Shown one piece after another: positions 1 to 64,000 of a DNA stretch of 64,000 bases (its first letter is position 1; each line of letters starts with the position of its first letter). The notes under the pieces were generated by a model. The model searched no databases and was not told where the DNA came from. It was given only the letters and a program-made list of their open reading frames with translations. The position numbers and the translations under genes are program-made. This stretch comes from Ischnura elegans. Its lineage: Eukaryota; Arthropoda; Insecta; Odonata; Coenagrionidae. The DNA is taken from contig NC_060251.1 in assembly GCF_921293095.1 (NCBI RefSeq), positions 61,645,585 through 61,709,584 of the forward strand. The letters run 5' to 3'.

Positions 1-207
1 CGGCGAAAAAAATTGTTCGCACTGCCTCATCGGAAAGTCCCATGTCTCTTACAATCATCCCTCTTTTCATTAGAGTTTTAAGATACTATAAAGAGATATA
101 CATATAGAGTCTGTTCAGTGGGAGCGAATGAATGCAATAAATATCGTTAATATTTATATTAACTCTGCATCGTAGGATCTAATGAATACATTACATGTCG
201 TTGATAG

Positions 208-479
208 CAATCGCTGGATTTAGGGTGGGGGGCACAGTGGCACGTCCCCCAACCAGACGCTTAAAAATTAGACAAGATTTTTAAAGCGGTTATCATTAAG
301 TTCGTTTTATTTTGTATATTACGTAGCATCAGTCATTTAATTTAATGTTAATAACTTTCATATCAAAATAAATAGAATATTTTCTACAGTAATTGTCGTA
401 TATTGTTTTCAGTCTTAAATATGAGAAGGTCTGCCAGACCCTTGTGCCCCTCCAGAAAAAAATACTGGATCCACCCCAG
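208..479. mobile_element. hAT-like MITE, family 1 copy A
   Basis: It shares the whole central sequence with 6869-7136. The right end ATCCACCCCAG is complementary to the left end CTGGAT. A flanking TTGATA repeat (201-206, 480-485) suggests a decayed 8-bp target duplication. Confidence 0.5.
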
Positions 480-1735
480 TTGATATTTATACTAACTTCA
501 ATTGAAGTGCGAAGGTAAATACACTCTTCAATTGAAGGAATGAAAAATAATAAGTTTTTGGATAATAAAACATCATAAGTTTTGCTTTCAAGATAAGTTT
601 TCTTGCTATTTAAGTACTTAGAGGCGTTTTTTCCTCCTTTCTTACTCAGCCAGGAATTATTTCTACGATAAGAAAAATAAGTATAAAATATTCGTATATT
701 TCTGATGTAATGTCCATCGGACCATTTCTTGGGTAGATCGGAACATATGAGCCTGGTGAAGAAATGCATTTCTCTGGAAGATACAGTGGAAAAACACGCT
801 TACTTTCACCGTGTTGCGCAATCCAATTAAATTGCCATTTATTTACAGATTCAATAGTACATTCAGCATCATTTATGTAATCAATCATTATGATAATCCA
901 AGCACGCGGAAGCGAAATGCGGAAGTCTTACAGCGAGTTGAAAAGAGAGAAATCGGACGTGCTTAGAATATTTTAACATCTTGCTGATCCTTGTGTGGCT
1001 TTCAGAATTGCAATTTTTGTGTAATAAATTTATAATGATAAGTGACGTAAGCTGCTCCTACTCACACAGTGGTCCCCAACATTTCTGTACATCTCTCAGC
1101 CAGACTTCAAATTATACTAAACCCAAATTCATAGCCAAATTTAAGGGTGATTTCAATAACTCATTATTTTAGAGTGTGACAAATGTTGTTTAAAACCCTC
1201 AAATTTATCCTTACTCATATTATTCTCATTGATTTCAAAATCCCCATTTCGTGGTATTCTCTAAGTTTGTCCTGCAGACCACTTTATGGGAATCACAGTT
1301 CTTAAGTCTAGTTCACAACAACTTTACTTAATGTGCTGTTACTTACAGACGTCTGTTCGTCCATAAGAACTTAAAGTGACGTAACATGGCTTCGAATAGT
1401 CAGTAATTGGGAAAATTTAAATCTCTCTCGAAATTAACCGATGGCTAGGGTCATTTTTTCATCTATCGAGAGGTATATACCATCTTAAGTCCTCTACAGT
1501 CAATTTCACGATTGTTGCGCTATTTTTGCAAAGACTGAAAGAATGTGCGGATAATTGGTCTGCTTGGATATTGGGTAAACGAGGGAGAGGAAGGAAGAGA
1601 AGATTTTTTTTATAGAATGAAAAGTAGTAGATTTTATTGTGAATTGAAGAGGGAAGTCCATGAATGTAGGGGAGACTACCAAAATACTTCTTACATACTC
1701 CATGCAAACCTGCCTTATCGGTAGAACACTTTCAA
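480..1735. other. No gene recognised
   Basis: Short open frames only. One on the minus strand, 888-646, encodes 80 residues with plausible composition but no family I recognise. Nothing else stands out. Confidence 0.4.
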
Positions 1736-1840
1736 TAATAATATGGCAATCTCTATCGTAACAGGCTCAACTTTGTGGAGGTTCATTCTAATAAATAAAA
1801 GCGAACAAACTATGTATAAATCCACCAATTTATTTTTGTG

Positions 1841-1882
1841 GTACTACTAGTTTCGACGCAGCGGCGTCATCATCAGGTACAA
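1841..1882 (-). ncRNA. Hammerhead-ribozyme-like motif, left arm
   Basis: It is the mirror copy of the motif in the right arm, read on the minus strand (core at 1876-1870), with the same helix II, self-complementary ACTAGT and extra U. Transcription outward through either arm would therefore yield the same motif. Confidence 0.5.
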
Positions 1883-2435
1883 AGGCTATAAAGAAACAAA
1901 CATCCTTATATATCATGTGGTATCGGGAGGAAGAAGGTAGGTGGAAGGGGTGGCTGGGAAATCTGAGGTGTGTGATTGGGCGTTGTGGGAGGGTGGTGAG
2001 AGTTGGAGAGGGGTGGTGTGTGGAAGACCGTTGGTCGGGAGTAACGGAAGGTTTTTGGTGACTAAGGTAATGACGGGGGTGTCCGTGGGAGTGGGGGAAG
2101 GGGAAGGATTATGGGTTGTTGGTTTTTCCGTGAGGTTCAGGGAGGCTATTAACCTTTCCCCCCTCCTAATAGCCTCCCTGAACCTCACGGAAAAACCAAC
2201 AACCCATAATCCTTCCCCTTCCCCCACTCCCACGGACACCCCCGTCATTACCTTAGTCACCAAAAACCTTCCGTTACTCCCGACCAACGGTCTTCCACAC
2301 ACCACCCCTCTCCAACTCTCACCACCCTCCCACAACGCCCAATCACACACCTCAGATTTCCCAGCCACCCCTTCCACCTACCTTCTTCCTCCCGATACCA
2401 CATGATATATAAGGATGTTTGTTTCTTTATAGCCT

Positions 2436-2478
2436 TTGTACCTGATGATGACGCCGCTGCGTCGAAACTAGTAGTACC
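2436..2478 (+). ncRNA. Hammerhead-ribozyme-like motif, right arm
   Basis: The core CTGATGA (2442-2448) and GAAAC (2464-2468) flank a 5-bp helix II, GACGC/GCGTC, with loop CGCT. Helix I can form from GTAC (2438-2441) with GTAC (2474-2477). The candidate cleavage triplet is GTA at 2471-2473. Helix III in one molecule would be only AC/GT with a 2-nt loop, but ACTAGT (2467-2472) is self-complementary, so a dimer could form a 6-bp helix III, as for minimal hammerheads of Penelope-like elements. One extra U between A9 and helix II departs from the consensus. Activity is untested. Confidence 0.5.
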
Positions 2479-3089
2479 ACAAAAATAAATTGGTGGATTT
2501 ATACATAGTTTGTTCGCTTTTATTTATTAATAATATGGCCCTTGTAAACAAACTTTTAGTCCTAATTAAACACAAAAATCTCAACGTATTGGCTAGAAAC
2601 TAAACAGATTTTTCCCAACTGAGCGGCTGCTCCTAATATCTGGTGGAACAAATAATTGGAATTTGCTATTCACATACTGTTCGGGGTCATACTAGGTCGG
2701 GTTACGCCGTCGATGGATACAAATTCACTAAATCGCCATTATAAACCAATACTTTTCTAATATGATATGGAAAAGCGTTACGTCGATGGATGTCATACGT
2801 ACCTGTACGGTCGTACGTATGACATTCATCGAGGTTAAAAGGAAAACGAGGGTACCGAAAATGGAGTTTTCAGTCCTTATGTTTTTAAGTAGAAAATTTT
2901 CTCAGCTATTAGAGCCGACCGTGGCCTCTATTTCATTTAGCTTATGCGACTAGACTTGCATTATAGAATTTATAGACCATCTTAAAAATTAGTCCTGTGA
3001 CGATATTAAGTATTGTTTTTATCATGATTGTGAAGAAGAATCGAATTTTACATCAGTTTTTTGTCAAAACGACCTATATCTTATAGGAA

Positions 3090-3743
3090 TAGGGTAGTTT
3101 CCTTCATCAAAGAAACCGAAAGGCATTGATTGCGATTTGTTACCCACCATTACTGTATTCATAATATACAAATTATTTCGTTTTAGAAATACCGGTTTAG
3201 ACGAATGGCAATGGTCCATTTTTATCCTCATTTGAAAAGGGCCAGATTGGCGCCCATGCGATGCCACTCCACGTGACGTCACAGGGACCTAGTTTCTAAA
3301 CGAGAGGATAGGAGTTATACATCGTCTGAGGTTACCAATGCATGCATGAGGCACAGAGCTCAGGGAAACATCTCATAATAATCACACATTAAAACTGGCT
3401 AAGGTCGGAAAGTTTTCTTCGTTTGATAAGGTATTAATTAACCTTTTTTAAGCCAAGCGCTACCATCCAGCAAGGTACTCAGCTACCCGCTGGCATCCTG
3501 CGTCCTATCAGCGCTCAGAGCCTCGATCAAGGTCACCTCACAAGGCGGGAGGGGGAACCAGAAATACGTCACACGGAGAGATTTCCTTACCCGTCGCGTT
3601 TTCGCGCGCTTGAAATTTTTCACTTTTCATTTAATCGTGAAAAATAGATATCGTCATTTAAAAATCTAAAAGCGTGAAATACGTACTCCAGGAGTAATAA
3701 TCTTCCGATATAGGCAATAAAAAAATAATAGGAAACCACCCTA
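3090..3743 (+). mobile_element. Non-autonomous TIR element, 655-670 bp family, copy A
   Basis: The ends are AATAGGGTAGTTTCC and GGAAACCACCCTATT. It has two nearly identical relatives at 17246-17915 and 30059-30721. The interior holds GTGACGTCAC at about 3274-3283, a CRE-like palindrome. No coding capacity was seen. Confidence 0.7.
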
Positions 3744-6204
3744 TTGATCATTATTTTTCTTATTCTTACGCTAGTGTCGTCACAAGAGATTGTGTAAAAA
3801 AGCGGATTTTCAAATGAAATTTCCAATACATACAGATTCTAAAGACTGCTTCTGTTGCCGTAAGTCAATGAGGCACAATTTGAAGAACATTATTTCAAAT
3901 TTTTATGAATATGACGAGGTACTTTGTTTCTCGAACCAGTCTTCTGATGTGGTTGCGAACGGAATTAACACTGGTGTCTATTCTCAATACTCATAGAGCT
4001 CGAAAATCTCAAGGCTACGATTTTCTTGTGAATGAACTTTCTCTCAATGTTTGAATGATTTATTAATCGTCATGAAAGTATTCCGTTGATTTTTAATTCA
4101 TATTTACCCAGAAATATTTTTAGGTGCTGCAAATATGTTTTTATAAAAGAGCAATAGTTTCACACAGTTGTACCTCGTACTTGTTACTGGTATGTTAGCA
4201 AAATAAATCCAGCTATACTCCAGAGTTTTTAAAGATTTTCCGCGTCCTAAGGAAAAAAAATTATCTCCTGATTGACTGAGAATGTTTTAGCTGTAACTTT
4301 CTATCCACCTGAATTAAGACTAGAGTCTTATTTCTTCCTAGTACACGTTGACCGTTCTTAGGCATAAGAATGGAAAGCCAATAGCCACAGCGAAGAGTCT
4401 AGCAATCCCCCCGACCTATGATTGCCTAGAATAATTGTTCGTCGGTCACCCTTACTTTCGCGGTGTGAGTTATATACAGATTAATTATCTGTCGTATACC
4501 CACCTATATAATCTATTTCCTGAAATTTCTAGTAAAACATTTTATTTCAAACTGAATTTTTTCTGTGAAACGAAAAAAAAGGTTTTGATCCATTATCTTC
4601 CGAATGCAAGGGACTAATATCGAGATTCTAAAAATAAAATTCTCAGAATAAAGGGCCGAAGACGTCACAAACCTTATCTCTTCAACTCGATTCGCTTCAT
4701 TGACAGGATATTTAATATTTCCTTAACGATATTAAGATGATGGTGTCACGTCATAGTCTACGGACGTGACTGGAGAAGCGTCCAGGGTTTCTTGCAGAAC
4801 GAACTTCATCTTATTCGGTCTCCCACGGGTTATTCCCACGTCGACATGGAGTTTGATAAGGAATTGTTCAATTCTAACAGCTAAAGCAGTTGCCGTTCTA
4901 CTGAATATGAACTGATGATGATAATAAATCAGATTTAGAAGGTAATGCTTTTAATTTTGTACCTCAGAATTGATGAATGAGTCTCAACTTATAATAATGG
5001 ACAGAGTTAAGTGACTATGTATCGGGTAATACTTCCTTAACGATGAGATATTTTATTTTGTAGGTTAAAAAGATTTACTTTAACGGCCATGAAGCAAATT
5101 CACGAATTCAATTGAAAAAAGAAGCTATTTTTACATTTGTAGAACAAAATCGAGCATAAATTGTGAGGTACCAGATGTATCTGAAAAATCTTTGATATTT
5201 TTAATTAATTATTTGACAAAAATTGATAAAATATTCGTTTTTCCTTCACAATCATGATTTAAAAAATACTTAAGATTGTCACAGGACCTCGCAAGTGACT
5301 GTGTTATTTACTATTGACAAGGAGCGCTGAATCAGCTGAATCGAAGATCAGATATAAATTTCAAAGTACGCGTAAAAATTTTCAGCTAAAATAAAAATGG
5401 AAGAGATCAATATCAACGGGAAAGGATGCTTGAAAAATACATAGCTGAGATAACACCACTGCGAGCTAAGAGATGACAATGGATGTAAGGAGGAGAAGTA
5501 TGGATACAATTGCCATAAATACTACTCGTAGAAATGTGTCATGACCAGCAATGATTCATCTATCGATTTTGTAGTATGACAAAATTTCCCAGGAAATTCT
5601 CTAAGAAATATTGTTCGCGTTTTCAATCTTTTATCGCAGTGCGGAGCAGCGCAATGAGTCTATTTACTTTTCTTTTCCTTACGATAGATTTTGATCCCAA
5701 TACCTTTTAAATTTTAGAGTCGCAGTCACTCCTCGTCTTTATGCCTAATACGTTGCTGCCTTTCTTTATACCTTTTCAGTTGATTTATTTTATCCCTCTT
5801 CATACCACACTACTGAAGCATTTGTCTGGTCCGGGGATTTACGCTTTTTTTGAGGTATTCTTACCACTCCCCTTTAAGTTTCTCATCACCCAGCGTAAGT
5901 TTTAGATATTTTTATTTTTTGCATGTCCTAGACACTGGATTTTATTGGGGAACTCATGTCAGTCGTTTCTATTTCCATCCCAAAAGTAATATAAACGAAC
6001 TGAATTAATTCAGACGTAACTTGATGGAACTGAATTCTTAATTTAAGTAAAATTAGGTAAACTTCGCATGTTCCTGTCAATACAATTCAATACACCAACT
6101 CGAATTTCACCTACCCCGCTGGCATTATCTAGGTGCGAACTAATAATGGTAAGCTCATATGTGCGGAAATTTTGGACAGGGAATTTCACTCCCTGCTCAA
6201 AATG
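3744..6204. other. AT-rich sequence, nothing recognised
   Basis: There are no open frames above about 70 codons and no clear repeat. Scattered GACGTCAC-like words occur near 4661 and 4745. Confidence 0.4.
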
Positions 6205-6540
6205 TCCATGTATAAGACCTTGCTATTTATTGGTCTGTACCTCGTAAATAACTACGGAGTGTGTGAAACTCAGATTGGTATATTAAATTTCCGTTTATAA
6301 TACCTTGATATTTGTTAGTGTGTGCCTTTAAAATGCCTACAGAGTGGGTGAAACTCAGATTAGATTATTCAATTACTGTGTTTAAGACCTTGCTATTTGT
6401 TAGCTTGTACCTACCTTGAAAATAATTGCACAGTAGTTGAAACTTATATTGGTATATAAAAATTTCCGTGTATGAGACCTTGCCTTTACTTCATTGAAAA
6501 TTTCTACGGAGTGGGTGAAATTTGGGCTGGAATATTAAGT
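6205..6540 (+). repeat. Degenerate tandem repeat, about four units of 75-95 bp
   Basis: Recurrent blocks are AAGACCTTGCTATTT, a T-rich middle with GTACCT, CTACGGAGTGGGTGAAA and a tail ending AAATTTCCGT. The units differ by substitutions and small gaps. Confidence 0.6.
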
Positions 6541-6868
6541 TTTATATTTTGGAACATACGTAGTGTTTCCTATTTTATTTTATCTACGAAAGGGAACGCT
6601 GAAATGAGAATTTTTATTGCGTTCGATCAAACATAAAATTATAAATCAGTAATCTGCACAAAATATATTACGAACAATTTGATCTTTTGTCCTCGGAGTG
6701 ATCGCCTGAAAAATAATTAGCAATGAAAAACACTTCGTTACTTTCACAATTTATTTAAAAATTACTCCCGGCTTCGCCTTATACGCCATAATACTTTAAA
6801 AGGTATACTTTATAAATAACTCTGATAGTGAATTGCTCTTTAAATACTTTAAAAGGTATTTATGTCTT

Positions 6869-7136
6869 ATAGGCGGATTTAGGGGGTGCACGGGGGCACA
6901 TGCCCCCCCCCCCAGACGCTTAAAAAATAAACAAGATTTTACTACGGTTATCATTACATTTGTTTCATTTTGTGTACTACGGAGCCTCAATCATTTAATT
7001 TGATATTGATAACTTTTCATATCATAATAAAGAGAATATTTTCCACAGGAATTGTTGTATTTTGTTTTTAATCTCAAATATGAGAAGACCTGTCATGCCT
7101 CGTGACCCCTAGAAAAAAAACCTGGATCCGCCCCTG
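6869..7136. mobile_element. hAT-like MITE, family 1 copy B
   Basis: It begins GGCGGATTTAGG and ends CCTGGATCCGCCCCTG, and aligns along its length with 208-479. A C run of 12 near 6903 follows the left end. The target duplication is not clear. Confidence 0.55.
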
Positions 7137-8708
7137 TATGTGGGTACTTAATAATGGCGTAACAGCTATGTTAATATTACTGCTCACCACTTTAACAATT
7201 TCTATGCTCCAAAGGAGTTAAAACTCCTAGAGCAATAAATGAGTTAATTATTATTTATTATTAACAGCCGAAACCGGTGATCATTTTTAAATAAAATGTG
7301 GAAGTAACGAATTGATTTTCATTGCTAATATGGAGCCCTTCCACCACGTACAAGCTTCAAGCTTCGATTTAATGGAAAGTACTTGGTTCTCCCACATTGA
7401 GCTCAACCCGGAGAATGGTCTGGGAGGTTCCGGAGGGGCAAGAGGAGACAAGATAACGGAGCCGTCGAGAATGGAGCGACCAGCAGATAAAGTGTCCCAT
7501 TGGCAAGACGTTTCGGGGCGGAAAATGTATGTATCTTGCACTGGGGCGTGCTAGAAGGGGTAGGGGAAGTTTGAGGGACTCCTTCGAAAAATACTCATCA
7601 CCCCAGGCGACAGTGAGAATCCTCGATATAGCGTGTGTGGGGGTTTTTAGAGGGGAGAGGGAAGAGTACTAAGGGTGTCTCAGAGGTCGAGAAGATCAGC
7701 TCGGGTTGGGGATGGGGGAAGTAGGTGTCCAAACATATGTCCCTTGACCGCTACCCAGTCCAGTCTCTCCAAACTGAATCTTTGAGCATAATACGATTGA
7801 CAGTCACCGAGTGCGGACCAGCCGAACCACGGATCTTCAAGCACGCCTCCTGGGCGTCTGTGTCCTCAGCATCCCCCGTATTGATCTGCAAGGCAACCTT
7901 CTAGCGCCAAGCTCCAAGATCGGGCGGACAATTCACAAGTTCCTCCGCCATTCAAGAATCCGAAGGCACATATGTCCAATGTCTGCTGTGTCCAGGGTGA
8001 CGGATGTGATATGTTGATACCCACGGATTTAAGTTAACGCTGAAGGCTGAAGACACCATCCACAAACTTGGCTATTTACGGAACTTCTTTCTTTTGGGTG
8101 ACTTCGAATAGGGTTGGATAACGAGGAAGCTTCTGGTTTTTCATTCTACCTCTAGTCAGATTCGAAGAAGTACAAATTAGATCCAGATTTTGTAAAAAAA
8201 AACGCTTTCACGGGTTTTTGCTGTTTCCCATTTTCTTCATTTTCAAGTTGAAATTTTCGAACCATTATCGCTCATTCAATTTCTCTTCATAACCTTAACA
8301 TATTTGGGGAGTATTTTTAGTTTTTCCTACGGCAATATATTTATTGATTTCCGCTGCAAACATTATTTCCCACTGTCTCGTTCATCGAAAGTATTTATTA
8401 ATCCATTAGAGACTGGAATATCTACATCCGTACCCTGGGAAGAGATCGAAGGGATTATTTGGTGGTTGAAAAGATTGTTCAAAGATCAACCCTAAAAGGA
8501 CATCAACGCACAGAAGCGCTATTGTCAACCGGTCGGTTGAAATTAATTATCTACCCCATAATCATCTTATTTCGTTGTATCAAGGTGAATTTTAGTGAGG
8601 AAATCTTGACAAGGGCCCTGAAGAACTCCGGATTACGACTTGGACATACATTTCAAGAAGAAATATCGGTGAATACGTCTGTGTAGGACACGAGTTTTTA
8701 TTTTCAAA
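7137..8708. other. Upstream region of the transporter gene
   Basis: The segment 7310-8020 is richer in GC than its surroundings and has short open frames on both strands. It may hold a promoter or untranslated first exon; no TATA box or splice junction could be assigned with confidence. Confidence 0.3.
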
Positions 8709-8816
8709 ATGAGCAAGTTCACTAAGAGGCAGTGGCTGACCCTAATAGTCTTCGGTATTGCCGATTTCTGCAACGCAATATGCGTGTCACTACAGGCGCC
8801 TTTCTATCCAAAAGAG
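8709..8816 (+). CDS. Transporter exon 1: start codon and TM1
   Basis: It encodes residues 1-36: a short basic cytosolic N-terminus (MSKFTKRQW) and TM1, ending PFYPKE. The context TTCAAA before ATG is acceptable. The donor GAG/GTAAGT is nearly ideal and leaves phase 0. A 5' UTR must lie upstream, but I could not fix its start or a core promoter. Confidence 0.85.
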
Positions 8817-11800
8817 GTAAGTTTGATGTTTCTATTTAAATGAACCGAGGTTACGTGTTGTAGACTGCTCCTTGGCGTAACTGTCATAGTTCCACCAGGA
8901 GCAGTTGTATCGGCATATTTTGGCCGATTGGTTTTGTTTTCGGGGCGTCAAGATAGTTCATCCAAATGACATTGATTTGTATCGTGTGATATAGTTTTAT
9001 TTTAATTGTACATTTCTGTGAAAAACTGTCAACTATCTATGCCCAACCTGCGGTTTTCATGAAAAGTGAGAGATTTTTGATCAAAATAACACGGAATTTT
9101 ATCTCTAAAATCATGATATTTAAAAAATGTTTTTGAAGACAATGTCTGTCCACTTTTGCGCCGGAATATATTACTGATACTCGAAACTCTTTTTAGGGAT
9201 CAAAGCTGCATAAATTTATTTACGTTGAATATAATGTACAGATTTTGAAAATAATCAGTTCCATTTTGAAATATCAGCAGCATTCTTAAATATGAGAAGT
9301 AATTTGATCAGTTTTTCAATTTCAGAAATAACTGTAACATTTTTTAGAGGATAATAATGACTGAAATGGGCCGACCGGCACATAAAAAAGATATGTATGT
9401 TTTGCCTAGAAGGATTACAGGCAAGGAGTTGAATGGGAATCGCTAACGAAAATTTTTAGTAGGCATAAGCAAAACATCTGCCTTATTGTTTCACTGACAG
9501 AGCTTTGTGATTTTCAAGTCTCATTCGTTTAAAATATTGAAAGCATCCGTAGAATTTTTGTGTTTGCAGTGGAAACAAACTTGCTTTACACGTGTGTATT
9601 GAAATGTATGGCAAAAATATTTATTGATTGAGTCATGTGCAACTGAGAGGTTCGCCCGAAGTCTATGAAACAGAGGCTATTTTAAGTCTAGAACGTTAAA
9701 TAGAGGGCTTTGACGATATATTTTGATGAAGAATTGATAAGATAGTCCTAGTCAGTCAAACAACTTCAAAATTTAGTTTTAGAAGTTTAACATGTTGGAT
9801 TGTGAAAAATTCTGCTCTGAATGAAATTTGTCTGCGATATCTCGCCCATTTCTCATCCAGTGAAAAGAAGAGTAATGTCAAAACTTTTGCTCATCAATTC
9901 AAAGTTTACGTGCAATTTTTGCGCGTTCAGTAATTTCGATTTATCATGCTATAAAAAAGAGGGTTTTACAGTACCATCACGTTCAATATAGTCATTATTC
10001 GTTGTTATTTTTATCATCGTCTCTATACCTTAATTGATGAGATTCAGAATTATTATACTCCTGTGTTTCGGACCAATAATTCATTTCGAAAATGTTTTGT
10101 CTGATGGGAATCACTGAATCACTCACTTTTTGGCACTTTTTTTCATGCTTTTACTAAAATAAAATAATTAATTACGCCGCAGTTAATCTTTTAAAAAATA
10201 ACCGATCTTAGTCTCCTCAGATAATTTTTAGAGTAGTTTTTTCCGATTAAAAATGGCCTCAGGAGGTTGAAATCTGTTGAATTTTCTCCCACTGTTTATT
10301 TCATTTTATCATGTTTGCCTACGTTTGCATACTTGGCTATCCACCCCGCATAGCATATCTACCCCGTGAAGTTCTTAGATAAATGTTAAAAATTTCCTAA
10401 AGACGACCGTGTACTACTGCAGCTTTAAAACTGGTCAAAATCACAATAATGGCTTTGAAATCTAATTCCCTGCGAGAGAAAATATTGTCTGGCAAATAAA
10501 GACATAAGTGAGGGAAGTGACCTAATTTTTTGCCATCTTTCGCGATTACGCTCCGAATTTAATATGCTCTTTTTGCCTTAGTATTTTGTTTTTGTTGGCG
10601 TTATCGGCTCATTCGGGAAAACAACATTACAAATCCACTGATAAGAAATTGTCATCGCATCCAGTCGCTGGTGGTTTGCGATTGAAATGTTGCAAACAGG
10701 GAGACAGAGGAGTTGCGAACTATTGCACCCTAACCCCTGTCTTATATAACTCATTATTCTTTTATTCATTCGGGTATCGGGTTGGCGTGGTGGCTAGAGC
10801 GTTGGCTTCCCACCCGGCGGGCTCGGGTTCAAATCCCGGCAGTGGCAGAGAGTTTTCAGAGACTGCCCGATCCCTGCTTTAATGTTGTGTGGAGGACATT
10901 TCAAGCGCAACACTCCGTCCGTCGGGTGGGACGTTAAGCCGTGGCCCCCTTGGCGCCTTTCGTTAAGAGCAGGCTAATGCCGACGCCGGGTTTCTCTCCA
11001 CCCTTCCTTCCATACCCTTCCGTCATGGCGCAAATGACTTAAGCTGTCGGTCGCCTCTTCCATATACCAAGTACCAAGTTTTATTCTTTCAAAATTGTCT
11101 CGAATAAAAATTTCTGAAAAATTGTTGCGCCAGAATATATATCTGATAATTGAAACTGTAATTAGGTTTCATAGTTTGAAACCTTCACTGATTTTTTTAC
11201 GCAGAGTATAATTTACAGTTTTTGAAAATCATTAGATACATTCTTAAATATCTATGACAGCAAAAATTCCACTAGCATTTCTCACACAATATCTCAAAAG
11301 CACAAAATTACAGTGGACGCTTCCATTGTTTAAAAAGAATCAGACTCTAAAATCACAAACCTATATCCACGCCTAACTTGCTTACAAACTATTGATTTGA
11401 TTGCATCAACTTTTCGGTTGCTTTTTTAATGCGATACATTTTATTTTGAAATGACCTGTTTCTGAAAAGCAATAAATTGGCCGAGGAAATTAATTTTAAT
11501 GTTTCAAACAAAATTGTGTCCAATGTTATTTAGTGATAAAATGTTTAACCTGAAGTGATAAATGTTATGAGTGCCTCTTATTTTGTAGAAAATATTTCTT
11601 ATTTAGATTTAGGCCGATCTAATTAAATATTAGCTCGGCATAAATTGAAATCTAAAATAAAAAGATTTTTCTCAAAATAAGAGGCACTTATAACATTTTA
11701 TCACTTCAGGTTCTAATGAAATAAAAAAATTGCACAAATCTAGCGCACAACAAAAAGATAAACATGTAATTAAACATTTTCGCAGCGTAGTATTTAGCAT

Positions 11801-14800
11801 GATATATGCTCTGCCACTCCTCAAAATACTCGGAATTATCGGATTATGTGAAGAATCCACGAATAGTACCATAGAACAGTCATAATTTATGCCGATATAA
11901 TCATTATTTGAAGCTTAAAATAAATAAATGGATACATATATATTTATATCTATATGATTTATTTACATACAGTGATATGCATTCATTTCCTGAAGATGTA
12001 AAATCCATGCTTCTGCTCCTTCGATCGATGTGACAATTAAATGCATTTATCCCATACAGCTTATCAGTGGAATGTCATCACCTTGTGGTGAAAAGGGTAG
12101 TTATCAATGATTTAGCGTCAATAAATAGTGTCTGTTCCCGCGCGGGCATAATGGCATCGCCTTTATAATCTATATCCGCGTGAGATGATGAGATGTATCG
12201 AGGAAAATGTGGAATTTATGAATTCATTCAACGTTTAATGACAATGTTATGGTAGTAGTATCTTTCACTTTCATTGCCCATAAATCACTGCTAATGGCTA
12301 ATCTCTGTCAATAATGCGGCATTTTATTATGGATTTTATCGGCTCTTGATCAGATAATCTCACTCACTTCGATTGGCCCTTAAGCTGGGATTTACAGTAT
12401 TAGGTCGAACAGTATGGAATATGTGCGTAGCAAGGTTTCCGGGTTGACCTCCGCGTCGATTCATCTTCAAGACGACAGTTTCGCCGGCGTTGCAGCTAGC
12501 GTGTTCAGGTACGAAGTATTTTATAGAAGGAATTTAAGAAGAAACCTGCATCCGTTACTTCGTACCTGAACACGCTAGCTGCAACGCCGGCGAAACTGTC
12601 GTCTTGAAGATGAATCGACGCGGAGGTCAACCCGGAAACCTTGCTACGCATGCTGCACCACCCCGCGAGTCTCCATCAACAGTATGGAATATGAACTAAA
12701 CTATGTTTTCCTAAAAAAAAATATATTCCTCTACGTGATTGGGGACACTTATCCTACTATTTTCCTATATGTACCTATCTACCTATATGTAGCTAACCAA
12801 ATTTTATCAAATAGGCAATGTGATGAGTATTACGTAAATGTGCAAAAGCTAATCATAAGAAATTTCAATTTCGGAGCTGAAGTACCTGTCATTTTGGTTC
12901 GTCAATTCATATTCTTTTTTTTGGTGAATTGCTGCTTTTCATTTCTTTTTTCCTCTTTTGTAATGTTTTTTTAAGCCTTTCATGCAATTATATCGTAGAA
13001 TAATCTGTTTTCGCCAACTCTTGACACATATTCAAGTTTATTTCACATTAACGGGAAAATTAAGATCCTAAAGTATGGTTTTAATAATACATTTGGAGGT
13101 ACTGGAAAAGTTGGAAATATCATCGAATGGAAATTGCGAAACAGTTTTAAATCCTTCAATGCGAAATTTTTTCATTTTGTGTTTACTGCATTATTGTGCA
13201 CTAGTTCTGTGCCATTTTTGATTTTATCAAAACCTGAATAGACTAAATTTTACAAGTGGCTCTAGTTTAGAGAAAACTCCTGCATTTTTATGCATGTCGA
13301 GTTAATTAAGCAATATTGCGTATCTTCCAATTCTATCCAATTTCGTATCCGAATAGCAAGATTTCTTTGGTCTTTCTTCCAAGCCGAGAACCTGTCATCG
13401 AGAGGGTTCTTCGGATCACTCTCTTGATTTTCTTTACTCAATCGTTTTTTAACGTTTACTGTTATACTAGTTTCTCACACAAGGCTAACCAATGAGTGGC
13501 CATCTGATTTCTTCGCCTATAAGAGCTAGTATCCTGTTTTTTTCATGCCCATCCAACAGCTTGTAGTCAAAATGCTTTTAATGTCTAAACGTCACTTTTG
13601 TCGATATCGTGAATTCATTGAAGGTATATGAAGGAAAAATTTCTTGATTTCACACTTAAATCTAAACTATATTCATTAGTGTTAATTTTACCGAGCTTCT
13701 TTCGCTGAGAGTCGGTAATATGCGCTTAGTTTTTTTTATTATACTACTATTCTGCAATTAATACCTCTTTAGCGTCTAATTCCAGTCCACATTTCTTCCT
13801 GGGAGGGAATTCAATAGAATAGTTGATAGAAAAATATTCTGAGTTTTATTTTCTATCCGATTTTGATTGTGCGACCTATTTGTTGTTTGAGGAATTGTCT
13901 CTGGTATCTCCTGAGCCGCCAGGAAGTCTATTTTGAAAGGAAAATAAACTTATCGCTCCTGATAAAGTAAGAGATTTTCCAAAAGTTTTCTTCCGTCATT
14001 TTATATACTACCTGTTTTCTAGTTTTCACATTTAGGGAGTAGGATATCCCCATAATAATCGTGATACATCTAATGTATAGAAATATACATTATGAGCTTA
14101 TATTAATCAATTTTCAATACGAATACTTACGAAACCGATGAGGCTATAAAAATATTGAGAGCCTTCAATAAAGTCGCAATATGACTCATATTGCTATTTG
14201 CTCACATTGTATTCCTTAAAATTTCACCAAGAATTAATATGCCACTACTCCTATTAGACATGCATTAGGATTCTAATATATTTTCAGTTATAATTGGAAT
14301 AAATAATGACTTTGGAATGCTCATAGCTGACCAAACTCAAATAAATATTTAAAAACTATTACTTATCAGTACATTAGAACACCTATACTTACTGTTAATA
14401 TCGTTCATTTCAAAAGTTCGTGGTAGTATACCATTCCAGCTGTACGTTTTGAAGTGTAAAAATGTTTATACAAATAAGGAAGCTGCGTAAGAGAGGAATA
14501 GGACACGTATCGTAGATACAATGGAGAGTCTGTGGAACTGAGGAAAGAAATACGATGCGGAAATATGGAGAGGCGGTGTTGATTATTTAACTCTTATTTA
14601 TGAAGTTAATTATGAAGTAATAATAGATATTATGTAGCGATTTTTGCTGATAGCCTTCCACATATTTTTGAAGGAAGACTATGTGGATTGGCAACTACTC
14701 TTAACCCTAGTTCACTTCTTCACCGAAACCTAATTTGACTGAACTTGGGGCAATTTAGTATTTGGAAACGTGGAGATTCTGCTGGTCCACGAATTAATAA

Positions 14801-17800
14801 GGCGAAACTTGATATATAACAGAATTAGATTAGTAAAGTTCATATTTTTCTTGAAGCCCGCCAGTGAGAAGGAAGAAAGTTATGTCTAATAAGATACATA
14901 TGAACTATCAAAAGTCATCAACAATAGAACGCACGTTTGATGGGCAAACTGGTGTGTTACTGTTGGAATATTTCAATATTTGCCTAAATGTGTCAAACTA
15001 AGCAAAGTTATTGTGAACGGGTGAACCTTGCTCGTGAAATTAATATGAAGATTGGAATTAAACTACTAAATATAATTGTGTGTCAATCATAGAATTCATA
15101 CCAGAATTCAGACGCTGTCCATTTGAGCTAGATACGACAACCACCACCGTGGTACTTTTTGCGGCCTATTCCCTTTAACGCACTCCTTTTGAAGTAAACA
15201 TATTTATGGCTGACGTTAAAGCAAATTTAGGCGTCACTCACAACAGCTTAATTTAACTTAAATATGGAGTTTAAAACTTGAGGATAAGGTTTAATGGCTC
15301 ACCACAAATTAGAGCGGCGCTTGAGAAAAGCGCAAATTTCATAAATAGATCCGGCTGTGTTGAGTCAAGTTACGCCAAGTTAAGTCATCGTAAACGGAGA
15401 TTTATTCTTATTCGTGAAATTATTAAAAATGTTGTATGAATATTAGCGGCAAGTAATTGTGTGCCACTCGTATTATACGAGGCAGTGCCGTAACTAGATA
15501 TGCTTTAGGGGGATGGAATGCACTGGGATGGCGACCCCCTCCCCCAGGAAACGGTGGAAATTAAAAAAAAATTATATCCCTAGATATACATTTTACATCA
15601 TTTTGGCTCTAAAAATTTAACTTTATGCAAATGCAGTTATTAAACTTCAAAACCAAGCGATAGTTTTAAATAACCTTTTTATTTCTCTGGGGCATTGGGG
15701 GGGATCTATCCCCTCGTCCTCCCCCATAGTTACGCCACTGATACAAGGCAGATTTCGCAGGCTGTCCATTTCACCGTCGGCACATTTCGGTTTCTTCGTA
15801 ATACTATAATGCAGTACGCTACGGTTGAAATAGTTGAAAATAGTGTACTTACCGCCCGCATGATTCCGTTTTTCGGATCACGCACTAAAGTAGCGCCCTC
15901 TGCTATAGTTAATCGCAGAAACGAAAGGAAATGTCAGGCTTGGCGCATAGAATTCCTACACATGAACGTGGTGGTAACAACCGCAACAGTTGACCCTCGT
16001 GCCGTCGAATCTCATTGTAAACACTTCGATGGCCGACGTTAAAGCAAACTTAGCCGTACTCCAGAGTGATTGTATCGTGCCGGGCGCCGATAATTTCGAC
16101 CATGAATAAAACAATAGAGGCTTTTCCGAGCTGCCTCTAGATGAGTGTTCAGTGAACAACTGAGGGTGAACACTGTTCACCCGCCCAGGCCAGGCACTAG
16201 GGGGACGTTAGGGGGGGCACGTGACCCGGGCGGCTGATTTCAGGAGGTGGCAAAAATGTAATTTGCTTTTTCTAATTAAATTTTTAACATTCATTATTAA
16301 TTTTAGTTTATTAATCAATAATATTAATAAAAATTCATAATAGCAAACATACGGTGTGTAGTTTCGAATACCGCATCTAAAAAAAAGTTTACGATTGCAT
16401 TACAGGTTATTTTAGTGGTGGGGGAGGTAAAGAGACGGAGCGAGGGGGGTACAGCATACTGACATTTGCCCCCCCTAACAAAACTGCTAGTTGCGACCCT
16501 GCACCCACAGCGCATTAAGATTCACCAAAGTCGTCACTCGCATCATTGAAGGGCAGAACGAACCGAATGTCATGGAGACATAAGCTTTAATATGGGCAAT
16601 GAAGTGCTAAGAACAGCGGGAGAAAGAGAGTCTTCTAAAAACTGTAATAAGAGGACGGGGCCACTTATTTGGTCACATTTTGAGGCATGATGGCCTGATG
16701 GAAGCAATCGCAGAAGGACAGGTGGACGGGAAAAAGGGCAAGGGATGGACCCGAATGAGTTACAAAGGACAGGTTATAAAAGAGAAGAAATACGTAAGTA
16801 TGAAAAGGCTTGCGGATAGGAGATAGGAATAGAGAACTACTTCAAACCAAACCAAGGATTAAAGATGCAGTTTCCAAAGTAATTAAGTAGAAATATTTGA
16901 TATTTAACATAATGAGAGCACTTGTCTACTTCCACATTTCTTTATTTCTACCGACCCAGATTTCGGTGCATAAAGCAGTTTTCAACTATGAAACCTGGCC
17001 GAAACCTGAGTCGGTAGAAATAAAGAAGTGTATACATAGAGAAGTGCTTTCATTATGTTAAGTCTTAGGATTATTGCCTAATGATGATGAACCGAAATTA
17101 ACATTTAAAAACTGATTAAAATTTGTCGTAAGTGGAAACATATCAAGCTTCTAAATGACGGGCTAGGGCTTCTTCTATGAACTCTTCTAGGTTTAGACAT
17201 TCGGCGCCTCCTGAGCCACACAAAACAAAAAATCTTCGCGTTCAATAGGGTGGTTACCTATTATTTTTTTATTGCCTAAATCGAAAGATTATTACTCCTA
17301 GAGTACGTATTTCACGCTTTTAGATTTTTAAATGACGATATCTATTATTCGCGTGAAAATTTGTGATAAAAGTGAAAATTTTCAAGCGCGCGAAAACGCG
17401 ACGGCTAAGTATGAATGCCGGGAAGTCTCCGTGTGACGTCGTTCTGCTTCCCGCTGCCGCAAGTGAGGTGACCTTGGGGCGAGGCTCTGAGCGCTGATAC
17501 GACGCAAGATGCTAGCAGGTAGCAGAGTATCATGCTAGCTGGTAGCGCTTGTCTTAAATAAGGATTATTAATACCTTATCAAACGAAGAAAATTTTTCCG
17601 ACCTTAGCCAGTTTTAATAGGTGATTATTAAGAGATATTTCCCTGAGCTCTGTGCCTCATGCATGCATTGGTAATCTCAGACGATGTAAAACTCCTATCT
17701 ACTCGTATAGAAACTAGGTCCCTGTGACGTCACGTGGAGTGGCATCGCATGGGCGCCAATCTGGCCTTTTTCAAATGCAGTTAAAATTGACCATTGCCAT

Positions 17801-20800
17801 TCGTCTAAACTGTGATTTATAAAACCAAATAATTTGTATATTATGAATACACTAATGGTGGGTAACGAATCTCAATCAATGCTTTTCGTTTTCTTTGATG
17901 AAGGAAAATACCCTATTGCTTTGAACGCCGTTTCGAAAAAAATCGCGCGCGGTCCGCGGTCGCGGGGAGATTACGAGGCGGCCTTTGCTCTTCGCCCAAC
18001 CGGGGGTGGATGTGTGAGGGACTCGATGCGTGCACATATAGTTCTGCGCCTCTGTTTCGGGACATCGGGTCGACTCGGTTCATTTGAACAGACACTGTCT
18101 CCACTGTTTGCTCGCCGTTCAGTCGGCCCAACAGTCTGTCATGAGCACGATACGGTGGGGGGCAGAGGGCGAAATGGTCGACGATTGTCATGAGACCGAT
18201 GAATGGGTGTCGTCTAAAAGAGGAATCGGTATGTTTCCACGAGGCTCAAGAACATGGCAAAAAATAACTTTTTTCAGTCGGGATGAGAGAATTTTTAAGA
18301 AAACGTTCGGGCTCAAAAATTACGAAATATGCGAGAGAAAAAAATGAGCTATTTGAGAGGGGATGGGATATTTTAACATCCATTTCGCCTCATGATTTGT
18401 TCGCTTTCACATTTATTTATGTATATGCTTAGAGTATGTAATTGTCAAAGGTGATCGTACAAAAATGTGACCGTTCAAAGCAAAAAATGAGGTGAATTTG
18501 AATATTGTGATTGAAAAATATCTGGGAGAATTTGATATATGTGACATGTTTACTCCTTTGCGGGAACTCGTGCGCTCGATAATAATAAACAGATACACAT
18601 ATCTCTAATACATATGACTGTCACGCTAGATTGCTAAAAACAGGATCGTTTGTGAATTCGGGTGCGTTACTTGAAAATTAAATAAGTAAAGCATATTCAC
18701 GCACAATATATTAAAATTATTTACTTTATAGCTATTTTATTTTATACATTAATTTTTTACGGTCAATTATGGCCAACATACAAAGCGGACTAAAGAATAA
18801 AAACATGACAATTTCGGAACGGCCGAAATATCTATGTTTCCTCGTGATAAATCACTTCATGAATTGTATGATCATCAGCTCTCATAATGTCTCTTTCCTT
18901 CTCACATATTTAGTATTCATCTTTGTAATTTTATAGAATGAACCCTTATTAGCATTTGCCTTCTCCTTACATTTTTTCCCTCTACAATTCCTGAGACAAA
19001 AACCTTTTATTAAGCAGGTAAATGTCAGCGAGGTTCTACTCCGTTTAATTATAAAAATTCTAGGTTATTTCTCAAGTTTGAAACATTTAAAGGTCACGAA
19101 AGAGGAGAAATATTCCCAAATAAGTGTGCTTGATGTGTCTTCTTAAATTGTGTCCAAGAATGAAAGTATTGTTTTAGTTATACTAATTATTTCTAATTAA
19201 TATGAAATAAGATAGGGTATATCGTGAATTGACGAGAAAATTTCATCTTATAACCGGGGTACATACCCTGGCGTTCATTTAATAATGCCGGTAAATTACC
19301 TCTGGTGATTAGTAGATTTAGCTTAATTAGCATGATTAACTTTTATTTTTAGTACATGTCACTCTGCTATGACTGCGAGTTATTCTCGCAAACTTTATTG
19401 CTAGATGGAGTTATAAACTGTTATAACAGTAAAAATGAAACCTAAATTCATGTAATTTATGTAAAAATATCATAAAATTATCATATATATCATGTACCTT
19501 ATTGATTGGCTCTTGTTTATTTAAAAGACCGATAGGGCATATTTAAATTATTTCATGACCGTGTGAAATATTTTAAGAAATTATTACCCTCTATTCTATT
19601 TTGGTATTGTCATGTCTACAAAAGATATTTTATCATTCCGTCAATGGCTTAAATTTTTCCCTTGGAAACTGAATAACTATTGAATTGACCTCGGTCACGG
19701 AGAGATTACAGTAAGGGTGCGAAATAATATAATGATGGACACTGACAGCCATCAATATCGAAGTAAATATAATAAGCCTACAAATTAATAATCAACCACC
19801 ACCCCTTTCGGCAAGCATGGCATAATTAAATCCAAACAGTTTTATTCTAAGGTGAATTATTTTAATCAATTCAAATTCAATAAAAATTCAGGATTAATTA
19901 AATTCCGTTGATAAATGTTTTCAATGGCACGTTGACCCTTTCACTAACACGAAGTTGAAATTTTTCCATGTTAGCAATGAAAGAAATGAAGGGATACTCC
20001 AATCTGTTTAAACTCATTTCTGAATATTGCTTCTATGGTACAGAGAAAATTATAATAGGGTTCATGGTTTGGAGGAATAATTCTTCTCTCATACGTATGA
20101 TGAAAGAATATCATTTCTTGGAGCAAAATTGGAAGTATCAGGGCTATGCATTTAAATATAAAAATAATATTCATGCTTCGGAGTTTGAAAAACTAATATT
20201 TTTTTTTAACTGAGCAGAATTTTTTTAAGTTTGTCAATTAATTCGAGAAATTTTCATTTCAACGTCAGATTTTACACTTACAATTCATTATAAATATATG
20301 TTTGGTTCTAAAAGAATTACTTGTTCTAAAGCTACAATTAAGTACTCAATCAGACGTGTACATCATGCACTATTCAGCGTCTGTAACTTAGAAGTCCATA
20401 CACTTTGAATTTGATTTTATCTTTTTGTTATCGCATGATTTAACCACAAATAGCCTTGAGAATACCTTGGCTCTTTCATAGCAATTCTTTGGGTACTCAG
20501 GATTTGAATTTCCAATTTTTACTACCCGCAACACTTATTTGATGGTGACCGATTTTCACTCCTAACTATTTTCAACTTTATCTTCCAGGCTGAGAGGAAG
20601 GGGTCTACTGCCACGGAATATGGGCTTGTCTTTGGAATTTTCGAGCTAGTTGTCTTCATCGTTAGTCCAATATATGGAAAACATGTGAGTATATTTTATG
20701 CGTTATCGATATATTTTACTCCATCTAACATTTTATGATCAGGGGACATAAATTCCACCAATTATGTGAAAGGAGGCATCATAAATTATTATTACTCATT

Positions 20801-23800
20801 CAAATAGTACAAACAAGCGAATTGTTGGCTGTTTGAGCTGATAAGTAACTCAGAATGTAAACTCCTCTCGTGATTATGCGTAATGTGTAACCATTTATTT
20901 CAATAATATTTTTGGCTGGAGAAAATCTTATTTTAAATGACTTCATGACGTCTTAAGCCAACAATAGATAAAAAGATTACAGAGAATAAAACCAACAAAC
21001 TTCGTATGATGAATCTATTTATTTCGCTTTATAATTTCGTCGTATAATGTCCAAGTCATCATCAGAAAATTATATTTGGAATATTATTTCTTGCCAAAGA
21101 AATGGAGTAACACGTTTTTAGTTGTATGCGAGGTAAAATTAAAATTTTGGCTATCTATGCTTTAGGGGCGCAAGATAATTTTGCTTTTCAAATTAAATAA
21201 TGTATGTACTATGGTATTAAATAATGTATGTACAAATGGTATTAACAGAGAGCTGAATACGGTAAATGAGGAAGTTATCTATAAGGCCAGAGTCTTTGGT
21301 GTGTTCCATATGGCGTTCGATAGAGTTTAGCCTTTCCCCTTCGGCACCCTGTTTATTGGTATGAGAGAACTATTTAAATCTTCTTTTGACTTTACTGTTG
21401 AAATTATAATCGTCCTGTCAAATAAAATGTTTGTGTACTGTATGGTCGACCTTCCCTACCGTGTGTATATTTTGCCAACAATCCCCATTTTTTCATATCT
21501 GCCTCTGTATTTACAAATAGGGAACTCAATTGAAACTCTCCTCTTTACTTATGTTGGGTTTAACGGAATAAGTTTCTTTTGTGGAATAAGGCAAATTTAG
21601 GGATACAGCTGAAAGAATAAATCCTGAAAATAAAGCTACTATATATATTGGAAAGCAGAAAATTTTAAACGATGGCTGGAAAATATTAAACATTAATACA
21701 TAAATCTTACTTTGGCGGTAGTAAAATTGTCCGTGAGTCTCCGGGACTGACGCAATTTACATCGGCGGAAACTGTCATTGAAATTAAACTCACATGTTCA
21801 GTGAGCTTGGAAACAATTTGAAGAATTTACCGATAGGTTTGAAGTAAAATCTTCTTGAAATTCCTGAGTCAGCTGTTCCAAAATGTTCCTTTTCCCCTCC
21901 CATGGACCTTTTAAATTCTCTTTTGCTCGCCATTTTATTTTTTCTCGACGCTCATCGCTCACGGATACATAGTAAATGTCTCAAGAATCATTTCCATATT
22001 TATGAGAAATATTCGCAATCCACGTGGAGGAAAAATAATGTGTGAAGTGAAAAATTAAGTCTGGGGTTCTCGAGCGAACGGCGTGTCGGGGATCGGACAC
22101 CGTTTCTTCGACCGTCACCCGCTGTTTCCAGCATGACCGCCGCCGCTGGTGTGACCCCCTTCCTTCAAGGGAAAATTGCGAGTCGTCTATACTGCAGGCC
22201 TTCAAGTGGCCCGAAACGCGCTCTTTCGCGGGACCCTTGTGGCCCACGACATTGAGATAGAAATAGAGAATCAACATTCAAATTTTTATGACACGGTGCT
22301 AAAAAAAAACGTAAATTATTTGCCTGCATGACTGTTTTCCACACGATAATATCTTAATTTTATTTCGTGGACTTACTTCCGACTCTTTGGCGCATATTTT
22401 AATCGCGTCATCCTTATCAGCATATGGCAATTAGGTAAGGAGCTCGATTTCGTTAGGATTTATCTCGATTATTATTTTAAAATTCCACCGATTAAGGTAG
22501 GTCTGCACGGATTTTTTATGGACGATTCTGGCAATATCCTAACCCGTCATGGTCTTCCCTCTTTAATTCACAATAATGCCTACTCACTTTATTTCTATAT
22601 TTTGATTAACAAAAGTTGCATGTAAATTACTATTTCAATTCTAGAATACCGATTCTCCACAACTAAAATTTTCCATCATAAAATTTCTGTATTAGTTTCC
22701 TCTAGCGTTTCCAATACCTTATCCACTTCTTCCTCCACAAATCACTGCTAGTTATTGTGTACTCCTGAACCACTAAAATTTTCTAGGATTTCCTTCAATT
22801 TTCACCAACAGTATCCTACAGATTATGTCACCTATGGCTACGGTTCTCTTAAATTCATGCCCGTTTAAAACTAAAGCTATACCTCACAGACTTTTGTCTC
22901 TACCACTAAATATCATCCTGTTCCCATTGATTCAGTGCAGTAGGGAATTGGAGGGGCGGGGAGCTACCCCTCCCTTAATTTCTGGAAAATTTAAAAAAAT
23001 CGTAATCTTGAAGGTGGCTATTCAATGGAAGTTTTTTTTTACATTTCACGAGCTAAACAAACGATATTTAAAAATCTACATGTATAAAAGAGGATGTCTG
23101 TTTGTCAACTATGAATTTCCATACGGCTGCACGGATTGCGACCACAGGAGGTACGTAGGTGAATCTCACACTCTCGAAACTCTTAGTGCTACTTCCGGTT
23201 TTATCCGACTCTTTCTTTGCGTCGATATCTCATTACCATTTGTTACGTCACGTTATGCAACCATGTACTGTGGTTGGACACCCTGTAGGGTAGGCACACC
23301 TCTTAACACGCTCAAAGGGAAAACATAACTCAAAGGTTTCTACACCTTACTATTAATCCCTTGAATCCCTTTTTGCTGGGGTATGCGTTCACTTGACGAT
23401 TTATGGTCTACGCACGTACGGACACACAACAATCGATGTTGTGGAGCGGGGTATAAACTGATACCATGCATGGTATACAGAAATGTTTTTTTTCCATTGT
23501 ATGCTGTTACATATGTGTACTATCATCATACCTGATTTGTTCCTTTGCCTAAAAATGCTAGTAATTGATAAATATCTAATAGCCCCTTGTCAACTCATAT
23601 CAGACTTCAGACTCAACATTGATGTATATGAGAAGTATTGTGTACCACCAATATGCAATGGAAAGTAATGAATATTCTTCCCTAAAATAAAGACCTTAAT
23701 CTATCCCTCCTTTAGTAGTCTCAACTCTCACTTCATCTCACCCTACACAATCTCAACGTAGGTATCTGTTTTCTATTTAAATAAATAAAAGATTTAGCAC

Positions 23801-26800
23801 TTTTCCACAATTTTTTATTTAATGTACCTGTTTCTGTAATGTAATGTTCCTGTTAATGTATCTGTTTTCCATTTCCTATGTGATACTTTTTTGATATTCC
23901 ACCCTCATCATTGGTCTGACATCTGTACTCCTTCCTTCATTGCTGCTTTCTTTTCCCCATCATCTTCGACTTCTTTTCTACTATCTTTCTGGATTTTGCT
24001 AATTAGTCAATGCACACAGCAGACACCTATAAGCCATTACCGATGTGTCTTCACTGCATTGAATGGCACCAGAGGTTGGGAGTCAGGCCCCATTGGATGA
24101 GTTTTCAAGGCTCATTTAATTGGTTTTATGTTTTTTTTTCTGGGAAGAGATAGTAGGTAGGGTTTCCAACATCCATTGCATGAGTTTATTCACATGAACA
24201 TGTGAACTACCTTTCATCTGGCTCCTGCCCTTTTGGTGCATTTCAATCTGGCTCATCGGTCCAGCTATAGGGTTTGGGCTATTGTGCAGGTTAACGACTG
24301 ATCAAGGGTTGTTGTTTTGGAGGAGAAGGTGGTTGTTCATTTATTTCCTCTGCTCCTTGGTAGCATAGAATATCTGAGACTGGTAATAGGTCTAAGGTAT
24401 GATATTCATAGGCAAGTTACTTTTAGATATTAGTTTATTATATTTAAATATTGCTTGTGAAGTTGGTGAAATAAAAATTTTCATTTGATACCCCCACTAA
24501 CCCTTATATGGCACCAGTCTATTTTGCCTGGTATACTGAAGAATGCCATGGATTTTTTGGCTAATTTGTAGGTTTGCATGTAAATATTTATATAAATCCT
24601 TAGGTATATCAATGGCTAAGTTCTAACAACACGTATATCAAATTTTGGCCCGTCTGAGTTAATACTACTAATACCATAGAGTAAGTATATACTTACATAT
24701 ATACTTACGTATATACCATAGAGTAAGAATATACTTACTCTATGCTAATACTGTTAATAAAAAATAAAATTCAATCAAAAAACAGCTCTTTGTTTGCAAA
24801 TGTATGCTTCTTTTTCAGTTTTATGTATTTTTGGTTTTTAATTTCAATTAAAATTATATGCAATAAAAAAATAAATTTTCTGAAACTAATTTGATGTTTT
24901 TTGCCCCTAATACTTACAGGTATTTTAAAGCATAACGGATACTAAAAAAAGCAGTTAAATAACTGCACGAAGCATAAAAAATGAAAGCAGTGAGTGAAAA
25001 AAACTGTCCTTAGCACTCTTCACAGATATCTCCCCGGCCAAATGATATGGCATTTAAAGGGTTAAAGATTAAGTTATTTTCAATTTTTCCTGAAACTATG
25101 GGGGGGCAGGAGTGAGGGTGCAGACACCACCATTGGTTTCCTAAAACTTCCCACCACGTGCCTACTGAGGTAGCTTGCAGGGTAGTATGTAGATGTTGGT
25201 GTAGAGATCATTGAAATGCATATAAGTCTTATCTCCACAACTAGGTTGTAGTCCAAGGGGAATGAATATTAATACAAGACAGTAAAACAAATCTATAATT
25301 GTTGGCAAATAAATAAAAGTGAATGCTGAGAAAGGGAGATGATAAGAGACTGGAGAAATTTGAGATGTGGTTGTGGAGAAGAATGGGAAAGAAATAAGGA
25401 TGTTCTAATCATGGTGGGTTGAAAGAGGAAGTTGGTAGAGGAAATTCATGGAAGGCAGAGGGTGTACTCGGAACCAGATTTGTTGAAGAGGGAATACTCA
25501 AACTATGTTAAAAAGAAATTTGTTGAGTAAGCAAGAAAAAGGTACGGAAGAGAAAATTAATTGAAGCAAAGAGTATTAGGTCAAACTAAATATGACATAC
25601 CAAACTGGAAGAAGTTTGTTTTGGAAGAGGGCCCGACTAGATTCATTCGCTACGATTCTACTTTTAATCAGTTCTATAAATTTTATAGTATTCATGGTAA
25701 ATGGGAAATAAGGGGCCAGAGTTTGCAAATTTATTCAATATCAATAGGTATCCTACTATGTAAAATCCCAACTACATTAATTAAATGATTTTCTTGCAAT
25801 AATTTTCACCTTAGTGCAAATTATATTGCACTCTTTTTATAAAATAATTAATTCTGAACTTGTCTTCTCTTCAACAGCTCAATCGTATTGGTCCTAAGTT
25901 CCTGTTCAATGGAGGAATATTTACCACTGGAGTGTCGGCTATACTTTTTGGGTAATATTTAACTCTTTCTACTCTTTCTCAATTTTGGTTGGCATCATTT
26001 CTTTTGGTGGTATTATTGATGAAATAATTTTTGGAAATAACTTTTCAGTCTGCTGGACAAAGTGGAGGGCCATGTACCTTTCATAACTCTTTCCTTTTTG
26101 ATACGAATTGTTGAGGCCATGGGGAATGCAGCTTTTCTTACAGCATCCTTTGCCATCATTGCCAAAGAATTTCCAGAAAATGTGGCCACTACTTTTGTGA
26201 GTTTGATTTACCTTTTTACTTATGTGAGATGGTTAAACATGCATGGAACTCTTTTGTCAATACTAGCTTTTATCTTTCCCAACATTATCTCATACCCAAG
26301 CGGAAACAAAAGTCAAAATGACGTTCAGGTGACGTCAAGTTGACGAGGTTATCGTCAAGATTTACTTCGCCTCTTCTCATGACGTGAAAATGACTTCATT
26401 AAATGATCACATGATAGTCATGAAGTCACAAAATAGTCACAATTGGCACCCCATATGACATCATTTTGACTTTTGAGAAATGACCATATTTTGACATCAT
26501 TTTGAGGTATTTTTGACTTTTCTGTTCTGCTTGGGTATTTGGTCTACTCTAACTTTCTTGTAATTTTTGGATTGCTTAGCCACAGTGCTTATTTGTCCTG
26601 TTCTTTGTCAAGTACATTTATACTATGATGAAGGATCTAAGAAGTATTTATGAGTAATAACCATCCTGAATGGAAATTATTTAAATATTCACAACATTTT
26701 TGATGATTGCTAGCTGAGTTGTATCCAAATGAAACTACCATTTAATAATATTCCTCGATTTTTAATAATAAAACAGTTCCACTATATACTTGATGAATCT

Positions 26801-29800
26801 CTGCTAAATAATGTTTTCATCCTTCTCAAAAACTCCTGCAGCGGACATTAGAAGTATACAAATATGAATAAAAATTTAATATTTTTCTCACAAAAACATA
26901 AACTTCAAACAGTATTTCCAGAGTTAAGGTACCCTCCATAAACAGTTCAACTTGATTTTTAAACTATATTCTCTGTTTTTGGGTGCTATGGTTTTTGAAT
27001 GGATGCTTGTGACTCGGGTTCACTACCTGTTGTTGTTTGCTATTAGTTACTCCATATTTGGGACTACCAAAGAGCAAAGTTAAAACAAATTAAAAATTGC
27101 TAAAGAAAGGAGAAAGAGTTTGCGTAGGTTGAATGCATAAGCCATTTGGAGGTCTTCAGTGAACTGAGGTAATATGTAACTGGCCTCAGAAGATATTTAG
27201 AGAGTAAACTAAAACATTTTATTAACTCTTGTAGTTTTCTGCTTCCTTTTCTATATCATATGCTCAGCATCACATTCTTTATCAAAATTCGTTGGTTAAG
27301 TTTTCTTCATTTAAAAATGTTTTTCCTGAAACTATTGATACTTTTGTAGATGAAGCGCTTTTATATTACATACATCTTTTGGCTCCTTATTGACTTTTTG
27401 CTTTTTTATTTCACACAGGCCTCCTTAGAAACATTCTTTGGCCTTGGATTAATTGTTGGTCCCACAGTTGGAGGAGCACTTTATGAAGTGAGTTCGTTTT
27501 ATATGATTTTTTACATGATATGTGACTTTGGCCGAAGCTTTCTTAATTGCTGGAAGAGGCTTTCAAGTATTTACAAAGCACCCTTACCTACTTGGGATAT
27601 GCTAATTATATGCTACATATTGCTCTTTTTGTCAATTTACAGTTTGCTTTCTAAAATTAAAATTTAGAATAATGTGAATGTGATAAAGTTATTCTATTGA
27701 CCTTCTGGGATTGTTATTTACGGAACTGATGCGAGAATACATAGGCGGTGATTGCTAGCTGAGTTTGAAAGTTGGTCATGTATGGGACATGTAGCTCAGC
27801 CACCGGTGAATTATGGCTGATATTTTGCATACATGCACTGTTGTGGAAGCTATTTACAATTGTATCTCTTAGTTGGATCACAAATTGGAGTAACGGCCAA
27901 CTCATTGTGCACAGTCTGCCACCATTATATCATATGCTTCTGGGCAGAATAAAAAGTGGTGGGCATGAGTGGATGGATATCCATCCACTGCTGGCAGCCA
28001 TTTGTAGCTGTGACTAAAGGCTGACAATGGCTTCTTAAGGATGCTACTTGTGACTCCCAATAGTGACCTAATGTGCAGTTAGTGGAATCATGGCAACTTT
28101 ATAACCTTGAACACCACTTGTGGTATTCCATGCATCTACAGTACGATATTGTTAATCTGGAATTCTAAACTATGGAATATTTTATCCCAGTGAGAAATGG
28201 GTGGTGGAATCCACGTGGGTTCCACGTGGATATTAGGTGGAAATGTAACGTGGATACCACGTGTTTTTGGTCGTGGAATCAACGTGGAACCCACGTGGAA
28301 ATTTGGTGGAAAAATTAAAACAGCAGTAGGTGCTGTCCTAAAACCATTAAAACCTCAACCACTCTATATCTAAACCTTCTATATATGTGTCTACGATTTT
28401 TCATGTGCTCTCATGGCTGCCTTTCCACGAATTATATAAAAATAGAATGTGCGATACATTTTCACATAACTAGCGTGGTTTCAGGATGATAAATGAGGCA
28501 ATGTCACCAGAGAGTTAAGTTCCACAAATTAGAATTTCTGTTTAACATTTTATGCTAATCACCACAAATCCACTTGAAATCAACGTGGATTCCACGTGGG
28601 TCCAACCACTCAATATCCACCACCACCATATATCCACGAGTCAACATGGATTCCACGTGGATTCCACCACCCATTTCTCACTGGGATTTAACTCAAGATT
28701 TTCTAGAATTTTGCCAACTAATGTTTTCCATTGACTAGGCATAATAATGGCCACATGAGCCATTAAAAAGCCTCCTGTTCACACATTTTGGCCTCCAAGT
28801 TCATCCATAAGAAAGGGATCTCAATACTCCAAAAATATTAATTCTGGAAAATCCCTTGACCTGTGTGTTCTTGGTTATCAATCTTCTACTGCATTTGAAA
28901 CACTCAACTGGTGTCTACATCTTCAGGACATTTTCAAGAGTACAATTTGAAACTTTATTTGAAGGGAACTACTTCCATAGGAATAAATCCAGTGGAGGGA
29001 ATTGATATAAAGGAAGACAATTGGTGAGCAGTTGGTGATAGGGAGGATAAAGTCCCCCACACACCTATCTGTGTGGCCACGGTGGCAGAAAATCGAGACA
29101 AAAATGACACAAAATAACTGTTGCATAGAAGCAAAGGATAAGGCTTATGAAAAAAATGATGCCGTCACCAAAGCTATGTACCTGAAATGGAGCTCGATGT
29201 TGCACTTGAAGTCGGACGCGTCCTGTCGAATGGTTGGGTTGGGTCGCTGACTCCGCGGGCAAATGCAGAGCGGGATGGGACCAAGGCTGTTAGGCTACCT
29301 TGGTGTATGTGCACCCCCTTGAATATATGTGCAACAAATGACCGCAGTCTCGCCTGCCAGGGGCGCAGCCAGGAATTAAGGCCGGGGGGGGGGGGGGGGG
29401 TTTAGGTGCAACTAATACTGGGGTGTTTGGGGGTGTGGAATACCCACCAGGATAAGCGGTAGGTGCGAGATCAATAAATTGTGGAATTTTAAGATAAATG
29501 GTTCAAAATGGTGAGTTTTACGGCTTTCTTAGGGATGTTTTATTAATCCTTACACTATTCTATTAGTAATTTCAATTCAATTAAGTAAAATGGATTAAAC
29601 TTAAGAATTTCTCTGAGCTTTGGGGGGGATTTTAATCCCCAAATCCCCCCCCCCCTCACTGCGCCGCTGTCCCCTGCCACCACAGCCTCACACATGTTTG
29701 GGAGCCTTAAAGTTGAAGAAAATGGTATGGTAAGGAAAAAAAAAGGGGTGGTGCTAGGACTAAAGGTCTGAAGGTGGGGGTGGGACACAAAGAATGAAGG

Positions 29801-32800
29801 GGACGAGGTGGATCATGGCGTAAGGTATATACCAGGTACATATTATAGAATATGAAGTCATGGATCTCAAATTACCTCCTCAGTTCCACCTTCAAGCAAA
29901 TCTAATTGATCTGAACCAATGATGAAGAAGCAGCTCTGCTTGTAGATCTGGTAAAGAACTGCACATAGGAATGACTCAGCTTGAGGCAGGAATTACTGAA
30001 GAATATCTTCAAATTTACCATTCTCCCTTCCCTTATTTTGTTCAACCTCACTCTCCAATAGGGTAGTTTCCTTCATCAAAGAAAACAAAAGGCATTGATT
30101 GCGGTTCGTTACCCACCATTAGTGTACTCATAATATACAAATTATTTGGTTTTAGAAATACCGGTTAAGACGAATGGCAATGGTCGATTTTATCCTCATT
30201 TGAAAAAGGCATGATTGGCACCCATGGAATTCCACTCTACGTGACGTCACAGGGACCTAGTTTCTATACGAGTAGATAGGAGTTTTATATCGTCTGAGGT
30301 TACCAATGCATGCATGAGGCACAGAGCTCAGGGAAACATGTCTTAATAATCACCTATTAAAACTGGCTAAGGTCGGAAAGTTTTCTTTGTTTGATAAGGT
30401 AATAATAATCCTTATTTAAGCCAAGCGCTACCAGCTAGCAGGGTACTCTGCTACCTGCTACCATTCTCTGTCGTATAAGTGCTCAAAGCCTCGCCCCAAG
30501 GTCACCTTACCAGCGGCAGCGGGAACCAGAATGACGTCACACGGAGTTTTCCCAGCATTCATACTTAGCCGTCGCACTTTCGCACGCTTGAAAATTTTCA
30601 CTTTTCATTTAATCGCGAAAAATAGATATCGTCATTTAAAAATCTAGTAGCGTGAAAAACGTACTCCAGGAGTAATAATCTTTCGATTTAGGCAATAAAA
30701 AAATAATAGGAAACCACCCTATTTACTCTCTGCTCACCAACCATTTTAATTTATCTCAACCCATTACCTTGTTTAGCTCCTATAATAGCAGTTCTTTTCA
30801 CCCAAAATTTTACATTGCGATCTTGAAAATGGCTGAAGAAGCTGAAAAGTTGGTGTGTCTGAAATAAAGTTGTAGATTACAATGATGTGCTTTGATTGCC
30901 TTAATGGCACTCATCAGCTTGGCAGCATCAGCGATAGAAACCTATTTTTGAACCCGGACCAATGTAGGATTTATGTAGTGAAGTGAGCAGAAGCACTCTA
31001 CTTTGTGAGCCAGTGATTTTAGGTAATGTTGGTTGCAAGGAGGGCTCAAATGAGACTCAATATAAATACCTACTTTTACCTGGAATCTGATTTAGAACTA
31101 ATCTAACCTCAGGGGCAGATTAAGGCTGAGGGGGTGGTTATAGGGGTCATGAACCCCCCAAATTTTATATTTTTTTACATTTTTATTGGTTTAATAGTTT
31201 TTGTACCCTTGTAAATGATAAAAATGAGTGTACATGCAAATGTGTGGCTATAAGTTCCAAACATGAGAAAAGTTTGAGTTTTATTTATTTTAGAGCGTAC
31301 CCAGTGAGAAATGGGTGGTGGAATCCACGTGGAACCCACGTGGAATCCACGTTGATTTCAAGTGGATTTGTGGTGATTATCATAAAATGTTAAACAGAAT
31401 TTCTAATTTGTGGAACTTAACTCTCTGGTGACATTGCGTCATTTATCATCCTGAAACCACGCTAGTTATGTGAAAATGTATCGCACATTCTATTTTTATA
31501 TAATTCGTGGAAAGGCAGCCATGAGAGCACATGAAAAATCGTAGACACATATATAGAAGGTTTAGATATAGAGTGGTTGAGGTTTTAATGGTTTAAGGAC
31601 AGCACCAACTGCTGTTTTAATTTTTCCACCAAATTTCCACGTGGGTTCCACGTTGATTCCACGACCAAAAACACGTGGTATCCACGTTAATTGTCCACGT
31701 GGGTTCCACGTGGATTCCACCACCCATTTCTCACTGGGGGTAGAACTCTCCACTGTAAAAATCCCCTCTCTCCCAGGACCCAGCTCTGTCTGTCTGTTGG
31801 CATTCAGACTTCATTCCTCAGAATGTTATTTTTACCAGATTTCAAGATATTGCTTTTTTATTTTATGATTGTAAATAAGTTTTTCTCATTTCTAGGTTGG
31901 AGGTTACACTACTCCTTTTGCTGTTCTGGGGTCAGCACTCTTTTCCTCGGCTGTGATGACTGCTTTTGTTCTTCCAGAGCATTCTGATGCAGAGGTGAAT
32001 GAAAAGCACTCAGGTATGTAAAAGCTTACTTTTCCATTGGTATTGCCAATACAAAAGGTAGGTCGTTGTGCGTCTAGTGGTGACATCATTTGAGTGTATC
32101 CACTATTTTGTATCAACATGTGCACATCAATACTGGGGCGTAGCTAGGAATTAAGGCTGGAGGGGGGGGTTAGGTGCAACTAATACCGGGGTGTGTTGAG
32201 GTATGGAATACCCACCAGGATAAGCAGTAGGTGCGAGATTAATAAATTGCGAAATTTTAAAGATAATTGGTTCAAAATGGTGAGTTTTGCGGCTTTCTGA
32301 GGGATATTTTATTCATCCTTACAGTATTCTATTAGTAATATCAATCCAATCAAGTAAAATGGAATAAACTTAAAAATTTCTCTGAGCTCTGGGGGGATGT
32401 TTATCCCCCAAAACCCCCCCCTTGCTGCGCCACTGCATCAATAGCTTGGTAGCTAAACGGGTTGGATAAGGATGGTAGTTAACCTCGCTTCAATGAAATA
32501 AATAGAGTTAAATTGGATCACATCTATTCCATGGTGAGTGCTGTCGCTGTTTGTGAATCTCTATGGTGCCTTCCTGGTCCTAGGCTTTTGGTGCCCTGGC
32601 AGTCTTGCCAGGGACCATCTAAGGACTTAGGGCAGCGATCTCAACCAGGTGGTGGTCCCTAGCGGTGACGCTTCGAATTAAAAGCTCTGCTGAAAGGATT
32701 TGCTTCCACCTGAGACGACTGGCAGTTCATTGAGACTCGAATAAGACTGTGTTGCACACCATTGAATAAACATGGTTTGACTTATCAATTTATTTCATTG

Positions 32801-35800
32801 AAGCAAGGTTAATTATTCCCCTTATCCAACCCCTTAAAGTGGTGACCCCATGTGGCGGTGGTTCAAACTAGAAGCTCCGTCACAGTAGCCAAGGAATGTT
32901 GTTTAATTTTATAAGAAAAAAGAGAGTTTATATATGGGTGCTTTCCAATCGCGTATCTGCGCAGATCTGTTTTAAACTGTTCAGCTCAGAGCCTGTTCCA
33001 ACTGTAGGTGTGACGTCATCTGCGCTAAACAGATGGGAACACATCCTGCACCATTGTTCGTCTGCACTAGTGTTTCAATCTGTTGTGATGTGAGCTAATC
33101 TGCGCAAGGTGATTGGAAAGCATCCTATATTTCCTTTGCTTCAATCTGCTTATCACTGGAACTGATGAAGAAATCAAAGTTTTTCTACATTACTTTACAT
33201 TCAGAAGTCATATTGAATAGAATGTGTTTTGTAGCAAATGACAGTATTTGTATTAAAAAAATGTTAATGCCGTGTTAGTCTTGACTCAATGCAGAGTAAA
33301 AGATTGCAGAAATGAAATTTTCCATACACAGCATCTTATTGCTACTTCTGGAAATTGCTAAGTAAATTACATGATATGGAAGAATGATACGTTTAATGAT
33401 AATCAATTAATATCCACTCATGATTAGGTAAACATCAAATCTCAACAATCAACGCAAAAAGATAAATTTCTGCTTCTTATGTATTTGGCTTCAATAATGC
33501 ACAATATCACAGTGGATAAGTCTATTTTGGCTGTTAATTAGGATTTCTACAGGAAAGTTAGGATAAATTCACTTCAGTCCATCAAATTTATATCATATAG
33601 CCATAACCCAGTGAGAAATGGGTGGTGGAATCCACGTGGAACCCACGTGGAGAATTAACGTGGATACCACGTGTTTTTGGTCGTGGAATCAACGTGGAAC
33701 CCACGTGGAAATTTGGTGGAAAAATTAAAACAGCAGTTGGTACTGTCCTAAAACCATTAAAACCTCAACCACTCTATATGTAAACCTTCTATATATGTGT
33801 CTACGATTTTTCATGTGCTCTCATGGCTGCCTTTCCACGAATTATATAAAAATAGAATGTGCGACACATTTTCACATAACTAGCGTGGTTTCAGGATGAT
33901 AAATGACGCAATGTCACCAGAGAGTTAAGTTCCACAAATTAGAAATTCTGTTTAACATTTTATGATAATCACCACAAATCCACTTGAAATCAACGTGGAT
34001 TCCACGTGGGTCCAACCACTCAATATCCACCACCACCAAATATCCACCACTCAACGTGGATTCCACGTGGGTTCCACGTGGATTCCACCACCCATTTCTC
34101 ACTGGGAAGGGTGGGAAGTGCCCTAACACCATTCTGACAATATTGGAAACTAATTTATCTGAGCTTTCCTCCGCAACTTAAATACTAACACTCAAGGTGC
34201 GTTTGCATCTTTGCTTCTTTATTTACATGTTTTTACTTTGAGCAGGAATTGCACTCCAGTAATGTCACTTGCAGAAAAAATCTCATGTTGTTCACAAGAA
34301 AGACCTACCTTGTATCAGTAGTGTCATAACTTTTTCCATCACCGAGCATGCCCCTTTTTCTGTCACTGGAAACTTATTTCATCCTATTAGATTCCAAATT
34401 TGCTAATACATTCATCAAAGAGTTCTGTTACGGTTTCTGTAGGGCTTGAATCAAAGAAATCTCCACTTTTTGGGTTTTCCACCATGTTGTTTCATTTTCC
34501 TGGACAATATTTCGCGTTGCATTCCTGCAAACTTCTTCAGGTCCCCTACCTGGGTAAAGCTAATTCATATGGGTTGGTCTGCATGTTGTTTATTGGTGTT
34601 GGGCTCATGTATTCCTATTGATTGCTTTGGTGTTTTCATGGAGTACAGTCTTCCAAATTGTGGACAGTGGGTAGCCATGGTCCCAGTTGAAGTTGTTCCA
34701 TCATTGAGTTACTGTGACATTGTCTTTGACTTGATGGCTATTGGCTATGGAGTTGATGGAATAATGACTAATCTATCAATGCATTGAAAAATGACTGATC
34801 CAAACATGATAACTAAAACAGTCATCTTCTCAGTTTCTGAAATGCTAATCTGATTTGTCAGAGGGAAGAAAAGGTTATTCTGTGATTCATAAATCAATTA
34901 AAGTAAGGCCTGAAGGCTTCACTGTAAGTCCTTGAAATGCAGTTGTCTGAGAATATTTTTACCTCTTGAGAATAAATCATGAAAAAGGGTTGAATTTACG
35001 ATTTGAATAATAATCTTAAGATACTAATCCTTTGCATTTTCAATAGGAAGTTTGTTCAAAGCTCTAAAAATACCTGGTGTGGCTCTAGCTGCTTGCAGTA
35101 TTGTTGCAACTTCAGTGAGTATAGGATTCTTGTCAGCCACTTTGGAACCACATCTCAGACAGGTAAATGAAGTTTCAATTTTGCATATCTTATGTTTAAT
35201 CTTCCTTAATATACACATGGCACAAAGTTGGAACATAATTATAATAATAAAATTGTTCTCAAAGTATTGAGGAGGAAAGTGCATTTGTATGATTAATGGA
35301 AGTACAGGAAACAGCTTCTAATCATTAACTAAGTTACCTACCTACTAGTTACCTACTAGTAAATAACATCTCAAACAAAACCAGAAAACATGAAGAATAA
35401 ATTAAAGTGCAATCTTTCTGAGCATACCTAACAACATAAATTAAATATAATAATTCCCAGGAATAATGATCTCTTAAATGGACCACCGTCAACATCAGGT
35501 TTAAATAAGCTGAACCATTACAATTGAAATTAGATGCTATACTAACTTGTTCTAGCTTCTCTTTAATTGGACAGGGTGTTAGCCAGAATTCTGTGAGCTA
35601 TCAAAAAAATGATAAAGCTATCTGAAAATCTGGATTTTTAAAAGTATTTTGCATGATAATAGCAATAGATTGAAGCAAGTAATTAAAGAGAGATTCTTTT
35701 TTAACAATTCCAATATTAAGGGTAAAATCAAATCATTAGTGAGCATAAATATAATGAAAATCATTTTGATAAATATGGAACATTTTTCTTTCAGTTTGAA

Positions 35801-38800
35801 CTTTCTCCTGTCGTCTTAGGACTTATGTTTGTTGTGAATGGAGGAACATATGCAATAACTGCTCCTTGCTTTGGTTGGATCTGTGACAGAACTTCTCTCA
35901 ATCCAAAAGCCATTACTATCCTTGGATGCTTCTTAGTGGGAACTGGATTTGCTCTCATTGGACCAGCACCTTTCATTCCTGGTCCTACGTAAGTAAAAAT
36001 AATCATATTTTTCATCAATACATTTTTACCATTACATCCCGTATGTTTTCAGGATTCTATGCAATGCACACCTTTAAATCCAAGTGATAATGTGCTTTCA
36101 TAACTATTTTGACCACTGTCTACATCAAATACAAGTTTGCATGTGGTGTGGCAGAGCCAGTAAGGAGAAATTTAAAGTGAGATTTTTGACCTAAATATAC
36201 TGATTTATTAATTTAGAATGGAGTATGAATTGAAAATTCCTTCTCTAGTGACTTCATTCTTAGCTTATGGCTGGATTTAGGTGTAATCAAAGTACCCAGC
36301 CATTTCTTAATAAGAAAAATGAAGTTCTTATACACCATCTCATTAAAAGTGAGCTCTAGCACATACCCAGTGAGAAATGGGTGGTGGAATCCACGTGGAG
36401 AATTAACATGGATACCACGTGTTTTTGGTCGTGGAATCAACGTGGAACCCACGTGGAAATTTGGTGGAAAAATTAAAACAGCAGTTGGTGCTGTCCTTAA
36501 ACCATTAAAACCTCAACCACTCTATATCTAAACCTTCTATATATGTGTCTACGATTTTTCATGTGCTCTCATGGCTGCCTTTCCACGAATTATATAAAAA
36601 TAGAATGTGCGATACATTTTCACATAACTAGCGTGGTTTCAGGATGATAAATGACGCAATGTCACACCAGAGAGTTAAGTTCCACAAATTAGAAATTCTG
36701 TTTAACATTTTATGATAATCACCACAAATCCACTTGAAATCAACGTGGATTCCACGTGGGTCCAACCACTCAATATCCACCACCACCAAATATCCACCAC
36801 TCAACGTGGATTCCACGTGGGTTCCACGTGTATTCCACCACCCATTTCTCACTGGGTATGTACTTAAAAATGATCGTACAGCAATAACGTTATGACCAAA
36901 TACATGTACTCCTGAAGTCATATTTTAATGCTTGCAGTGAGGGATTTGAGCTGTAGGTATGGTGAAGAATTGAGAATGTGAGATGGAACGTTTGGGAAGG
37001 TGAAAGTAGTGTGAGATTGTGGTTGAGGAGAGGAAAATCTTACAGAAAATAAGATGTACATATAGATAGGTGGAACTGGTACTGAAGAGCAAACGACACT
37101 GCAGATTGTTATAAAAGGAAGGATACTTGGAATATTTTGAAGAATCCAGTTGGATCATCCATGTTGACCTGAAATAGCACTCAAGGCAATGAATTTAAAA
37201 GATGGGAAAAAAATTATACGTTAGTATGAGTGATCAAAAATGTAAGCCTAAATTCATTGACCTTATTATAATGCAGGTGCTATGCAGTTATAATAATACT
37301 GCATTACTCAGAGACAGATACTCTAAATTTTGTGAATTAACCTCTGATAAAACAAGCATTGATATACTTCTCGCAAGTGTGGTAGCTTGGTGTATAGAGG
37401 ACTTGGCTGTTGATGGAAGGGTTCAGGATACCAATCCCCAATGAAGCCTTCAGACTCCCCCTAAAAATATCCTCAAAGTGCATAATGAAAGGAGCTATAC
37501 CACTCACCCTGAATATATGAAATGCGCAAACTACTATGGCTTCGTCTGGTAAGAGCTCTCCCCTCATTCAACCATATCAAACTTTAGGTTGAACCTGATA
37601 AAGTTAGATTGCTCTTTTACATGAAAAGAAGTCAAGGTCAACACATAGAGGCCCCACCATGCCTGACCAGTGGCATAGCAAGGGGGGCTTTGGGGATTAA
37701 CCCCCCCCCCCCCTGAGCTCAAGGAATTTTTAAGTTAAAATATCTTTATGTGACAAATTTTGTGTAGCTTATTTTAGGAGGATGCATGACTAAAAAACAA
37801 AACATTAAACTATTCACACAGCCATAAAACTCTCTATTTTGAACCATTTATCTTATCTGGAGGAGGGACCCCGCACCTCCTGCTTACCCTATCGAGCATT
37901 TCATACCCCTCGTACGCCCTAGTATTAGTCGTGCCTAAGAAACCCCCCAGCCTTAATTCCTAGCTGCACCCCTATGCCTGACATCTGGATTTAAATGAAA
38001 TTGGCCTTCGAATGATTTTAATTAAATGTCAAATGACCAAATGCTTCGTCACTCATAGGACCCCCTAACTTGCCCTGGGCCTGGGGTTCTCAGCCATTAC
38101 TGATTAGACAACAGACCGCCGGGCCGGTTTTCGACATTTTACATTTTTTTGGTGTAAGCATGCAACATTCCTCGCCCCCTAAAAATAACGTAAGAGGTAA
38201 TAAGGATTCTCTCTGTATTAATTTTAAAATAAATACAGATACTTGAGGAAAAAGGGTCGATACTTAAATACCAACCTGAACTTACAACGTGCTTTCTCTT
38301 ATGTATTGAAGATAATATTTTGGACTGAGCGCTTAGGCGCCCAGCTGCGCTTGGCACCCTACACTTCCACGTTCTTTGCTTGCCGCTAAAACTGCCCATT
38401 AGGCCGTCCCTTATTTTTCAGAATTGAGAAAAGTTATGTTTTCCTAGTCTCAAAATGATCCAAATGAGGTTCATATTCACGTGTTAAAATTTGGTTACTT
38501 TAAAATAACGGCAACCCGTGCCCCAAGGGCCCTAAGTACTGAGGACCCTCAATTGAGATTTTTGGGGCCGAAAAAGAGCCATTTCTATGTAAAACGTGAT
38601 ACTAAAGCCCTCCAGGGCCGATGTTCTGTTCAAAGACTACATCTTGCCAGCAGGAGTAGTCTAGCAGACTAAGTCTTTGCCGAGGGAGGGGAGGGGGTGG
38701 AGGGGAAGTCTCTAGTAGGTGGTGCGGGCCGTACCTCAACGGCGCCGCGGTGCGGGGTAGCGCCCTGGGAGGTGGAATGCATTACGACGGATGATATCTC

Positions 38801-41800
38801 GTAAACGCTTAGAGATAGGTCAAAACAAATAGAAAATCGGCCCTGAAGAACCTTAGTTTCACGTTTTACATAGAAATGACTCCTTTTCGGCCCCAAAAAT
38901 CTCAAGTGAGGGTCCTCAGTACTTAGGGCCCTTGGGGCACGGGTTGCCGTTATTTTAAAGTAACCAAATTTTAACATGTGAATATGAACCTCATTTGGAT
39001 CATTTTGAGACTAGGAAAACATAACTTTTCTCAATTCTGAAAAATAAGGGCCGGCCTACTGCCCATGTTGTTCTTAAGGCCGTTTTATAAAGGGGCACGT
39101 CGTTGTGCAGGCTAGCACAGAAAGTATTTTTTGGAGCTGCGAGAATGCGAGCGCGGAATTAAAGCAGGGGCTATTTTGCCGTCTCGCATCCATGCATTCT
39201 CGCATGTGTTCTGGCAATTCCCCGCTGTACACGGCACAGTTTTGACTGCGCATACATACGGCGCACATACTTTAGATTGCGAATGATAAATGCCCATTTT
39301 TAGATGATCCACACTTATACATCTACTGATAAGGGACTGAATTACATGAATCACCAGAAACGCCATTTTTCATTTAAGTTGATATAAATAATGTATATTT
39401 AAACGGAGTGTTATATAAAGTTAGCACACATTATTTAAGTTTTGCTTTCACAATTTCATTATGAAATTAAAAAGAATGAGTACTTACCCATCCTCGGGAA
39501 TTTCATTTCCTAGGTATCCTTAAAATGCCAAACCAGCTTCTCTATATGACAGGTATATTTTCTCTACGGAATTTACATAGGCAGCTAATCGGAGATTCAT
39601 TCCTAGGTTATAATCTTCCGCAGTGTTGAGGATAGCCTGACTAGAGCGTTCCATGGTCTGACTAAGTCCTGAATGAACAATATCCTTTTCGGATGCCCCA
39701 GCTATTCGTTTCTTGAATTCCTCAGATGGGATTATGGGAATTTTCCCCTTCACAATGTGGCTGAAGTGTTTTTCTATTGAATCTTGAACGGATTGCAGTA
39801 GAAAGTAGTTGGAGTCCCGCTCATATTTGAAAAGAAGCCGCCCAAATGATACATGGTTCAAATTCTTCAACCACTCAAAAAAGGACACCGTAACACCTCC
39901 AGCATTAACGAACAAGTCGGGAATAATCAAAATATTGCGCTCAAGAAGGATTTTATCAGCGGCAGGGGTTGTGGGACCATTGGCCCCTTCTATAATCATT
40001 TTTGCTTTAATTTTTGGAGCATTTTCTAATGTAATAACTTTTTCACACGCTGCAGGAATCAAGATATCACAGGCTTCACAGAGTAAGTCGTCTCCCGATC
40101 TTTCCTCAGTCCCGGGAAAACCCATTATTGTGTCTTTCTCTACGTAATAATCATGTAATTTCAGTATGTCTATTCCATGTGCGTTGAATATTCCTCCGTC
40201 TTTCTCTACTACACCAATGCATACACCCCCAGCTCGGCTAAAGTATCTTGCTGTGTGAAATCCCACGTTGCCGAAACCTTGGACAATGAACGATTTCGAC
40301 TTTATACCTGTTTCTAATCCTATTTTAGACATGACTTTCTCGTTATTGAGTATGTTTTGTGCTCCATGAAATATACCACGTCCAGTAGCTGCAGTTCTAC
40401 CATGGATGCCTCCTTGGTTTATTGGTTTTCCAGTGACACAGGCGTTAGCATTTATATCATTGTGGCCAATCGTTTTTGAATAAGTATCGGCGACCCAAGA
40501 CATTTCCCGCTGGCCTGTGCCCATATCGGGAGCGAGAACATCGATTCCAGGTCCAATAAATCCTTTTTTGGCGAGCTCCAATGTAAATCGTCGGGTAATC
40601 CTCTCTAATTCAGTCTCACTGTATTCTTTCGGATTAATCCTCACTCCAGCTTTTCCTCCTCCGAATGGAACAGCGACGACTGCACACTTGAAAGTCATCA
40701 GTGCCGCCAAAGCTTTCACCTCGTCTACATCGCAGCCAAGTGAGTACCGCATTCCACCTTTACATGGTGTTTTATGCGAACTATGTTGTGCACGGAAGCC
40801 AGTAATCATTTCATACGCGCCAGTATCTCTTCTTAAGGGGAAAATTGTCTCAAATACGTGATGGCAAGGCTCGATTATTTTCAGAATGCCTCGAACTTTC
40901 TGCTTTCTCTGTTCGTCTGTTGTCTTAGGAGCCTTGAGATCTTCAATCAGTTTTTCTTCCAATATTTCACAGGCGGAGTGGAAGAAGTACTCCACCATTT
41001 CGAAGAACTTAGGATTTGCTGCCTCGGGTATATCTTTCAGTCGGTCCGGAATTTTGTATTCAGATAGGGACCGATGGATTTGTTTGTCTGGAGCAAATAT
41101 TCTTGAAATACCTCTTCTCATTCCTCCGCCGATGAATTTTTTAAAAACGGTCATCTCTTAGCCTAATAAACTATCCGCTCAAAAACTTTGTCAGGAGATC
41201 GACAAGTTCTGAGATACTCAAAATAAACGCGAAATATAACCGTATCTGGATATCATTGGCTTATTCAACGTAAAAGCTGGTTTGAGCCACAAATTATTTC
41301 ACTTATTTTCAACTAATTGGCTCACCAGTGTAAACAATGAAGATCCATTTTGGTTGTATCAAACAGTATCAAGCACATCAGAGAACTAAACGCTACCAAG
41401 CTACCGTAACTATACAAGTGACGAGAAATCAATAAACATACCCCACATTGCCTATTTATTCCTCTTCCACTAAGAGTAAACAAAAAAACTGTAAACTGAC
41501 GTATACTGGAAAAACTCTATAATGTTCGAAGTATTGAAAATGATTGTCCATACTAATGCGTAGTGACTGCATGTACCCAAACTGTAGGTGGATATAATTA
41601 TATTTTAAAAGTCGTCAAATTCATGCATAATTTTCGTGAAGATAGTTACCACAGGAGAATGCAATAAAACATTTACAAGGGAGCGATAAGAAAATAAAAT
41701 GTGGTGCAAGAAAATTCTTCATATCCACTTCACCCTCATATGGAATAAATTTCAAAATGATTCAACCTTACCTACGAAATAAAAAGTAGATACGCGTATG

Positions 41801-44800
41801 TTTTAATAAAGTCGTCACACTTGCGAAGTCAAAACATTTGCGAAGCCTTGAGAATAGCTCCCATCATATTTTTTTGTAATTTGATGACTCGGTCGTAAAA
41901 TTTTCGTGTAGGAATATTGAATCGCGTTGCATACCTTGGCCAGTGGCGTAGCCGGGGGGTGGGCACAGGGGGTGCGTCCCTCCCCCATAATGTATTAATT
42001 TTAACAGAATAATTGTTACCTATGAAACAGAGTTATTATACTCCGACAGCATGCTGTAGCATAACAGCTTCCCGAAGACCTACCAATTGTGTAATTTAAA
42101 GTGCCAAAATAGCATAAAATGTGATTTCTAGAGATAAAAATGTTCACATTTTCCCGATAGAGAGGTTCCAACCCTCTACCTCGGGTTGTCCTCCCCTACA
42201 CATCGTCCTGGCTACGCCCCTGACCTCGGTTTTTGCTTGTAAACAACTATAAAGACAATGGCGAACTTGCATGATTTTTTTTTACTTCACAGGCGGACAG
42301 AAAATTATTTTCTGAATACAACAAAGAAAACCGCATGTATATATGAGATTTCCTTCGCAAGATATTCAATGATAAACATAACGAATTTTAAAGCGCGGGA
42401 AACACTCCCTCATCCCCAAGCCACTGCCGACGAAGCCTCGATGACGTCAAAGGTGCCTAAACATCACACGAAGCTATTATTGTGATTGTTTGTAATAGTT
42501 GCCAGCAGTTGTGAGAGCTTCGTTTGTTAGGCGTGTTGATTATTTTCTATTTAAAGATAAATATCCGACGATAGAGGCTCGGAAGCCCTCATATTTTGTA
42601 TAATTTATAATATTAATATCTGAGTAAGGGCATAAAATATAAAACTGGAGCAGTTAAACCAAAAATTTTATAATACCTAAATAGCATCGTTGTAAGAGTC
42701 TGAGCCGTGGCCGTTGGAAGGGGGATACGTTAATTGTAAGTTGATATTATCGACGGCATATCATTTAAGTAAGTAATTAGAACGATTTTGATGTTTACTA
42801 ATGTTCGCTCAGCTTTTATATACAATAACTTCATCCGTTTATTCGTAGGTACCGGAGAATTCGTCGTTTAGGACTGCCTGTGCTTGTAAATTATGAGGTG
42901 AATTCCAGTCAATGCAACTTTTGCTCGCTGATTGGAGACATCTAGGAACATTTTTGTGCCAAAATATAGTTATTCGTGACATCTCCCGTTATGCTACTGC
43001 TAATAATCACAGTGCCAGTGGTTGTAATGCACAAAGTTTGACAAGGTTGAAAAATATCGGCCAAGAGTTATCAGTGTTCCATCGTGATTGAATTGTAAAA
43101 AGTGCTATTACGCTATCGATGAATGTCTAACAGTAGTGTAAAAATTGTCAGTGGCGTGTTAACCTCCGTTGTTCACCGTAGATATGACATTTCACGATCA
43201 AGCTATTGAAATAAAAACTGAGTGTGAAGTTTGTTATTCCATTATTTCAACGAGTAGTAGTGAGAAAGTCATCTTTGTCACTTGTGTGGGCTCATTTAAG
43301 GCTTTAAATCAGTCAATAAATAGTTTTTTTCATCATAAGCTCTGCTATTGTAAGTTGTACGTGATGACATATAAGAATCTGACAGTGACTTCCAGTTTTT
43401 GATAAGAGTATTTGCCTATTTCCCACTATATTTTTATGGCATTTGCTAGCGTATTGTTAATGGATTTACCTATATAATTGAAATAGGTTGTAGCTTGTGT
43501 GTGTGTTGGCAGCGGAACCGATTCGCGATCTCACATGTGGATTGTGTGCAGACTGTTTTGCTTTGAGTTCGTACCGTAGGACGGATAGGACTACCTACTC
43601 CGCTAATACGGCGCTGCCAAATTCAACAGCACAGCTTACGATCGTTATCTTCCAGTATTACAAGTTTCTTTTACATCTCGATTTGCCGCCGACGTGTAGC
43701 AATAATCTGTCTTAACAAATTCCATGAGGGTCGTGGCATCAATTTTTGGTGTCCTAAAAAAAAAAGGCTGGTGTCCTAACACCCCCTGCCACACGCCTTT
43801 TAGGCGACTTGCGGGGTATTATGTAGATGTAGATGAATTTCAGGTGTACTATTCGAACGAGCGGAAACGTTATCATACATTTTTCTGATAACTAAATCAT
43901 ACGAAGTGAAACGCTTGTACTTCATCATCCCGATGTCACATTATTAATATCCCAAGAAATAATCGTGGCAATATAGCATTAGAAAAACTTGCCCAGGAAT
44001 AACAACAAAATAAAGCGACGATGAGCGGCTAAATACTCCCTCAAAACAAATTTTACTGCATGCGCTCAGCGTATTTCCCAACTCCCTACGGTTGTTTAGG
44101 CACCTATGACGTCACGCCTGGCCTCGGCAACGCTCGGGTGTCTTCGAGCAGTGGTCAGCTCAGAGAAATTTTTCTCTATTTTAAAGTCAATTTTTTATTT
44201 ATTTTGATGATGAATGGAGATACTTTAGGTATTTTTGCGAGCTAATGTATCTATTTTACTTATTCAAAATAGTTTTTAGAGCAATCGACGACCCATGCAA
44301 GTTTCCCATTCAACCGATTCAGGCTTTGTATGGTGGATGTTCGACATATTGAAATAAAAGGTAGTTGCACTTTTCCACGATTGTTTAGGGCGCACGACGC
44401 GTTCCGGATCACAGAGCCCAGTGGCGCAGCGAGGGGGTTTTGGGGGATAACCCCCCCACCAGAGCTCAGAGAAATTAAGGTTAATCTATTTTACTGAATT
44501 GGATTAATATTGCTTATAGAATAGTGTAACGATTAATGAAATATTCCTCAGAAAGCCATTAAACTCACTATTTATCCTAATTTTTTCCTGGGGAGGGACC
44601 CTGCACCTCCCGCTTACCCTGGGGGTATGCCACAACCCTGACCCCCCAGTATTAGTTGCGCCTGAAACCCCCCCTGCCTTTATTCCTAGCTGCGCCCCTG
44701 ACAGAGCCATCCTCTGGTACAAAACACTACGGCATATGGGAGTATCACATTTGTGCATTTAAGGAAGAGGAGTGGGAGGATTTTACAAGTTGGAGGAAGG

Positions 44801-47800
44801 GAGAGGGAAGCAGAAGTACAGGAGGGAGACAGTGAGAAAACAGAAAACCGAAGAGCAGCAGCAGTGAAGATTTTTCGGGTCTCACACGGGGTAAGGTCCT
44901 CCATGTCTCCCTCGGACGTTTCGATGTGCATCTCACCAATCGTTTTCAGGAATCCTGAATAAAATGGGCGAGTTGCACATAGAGACATGGAGGAACTTAC
45001 CCGGAGTGAGACCTAAGAAACGTTCTCTTCCAGTGTTCGCCGGGAAAAAAATCAGGCATTGTATCATTTGACAGCTAAGGAGATACAGAAAAACCAAAGG
45101 TAGAAGAAGGACTCCAGAAATACCTCTAGAAGAACGAAATTGGAAAAAACTACAGAAACGGGAAGGCCAATTTTTTCCGTCTGAAATCCCTTACAAAACT
45201 CCTGCTAATTCTATCCTTACTACTTTTTCAGGTACCCTTTCGGGGACTTCTCTGCTCCACCCCCTCCTTGCCTCACTAATTACCTCGATATGCGGCCTTC
45301 TTCACCCTGCCCTTTCTATTCTTCTCCCGCCGTTTCTGCGGTTCTTTTTTCTCAGTGTCGTTCTTCTATAGCTATTACTAGAGTCCCCCTCCTATTAAAT
45401 TATAACATCTTGATAATTTTTTGGGCTCTTCGGAAGGAAAAACATGCCATCATTATGGCTCGATCACAGTTCACGTTACAATATTATGCAGTCTAATGCC
45501 GCCTGAAATACTGTCTTCTCAAAAATACCCCGATCACAACGAAACCATAAAAAAAGCTCTCAATAAAGTTCCAAATTTGATTGACTGGTTGGAGTTGTTA
45601 TTGAACACGACAAAACATATCCCACTTTTGGCGCGAACATTTATATGTATGTTCGCATAAGAAAGATTTTTTCATTGTTCAACTCTTTCAACTTCGGCTG
45701 TATAATGGCACTCACTATTTGTTCTTTGTGTTGACATGAAAAAATAGATAGGGGTATTGTATCGCTTTCAGGCACCGTGTTACCTCAATTAAAATTTCTT
45801 AATTAGCCCAAATTGAAGTATTTATGTGGGGCTTTTAAAAGTTCAATCCATCCTCCTATGCTTTGTACGTTTATTTGATAAAAACTGTTTTTTTGACAGG
45901 TTACTGTGGTTGAGCATTCTCGGGCTCGTCATCCATGGTCTTGGAATTGCTTCCCAGCTTGTGGCTTCCTTTACTGATGCTCTGCAGACATCAATGTGAG
46001 TCTCAAAAAAATGATATTGCCCAGTTTTTACGACGAACCGCAAGGATAACTTTAAGTCTGACTCCACTTTCAATCGGAACAAGTTAGGATTAACGTATTC
46101 ATTTTGCAATTTTACCCAGGCAAGAAGGATTCCCTAATAGCTTGGAGACGTATGGACTAATTTCTGGATTATGGACATCAACATTTGCACTAGGAGCATT
46201 TGTGGGACCATCAGTTGCTGGAATTCTCTATGATGGAGTTGGTTTCCGTCATGCCACAATGTTTGTGATATCTTTGCATGTTATCGTGGTGAGTAATTTC
46301 TTGTCTTGACGAACTATTTAAAAACTAATCACTAACTTATTTTATCTTCGTGATTGTGTATCAGGTAAGTAGCCATGGAGGCTTTGAGGGCTTCGCCCCC
46401 CACCCCCGAAATTTTTTCACTCTGGCGACTATCGCGGAAGAGCTGGTGAGGATACCACTAGGCCAGGGGCATCTACCATCTGACACTCAATTTATCGATA
46501 TTGTTGCTTTGTATAATTTCTTCCTATAACGATAGTTGAGTAAAATTTTCATATTTTCATACTCTATGTATTTATGTAAACGAAATATACGGGGTGGAGG
46601 AAAAAAAGGTGTTACGAAATTTTAACTCGGGATAGATGATTCCAGAAATAACCAAAGTTACCTATGATGTTGTGGTCGATAACGCACCATTTTTAAATCA
46701 CAGAAACTTTGCACCAGGCGCTCCGATTGGCCGCGATTTTGCCCTGTTGCCGCGCTGCAATTGAGCTAGTGAGGTGCCTTGAATACATCTCAGAGTAAGG
46801 ATGGGGGAGAGTGCGCTTTGGCTACTGCGCATGTAGTCAAGATCCCGCATATACAGCATATACATCCCACACTTCCCACAATTCTTCCCACAGGGGATTC
46901 CCGCACTACTTCCCACGATCACGTGGTAACCATGTTGACTACAAGAATCTGCTACTGCGCAGCCTGAAAGCGCTCTCTACCCCAATCCTTACTCTGAGGA
47001 ATACATTGCGATTTCCGTCAGGCAAAGCATTCGAGATCATGCGTTGTCCAGAATATCCGACAACAGGGCAAACTCACGGCCATTCGGAGCGCTTAGTGCA
47101 AAGTTTTTGTACTTAAAAAATGGTGCGTTTTCGTTTTAAAAAGCATCGGTAATTTTGGTTCCTACTGGCATCAACTATCCTGGGTTAAAAATTCGCGAAA
47201 ATGCTTTTTCTACCCTGTATAGATGACTTGATGAAATGTATGGTTTTCCTGTGCGTGGAAATTGAACACCAAATGTCAGTGTCGGCAACCCGTACACCTC
47301 CAAAGCATCCCCGAAGCAAATGTCTGGGAAATATATTGTTGAATAATTGCCTGAAAAGTGCATTGTGGTACATGGTGATGCATCATAAAAATTCCGATAT
47401 TCGCTAGTATTTCCCTACCGAACTCTGGTGTGCATATACCACCTCAGCCATTTTATCATCTTGCATTCATGAGAACGCGGTTTCATCATGTGCTTTAACT
47501 TGGAAATAATGTATAAAAACAGGGATTAACGGTCATTATTTATCATTTCTATTTACGTTCTCTTTTGACCAATCGAAATTCATAAAGCATAGCTAGCGTA
47601 ATGACATTAAAGAGAATAGTTTGTGTTGCATCTACTACATTTGCCAACCTGGCTGATGCCTACATTCAGTGGCAAGACAACTTGATAACACGATATTAAA
47701 AATAACGATGAAGTTCCAAACATTCGTGCCAAACTTCAGTTCATAAATGCCTGTTTTCAAGAAAATACAGTAACCAAGAAATTAAATAGCCAATTCAAAG

Positions 47801-49012
47801 TAATTAAAGGTGTAATAAGTGGGTGTATGGAGTAAAAAGCCGACAGTCAGGGTCAGTCGAGTAACCTTAACTTCTCTGACTCTTACCTCATTACCTGGGC
47901 GAATAAAAATCGCCATATGCGAGATTAATTCTATCATGAGTTTTGATGAAGTCTCCTTGAGCGATGTTTTAGTAAATTTTACAAACCTGTTACTTATCTT
48001 AAGGATAGCAGCCATTCAAGTTTTAGCTAATTCAGTGTACTAAGAGGACTTCAGAGGCAGCCACGGCTTTATATTTTAATCTCTGATTTTTGGTTTAAAT
48101 ATCGTCGGTCTCTAATAACTTTTGTCACTTATGGGTGTAATAAAGTCTCACGTAACTTACCTTTGCAGTCATGCATATGGAATGATATTTTTGTCTCGAA
48201 AGGTCGAGTAACAAAACCCCATCAATGCAAGTACCCTTAAGGTTTTGTCCAAATCTTTATGACTTGACTCACATCTATTTCAGTTTTCCTGCACAGAGTA
48301 GCGCAGAGAGTAGCTTAATACTCTGTACAAATTTGACCATATTAATTTCTTTCATTCTACTTTCTTTCATTTTTACATTTAGTATATAGGTAAAAGTGAT
48401 GAAAAGTTTACTCTATATATCCTTGAAATTTCAAGGTTATACCGTAAGTTTTGAATGAGTAATGCATCACGAAAAATTACACACTGCTGCCGCAAATGAC
48501 GCGTCCTTTTGATGGTATCCCTTAAGAATTTCGGAGAATAGTAGACGACCTTTTAAAGTTTTCAGCTTCAATGTTACGCTTATTCACGTCCATCCCAGTT
48601 GCAGTGAGTTAGGCTCTTTTCTTTCATATTTGACTAATAAAGGTCATTTTTGCAGGCCATACTGGTGAGCTGCTACCTTTGTTATGGACGTTACTACAAG
48701 AGGAGGCCATACAGGCAGGTAGATTCTGCCTCCTCCGAAGAGGTGAAATTGATGTCGTCCAATGGCGTATCGATACCTGCCAATGGAACTCCTTCAGGAA
48801 GGATGGCATCCAGTCCTAGCAGACCTATTGACAGAGGTGCTAGCGGTGGTGGCATCCTCATTGCATGTGGAAGCTATAAAAGCCGCTACAGCGCGTGGAA
48901 ACGGGATGATGGTAGCACTGTCTTAGTCGGGCCCTATTCGACCAGCTACGGCAGCCTAGGAAGCGCCAGTAGTCTTGAAAACCATCGCCATTATATGGAC
49001 ACCGTAGCCTGA
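8709..49012 (+). CDS. SLC18B1-like major facilitator transporter, whole gene (11 coding exons)
   Basis: Joined coding exons: 8709-8816, 20589-20684, 25878-25951, 26049-26196, 27419-27487, 31896-32013, 35047-35162, 35795-35988, 45900-45995, 46120-46288, 48656-49012. All borders are GT/AG, the phases match, and the sum is 1545 nt, or 514 residues plus stop. The protein has about twelve hydrophobic segments. Major facilitator motif A (GKHLNRIGPK) falls between TM2 and TM3, with a second-half copy GWICDR. Motif C-like [14 protein letters not shown] is in TM5 and its pseudo-repeat [14 protein letters not shown] in TM11. Sequence and order match SLC18B1 (C6orf192), whose mammalian member is reported to be a vesicular polyamine transporter; the substrate here is inferred only. 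Animal members are about 450-500 residues, so this is full length with a long hydrophilic C-tail. The start was chosen because the ATG opens directly into TM1 and exon 1 ends at GAG/GTAAGT. Introns range from 97 nt to 11.8 kb and carry most of the mobile elements of the window. Confidence 0.9.
10768..11078 (+). mobile_element. tRNA-derived SINE
   Basis: Box A-like TGGCTAGAGCGTTGG (10791-10805) and box B GGTTCAAATCC (10826-10836) are spaced as in a tRNA promoter, followed by about 240 nt of unrelated body. The flanks carry TTTTATTC at 10760-10767 and 11079-11086, a target duplication. The tail repeats TACCAAG. There is no cloverleaf or acceptor stem, so it is not a tRNA gene. Confidence 0.8.
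11548..11712. mobile_element. Short palindromic MITE
   Basis: The ends are AACCTGAAGTGATAAATG and its reverse complement. The arms of about 80 bp pair over nearly the whole length (AGTGCCTCTTATTTTG inside), so a transcript would form one long hairpin. Confidence 0.65.
12424..12677. mobile_element. Palindromic insertion with a 16-bp target duplication
   Basis: Arms of 95 bp (12424-12518, 12556-12650) are perfect reverse complements around a 37-nt spacer. A 27-nt tail (12651-12677) follows on the right only. The flanking repeat AACAGTATGGAATATG is exact at 12408-12423 and 12678-12693. Duplications of this length are typical of target-primed retrotransposition, not of cut-and-paste transposons. 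Confidence 0.75.
15483..15740. mobile_element. hAT-like MITE, CAGTG ends
   Basis: The ends are CAGTGCCGTAACTA and TAGTTACGCCACTG. The target duplication is ATACGAGG/ATACAAGG (15475-15482, 15741-15748). Confidence 0.75.
16186..16501. mobile_element. hAT-like MITE, decayed
   Basis: It begins CAGGCCAGGCACTAG and ends TAGTTGCGACCCTG. Subterminal TTAGGGGGGGCA on the left matches TGCCCCCCCTAA on the right. Flanks CACCCGCC and CACCCACA match at 6 of 8 positions. Confidence 0.5.
16601..16826 (+). pseudogene. Non-LTR retrotransposon fragment, C-terminal tail of the reverse transcriptase ORF
   Basis: With one frameshift near 16659 it reads [10 protein letters not shown]..., then [20 protein letters not shown], then KKGKG and KRLADRR. 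The GHxLRHDGL...[11 protein letters not shown] pattern is the well-known tail of jockey/RTE-like polyproteins in arthropods. It stops in TAG at 16824-16826. It is dead: frameshifted and truncated at the 5' side. Confidence 0.65.
16904..17061. repeat. Imperfect palindrome, about 50-bp arms
   Basis: TTAACATAATGAGAGCACTT on the left pairs with the sequence ending CATTATGTTAA. Both arms, read outward, contain GTCGGTAGAAATAAAGAA preceded by CCGAAA. No flanking target duplication was found. Confidence 0.6.
17246..17915 (-). mobile_element. 655-670 bp TIR family, copy B (inverted)
   Basis: It is bounded by AATAGGGTGGTTACC and GGAAAATACCCTATT and is the reverse complement of copies A and C over its length, including the GTGACGTCAC core near 17725. 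Confidence 0.7.
20589..20684 (+). CDS. Transporter exon 2: loop 1 and TM2
   Basis: It encodes residues 37-68, from [16 protein letters not shown] to SPIYGKH. The acceptor is TTCCAG and the donor CAT/GTGAGT; the exon is phase 0 on both sides. The EYGLVFG stretch at the start of TM2 is typical of the SLC18 branch. Intron 1 before it is 11.8 kb. Confidence 0.88.
21000..21075 (-). repeat. Degenerate hammerhead-like retroelement tail
   Basis: On the minus strand it reads CTGATGATGACTTGGAC, a gap, CGACGAAAT, then GCGAAATAAATAG. It has the CTGATGA-GAAA-AAATAAA order of the palindrome at 1748-2527, but helix II does not pair as written, so any ribozyme would be inactive. Confidence 0.3.
25080..25210 (+). 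mobile_element. Truncated non-LTR element or SINE 3' end
   Basis: The segment CACCACGTGCCTACTGAGG through GGTAGTATGTAGATG resembles the end at 43735-43835 and the common arthropod terminal motif GGGGTAT...TGTAGATG. The 5' limit is uncertain. Confidence 0.4.
25878..25951 (+). CDS. Transporter exon 3: motif A and TM3
   Basis: It encodes residues 69-92 plus two bases of Gly93. It starts [10 protein letters not shown], which completes motif A begun in exon 2. The donor GG/GTAATA is weaker than the others. The next intron is only 97 nt, the shortest in the gene. Confidence 0.85.
26049..26196 (+). CDS. Transporter exon 4: TM4
   Basis: It encodes residues 93-142. [20 protein letters not shown] is the long TM4 helix and [11 protein letters not shown] the following cytosolic loop. 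The acceptor is TTTCAG and the donor TTT/GTGAGT. Open reading continues into the intron for some 140 nt by chance; the next exon joins cleanly at the donor. Confidence 0.88.
26294..26536. mobile_element. MITE rich in TGACGT motifs
   Basis: The terminal repeats are ACCCAAGCGGAAACAAAAGT and its imperfect complement ending GCTTGGGT. Between them TGACNTCA-like motifs recur about every 15-30 nt. It lies in intron 4 of the transporter gene. Confidence 0.65.
27419..27487 (+). CDS. Transporter exon 5: TM5 with motif C
   Basis: It encodes residues 143-165, [10 protein letters not shown] followed by [13 protein letters not shown]. The G-x-x-x-G-P-x-x-G-G pattern is the antiporter motif C of the superfamily, consistent with a proton exchanger. 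The acceptor is CACACAG and the donor GAA/GTGAGT. Confidence 0.88.
28186..28685 (+). mobile_element. CACGTG-rich TIR element, copy 1
   Basis: It is 500 bp with CCCAGTGAGAAATGGGTGG at one end and the complement at the other. The subterminal regions are arrays of GGAATCCACGTGG-type units. AT is directly repeated at both flanks, a possible 2-bp target duplication. It lies in intron 5. Confidence 0.8.
29358..29669 (+). mobile_element. hAT-like MITE, family 2 copy 1
   Basis: It starts CAGGGGCGCAGCCAGGAATT and ends CACTGCGCCGCTG. Flanks TCGCCTGC and TCCCCTGC (7 of 8) mark the target site. It holds a pure G run of about 17 near 29384-29400 and a matching C run near the other end. Confidence 0.75.
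30059..30721 (+). mobile_element. 655-670 bp TIR family, copy C
   Basis: It is in the same orientation as 3090-3743, with ends AATAGGGTAGTTTCC and GGAAACCACCCTATT. It lies in intron 5 of the transporter gene. Confidence 0.7.
31110..31299 (+). mobile_element. hAT-like fragment interrupted by the CACGTG element
   Basis: It starts CAGGGGCAGATTAAGG and shares its first 120 nt with 55289 onward (GGTCATGA, AATAGTTTTTGTA, CCTTGTAAA). It is broken at 31300 by CACGTG element copy 2. The remaining right part after 31738 is uncertain. Confidence 0.45.
31300..31738 (-). mobile_element. CACGTG-rich TIR element, copy 2 (inverted)
   Basis: It is 439 bp and inverted relative to copies 1, 3 and 4, which it matches closely through the AT-rich centre. 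It has lost about 60 bp of subterminal repeat units. Confidence 0.8.
31896..32013 (+). CDS. Transporter exon 6: TM6 and start of the central loop
   Basis: It encodes residues 166-204 plus one base. [18 protein letters not shown] leads into TM6, then an acidic cytosolic stretch ([13 protein letters not shown]) that begins the loop between the two six-helix halves. The donor is CAG/GTATGT. Confidence 0.88.
32133..32435 (+). mobile_element. hAT-like MITE, family 2 copy 2
   Basis: It starts CTGGGGCGTAGC and ends GCTGCGCCACTG. The exact 8-bp target duplication is CATCAATA (32125-32132, 32436-32443). Confidence 0.85.
32459..32832. repeat. TIR element of about 375 bp
   Basis: GGGTTGGATAAGGATGG with TTAACCTCGCTTCAATGAAA at the left pairs with TTTCATTGAAGCAAGGTTAA and CCTTATCCAACCC at the right, an imperfect 50-bp inverted repeat. 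No target duplication is evident; a solo LTR is less likely given the repeat length. Confidence 0.55.
32934..33129. mobile_element. Short MITE with TA(TA) flanks
   Basis: TGGGTGCTTTCCAATC and CTGCGCAGAT at the left match ATCTGCGCAAGG and GATTGGAAAGCATCC at the right. TATA at both sides suggests a TA target, as for Tc1/mariner relatives. Confidence 0.65.
33607..34106 (+). mobile_element. CACGTG-rich TIR element, copy 3
   Basis: It is 500 bp and intact at both ends, with seven CACGTG hexamers. AA is directly repeated at the flanks. It lies in intron 6. Confidence 0.8.
35047..35162 (+). CDS. Transporter exon 7: TM7
   Basis: It encodes residues 205-243: [11 protein letters not shown], then TM7 to [10 protein letters not shown]. 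The short LEPHLRQF segment that crosses into exon 8 is a recognisable SLC18-branch feature. The acceptor is CAATAG and the donor CAG/GTAAAT. Confidence 0.88.
35795..35988 (+). CDS. Transporter exon 8: TM8-TM9 with second motif A
   Basis: It encodes residues 244-307 plus two bases. It covers TM8 ([19 protein letters not shown]), the intracellular motif A repeat GWICDR, and TM9 ending [10 protein letters not shown]. The donor AC/GTAAGT is strong. The next intron is 9.9 kb and holds the antisense glutamate dehydrogenase gene. Confidence 0.88.
36366..36856 (+). mobile_element. CACGTG-rich TIR element, copy 4
   Basis: It is 491 bp, with the same ends as the other copies and TA repeated at the flanks. 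It lies at the start of intron 8. Confidence 0.8.
37668..37973 (-). mobile_element. hAT-like MITE, family 2 copy 3 (inverted)
   Basis: It starts CAGTGGCATAGCAAGG and ends CCTAGCTGCACCCCT. The target duplication is ATGCCTGA (37659-37666, 37974-37981). Confidence 0.8.
38400..39058. mobile_element. Element with 235-bp terminal inverted repeats
   Basis: The arms begin TAGGCCG(T/G)CCCTTATTTTT and stay complementary for about 235 bp around a GC-rich centre. The exact 8-bp target duplication is CTGCCCAT (38392-38399, 39059-39066). The superfamily is unclear (hAT or P-like by duplication length). It sits 460 bp downstream of the glutamate dehydrogenase stop. Confidence 0.75.
39520..41154 (-). CDS. 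Glutamate dehydrogenase (NAD(P)+), intronless retrogene
   Basis: This is a single open frame of 544 codons, ATG to TAA, with no intron. The enzyme family interconverts glutamate with 2-oxoglutarate plus ammonium in the mitochondrial matrix. The N-terminus ([20 protein letters not shown]) is basic and acid-free, like an import presequence. Visible landmarks: substrate-binding PCKGGMR (Lys132), MTFKCAVV (Lys156), [10 protein letters not shown], catalytic Asp210 in APDM, dinucleotide loop VQGFGNVG (291-298), GANGPTTP (390-397), and the animal antenna region (about 431-490). Full-length animal enzymes are about 540-560 residues, so it is complete. Two normally invariant neighbours differ: Gly for Ala at 167 and Leu for Pro at 207. 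It lies antisense in intron 8 of the transporter gene. Lack of introns suggests retroposition, but no poly(A) tract or target duplication remains, so it is old; the undamaged frame suggests selection. Testis-biased expression, as of the fly paralogue bb8, is possible but unproven. Confidence 0.93.
41941..42222. mobile_element. hAT-like MITE, CAGTGGCGTAGC ends
   Basis: It starts CAGTGGCGTAGCCGG and ends CTGGCTACGCCCCTG. The flanks ACCTTGGC and ACCTCGGT match at 6 of 8 positions. Confidence 0.65.
42223..43734. other. Part of intron 8, nothing recognised
   Basis: It holds short open frames only. The words GATGACGTCAAAGGTGCC (42431 onward) and, inverted, GGCACCTATGACGTCAC (44099 onward) face each other and may be the ends of one more element of about 1.7 kb; weak support. 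Confidence 0.25.
43735..43835 (+). mobile_element. Truncated non-LTR element or SINE 3' end
   Basis: It reads GTCCTAACACCCCCTGCC, then CTTTTAGGCGACTTGCGGGG and TATGTAGATGTAGATG, the usual terminal motif of an arthropod non-LTR group. It is related to 25080-25210. Confidence 0.5.
44419..44700 (-). mobile_element. hAT-like MITE, family 2 copy 4 (inverted)
   Basis: It starts CAGTGGCGCAGCGAGG and ends CCTAGCTGCGCCCCTG. The exact target duplication is ACAGAGCC (44411-44418, 44701-44708). Confidence 0.88.
44877..45013. repeat. Imperfect inverted repeat
   Basis: GGTCTCACACGGGGTAAGG with CCTCCATGTCTC on the left pairs with GAGACATGGAGG and TTACCCGGAGTGAGACC on the right; the spacer is about 75 nt. 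Its limits and class are unknown. Confidence 0.55.
45900..45995 (+). CDS. Transporter exon 9: TM10
   Basis: It encodes residues 308-339 and part of 340: [19 protein letters not shown], then [13 protein letters not shown]. The exon is 96 nt with phases 2/1. An exon of equal length and phase occurs in the paralogue at 62937-63032. Confidence 0.9.
46120..46288 (+). CDS. Transporter exon 10: TM11 and most of TM12
   Basis: It encodes residues 340-396. The [20 protein letters not shown] stretch is the most family-diagnostic part of the protein, followed by [15 protein letters not shown]. The exon is 169 nt, the same length as the paralogous exon at 62162-62330. The acceptor is CCCAG and the donor GTG/GTGAGT. 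Confidence 0.92.
46588..47219. mobile_element. Mariner-like MITE with another MITE inside
   Basis: The ends TACGGGGTGGAGG and CTACCCTGTA are flanked by TA on both sides. Terminal repeats extend about 130 bp (both sides share GCACCATTTTT, AACTTTGCAC and GCGCTCCGA). The 46789-46998 element splits its centre. It lies in intron 10. Confidence 0.7.
46789..46998. mobile_element. hAT-like MITE nested in the mariner-like element
   Basis: The terminal repeats are CTCAGAGTAAGGAT and its complement, continuing to the CTACTGCGCA motif. The exact 8-bp target duplication is GAATACAT (46781-46788, 46999-47006). Confidence 0.8.
47220..48655 (+). other. Rest of intron 10
   Basis: No exon, repeat or RNA gene was recognised. 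Short frames around 47800-48040 on both strands look accidental. Confidence 0.4.
48656..49012 (+). CDS. Transporter exon 11: end of TM12, cytosolic tail, stop
   Basis: It encodes residues 397-514 and TGA. After the end of TM12 and a basic patch ([12 protein letters not shown]) comes a hydrophilic Ser/Gly-rich tail of about 100 residues with no recognised domain. The tail is longer than usual for the family and could carry sorting or phosphorylation signals; that is inference. Confidence 0.85.
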   Translation, partial: AILVSCYLCYGRYYKRRPYRQVDSASSEEVKLMSSNGVSIPANGTPSGRMASSPSRPIDRGASGGGILIACGSYKSRYSAWKRDDGSTVLVGPYSTSYGSLGSASSLENHRHYMDTVA

Positions 49013-50115
49013 TTGTAGTTGTATTTGTTGGCAGAATATGCTCAAGAGCAATGGCTGTGTTCAGTTTAGTCGATGTTTCCGGAAAGGAAATGGCGTCTGT
49101 TTCATAAAACTAACTTGTCGTTCTTTGACAAGTGGAGATTTTCCAGATTCTGAAGACTAGCGAGACATAATAGATTTCTCGCCTGTCTAAAGTTGTTGTC
49201 TGCGTAATAAGAAGGTAATAATGAGTGCCTAGTCTTAAATGTGTGTCACTATGCTATGAATGTCACTGATCATTCTAGGTAGTTAAAATAATCATGTTTC
49301 AATTCAGTGACACGTCAGCTACTTGAAATAGTTCATACCAGTTCATTGGCCATTTTTATGTTAACTTCATGGAATTTAGCACCAAATCATTATTATAAAA
49401 TCACGCCAATTACATGATTTTTAATATTTTATAACATAAGCGACGTCAATAGTGACGTCAAACACTAAATTATTCAACTTTTTGGTACCAAATAGACCTG
49501 CTTCGTTGGCAGGAATAGCCCGGCAAAATATCCATCCCAGTATACTAATCCGCAGAATAATGGAGAAAGGTGAAGGCATGGATATCCAATATAAATAGTA
49601 TTTGTGCATATTTGATTTAAAGTTGTACATAAGTATCGTTTTAACCTTAATTTTAACTTTAAGTTTAATGGTTGGAAACATCGAGTGCAAGAAGTGTTCA
49701 TTTGCGAATGCGTTGTGTACAATATTGGAAATAGTTGATGGCGCGAATTTTTAAAGCAGTACGCTTAATTGGTCGTGTCATCCATGAAAATGTGCCAATT
49801 TTTTTATCGAAGTCCTCATTAATGATATATGTGTGGCAAGATGCCAAATGTCTGTATGAGTTGAAATTGTGAATGCATGTAATAACAATCTTATCATAAG
49901 AATTATTCAGCAGAAAAATATTATGATTTGATCACGTTGCGTCAAGAAATAGGTTTATAAATTTGAAAACTTTGATAGTTCATAATGACTGCATTTTCAT
50001 GCGTTCAGTTTGATTACATATCAGGATGCTTTATAAGCATTCACCTGATAAAATGTTGCTGTAAATATTTTTTAGCCTCTGAAATAAAAAGACAATAAAC
50101 TTTACAATTCATTAG
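49013..50115 (+). other. 3' UTR of the transporter gene
   Basis: There is no reading frame here. Two AATAAA hexamers at 50083-50088 and 50094-50099 are followed by sequence that reads as ordinary intergenic DNA, so cleavage near 50110-50120 is likely. The UTR would be about 1.1 kb. No mobile element was recognised in it. Confidence 0.5.
50083..50099 (+). terminator. Paired poly(A) signals of the transporter gene
   Basis: Two AATAAA hexamers lie 11 nt apart about 1.07 kb after the stop codon. They are the first closely paired signals in the correct position. Confidence 0.45.
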
Positions 50116-50305
50116 TTCTTCATCTGTTAAGCATGTGTGTGTGAAATGAATGTACTGAACTAACTTGGTAATTTTAGTTCCCCAACGGGGCCGCCCACGT
50201 GAAAAAAATTGTTTCCAATGACACTCGTACTAGTCGGCGAGATTATGTGCATTTTACACCGTTCTTAATGCCTCGCCCGAAAAAGATGTAACTGGACTAG
50301 ATATG

Positions 50306-50519
50306 AAGAAAGATCGCTCTTCCCCGGCGTATTGTATCGTATAAGGTTACTCGGGATTTCCACCGGGTCACGTTCTCCATCACAGATGTCGTTTCGATAA
50401 ACGAGCCGTCTATCGACATGCCCTGACGACGATGGGCGACTCATTCATCGAAATCAATCAATCAGCACGTCGGCCGTGATGGAGAACCTGACCCGGTGGA
50501 AATCCCAAGTAACCTTCCA
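50306..50519. mobile_element. Palindromic insertion with a 13-bp target duplication
   Basis: Arms of 41 bp (50343-50383, 50476-50516) have two mismatches around a 92-nt spacer that folds further. A 37-nt tail lies only on the left (50306-50342). The flanks TGGACTAGATATG (50293-50305) and TGGACTAGAGATG (50520-50532) differ at one base. Confidence 0.65.
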
Positions 50520-50532
50520 TGGACTAGAGATG

Positions 50533-51675
50533 CGCTGAGGATTCATTGAGTCAGAGTCTCAAGTATACTTGGAATCAGGGACGCATATCAGTCTCAAGTA
50601 TACTTGGAATCAGGGTACGGTAGGGCGGATCGAAAAAATCGATTTTTATCACATCCATCTGGCCCAATGAAAAAGAGTTGTGGGACCGATCAAAAATAAG
50701 GCCTGAAAAATTTGATACCTCTAGGTGAACCCCTCGCTCAAATGCGATTTAGGGGGGGAGGGTCAAAATTCTAAAAATTTAATATTTTATGGTCATTCCC
50801 TATAGATTTTGCCGAAAACCGATTTGATAGTACCCAGAGGAGAACCTTAGAACTTGTAATTCATGGTCATGTTGACCTCTCAATGGGAAAATATAAAAAA
50901 AAACGTAAGAGGAAACACGATTCGTCGGGCCCATGGCCTGACAGGACGGCCACGGTCGGGCCCAAAACCTGTGATCGGTGAAGTTGCGAGGAAAGGCAGT
51001 ATAGGAACTGGAAGTCGTCGAATCAACCTTCGCCTCGCACACAGCGCCCACAAAGATACACAAACATGGCAGAGAGAATGGGGATTTTATCGGAAGGCTA
51101 GAGAATAAGCAGCGAGTGGGAAATGGGTGCCAGGTGGCGCCAAGCGCACTCACAGGGTTCGGTAATGAGAAATGGTGCAAAGGACGCGTCGGACGCAACC
51201 GTAAATAACACTACGGACTTCGAGAGCATGAGATGCACCTATGTACTAACTTTGGTCACAATCCATGCAGCCCTATGGGGACGCATAGCGGATAGACAAA
51301 CAGACATCCTATTTAATATGTATAATAATAGAAATAGATAAAAGATTGGGGGAGGAGGCGTCCACCACAGGATCGATGCCAGTGCGAATCATTAATTGCG
51401 CCAATAACTTTCCAGATTTTGATTCATACATTCATTTTTCGTTTTACGATCTTAAGATTGGTGTACTGACGCCCTCTATTCCTACCTTATTCTGAGATAA
51501 AAATTGATGGCTGCGAATGCATAAGAATCTATTGACGTTTACAGCAATATCCCTGAAATATGAATATTTACTTATTTTTAAGATCCCAAATTAACATTTT
51601 AAAAATCTAGAGGAGTAATTTGATCTTTTAGTGAAAAGGTGGGTAAAGAAACAAAAATATAGGATATAATAAGCA
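50533..51675. other. Intergenic, unassigned
   Basis: A word of about 25 nt (GTCTCAAGTATACTTGG with flanks) is repeated at 50556 and 50603. The 50860-51250 stretch is GC-rich with overlapping open frames on both strands that match nothing I know; it may be an unrecognised repeat. Confidence 0.3.
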
Positions 51676-51683
51676 ATTTAATA

Positions 51684-51978
51684 CAGTGGCGCAGCGAGGG
51701 GGGGGTTTTGGGGGATAAACCCCCCCCCCCCCAACCCCAGAGCTCACAGAAATTTTTAAGTTAAATCTATTTTACTTGATTGGATTAATATTGCTTATAG
51801 AATAGTATGAGGATTAATAAAATATTCCTAAGAAGGCCGTAAAAATCACCATTTTGAACCATTTATCTTTTTTTTTCCACACCTCACGCTTACCCTGGCG
51901 GGTATGCATTACCCCCAAGCCCCTCAGTATTAGTTGCGGCTGAAACCCCCCTAGCCTTAATTCCTAGCCGCGCCCCTG
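51684..51978 (-). mobile_element. hAT-like MITE, family 2 copy 5 (inverted)
   Basis: It starts CAGTGGCGCAGCGAGG and ends CTAGCCGCGCCCCTG. The exact target duplication is ATTTAATA (51676-51683, 51979-51986). Confidence 0.88.
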
Positions 51979-52764
51979 ATTTAATATGCACGGGTGGTAT
52001 TGTGGACGAGTTTCCATGCGGATAAGTGAATTATTGCCGGCGAAAAAGAGGTGTACAGTGAGTACCTACAAATAACTAAATAATTTGAATATGGCATGCT
52101 TTTAGAACCTTTATTGATTTACGAGTAAAGATATTATTTGAATCGGAATAAGAGATGGTTAAAAAGGAAAGGACTCTAGGTTTTTTATATTTATTAATAC
52201 GTACCTGTTGAAAGTGGACTGAAAGAGCCGCGGTTGATTTGAAAACGAAGTCTCACAGTTTTAAGGGGTTGGAGATGTTTATCTGGATGCTCATCAAGAG
52301 CTCGTCATAATGAAGCAAAGGTAGGAATGACTTTTTCGGGAGCGCTTAACTATAGTCTCCCTTTTATTTATCTCGCTGGTAAATTATGGGAGTTTGCTTG
52401 AATACACGTGACCCTCAATGCACGCCCTGTCTCATCTTTCGCGGCAGAAGCGATGAAGAAAACACGTCGAATAAACACGTCTTAATGACTGCAAGTAAAT
52501 GAGAACTTACTTGTAATAGTAGATGGTTCAAATCAGAGAAGACTTTAATTTAGCATACTTTAGTTAATATATGTTAATTGAAAAGGCTCTAAGGAAGTCA
52601 CCAGTGATTTCAATCTCACGGTTAAAATGGGTCGAGATTTTAAGCTCGACAGACAACAGATGGCTTTTAGAAGTATAGTATACTCAAGTGGTACTAATTA
52701 GCAGCTTTTATTTGCTATAATAATGGAACAACAAACTAAAAATAAATCTTATACACCTAGTGTA

Positions 52765-52888
52765 CGAAAGATCCACAGAGAAAAAATCATTCGAATGATT
52801 TTTTCTCTGTGGATCTTTCGCACGATTGTGCATTGCGGGTGATTCCCGTAAAAGTTATCACCGCGGCTAGTCCCGGTATACTTTAAAC
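52765..52888. mobile_element. Small palindromic insertion with a 12-bp target duplication
   Basis: It has a perfect 56-bp palindrome without spacer (52765-52820, arms CGAAAGATCCACAGAG onward) and a 68-nt tail on the right only (52821-52888), which itself has a GGTGAT/ATCACC hairpin. The flanking repeat ACACCTAGTGTA is exact (52753-52764, 52889-52900). Confidence 0.7.
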
Positions 52889-53831
52889 ACACCTAGTGTA
52901 TGCTAAAAATTATTTATACGTAGATTTTAACACATTATTTGTTGATTCTGAGAAATATTCAATTTTAAAGATAGCTCTCCATACGTAGTTATAGCACAAA
53001 AATGGCTGGAATAATTTTATTTATACGTTTTAATGCTGGTTCACTACTTCATCACATGCTCCTCTCGTGCCTGGTGTGAGAATAGACGAGCACATACTTT
53101 GAAGTAGGCTCGGCGTTGGGCGCCGAGGGAAAGGAGAGAAATATTACAATGCCTCAAAGATTTAAAAAATTGTATTTGATTAGAATTAAGACTGAAATTG
53201 CCAAATGTTATTTTGTGTTAATATTATCGCTGAGATATTATATGATTCCGACAAAAAAGATCAGTGGCATTTTGAATAATCCCACTCAAAGGTAAATTAG
53301 TATTTCGATTGTTAATTGTAATTTGTCTCTCATGGGAGTGTCATGTATTTAAATAGAAGCTTGGATACAGTATGGTGTAGTGTTTAACCAATAGTTGATG
53401 ATTGTAGTGTAGCACTGAATAGTGTGAAAATATGGACACTTGGGGAAGAGGATGAGAAAATATTGGGGGCATTTGGGATGTTAGAGTAGAGAAGAATTGG
53501 GAAAGTGAAGTAGACTGAGAGGAATAGGATTGGCGAATAACTGACTATTGTGGGCAAGGAAATTAAACCTAGAGGAGAGAGTATGTTAATAGGATGGAAT
53601 TAGTGTTGAGTGGCAAAGTGATGTTAAATCCATATTCGAACCCCTTGCAGCAATCAATATCCCACAACATCTAGACAACTTTATTGGCTTAAATAAATGA
53701 CATCGTGTAATATTCATGTTAATCCAATTAACGTCATATGGATATTTGTCAAATATCCAAAGGACCTGCCAGACAACGTTGCAGCAATGTCCAACAGTGG
53801 ACTTAAAGGTCAGTATTACAACAACTCTTAG

Positions 53832-54131
53832 CAGGGACACTGCTGGGAATTAAGGCTGGGGGGGGTTAGGTGCAACTAATACCGCGTTGTGCGGGGGTAT
53901 GGAATACCCACCAGGATAAGCGGTAGGTGCGAGATTAATAAATTGTGGAATTTTAAGATAAAGGGTTCAAAATGGTGAGTTTTAAGGCTTTCTGAGGGAT
54001 ATTTTATTAATCCTTACATTATTCTATTAGTTATATTAATCAAATTAAGTAAAATGGATCAAACTTAAAAATTTCTCAGAGCTTTGGGTGAGGGTTTTAT
54101 CCCCCAAAAACCCCCCCTCACTGCGCCATTA
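53832..54131 (+). mobile_element. hAT-like MITE, family 2 copy 6
   Basis: It starts CAGGGACACTGCTGGGAATT and ends CACTGCGCCATTA. The flanks ACTCTTAG and CCTCTTAG match at 7 of 8 positions. Confidence 0.75.
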
Positions 54132-54239
54132 CCTCTTAGGTATCTTCACAACATCTAATGAGTAGATAATGGGTATACTTATTATGGTTTTGGTAATTCC
54201 AGACATACTGGCAAAACATTTGTGCTCTTTAATTCTATA

Positions 54240-54890
54240 TAGAACATATGATACCTATGGATACTGTTTGGAACATTAATTTTTTTAATATCACAGATAT
54301 TACAAAGTAGATATCTTTGTAACATTATTTTTACAACTCATCGTTGATATTTCAAGTAGGATTTCTTTGTAAAGTTGTCAAAAGATCCATCATGTAATAA
54401 TAATGTGTTTTGGATATACATATCAACCTTATTTTCATACCTGATAGATATCCTCTGCTGCTTCGTGTTTTGGATATATCAACCTTATTTTGATACCTGA
54501 TAGATATCCCCTGCTGCTTGGGGAGACTAAAGCCAGTTTAAGGACATAGTGGAAGGAAGAGCAGAGTATTTATACAAATGAATGAAAAGCAATGGGTCTC
54601 ATAATTAATTATATCTAATCGGAAGTACAAAATTGAGGGGGCCGACATGTCTTCTCTTTCCTCTCCTTATTTTAATACTATATTATATGGGCCATATCTA
54701 TTCAATATCATTTAAGAATATCATGGGTATCACAACTTGGATATCAATGTAAGGTTATTTTTACAGCTTTTTGTGGATATTACAAATGGGATATATGTAA
54801 CGTTGTCAACATATCAATCATGTAATGACAATGTGCCTCAGATATATCAACCTTATTTAGGTATCCAATGGATATTGTCCACTGCTTGGA
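54240..54890 (+). repeat. AT-rich repeated segment with GATATC-type words
   Basis: A 57-bp unit is tandemly doubled at 54409-54522 (ATATCAACCTTATTTT, ACCTGATAGATATCC). A looser copy of the whole stretch recurs at about 54690-54890 (AATGTAAGGTTATTTTTACA, GTTGTCAA, ATCATGTAAT). The origin is unknown. Confidence 0.45.
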
Positions 54891-55288
54891 ATGTAGCCTA
54901 ATCAAATCAATAAACTTCTCATTTTAAGGCCAACTTTGGCCTTACCCCACACGTCCTCCATTGGTAGGCAAATATTGCACATAACCATTTCGAATAGCCT
55001 TATTGGATTGGAGGGCAACTCTCAAATCTTTTATGTACCGCAGGTGAAGATTAATTTATGATATTTGAATTAATAGCAAAAAACAATAGTGAAATAGATA
55101 AGTTGGCATGAAAAATAAAATTAAATCACAATTTCTGTGCGCAGTTAAACTGAGTTTGATAATCTTAGAGATAAATAACACTTGTGCAGCTGAGGCAAGC
55201 ATAAGGCTCCTAGATGTAACATTATAAAGGTTTTAGAGTCTCAGTGCTCTGTCCTGTGTATAGGTGTAGATGTCTCTCATCCCTTCCC

Positions 55289-55505
55289 CAGTGGTGGATT
55301 TAGGGGAGGGTTATAGTGGTCATGATCTCCCAAATTCAATCAAAATTTTTAATTTTCATTATTTTAATAGTTTTTGTATCCTTGTAAAAGAGTAAAGGTA
55401 ATGTATATACAAATGAAAACTATTTAAAATGAGTATTTTGAAAACTTTTACACAGGAGAACACCGCTCTCCCCAAGGAGATATTCCATATTCCCTGACCC
55501 AGGCC
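55289..55505 (+). mobile_element. hAT-like fragment, relative of 31110
   Basis: It starts CAGTGGTGGATTTAGG and shares internal blocks with 31110-31299. No matching right end was found. Confidence 0.4.
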
Positions 55506-55709
55506 ATGACTCCTCTTCCTGCCCTTCCCTTCTCCAAGGTTATAAACTATTTATACTACAGTCTGGAGAGAAAATTGGTGTATATTTAATGAAATATGAA
55601 ACTCAGGGCCTTATATTTTTTACTTATCACAGACCAATAAAAAAAATTATATGAAGGCAAATTAATATTTCAATTCTTTTATTCAATCTGACAGCAAAGC
55701 ATCTCTCTC

Positions 55710-55972
55710 CAGTGGCATAGCCAGGAATTTAGTTCAGGGGGGGTTCCAAAACCAGGGGGGGAAATTTTAAAAAAATAGGGTACTAAGTAGAGGGTTTTAA
55801 ACTAATTTTAGCACTCTTCTTTTCATTGTCAAAAAAACTTTATTTGTACAAGAAACATTTTGTAAATTCATGATTTCTCAATATTTTTAAAAATGAAGGA
55901 ATATAATTGCGTTTTTATGTTTCGGGGGTGAGGGGGCCAGACCCCCAGCACCTCCCCCTGGCTACGCCACTG
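55710..55972. mobile_element. hAT-like MITE, CAGTGGCATAGCC ends
   Basis: It starts CAGTGGCATAGCCAGG and ends CCTGGCTACGCCACTG. The exact target duplication is TCTCTCTC (55702-55709, 55973-55980). Confidence 0.85.
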
Positions 55973-56378
55973 TCTCTCTCACATGTGCAATGGGCCAACA
56001 TTCTGGCAGAACAAAACTAAAATAATTCAGGAGTGCCTGAATCCAAGTAATCTATAAATCCCCATTCTTTAAGGTGTTAACTAAATCATGCCATTAAATT
56101 TGTCCACTCTTCATTGTCAGCCATTCCCGCATATTCCTTCAGCCTAAGGGCAACAAAATTGGTATTCTTATATTTTCATCCACTATCAGTCAACTTAATC
56201 ACTCCTACTGCACTCATAACCAGCTATGTAGCAGTTGAGGGGGGTTTGAGCAGCCAAGTACACCCTCCCCCAAAATTTATTCCATTGTAGCTACTGCCCA
56301 CTATATAAATAAGGTGAGCATTATACTACCCATCTTCCCTGAAAACATGGAGTACAACCAAATGAGCCTCGGAAACTC

Positions 56379-56800
56379 ATGGAACGGGACCCGTGCGCAA
56401 AGGGCGGGTGTCATTCACAGCAGCAAGGTCACCAAGGTCCTTGGGGTTATCAACGTGCGAAATCCTTGCAGAGACTTATCGTCAATAAAAGCAGCAGAAG
56501 CAATGAAGAAAGAAGAAAAGAAACAAGGAAGATGGAGAAGAAGAAGATGGCAATAAATGTAAGGACGTGGAATGTGAGAACAATGATGAAGGCAGGGAAA
56601 CCAGAAAATGCCGAAAGGGAAATGGAGAAAGAGATGATAGATATCTAATGACTATGCAAAGTGAAGCGAAAGGATGGTGAAACTATTGGAGTGATGGGTA
56701 TCCTCCCTTGGTGACACTCTGTTGTTGAACTCAATCAGGGTAAATAAGAAAATCTATGGAAAGTACAAAGTAATTTCTTTCCACTAATTTAGCAAAAAAT
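56379..56800 (+). pseudogene. Non-LTR retrotransposon fragment, start of the endonuclease domain
   Basis: It reads INVRTWNVRTMMKAGKPENA then EREMEKEMIDI before a stop at 56646-56648. The TWNVRTM...GKxENxxREMxxxxIDI pattern opens the AP-endonuclease domain of RTE-like elements. Later sequence (GVMGIL, KVNKKIYGKYK) fits the continuation in shifted frames. It is dead and truncated. Confidence 0.6.
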
Positions 56801-57151
56801 GGATGCATTGAAATGTTCATTAATGGTCCAACCTCATTAAGTAATTTACTTCAATATGGGAAGGGGATAAGAGGATAGAAACTTAGTAATGGTTCTGTAT
56901 GTATGGGTTAGTATTGTTTTAGTATGGGTTTACATTGCATCCCAGTCGAGTTCAGTCAGTGCTCATTGTATCACATCAGCAATTACGTAGGTACCCTTTA
57001 AATAATTACATACATGTATGCTAAGGGCGTTAACTGTCTCCTGTGCTGTTTCATATATTTGCAGGAACAAAAGTGAGCAAGTACTTGGAGAAAATAGGTG
57101 TAGAGATTACTGTGGTTGGATTTGGGGAGGTGTCAGAGGATGCACGTGGAT

Positions 57152-57318
57152 TTTTCAAAATGACTAGTTTTACAGCTTTATAAGAGATATTTTATTAATC
57201 CTAACACTATTCTATAAGTAATACTAATCCATTAAGTAAAATGGATTAAACTTAAAAATTTCTCTGAGCTCTGGGGGGGGGGGGGGTTTATCCCCCAAAA
57301 CCCCCCCTCACTGCACTG
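57152..57318 (+). mobile_element. hAT-like MITE, family 2 copy 7 (right half only)
   Basis: It matches the second half of the other copies from TTTTATTAATCC to the C run and CACTGCACTG. The left half is missing. Confidence 0.65.
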
Positions 57319-58099
57319 GTAACATGTGCCATTTGGTCATTTGGGAGTCTAGTCGCAGCCATCTCACAACCTCCCCAAGGCTCAAAAACACTTCATCGCA
57401 ATGAATAGGTTTTTCAAAGGCTTGAAACACAGTGTTCTTCTCCCAGGTAAATTAGACCATAAGGAATTTGTTTTGCCTGAAGCTGAAGGATCTTGTTTTT
57501 CTTGATGAAAATCCTTTCTCGAAATTGATTTTTTTTCATGAAAAATCAAAGAATAAATTTGTAAGGTTCACCAATATTTTAAAAAAAGCATCTTATGGTT
57601 GGTGGTTTATCCAGCATAATGTGTGTTTTAAAAATATATTTGTGGTTATTGGTGCTATTGTAAAAATATATTAGTGAACCTTGCAAAGTTTAATCTTTTA
57701 GTCTTACAAAGTAAAGCCTGAAAATATCAGTTGGATTGTTTACCTTCTCCATTGAAAAGGTAAGTAGGAACATATCAATGGGGAAAGCAGAGGAGAGCAG
57801 GCAATGGGCATCTAAGCAACTTAAAATCAGCTGGCAGGTAAGTGAATTGTTGAAATGGCATGCCATGCAATGCAAATTGTATGCCATGCCAATTGCAATG
57901 CTGCAGCAATGCAAAAATATTTCACCCTTCACAAACACATGAAAAAGGAGTTACCTAATTGATTTACTGCTGTAAAAATAACTTCAAATTTAACCCTAAC
58001 TTTTACATTTAATGCAAATGTGTATGCGGCAATGCCAGTTTTTTGCTGTAATTAACACCGATATATTCACTCAATTTTGAAAAGAGAGGATCAAGGACT

Positions 58100-60020
58100 G
58101 CTGTAACTATAACTCCATGAGGCAGTGGCAATATTACTTTAGAACGTTCGTATTTGGGGTTTCAGGGACAAAAATCGGCGATATTAGAAGCTTGTATCTC
58201 CACGGCGAGAAAAACATGTACCTAAGGAGGTATGGAGGTATTCCGTACGTTGCCCTACTTGACTTCAGCTGTTATTGTTGGCGGGCGACTACTCACCCTA
58301 CTCCACTATGCTGTGTTCTCCATGGGCTGGCGTGGTATCCAGCAGAGGGAGGCAAAGTGTTAGGGGTGAATTACGAGAAGCCAGCTGTTAAAGTCAGCAG
58401 TCAACAAGGCCGACAGCTGCAGAGGGCGACGCAAAAACGTAAACAAATTCTAATGATACGATTTAAAAAATACCTCCTGACTTAACATACGGCACTAATA
58501 GCCGGCTTCAAAGATGCCGATTTAAGAGCAAAACTGACGTTCCTAAGGCAAAAATCTGTGAGATTTGAGGCTTTTATCTCCACGTCGAGAATAACATATG
58601 AGGATATATTCCTGTAAATTGTCCAACTTAACTTGAGCTGTTGCTTTTGGAAGACGACTACTAACCCTTCTTCCCAATGCACTGTTTGTCACTGGCTGGC
58701 GTGGTGCTCAGTGAAAAGAGGATGAGCGGAGGGGGTGCGTAACGACTAGCCAGCCGTTCAGGGGAGTAACGATAAGCCAGCCGTTCAACGGACAGTCAAC
58801 AACCGCGAAAGCTGCAGAAGGCGAGGAAAAAAGTAAACAAATTCTAATGATACCATTTATGAGGATACCTCCTGACATATTATACGACACTAATAGCCAG
58901 CTTCGAAAACGTTCATTTGAGTGCAAAACTGACGTTCCTGAGGCAAAAATCTGCGAGATTTGATGGTTGTATCTCCACGGCGAGAATAACATATAAGAAG
59001 GTATCCTTGTAAGTTGCCCAACTTGACTCGAGTAGTTGCTGTTGGCAGACGACTATTCACCCTTCCTCCCAAGGCCCTAATTGCCGTTGGCTTCGGTGGT
59101 GTTCAAAGAAGGAGGATAATGGAGGGGGTACATTACGACTAACCAACCGTTGAGGAGAGAGACGATAAGCCACCGTTCAATGAACAGTCAACAACCACTA
59201 GAGCTGCAGAAGGCGAGGAAAAAAGTAAACAAATTCTAATGATACCATTTATGAGGATACCTCCTGACATATTATACGACACTAATAGCCAGCTTCGAAA
59301 ACGTTCATTTGAGAGCAAAACTGACGTTCCTGAGGCAAACAACTGCGAGATTTGAGGGTTGTATCTCCACGGCGAGAATAACATATAAGAAGGTATCCTT
59401 GTAATTTGCCCAACTTGACTCGAGTAGTTGCTGTTGGCAGACGACTACTCACCCTTCCTCCCAAGGCCCTAATTGCCGTTGGCTTCGGTGGTGTTCAAAG
59501 AAGGAGGATAATGGAGGGGGTACATTACGACTAACCAACCGTTGAGGAGAGGGACGATAAGCCACCGTTCAATGAACAGTCAATAACAGCGAATGCTGAA
59601 GAAGACTAGGAAAAACGTAAACAAATTCTAACGATACCATTTACGAGGATACCTCCTGACGTAACATACGACACTAATAGCCGGCATCGAAAATGTTCGA
59701 TTTAATAAAAAAATCTGACGTCCCAGAGGCAAAACCTGCGAGATTTGAGGCTTTTATCATGACGGCGAGAATAACGTACATGGAGGTATTCCTATAAGTT
59801 GCCCAACTTAACTTGTAGGCACTGTTTCTGTTGGCGGACGACTACTCACCCTCCTTCCCAATGTTCTGTTTGCCATTGGCTGGCGTGTTGCTCAACGAAA
59901 AGAGGATGAGCGGAGGGGGTGCATTACGACTAACAAACCGGTGAGGGGAGGGACGATAAGCCACCGTTCAACGAACAGTCAACAACCGCGAATTCTGAAG
60001 AAGGAAGGGAAAAACGTGTA
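58100..60020 (+). repeat. Tandem array of about five 392-395 bp units
   Basis: Units start at ACTAATAGCC: 58494, 58889, 59281 and 59673, with a diverged first unit from about 58100. Spacing is 395, 392 and 392. Units 3 and 4 are almost identical; the outer units are more diverged, as expected for unequal exchange. Short open frames inside are by-products. It lies between the two convergent transporter genes. Confidence 0.85.
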
Positions 60021-61156
60021 CATGTTCTTCATCGTAGACTTCAATGATGATTCGGGAATTTTTGACGGAAGAATTAAGTAAATAAAGCACCGGTGTGAAA
60101 TCTAACTGTTAAAAATCATAACAAAATGCACAAAGAATAGGAAGTTTATATTACTCATACTATATCGCGATTCATTTGCGTCATGTTGGTAAAAAATGCT
60201 GCTTCCTGTGCGGATACAAGCCGTACTGAGAAAACTTGTATTTTGTATTTAAAGAATTTGGCCATGATGGAGTGCATTTCCACGATTCTCAAAGGACTTT
60301 GAATACTATTTTTTTAATATTTGAATTCAAATTAATATCTGAGTATTTAAAGTATTAAATTTAAATGATCTAACAATTAATCTGCGTATTGTGAGAGATA
60401 TTTCGGGTGTACAGGTGGCAAATTCACGTTTTATCGCGAGACTGTTAAGGTTATTTCATTAGGCTAAGCAGCATTCCCTTTGAAGCGCCACGATATAACA
60501 CAAAGGAAATAAAAGAAACTAGTAACATTTTATAAACTTTAATTGACCAGCATTTCACTAAAAATGTACACAATTAGTTGTTAAGATAAAAATTACATCG
60601 GTGGACCTGACAAGACGTATATTGTGCAAAAATATTGATAAAATTGAGCCATATAACAAACTAACTTGGGAAATAATAAAACAAATCATTTCCAAGACAC
60701 TGACACACCAGAGATTAATATATCACAGACATCCCTGGGTTGGGGACAGTTACCTTAATACAAACCTTAAAAATGATGATTGTATATCATTCTATAACAA
60801 ATGTGAATCAAAGAGGTAAAAGACTGAAAAAAATTAAATTTTATTTAGAGACTTCAGGATTTAAGATGAAACTTTCAAAAGAGAGCATAGAAATAATATC
60901 AAAATAAACCGTGAAAGATGCGTCGAGAAGTTAAAATCAAGAAAATTAACTATGCGTACTTGGAATATATTTTAAAACACCCTTGAGACATGGGCATTAA
61001 AATTAGCGAAGTGAAGAGTTGCATTTTTCTGCTTTTCAGTCTTCTTTCTTGTATTGAGGTAGTCCTTAAGAACGAATGGTCTATTTCACAAGAAACTCCA
61101 CACACTATCCTATTATGGCACTTCACCCAATGCATTCAAGACACAAAACGTTTTCT
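60021..61156. other. Intergenic, between tandem array and second transporter gene
   Basis: AT-rich with no supported gene. It probably includes the 3' UTR of the second transporter gene near its right end. Confidence 0.4.
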
Positions 61157-61375
61157 TCAAGATCCTGTTACTTCAATTATTCTGACAGAATTATTGAAAG
61201 ATCCATAGGTACTGCAGGAACTGGGTTGAGAAAATATAGCCTCTGCCATACATGAAGAAGGTTCTTTTGCTCTCTTGATGTGATGGCCATTGCCCATACA
61301 TATGCCATTAATTTCTTTGTTCAACTGAGCGACAGGTTTTTTCTCACAACAGACGAAAATCAAAACCGCTATCAG
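61157..61375 (-). CDS. Paralogue last exon: end of TM12, short tail, stop
   Basis: The acceptor is TTTTCAG and the exon opens in phase 0: LIAVLIFVCCEKKP, then a hydrophilic tail to TGA. It gives 72 residues against 118 in the other gene, with no similarity outside the membrane part. A TTTATT on the plus strand at 60840-60845 could be the poly(A) signal on the coding strand. Confidence 0.7.
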   Translation of the reverse strand: MIAVLIFVCCEKKPVAQLNKEINGICMGNGHHIKRAKEPSSCMAEAIFSQPSSCSTYGSFNNSVRIIEVTGS

Positions 61376-63032
61376 CTGAAAATTCAAAAGAGGATAAAAA
61401 ATTTAGTACACCATTTCATGTGCATTTAGAGCAGCAGTTTCTATCGCTGAAAAATATATACTTAAAACGTTTCAAGTATCAATGGGTTTCAGATTATTCG
61501 AGCATCTTATGAAAAGCCATATGCACCGAAGCACTCGTATATCAGCCACGCGAGAAATTATGGATAATTTAAAATATGTGCTGTACATTATTGCGTACAC
61601 TGACCATTTTTTAACCTTCGCTTGTGTCAAATAATTAAATAATTTTATTTTTATTTTAATAATGCATTAACCAATTTTATATTCTTCATCAAAGAGAAAA
61701 AGTGAATTACAATGAAATTTTATTTATATTCATTTCCATACCACTGAAAACAGCACTTATTACTCTTCTACATCGGGGTTTATGGAGCACTTCGACAACT
61801 ACAGGCCCTGTATCGGGGAAACCTAGCCAAGCGGGACTCTAACCCGCGAAATCTTGTTATGACGGCGAGGATTTTACCCCGCCACTAGATATGGTATTTT
61901 AATACAATTTTAAGCCATTTAGTTTAGGGATAGGTTAGGGAGGACAGGGGAAACAAGTCTCACTTAATATTTGGCGTATACGTTTTCACCCCCCTAATGA
62001 AAGTATAATAATAGAAATAGATAAGTATAATAGATTGAAACGATAGGTTTTAAGCATGAATAAGAGCTCATAATACTCATGGTTTCTTTCATCAAAGATA
62101 AAAAATTAACCGAGAGGATGATTATGACTTTAATACGTCCTTTGGAATGTGAGACACTTACCATAATTGACTGCGTGACCAATATAAATATAGTTCCCTG
62201 CCGAAATCCGACCCAGTCCATCAATGCTCCAGCAACCGACGGGCCCACGAATGCTCCCAAAGAGAACGCAGATGCCCAGAGGCCAGACACTATGGCATAA
62301 GTGCTCAGGTCATCATTGAATCCATAATGCCTGGAATGAAGGAAGCGTTCGTTTAAGTTTTCTTTGAAGTTTTTCAACTCCGTGATAACCAATGCTTAAT
62401 TTCGGCCTGAACGCGCCGGAACGGCGATCCGACACCTTTCAGGGATCTTAGGGTCGTGTCAAAAAATTTCATCATTTATCTTAACCAATCATAACCCAAT
62501 GTTGCTTCTAAGTAACCAAGTAACATCAAACATGTAAAAATTTCACCTACATTCTCTAGCTCTATTCAGGAAAGATTTAAACTACGTGTTCTTTTGTGCT
62601 GTAAATTTTAATGGTGAAATATGTAGCTGCCATAATAATTATGATTGAGCAGAGCATTTTCACTTTTTATTAAATGAGAAGTCTTGAGCATTAATTTCTC
62701 CCAGAATCAGCTTTGGATTAGATAGGGTTAATTATTAGGAAAACATTATTCCTCACCGTAACTATTATTACAAGTATAAAAAATCGGAAGCTTTTTGGTG
62801 GGGGGGACTTGAAGCTGAAAATCGTGTGGATTAAATGCGTTGGTATGCGTTCCGGAACCTCAAATTTTAGAAATTAAGCACTGGTCGTAATATTCATAAG
62901 AGAGGGTATTCTTGATAAAATACGGTAGTCACTTACACGGCAGTTTTTATCGAGTCAATAAAACAGGACACGAGCACGCAAGCAACACCCAACCCATGCA
63001 GCATGAGACCTAAGATGCACATCCACAGGATT
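61157..63032 (-). CDS. Second SLC18B1-like transporter, 3' part only
   Basis: Three coding exons in order on the minus strand: 63032-62937 (96 nt), 62330-62162 (169 nt), 61375-61157 (219 nt with stop). Splice phases match throughout. The encoded C-terminal part covers TM10 to TM12 and a 50-residue tail. It is clearly paralogous to the transporter at 8709-49012: the first two exons have identical length and phase, and share [19 protein letters not shown] and VGFR. The gene begins beyond the right edge. An upstream exon equivalent to exon 8 was not found up to 64000, so the preceding intron exceeds 0.9 kb. The two genes point towards each other with about 11 kb between their ends. Confidence 0.85.
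61745..61900 (-). mobile_element. Possible tRNA-related SINE
   Basis: On the minus strand GTGGCGGGGTAAAATCC resembles box A and, about 25 nt later, GGGTTAGAGTCCC resembles box B. The two-arm layout with CGCGGG...CCCGC is tRNA-like. The ends and target duplication were not found. Confidence 0.4.
62162..62330 (-). CDS. Paralogue exon equivalent to exon 10 (TM11-TM12)
   Basis: The acceptor is CATTCCAG and the donor ATG/GTAAGT. It reads HYGFNDDLSTYAIVSGLWAS then [20 protein letters not shown]. It is 169 nt, as in the other gene. Met-Asp-Trp in place of Leu-Tyr-Asp after the glycine motif is a paralogue-specific change. Confidence 0.9.
62937..63032 (-). CDS. Paralogue exon equivalent to exon 9 (TM10)
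   Basis: The acceptor is CCAAACAG and the donor CCGT/GTAAGT. It reads ILWMCILGLMLHGLGVACVL then VSCFIDSIKTAV. Both its 96 nt length and its phases (one base, 31 codons, two bases) equal those of exon 9 of the other gene. Cys replaces the Ser-Gln pair after GVA, so the transport channel may differ. Confidence 0.85.
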
Positions 63033-64000
63033 CTGTTTGGAGCGAAACAAAATAACTGTTATTAATCAAAGAGATAATGTTTTATGTCAAATTAAAAAAT
63101 AATAGGCCGTGTCAAATAATATTAACATTTACTTGCAAGTGTAATTGAGTCTAAAGAATAGGTATTGTTATCTTTCAAGTTTTTTATTAAAAAATACCAT
63201 TTTTTTACATATTTTTGGGTAGAGAATATTTTTACTGCCCACGTAAACACCAATTATATCAGTGCGCCGTTTTCCAATAACGCTAATTTATTTTAGCGAA
63301 GAATAATAACATATTTAATTTCAGCGAAAAAATATATTAGTAAGGTTCATGAGTTCAAGCGATGTTTGTCCAACAACTTAACATTAGATCAAACAATTTT
63401 CTCAGCTGAATTCAGACCAAAAAATAGGAAACAATCTCGTTACAATAATCGCTCAAAGCAAATATTGAAGTAGTCAATCACCTATACTGCCCCTACTCCA
63501 TTTTTTTTGTCAAAAGGAATTTTTTCAACAAGTTTGAGTACAAAGACGATTTTTCTGAACTGGAAAAAAATAATTCCTGTAATTTTCCCGTATTTTAATA
63601 TGGACTTAGAGGTGAATATGTGGTAGATACCTAATGACAACGTGACTGATTTCAATAGTTGAAATGTCTGCCAGCGGCAGTGACCACATAAAAAGTTTTG
63701 AGAGGCTATTTTGTATATTTTAAGGCCAAAAATTCGCCAACATTAAATAGGTGTCGATCAATTCTGATGTTTTTAATTTTAATTAATTCAACGAGAATAG
63801 GTTCTTAAGGTTTACTGAAAAAAACTAGAAGCAATGGTGTCATGTGATCTCAAATATAGGGTCAATAACTTTCAAAAATTAAAAAAATATAAATCTATTT
63901 TACAAAACGGAAGACCCCGCGCGAATAGATGCACTGGTGAACTATTATATGGAATTAGAAATGCAACTGTCACTCATATATTCAGCGTTCACGCATTCAG
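63033..64000 (-). other. Intron of the second transporter gene, running off the window
   Basis: AT-rich; I searched the minus strand for an exon equivalent to exon 8 of the first gene (motif GWICDR region) and did not see one. Confidence 0.45.

Follow-up and report, generated by a model that had tools for sequence, protein, structure and literature searches.

What might explain how a Penelope-like element (PLE) comes to carry an inverted repeat with a tail on one side only? The question is raised by four palindromes (P1 to P4) in a 64,000-nucleotide stretch of Ischnura elegans DNA, the whole of which is here called the window. A sequence-only reading had ascribed them to target-primed reverse transcription from the tail, followed by snap-back and self-copying of the cDNA end; the positions that it gave for the arms, one-sided tails and target site duplications (TSDs) were reproduced on recomputation (Table 1). 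We consider it probable, at about 0.62, that Penelope-type machinery produced P1 to P4 as short, 5'-truncated insertions through dual-ended (twin-primed) target-primed reverse transcription.

Table 1. Positions of the parts of palindromes P1 to P4 in the window
Feature	Position	Strand	Remarks
P1 TSD, left copy	1736..1747	.	exact-repeat recomputation, flank scoring
P1 tail	1748..1788	-	41 nt; bounded by putative RT start sites A and B
P1 tail arm	1789..2151	-	3' end of PLE ORF and pLTR with hammerhead-like core
P1 hammerhead-like core, left copy	1845..1876	-	pattern match; coordinates read off sequence
P1 spacer	2152..2166	+	extends tail-less (right) arm, not tail arm (L001)
P1 tail-less arm	2167..2529	+	
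P1 hammerhead-like core, right copy	2442..2473	+	pattern match; coordinates read off sequence
P1 TSD, right copy	2528..2539	.	2-nt overlap with arm end
P2 TSD, left	12408..12423	.	16 bp; AACA overlaps family tail end
P2 tail-less arm	12424..12518	-	
P2 spacer	12519..12555	.	in part filler without family match (L039)
P2 tail arm	12556..12650	+	pLTR and first codons of PLE ORF (codons by eye)
P2 hammerhead-like core	12566..12600	+	G8 to C in both arms (CTGAACA; family CTGAAGA)
P2 tail	12651..12677	+	27 nt
P2 TSD, right	12678..12693	.	exact-repeat recomputation
P3 TSD, left	50293..50305	.	13 bp
P3 tail	50306..50342	-	37 nt
P3 diverged palindrome	50343..50519	.	tail arm left (-), tail-less arm right (+)
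P3 TSD, right	50520..50532	.	one mismatch
P4 TSD, left	52753..52764	.	12 bp
P4 tail-less arm	52765..52792	-	3' part of tRNA-headed SINE-like unit
P4 tail arm	52793..52820	+	
P4 tail	52821..52888	+	68 nt
P4 TSD, right	52889..52900	.	12 bp

Families, coding content and target duplications

By exact-repeat recomputation the arms of P1 (363 nt each) and of P2 (95 nt each) are 100% identical, P4 is a perfect 56-nt palindrome (52765-52820), and the arms of P3 are imperfect, with 50 nt at 88% identity and a longest exact stretch of 18 nt. The P1 tail encodes, on the - strand, MNLHKVEPV..., the start of the PLE ORF, and these residues recur near the frame starts of loci L127 and L128. Genome copies of P1 to P4 form four multicopy families with the same insertion anatomy, which bears out the earlier idea of a recurrent insertion mode. 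Families 1 and 2 are, as judged from sequence, PLEs with predicted RT coding sequence, in keeping with the suggestion of several Penelope-like families. In family 1 a 564-aa frame (L126) matches the RT domain (PF00078, 4.2e-13) and, at E 5.6e-4 and 20.6 bits, below the curated cut-off of 22.6, the GIY-YIG domain, which reaches 21.6 bits in L007/L008 with the motif SGIYLLEC...YIGQTGRTF visible. The RT match of family 2 (L123, PF00078) is 3.2e-8, and its SGIYKVKC...SYIGQT aligns with the family-1 GIY-YIG stretch, the Pfam GIY-YIG model matching neither L123, which is cut by the locus end, nor L124; the two families share 30% identity over 235 alignment columns. A long form in family 1, L127, has an ORF-bearing tail-less arm, a short inverted tail arm and a 13-bp TSD. 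In families 1 and 2 all two-armed copies that were scored have a single tail, including the 18 of family 1, a count made without two further tail-arm places (C19:70936207 and C15:7432933).

Family 3, read at 30 loci that are all palindromic copies, has PLE-type ends and a ribozyme-like core, and one tail at 27 of the 30, the three without a tail being the overlapping loci L021 and L024 together with L035. In family 4 the unit is SINE-like with a tRNA head, and its insertion anatomy is that of families 1 to 3; tRNA-Ser(gga) was called in six of the nine loci scanned, tRNA-Gly in L083 and none in two. No RT-GIY-YIG ORF was found in family 4, where stop-free frames reach at most 72 aa in the 305-nt unit and the longest per locus measures 55-121 aa across 20 loci of 401-601 bp; it behaves like a PLE and is not classed as one. 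Rfam returned no hammerhead in the window, in four loci or in window positions 2400-2560, giving on the palindromes only hairpin matches (microRNA families) below gathering scores and elsewhere weak, chance-like matches; the flank of L035 holds one tRNA above gathering. In a subsequent pattern search for the minimal PLE hammerhead variant, a hammerhead-like core was found in 18/18 family-1 loci, 16/30 family-3 loci and, as a chance-like match, 1/20 family-4 loci, against three control matches with a stem of at least 4 in 145,886 bp of flanks.

The target duplications claimed earlier are real. Of 62 copies from families 1, 2 and 4, 59 are flanked by a TSD with a score of at least 9, against none of 183 mismatched or shuffled flank pairs. 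Five of 47 joined flanks match a relative that has no interruption, at 71-80% identity and with a single TSD copy in the alignment; these five empty sites are paralogous, with no window palindrome among them. A duplication flanks each of P1 to P4, that of P1 being TAATAATATGGC (12 bp) and that of P2 AACAGTATGGAATATG, whose true length may be 12 rather than 16 bp since its first 4 bp also end the family tail. Around nine further inverted repeats, taken from the 34 pairs reported in the window, the same search found no flanking duplication, which argues that those of P1 to P4 are not due to chance. In family 3, whose copies are old, a TSD-like repeat occurs at 12/30 loci, a count that has no control set. 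The spread of 12-16 bp proposed from the four palindromes was overstated, as a length of 11 or 12 bp accounts for 30 of the 46 anchored TSDs, and no cut-site motif was found beyond mild A/T richness.

Arm nesting and shared variants

If a tail-primed cDNA copies itself, the tail-less arm must nest within the tail arm. Of the 64 copies scored, 40 have a tail-less arm longer than the tail arm, 21 show the reverse and three have equal arms (p=0.020); for differences of at least 8 nt the counts are 39 and 16 (p=0.0027). No single set taken by itself gives the tail-less arm a significant lead (p 0.24, 0.24, 0.057, and 1 in the palindrome-picked set), and the overall count stands at 37 to 21 when three family-4 copies (L074, L085, L087) are excluded in which the tail-less arm was not seen to end at site A. 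P1 itself belongs to the longer-tail-less-arm class, with its tail arm reaching -362 and its tail-less arm -378 (L001). Inner arm ends were transcribed by hand, and the value for an arm that reaches the ruler end is a minimum. From family 1 the count takes 18 two-armed places among 40 scored; a later retrieval covered six places that had shown a tail-less arm alone, of which L127 proved two-armed with the tail-less arm longer and stands outside the 64, as do about nine more such places (by eye) and two that showed a lone tail arm. In family 2, ten of 40 scored places were one-armed in the fetched stretch and left uncounted; in family 4 the 20 stretches retrieved cover roughly half of 40 scored places, and L073, L075, L076, L079 and L080 are omitted for a single arm, three arms or run-on into the next unit.

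Family 3 was kept out of the pooled 64 because its arms are old, its reference stops at -90 and one hinge recurs in several copies. Tallied separately by eye, its 24 distinct one-tail copies have the tail-less arm longer in 20, the tail arm in three and equal arms in one, leaving out L019, L027 and L034, which copy the L018 insertion, and the tail-free L021, L024 and L035. Near-equal arms, at most 21 nt apart, are in excess in family 1 (7/18 against 1.38 expected, P=1e-4), weakly so in family 4 (9/16 against 5.47, P=0.03) and not in family 2 (8/12 against 7.75, and 4/18 against 2.22). Such an excess has the look of a hairpin hinge and suggests that fold-back may contribute to some extent.

The arms also share source variants, 11 in family 1 against 0.03 expected and 28 in family 2 against 0.34, with L117 excluded. 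Since 22 of the 28 fall in four copies of one subfamily, those of family 2 indicate a common subfamily more than one molecule.

Twin priming and its rivals

In the twin-priming model, the two 3' ends left by a staggered cut, separated by about 12 nt, would each serve as a primer on RNA from one source. One would start reverse transcription at site A, the pLTR end, and leave no tail, and the other at site B, 27-68 nt downstream of A, and leave the tail. Both cDNAs would extend toward the RNA 5' side, halt early and be joined head to head, and overhang fill-in would produce the target duplication. Extension of both strands on one RNA within a single event, the usual lead of the enzyme that began at A and the way in which the cDNAs join are our inferences. 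P4, the tRNA-headed unit, presumably uses the same mode in trans. The observations that argue for twin priming are the PLE coding sequence of families 1 and 2, the one tail of each of their scored two-armed copies, the TSDs, the same-source arms, the long form L127 and a nesting contrary to snap-back; against it stand single-arm copies with neither inverted arm nor tail (L126, L128, L129, L130) and lone tail arms (L065, L066). Also in favour of twin priming, a 2024 in vitro study (PMC11167929) found that an anole PLE cuts and extends both strands and starts at two sites that bound the tail; the start sites were alike on both strands, and the study describes additional steps as yet to be validated. 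The anole strands thus show no start-site difference that would favour a fixed pairing of A with B. Only tentatively do we suggest a convoy, in which two RT molecules carry out dual-ended target-primed reverse transcription on one tandem RNA, the leader at A giving the tail-less arm and the follower at B the tail, with a tRNA-promoter SINE having evolved to exploit the machinery in trans; this would explain both the single tail of two-armed copies and the tendency to a longer tail-less arm, and its probability is lowered by the likeness of the two strands in the anole study.

A rather unlikely variant is a mixed route, in which both ends are RNA-primed and joining is often by fold-back of one cDNA, its sense copy annealing to the other cDNA. 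It accounts for the near-equal excess of family 1, for L075 and for the inner-join overlaps of up to 8 nt in that family, but on present data it is inseparable from plain twin priming, and only one family shows a clear excess of near-equal arms.

Snap-back proper, in which a tail-primed cDNA folds at its 3' end, copies itself and halts before the tail, is improbable. The excess of near-equal arms with small hinges in family 1 speaks for it, and it predicts source variants common to both arms; the 21/64 copies with the longer tail arm fit it or twin priming alike; and L075 is a true snap-back, although there the fold-back copy passed through the tail into target-side sequence. In 40/64 copies the tail-less arm holds sequence absent from the tail arm, which self-copying cannot add. 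Site A, moreover, resembles an RT start site, and the anole tail is bounded by two such sites (PMC11167929). As the sole mechanism, snap-back is refuted for the longer-tail-less-arm class unless a further template switch is added. Of the original insertion model, target-primed insertion stands; a snap-back that stops short of the tail does not.

Self-priming as an origin of inverted arms has already been proposed in print, as antisense RNA self-priming for rotifer Penelope (PMC3846280), and would yield the head-to-head arrangement also present here; it is very improbable in our case, for the longer arm would be the template arm and should bear the tail, which it does not in 40/64. Cut-and-paste palindromic elements of foldback or MITE type would share the inverted arms, TSDs and multiple copies, but are almost certainly not the source, as the sequence-only reading had already recognised, for inner junctions vary while outer ends are fixed, the tail is one-sided, the RT-GIY-YIG ORF extends into the arms and single-arm truncated copies exist.

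Comparison with known systems

Literature searches at title and abstract level found no publication on twin priming in PLEs, nor on a tRNA-headed SINE with PLE ends. Arm nesting offers a test, applicable to any genome from sequence only, that sets fold-back against twin priming. LINE-1 twin priming, or 5' inversion, is the case in which two cDNAs are primed at both target ends and joined head to head; here, by contrast, the start sites are fixed element positions, and the arms overlap to form a palindrome.

The combination of inverted arm, tail and short TSD is PLE anatomy already published. Like Penelope/Poseidon-type PLEs (rotifer Pen2a, anole PAc, fly Penelope), the elements described here have an RT ORF in families 1 and 2, joined in family 1 by a GIY-YIG match, a pLTR with a one-sided inverted pLTR and a hammerhead motif, an optional tail of about 30-40 bp that runs into the ORF start, and a short TSD. 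They differ in that the TSD is about 12 bp, against 8-10 bp reported for the rotifer PLEs, in that the hammerhead-like core has one extra base ahead of stem II, where stem II forms, and in that most of the copies sampled are palindromes that lack the ORF or are truncated, to some extent because the search itself started from palindromes.

Metazoan non-LTR retrozymes are small non-autonomous tandem units suggested to be mobilised by PLEs (PMC7761336, PMC7229834). Unlike them, family 4 lacks a hammerhead core, save for the single chance-like match, and has a tRNA-Ser gene-like head. It resembles tRNA-derived SINEs in its tRNA head, its unit without a long ORF and its TSD, but its ends, its tail and its inverted arms resemble those of PLEs, in place of a LINE-like 3' end; if its partner is confirmed, the partners of SINEs would extend beyond LINEs.

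Palindromes in the window and their families

The four palindromes that the sequence-only reading had described (P1 to P4) were borne out at their coordinates by the window sequence and a recomputation of inverted repeats. In each, a pair of inverted arms, with a tail on the outer side of just one of them, is accompanied by a target duplication (TSD); the same TSD test, applied to nine further inverted repeats in the window, found no flanking duplication. Each is a single copy of a multicopy family (families 1 to 4, respectively) in the 1.72-Gb genome, and copy numbers are lower bounds, since 40 candidates were scored in each family from first-look totals of 1469, 1594, 1255 and 353 for families 1 to 4. 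Family 1 arms comprise the 3' end of an open reading frame and the pLTR of a Penelope-like element (PLE). One 564-aa frame at family-1 locus L126 contains a reverse transcriptase (PF00078, 4.2e-13) and a GIY-YIG match (20.6 bits, below the cut-off of 22.6), and the tail codons sit near the start of a 642-aa frame at L127 and a 915-aa frame at L128. Family 2, which is 30% identical to family 1, has an upstream frame containing a reverse transcriptase (3.2e-8). Family 3 copies are old, mostly 72-81% identical to P3, with tail, arms and hammerhead-like core present. The family-4 unit is of tandem type; its head resembles tRNA-Ser(gga) in six of nine loci scanned, and its 305-nt stretch holds no frame longer than 72 aa. 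Beyond the family-2 copy at L068, another family-3-like palindrome with a one-sided tail has ACCTTAACAAT in both flanks and looks like a further member of the same insertion mode.

Coordinates of the palindromes and of neighbouring or related features
Feature	Position	Description
P1	window 1736-2539	family 1
P2	window 12408-12693	family 2
P3	window 50293-50532	family 3
P4	window 52753-52900	family 4
Short-repeat array	window 28200-36850	around GTGGAATCCACGTGG, both orientations
Inverted repeat	window 38397-39061	234 nt, 94%, without flanking duplication
Copia-like gag-pol frame	L008 2016-3401	adjoins family-1 copy (by eye)
tRNA-Ser(gga)-like sequence	L035 2579-2653	in flank of family-3 copy; resembles family-4 head
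L018, L019, L027, L034	C2:46.5-46.9 Mb	one family-3 insertion four times, identical flanks (by eye), apparently through duplication of the region
L075	C19:48337200-48337800	three-armed family-4 copy

Arm lengths and the proposed priming of both strands

How might two inverted arms come to carry one tail? The sequence-only reading proposed that a tail-primed cDNA folds back, copies itself and stops short of the tail, in which case the tail-less arm must nest within the tail arm. With inward reach measured from site A, where the tail-less arm has its outer end, this prediction is violated: among 64 copies the tail-less arm is longer in 40, the tail arm in 21, and three are equal (p=0.020). The ratio is 39:16 for differences of at least 8 nt (p=0.0027), 26:10 for those above 21 nt (p=0.011), and 37:21 once three family-4 copies are dropped in which no outer end was observed at site A. 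By family it is 12:6 in family 1, 17:12 in family 2 (one equal) and 11:3 in family 4 (two equal), the lead being significant in no single set. The tail-less arm is longer in P1 and, by a weaker alignment, in P3; the tail arm is longer in P2, and the arms of P4 are equal. Twelve family-2 palindromes ranked high by resemblance to P2 divide 5:6 with one equal; the lead is therefore due to the remaining sets, but even among these twelve, nesting is broken in five.

We propose that a cut staggered by about 12 bp would yield two 3' ends, that both would prime on the RNA, one at site A and the other at site B, 27-68 nt downstream, where a start leaves the tail, and that the two cDNAs would then be joined. 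Two enzymes in line on one RNA would explain why one A goes with one B and why the tail-less arm usually leads. Plain twin priming does not account for near-equal arms being commoner than expected in family 1 (7 of 18, against 1.38); fold-back where the cDNAs are joined may be responsible.

The two arms of a copy share variants that most other copies lack, and so derive from a single source, perhaps a single RNA molecule. In 30 family-2 copies, 28 such variants occur in both arms (0.34 expected), 30 in the tail arm only and 45 in the tail-less arm only; the corresponding figures for 17 family-1 copies are 11 (0.03 expected), 18 and 13. One subfamily (L053, L054, L056 and L057) holds 22 of the 28 shared family-2 variants, and some shared variants, at L054, L107, L111, L112, L114 and L118, are in no other compared arm.

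Single arms, fold-back and target sites

All scored two-armed copies of family 1 (n=18) and family 2 (n=30) have one tail apiece. Sites A and B each also occur alone, as single tail-less and single tail arms attest. Six family-1 places showing only a tail-less arm were examined: L128 and L129 are single-armed with TSDs of 11 (in a simple-repeat stretch) and 12 bp, L126 and L130 are single-armed and a search found no TSD, L127 proved two-armed on reading with a 13-bp TSD, and L131 extends into a stretch of N. The tail arm stands alone at L065 and L066 in family 2. Family-4 arms at L073, L079 and L087 (the left arm in the last) continue beyond the end of the tail into another unit, so the template is tandem or circular.

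Real snap-back is seen at L075: after the tail arm comes an inverted copy of that arm, which takes in the tail as well as 26 nt matching the left target flank in inverted orientation, and after this copy come the tail-less arm and a TSD of 11-12 bp. Of these 26 nt, the first may be tail sequence, and the final GGAT is equally compatible with the piece that follows. Fold-back here copied the tail and target-side sequence before joining a second cDNA; on this one case, fold-back, when it occurs, can run through the tail.

Among 62 copies from families 1, 2 and 4, 59 have a TSD scoring at least 9 (the misses being L117, L070 and L071) and 55 one scoring at least 11, compared with 0 of 183 mismatched flank pairs at the threshold of 9. 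Once the ends are anchored, an exact TSD of 9-15 bp is found in 46 of 60 copies (11 or 12 bp in 30 of these), and the other 14 could not be anchored or gave no TSD; because anchoring can trim shared end bases, 12-13 bp is a fair reading. Among the fetched loci, 5 of 47 joined flanks (L040, L049, L063, L064 and L120) align through the joint to an uninterrupted relative at 71-80% identity without a gap there; none of P1 to P4 did so against these loci.

The hammerhead-like core and known Penelope-like elements

A pattern of CTGANGA, stem II, GAAAC and GTH is present in 18/18 family-1, 38/40 family-2, 16/30 family-3 and 1/20 family-4 loci, and, as a control, 145,886 bp of flanks contain three matches with a stem of at least 4. 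Where stem II forms in families 1-3, one extra base separates it from the core, and the family 2 core has a pair run of only 3. Rfam scans did not report the core; minimal hammerhead variants are among those described for PLEs. P2 has G8 changed to C in both arms, a change present in 1 of 57 other arms.

Judged by titles and abstract openings, mostly outside the subscription literature, no paper among those listed was recognisable as being on twin priming in PLEs or on a tRNA-headed SINE with PLE ends. An inverted pLTR, a tail, a TSD and self-priming are among the features described for rotifer Penelope (PMC3846280). For an anole PLE, PMC11167929 reports that G8-to-C abolishes cleavage and that insertion in vitro does not need cleavage, with which the P2 change agrees if it predates insertion. 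The same report describes both strands being cut and extended in vitro, the tail being delimited by two start sites that do not differ between strands.
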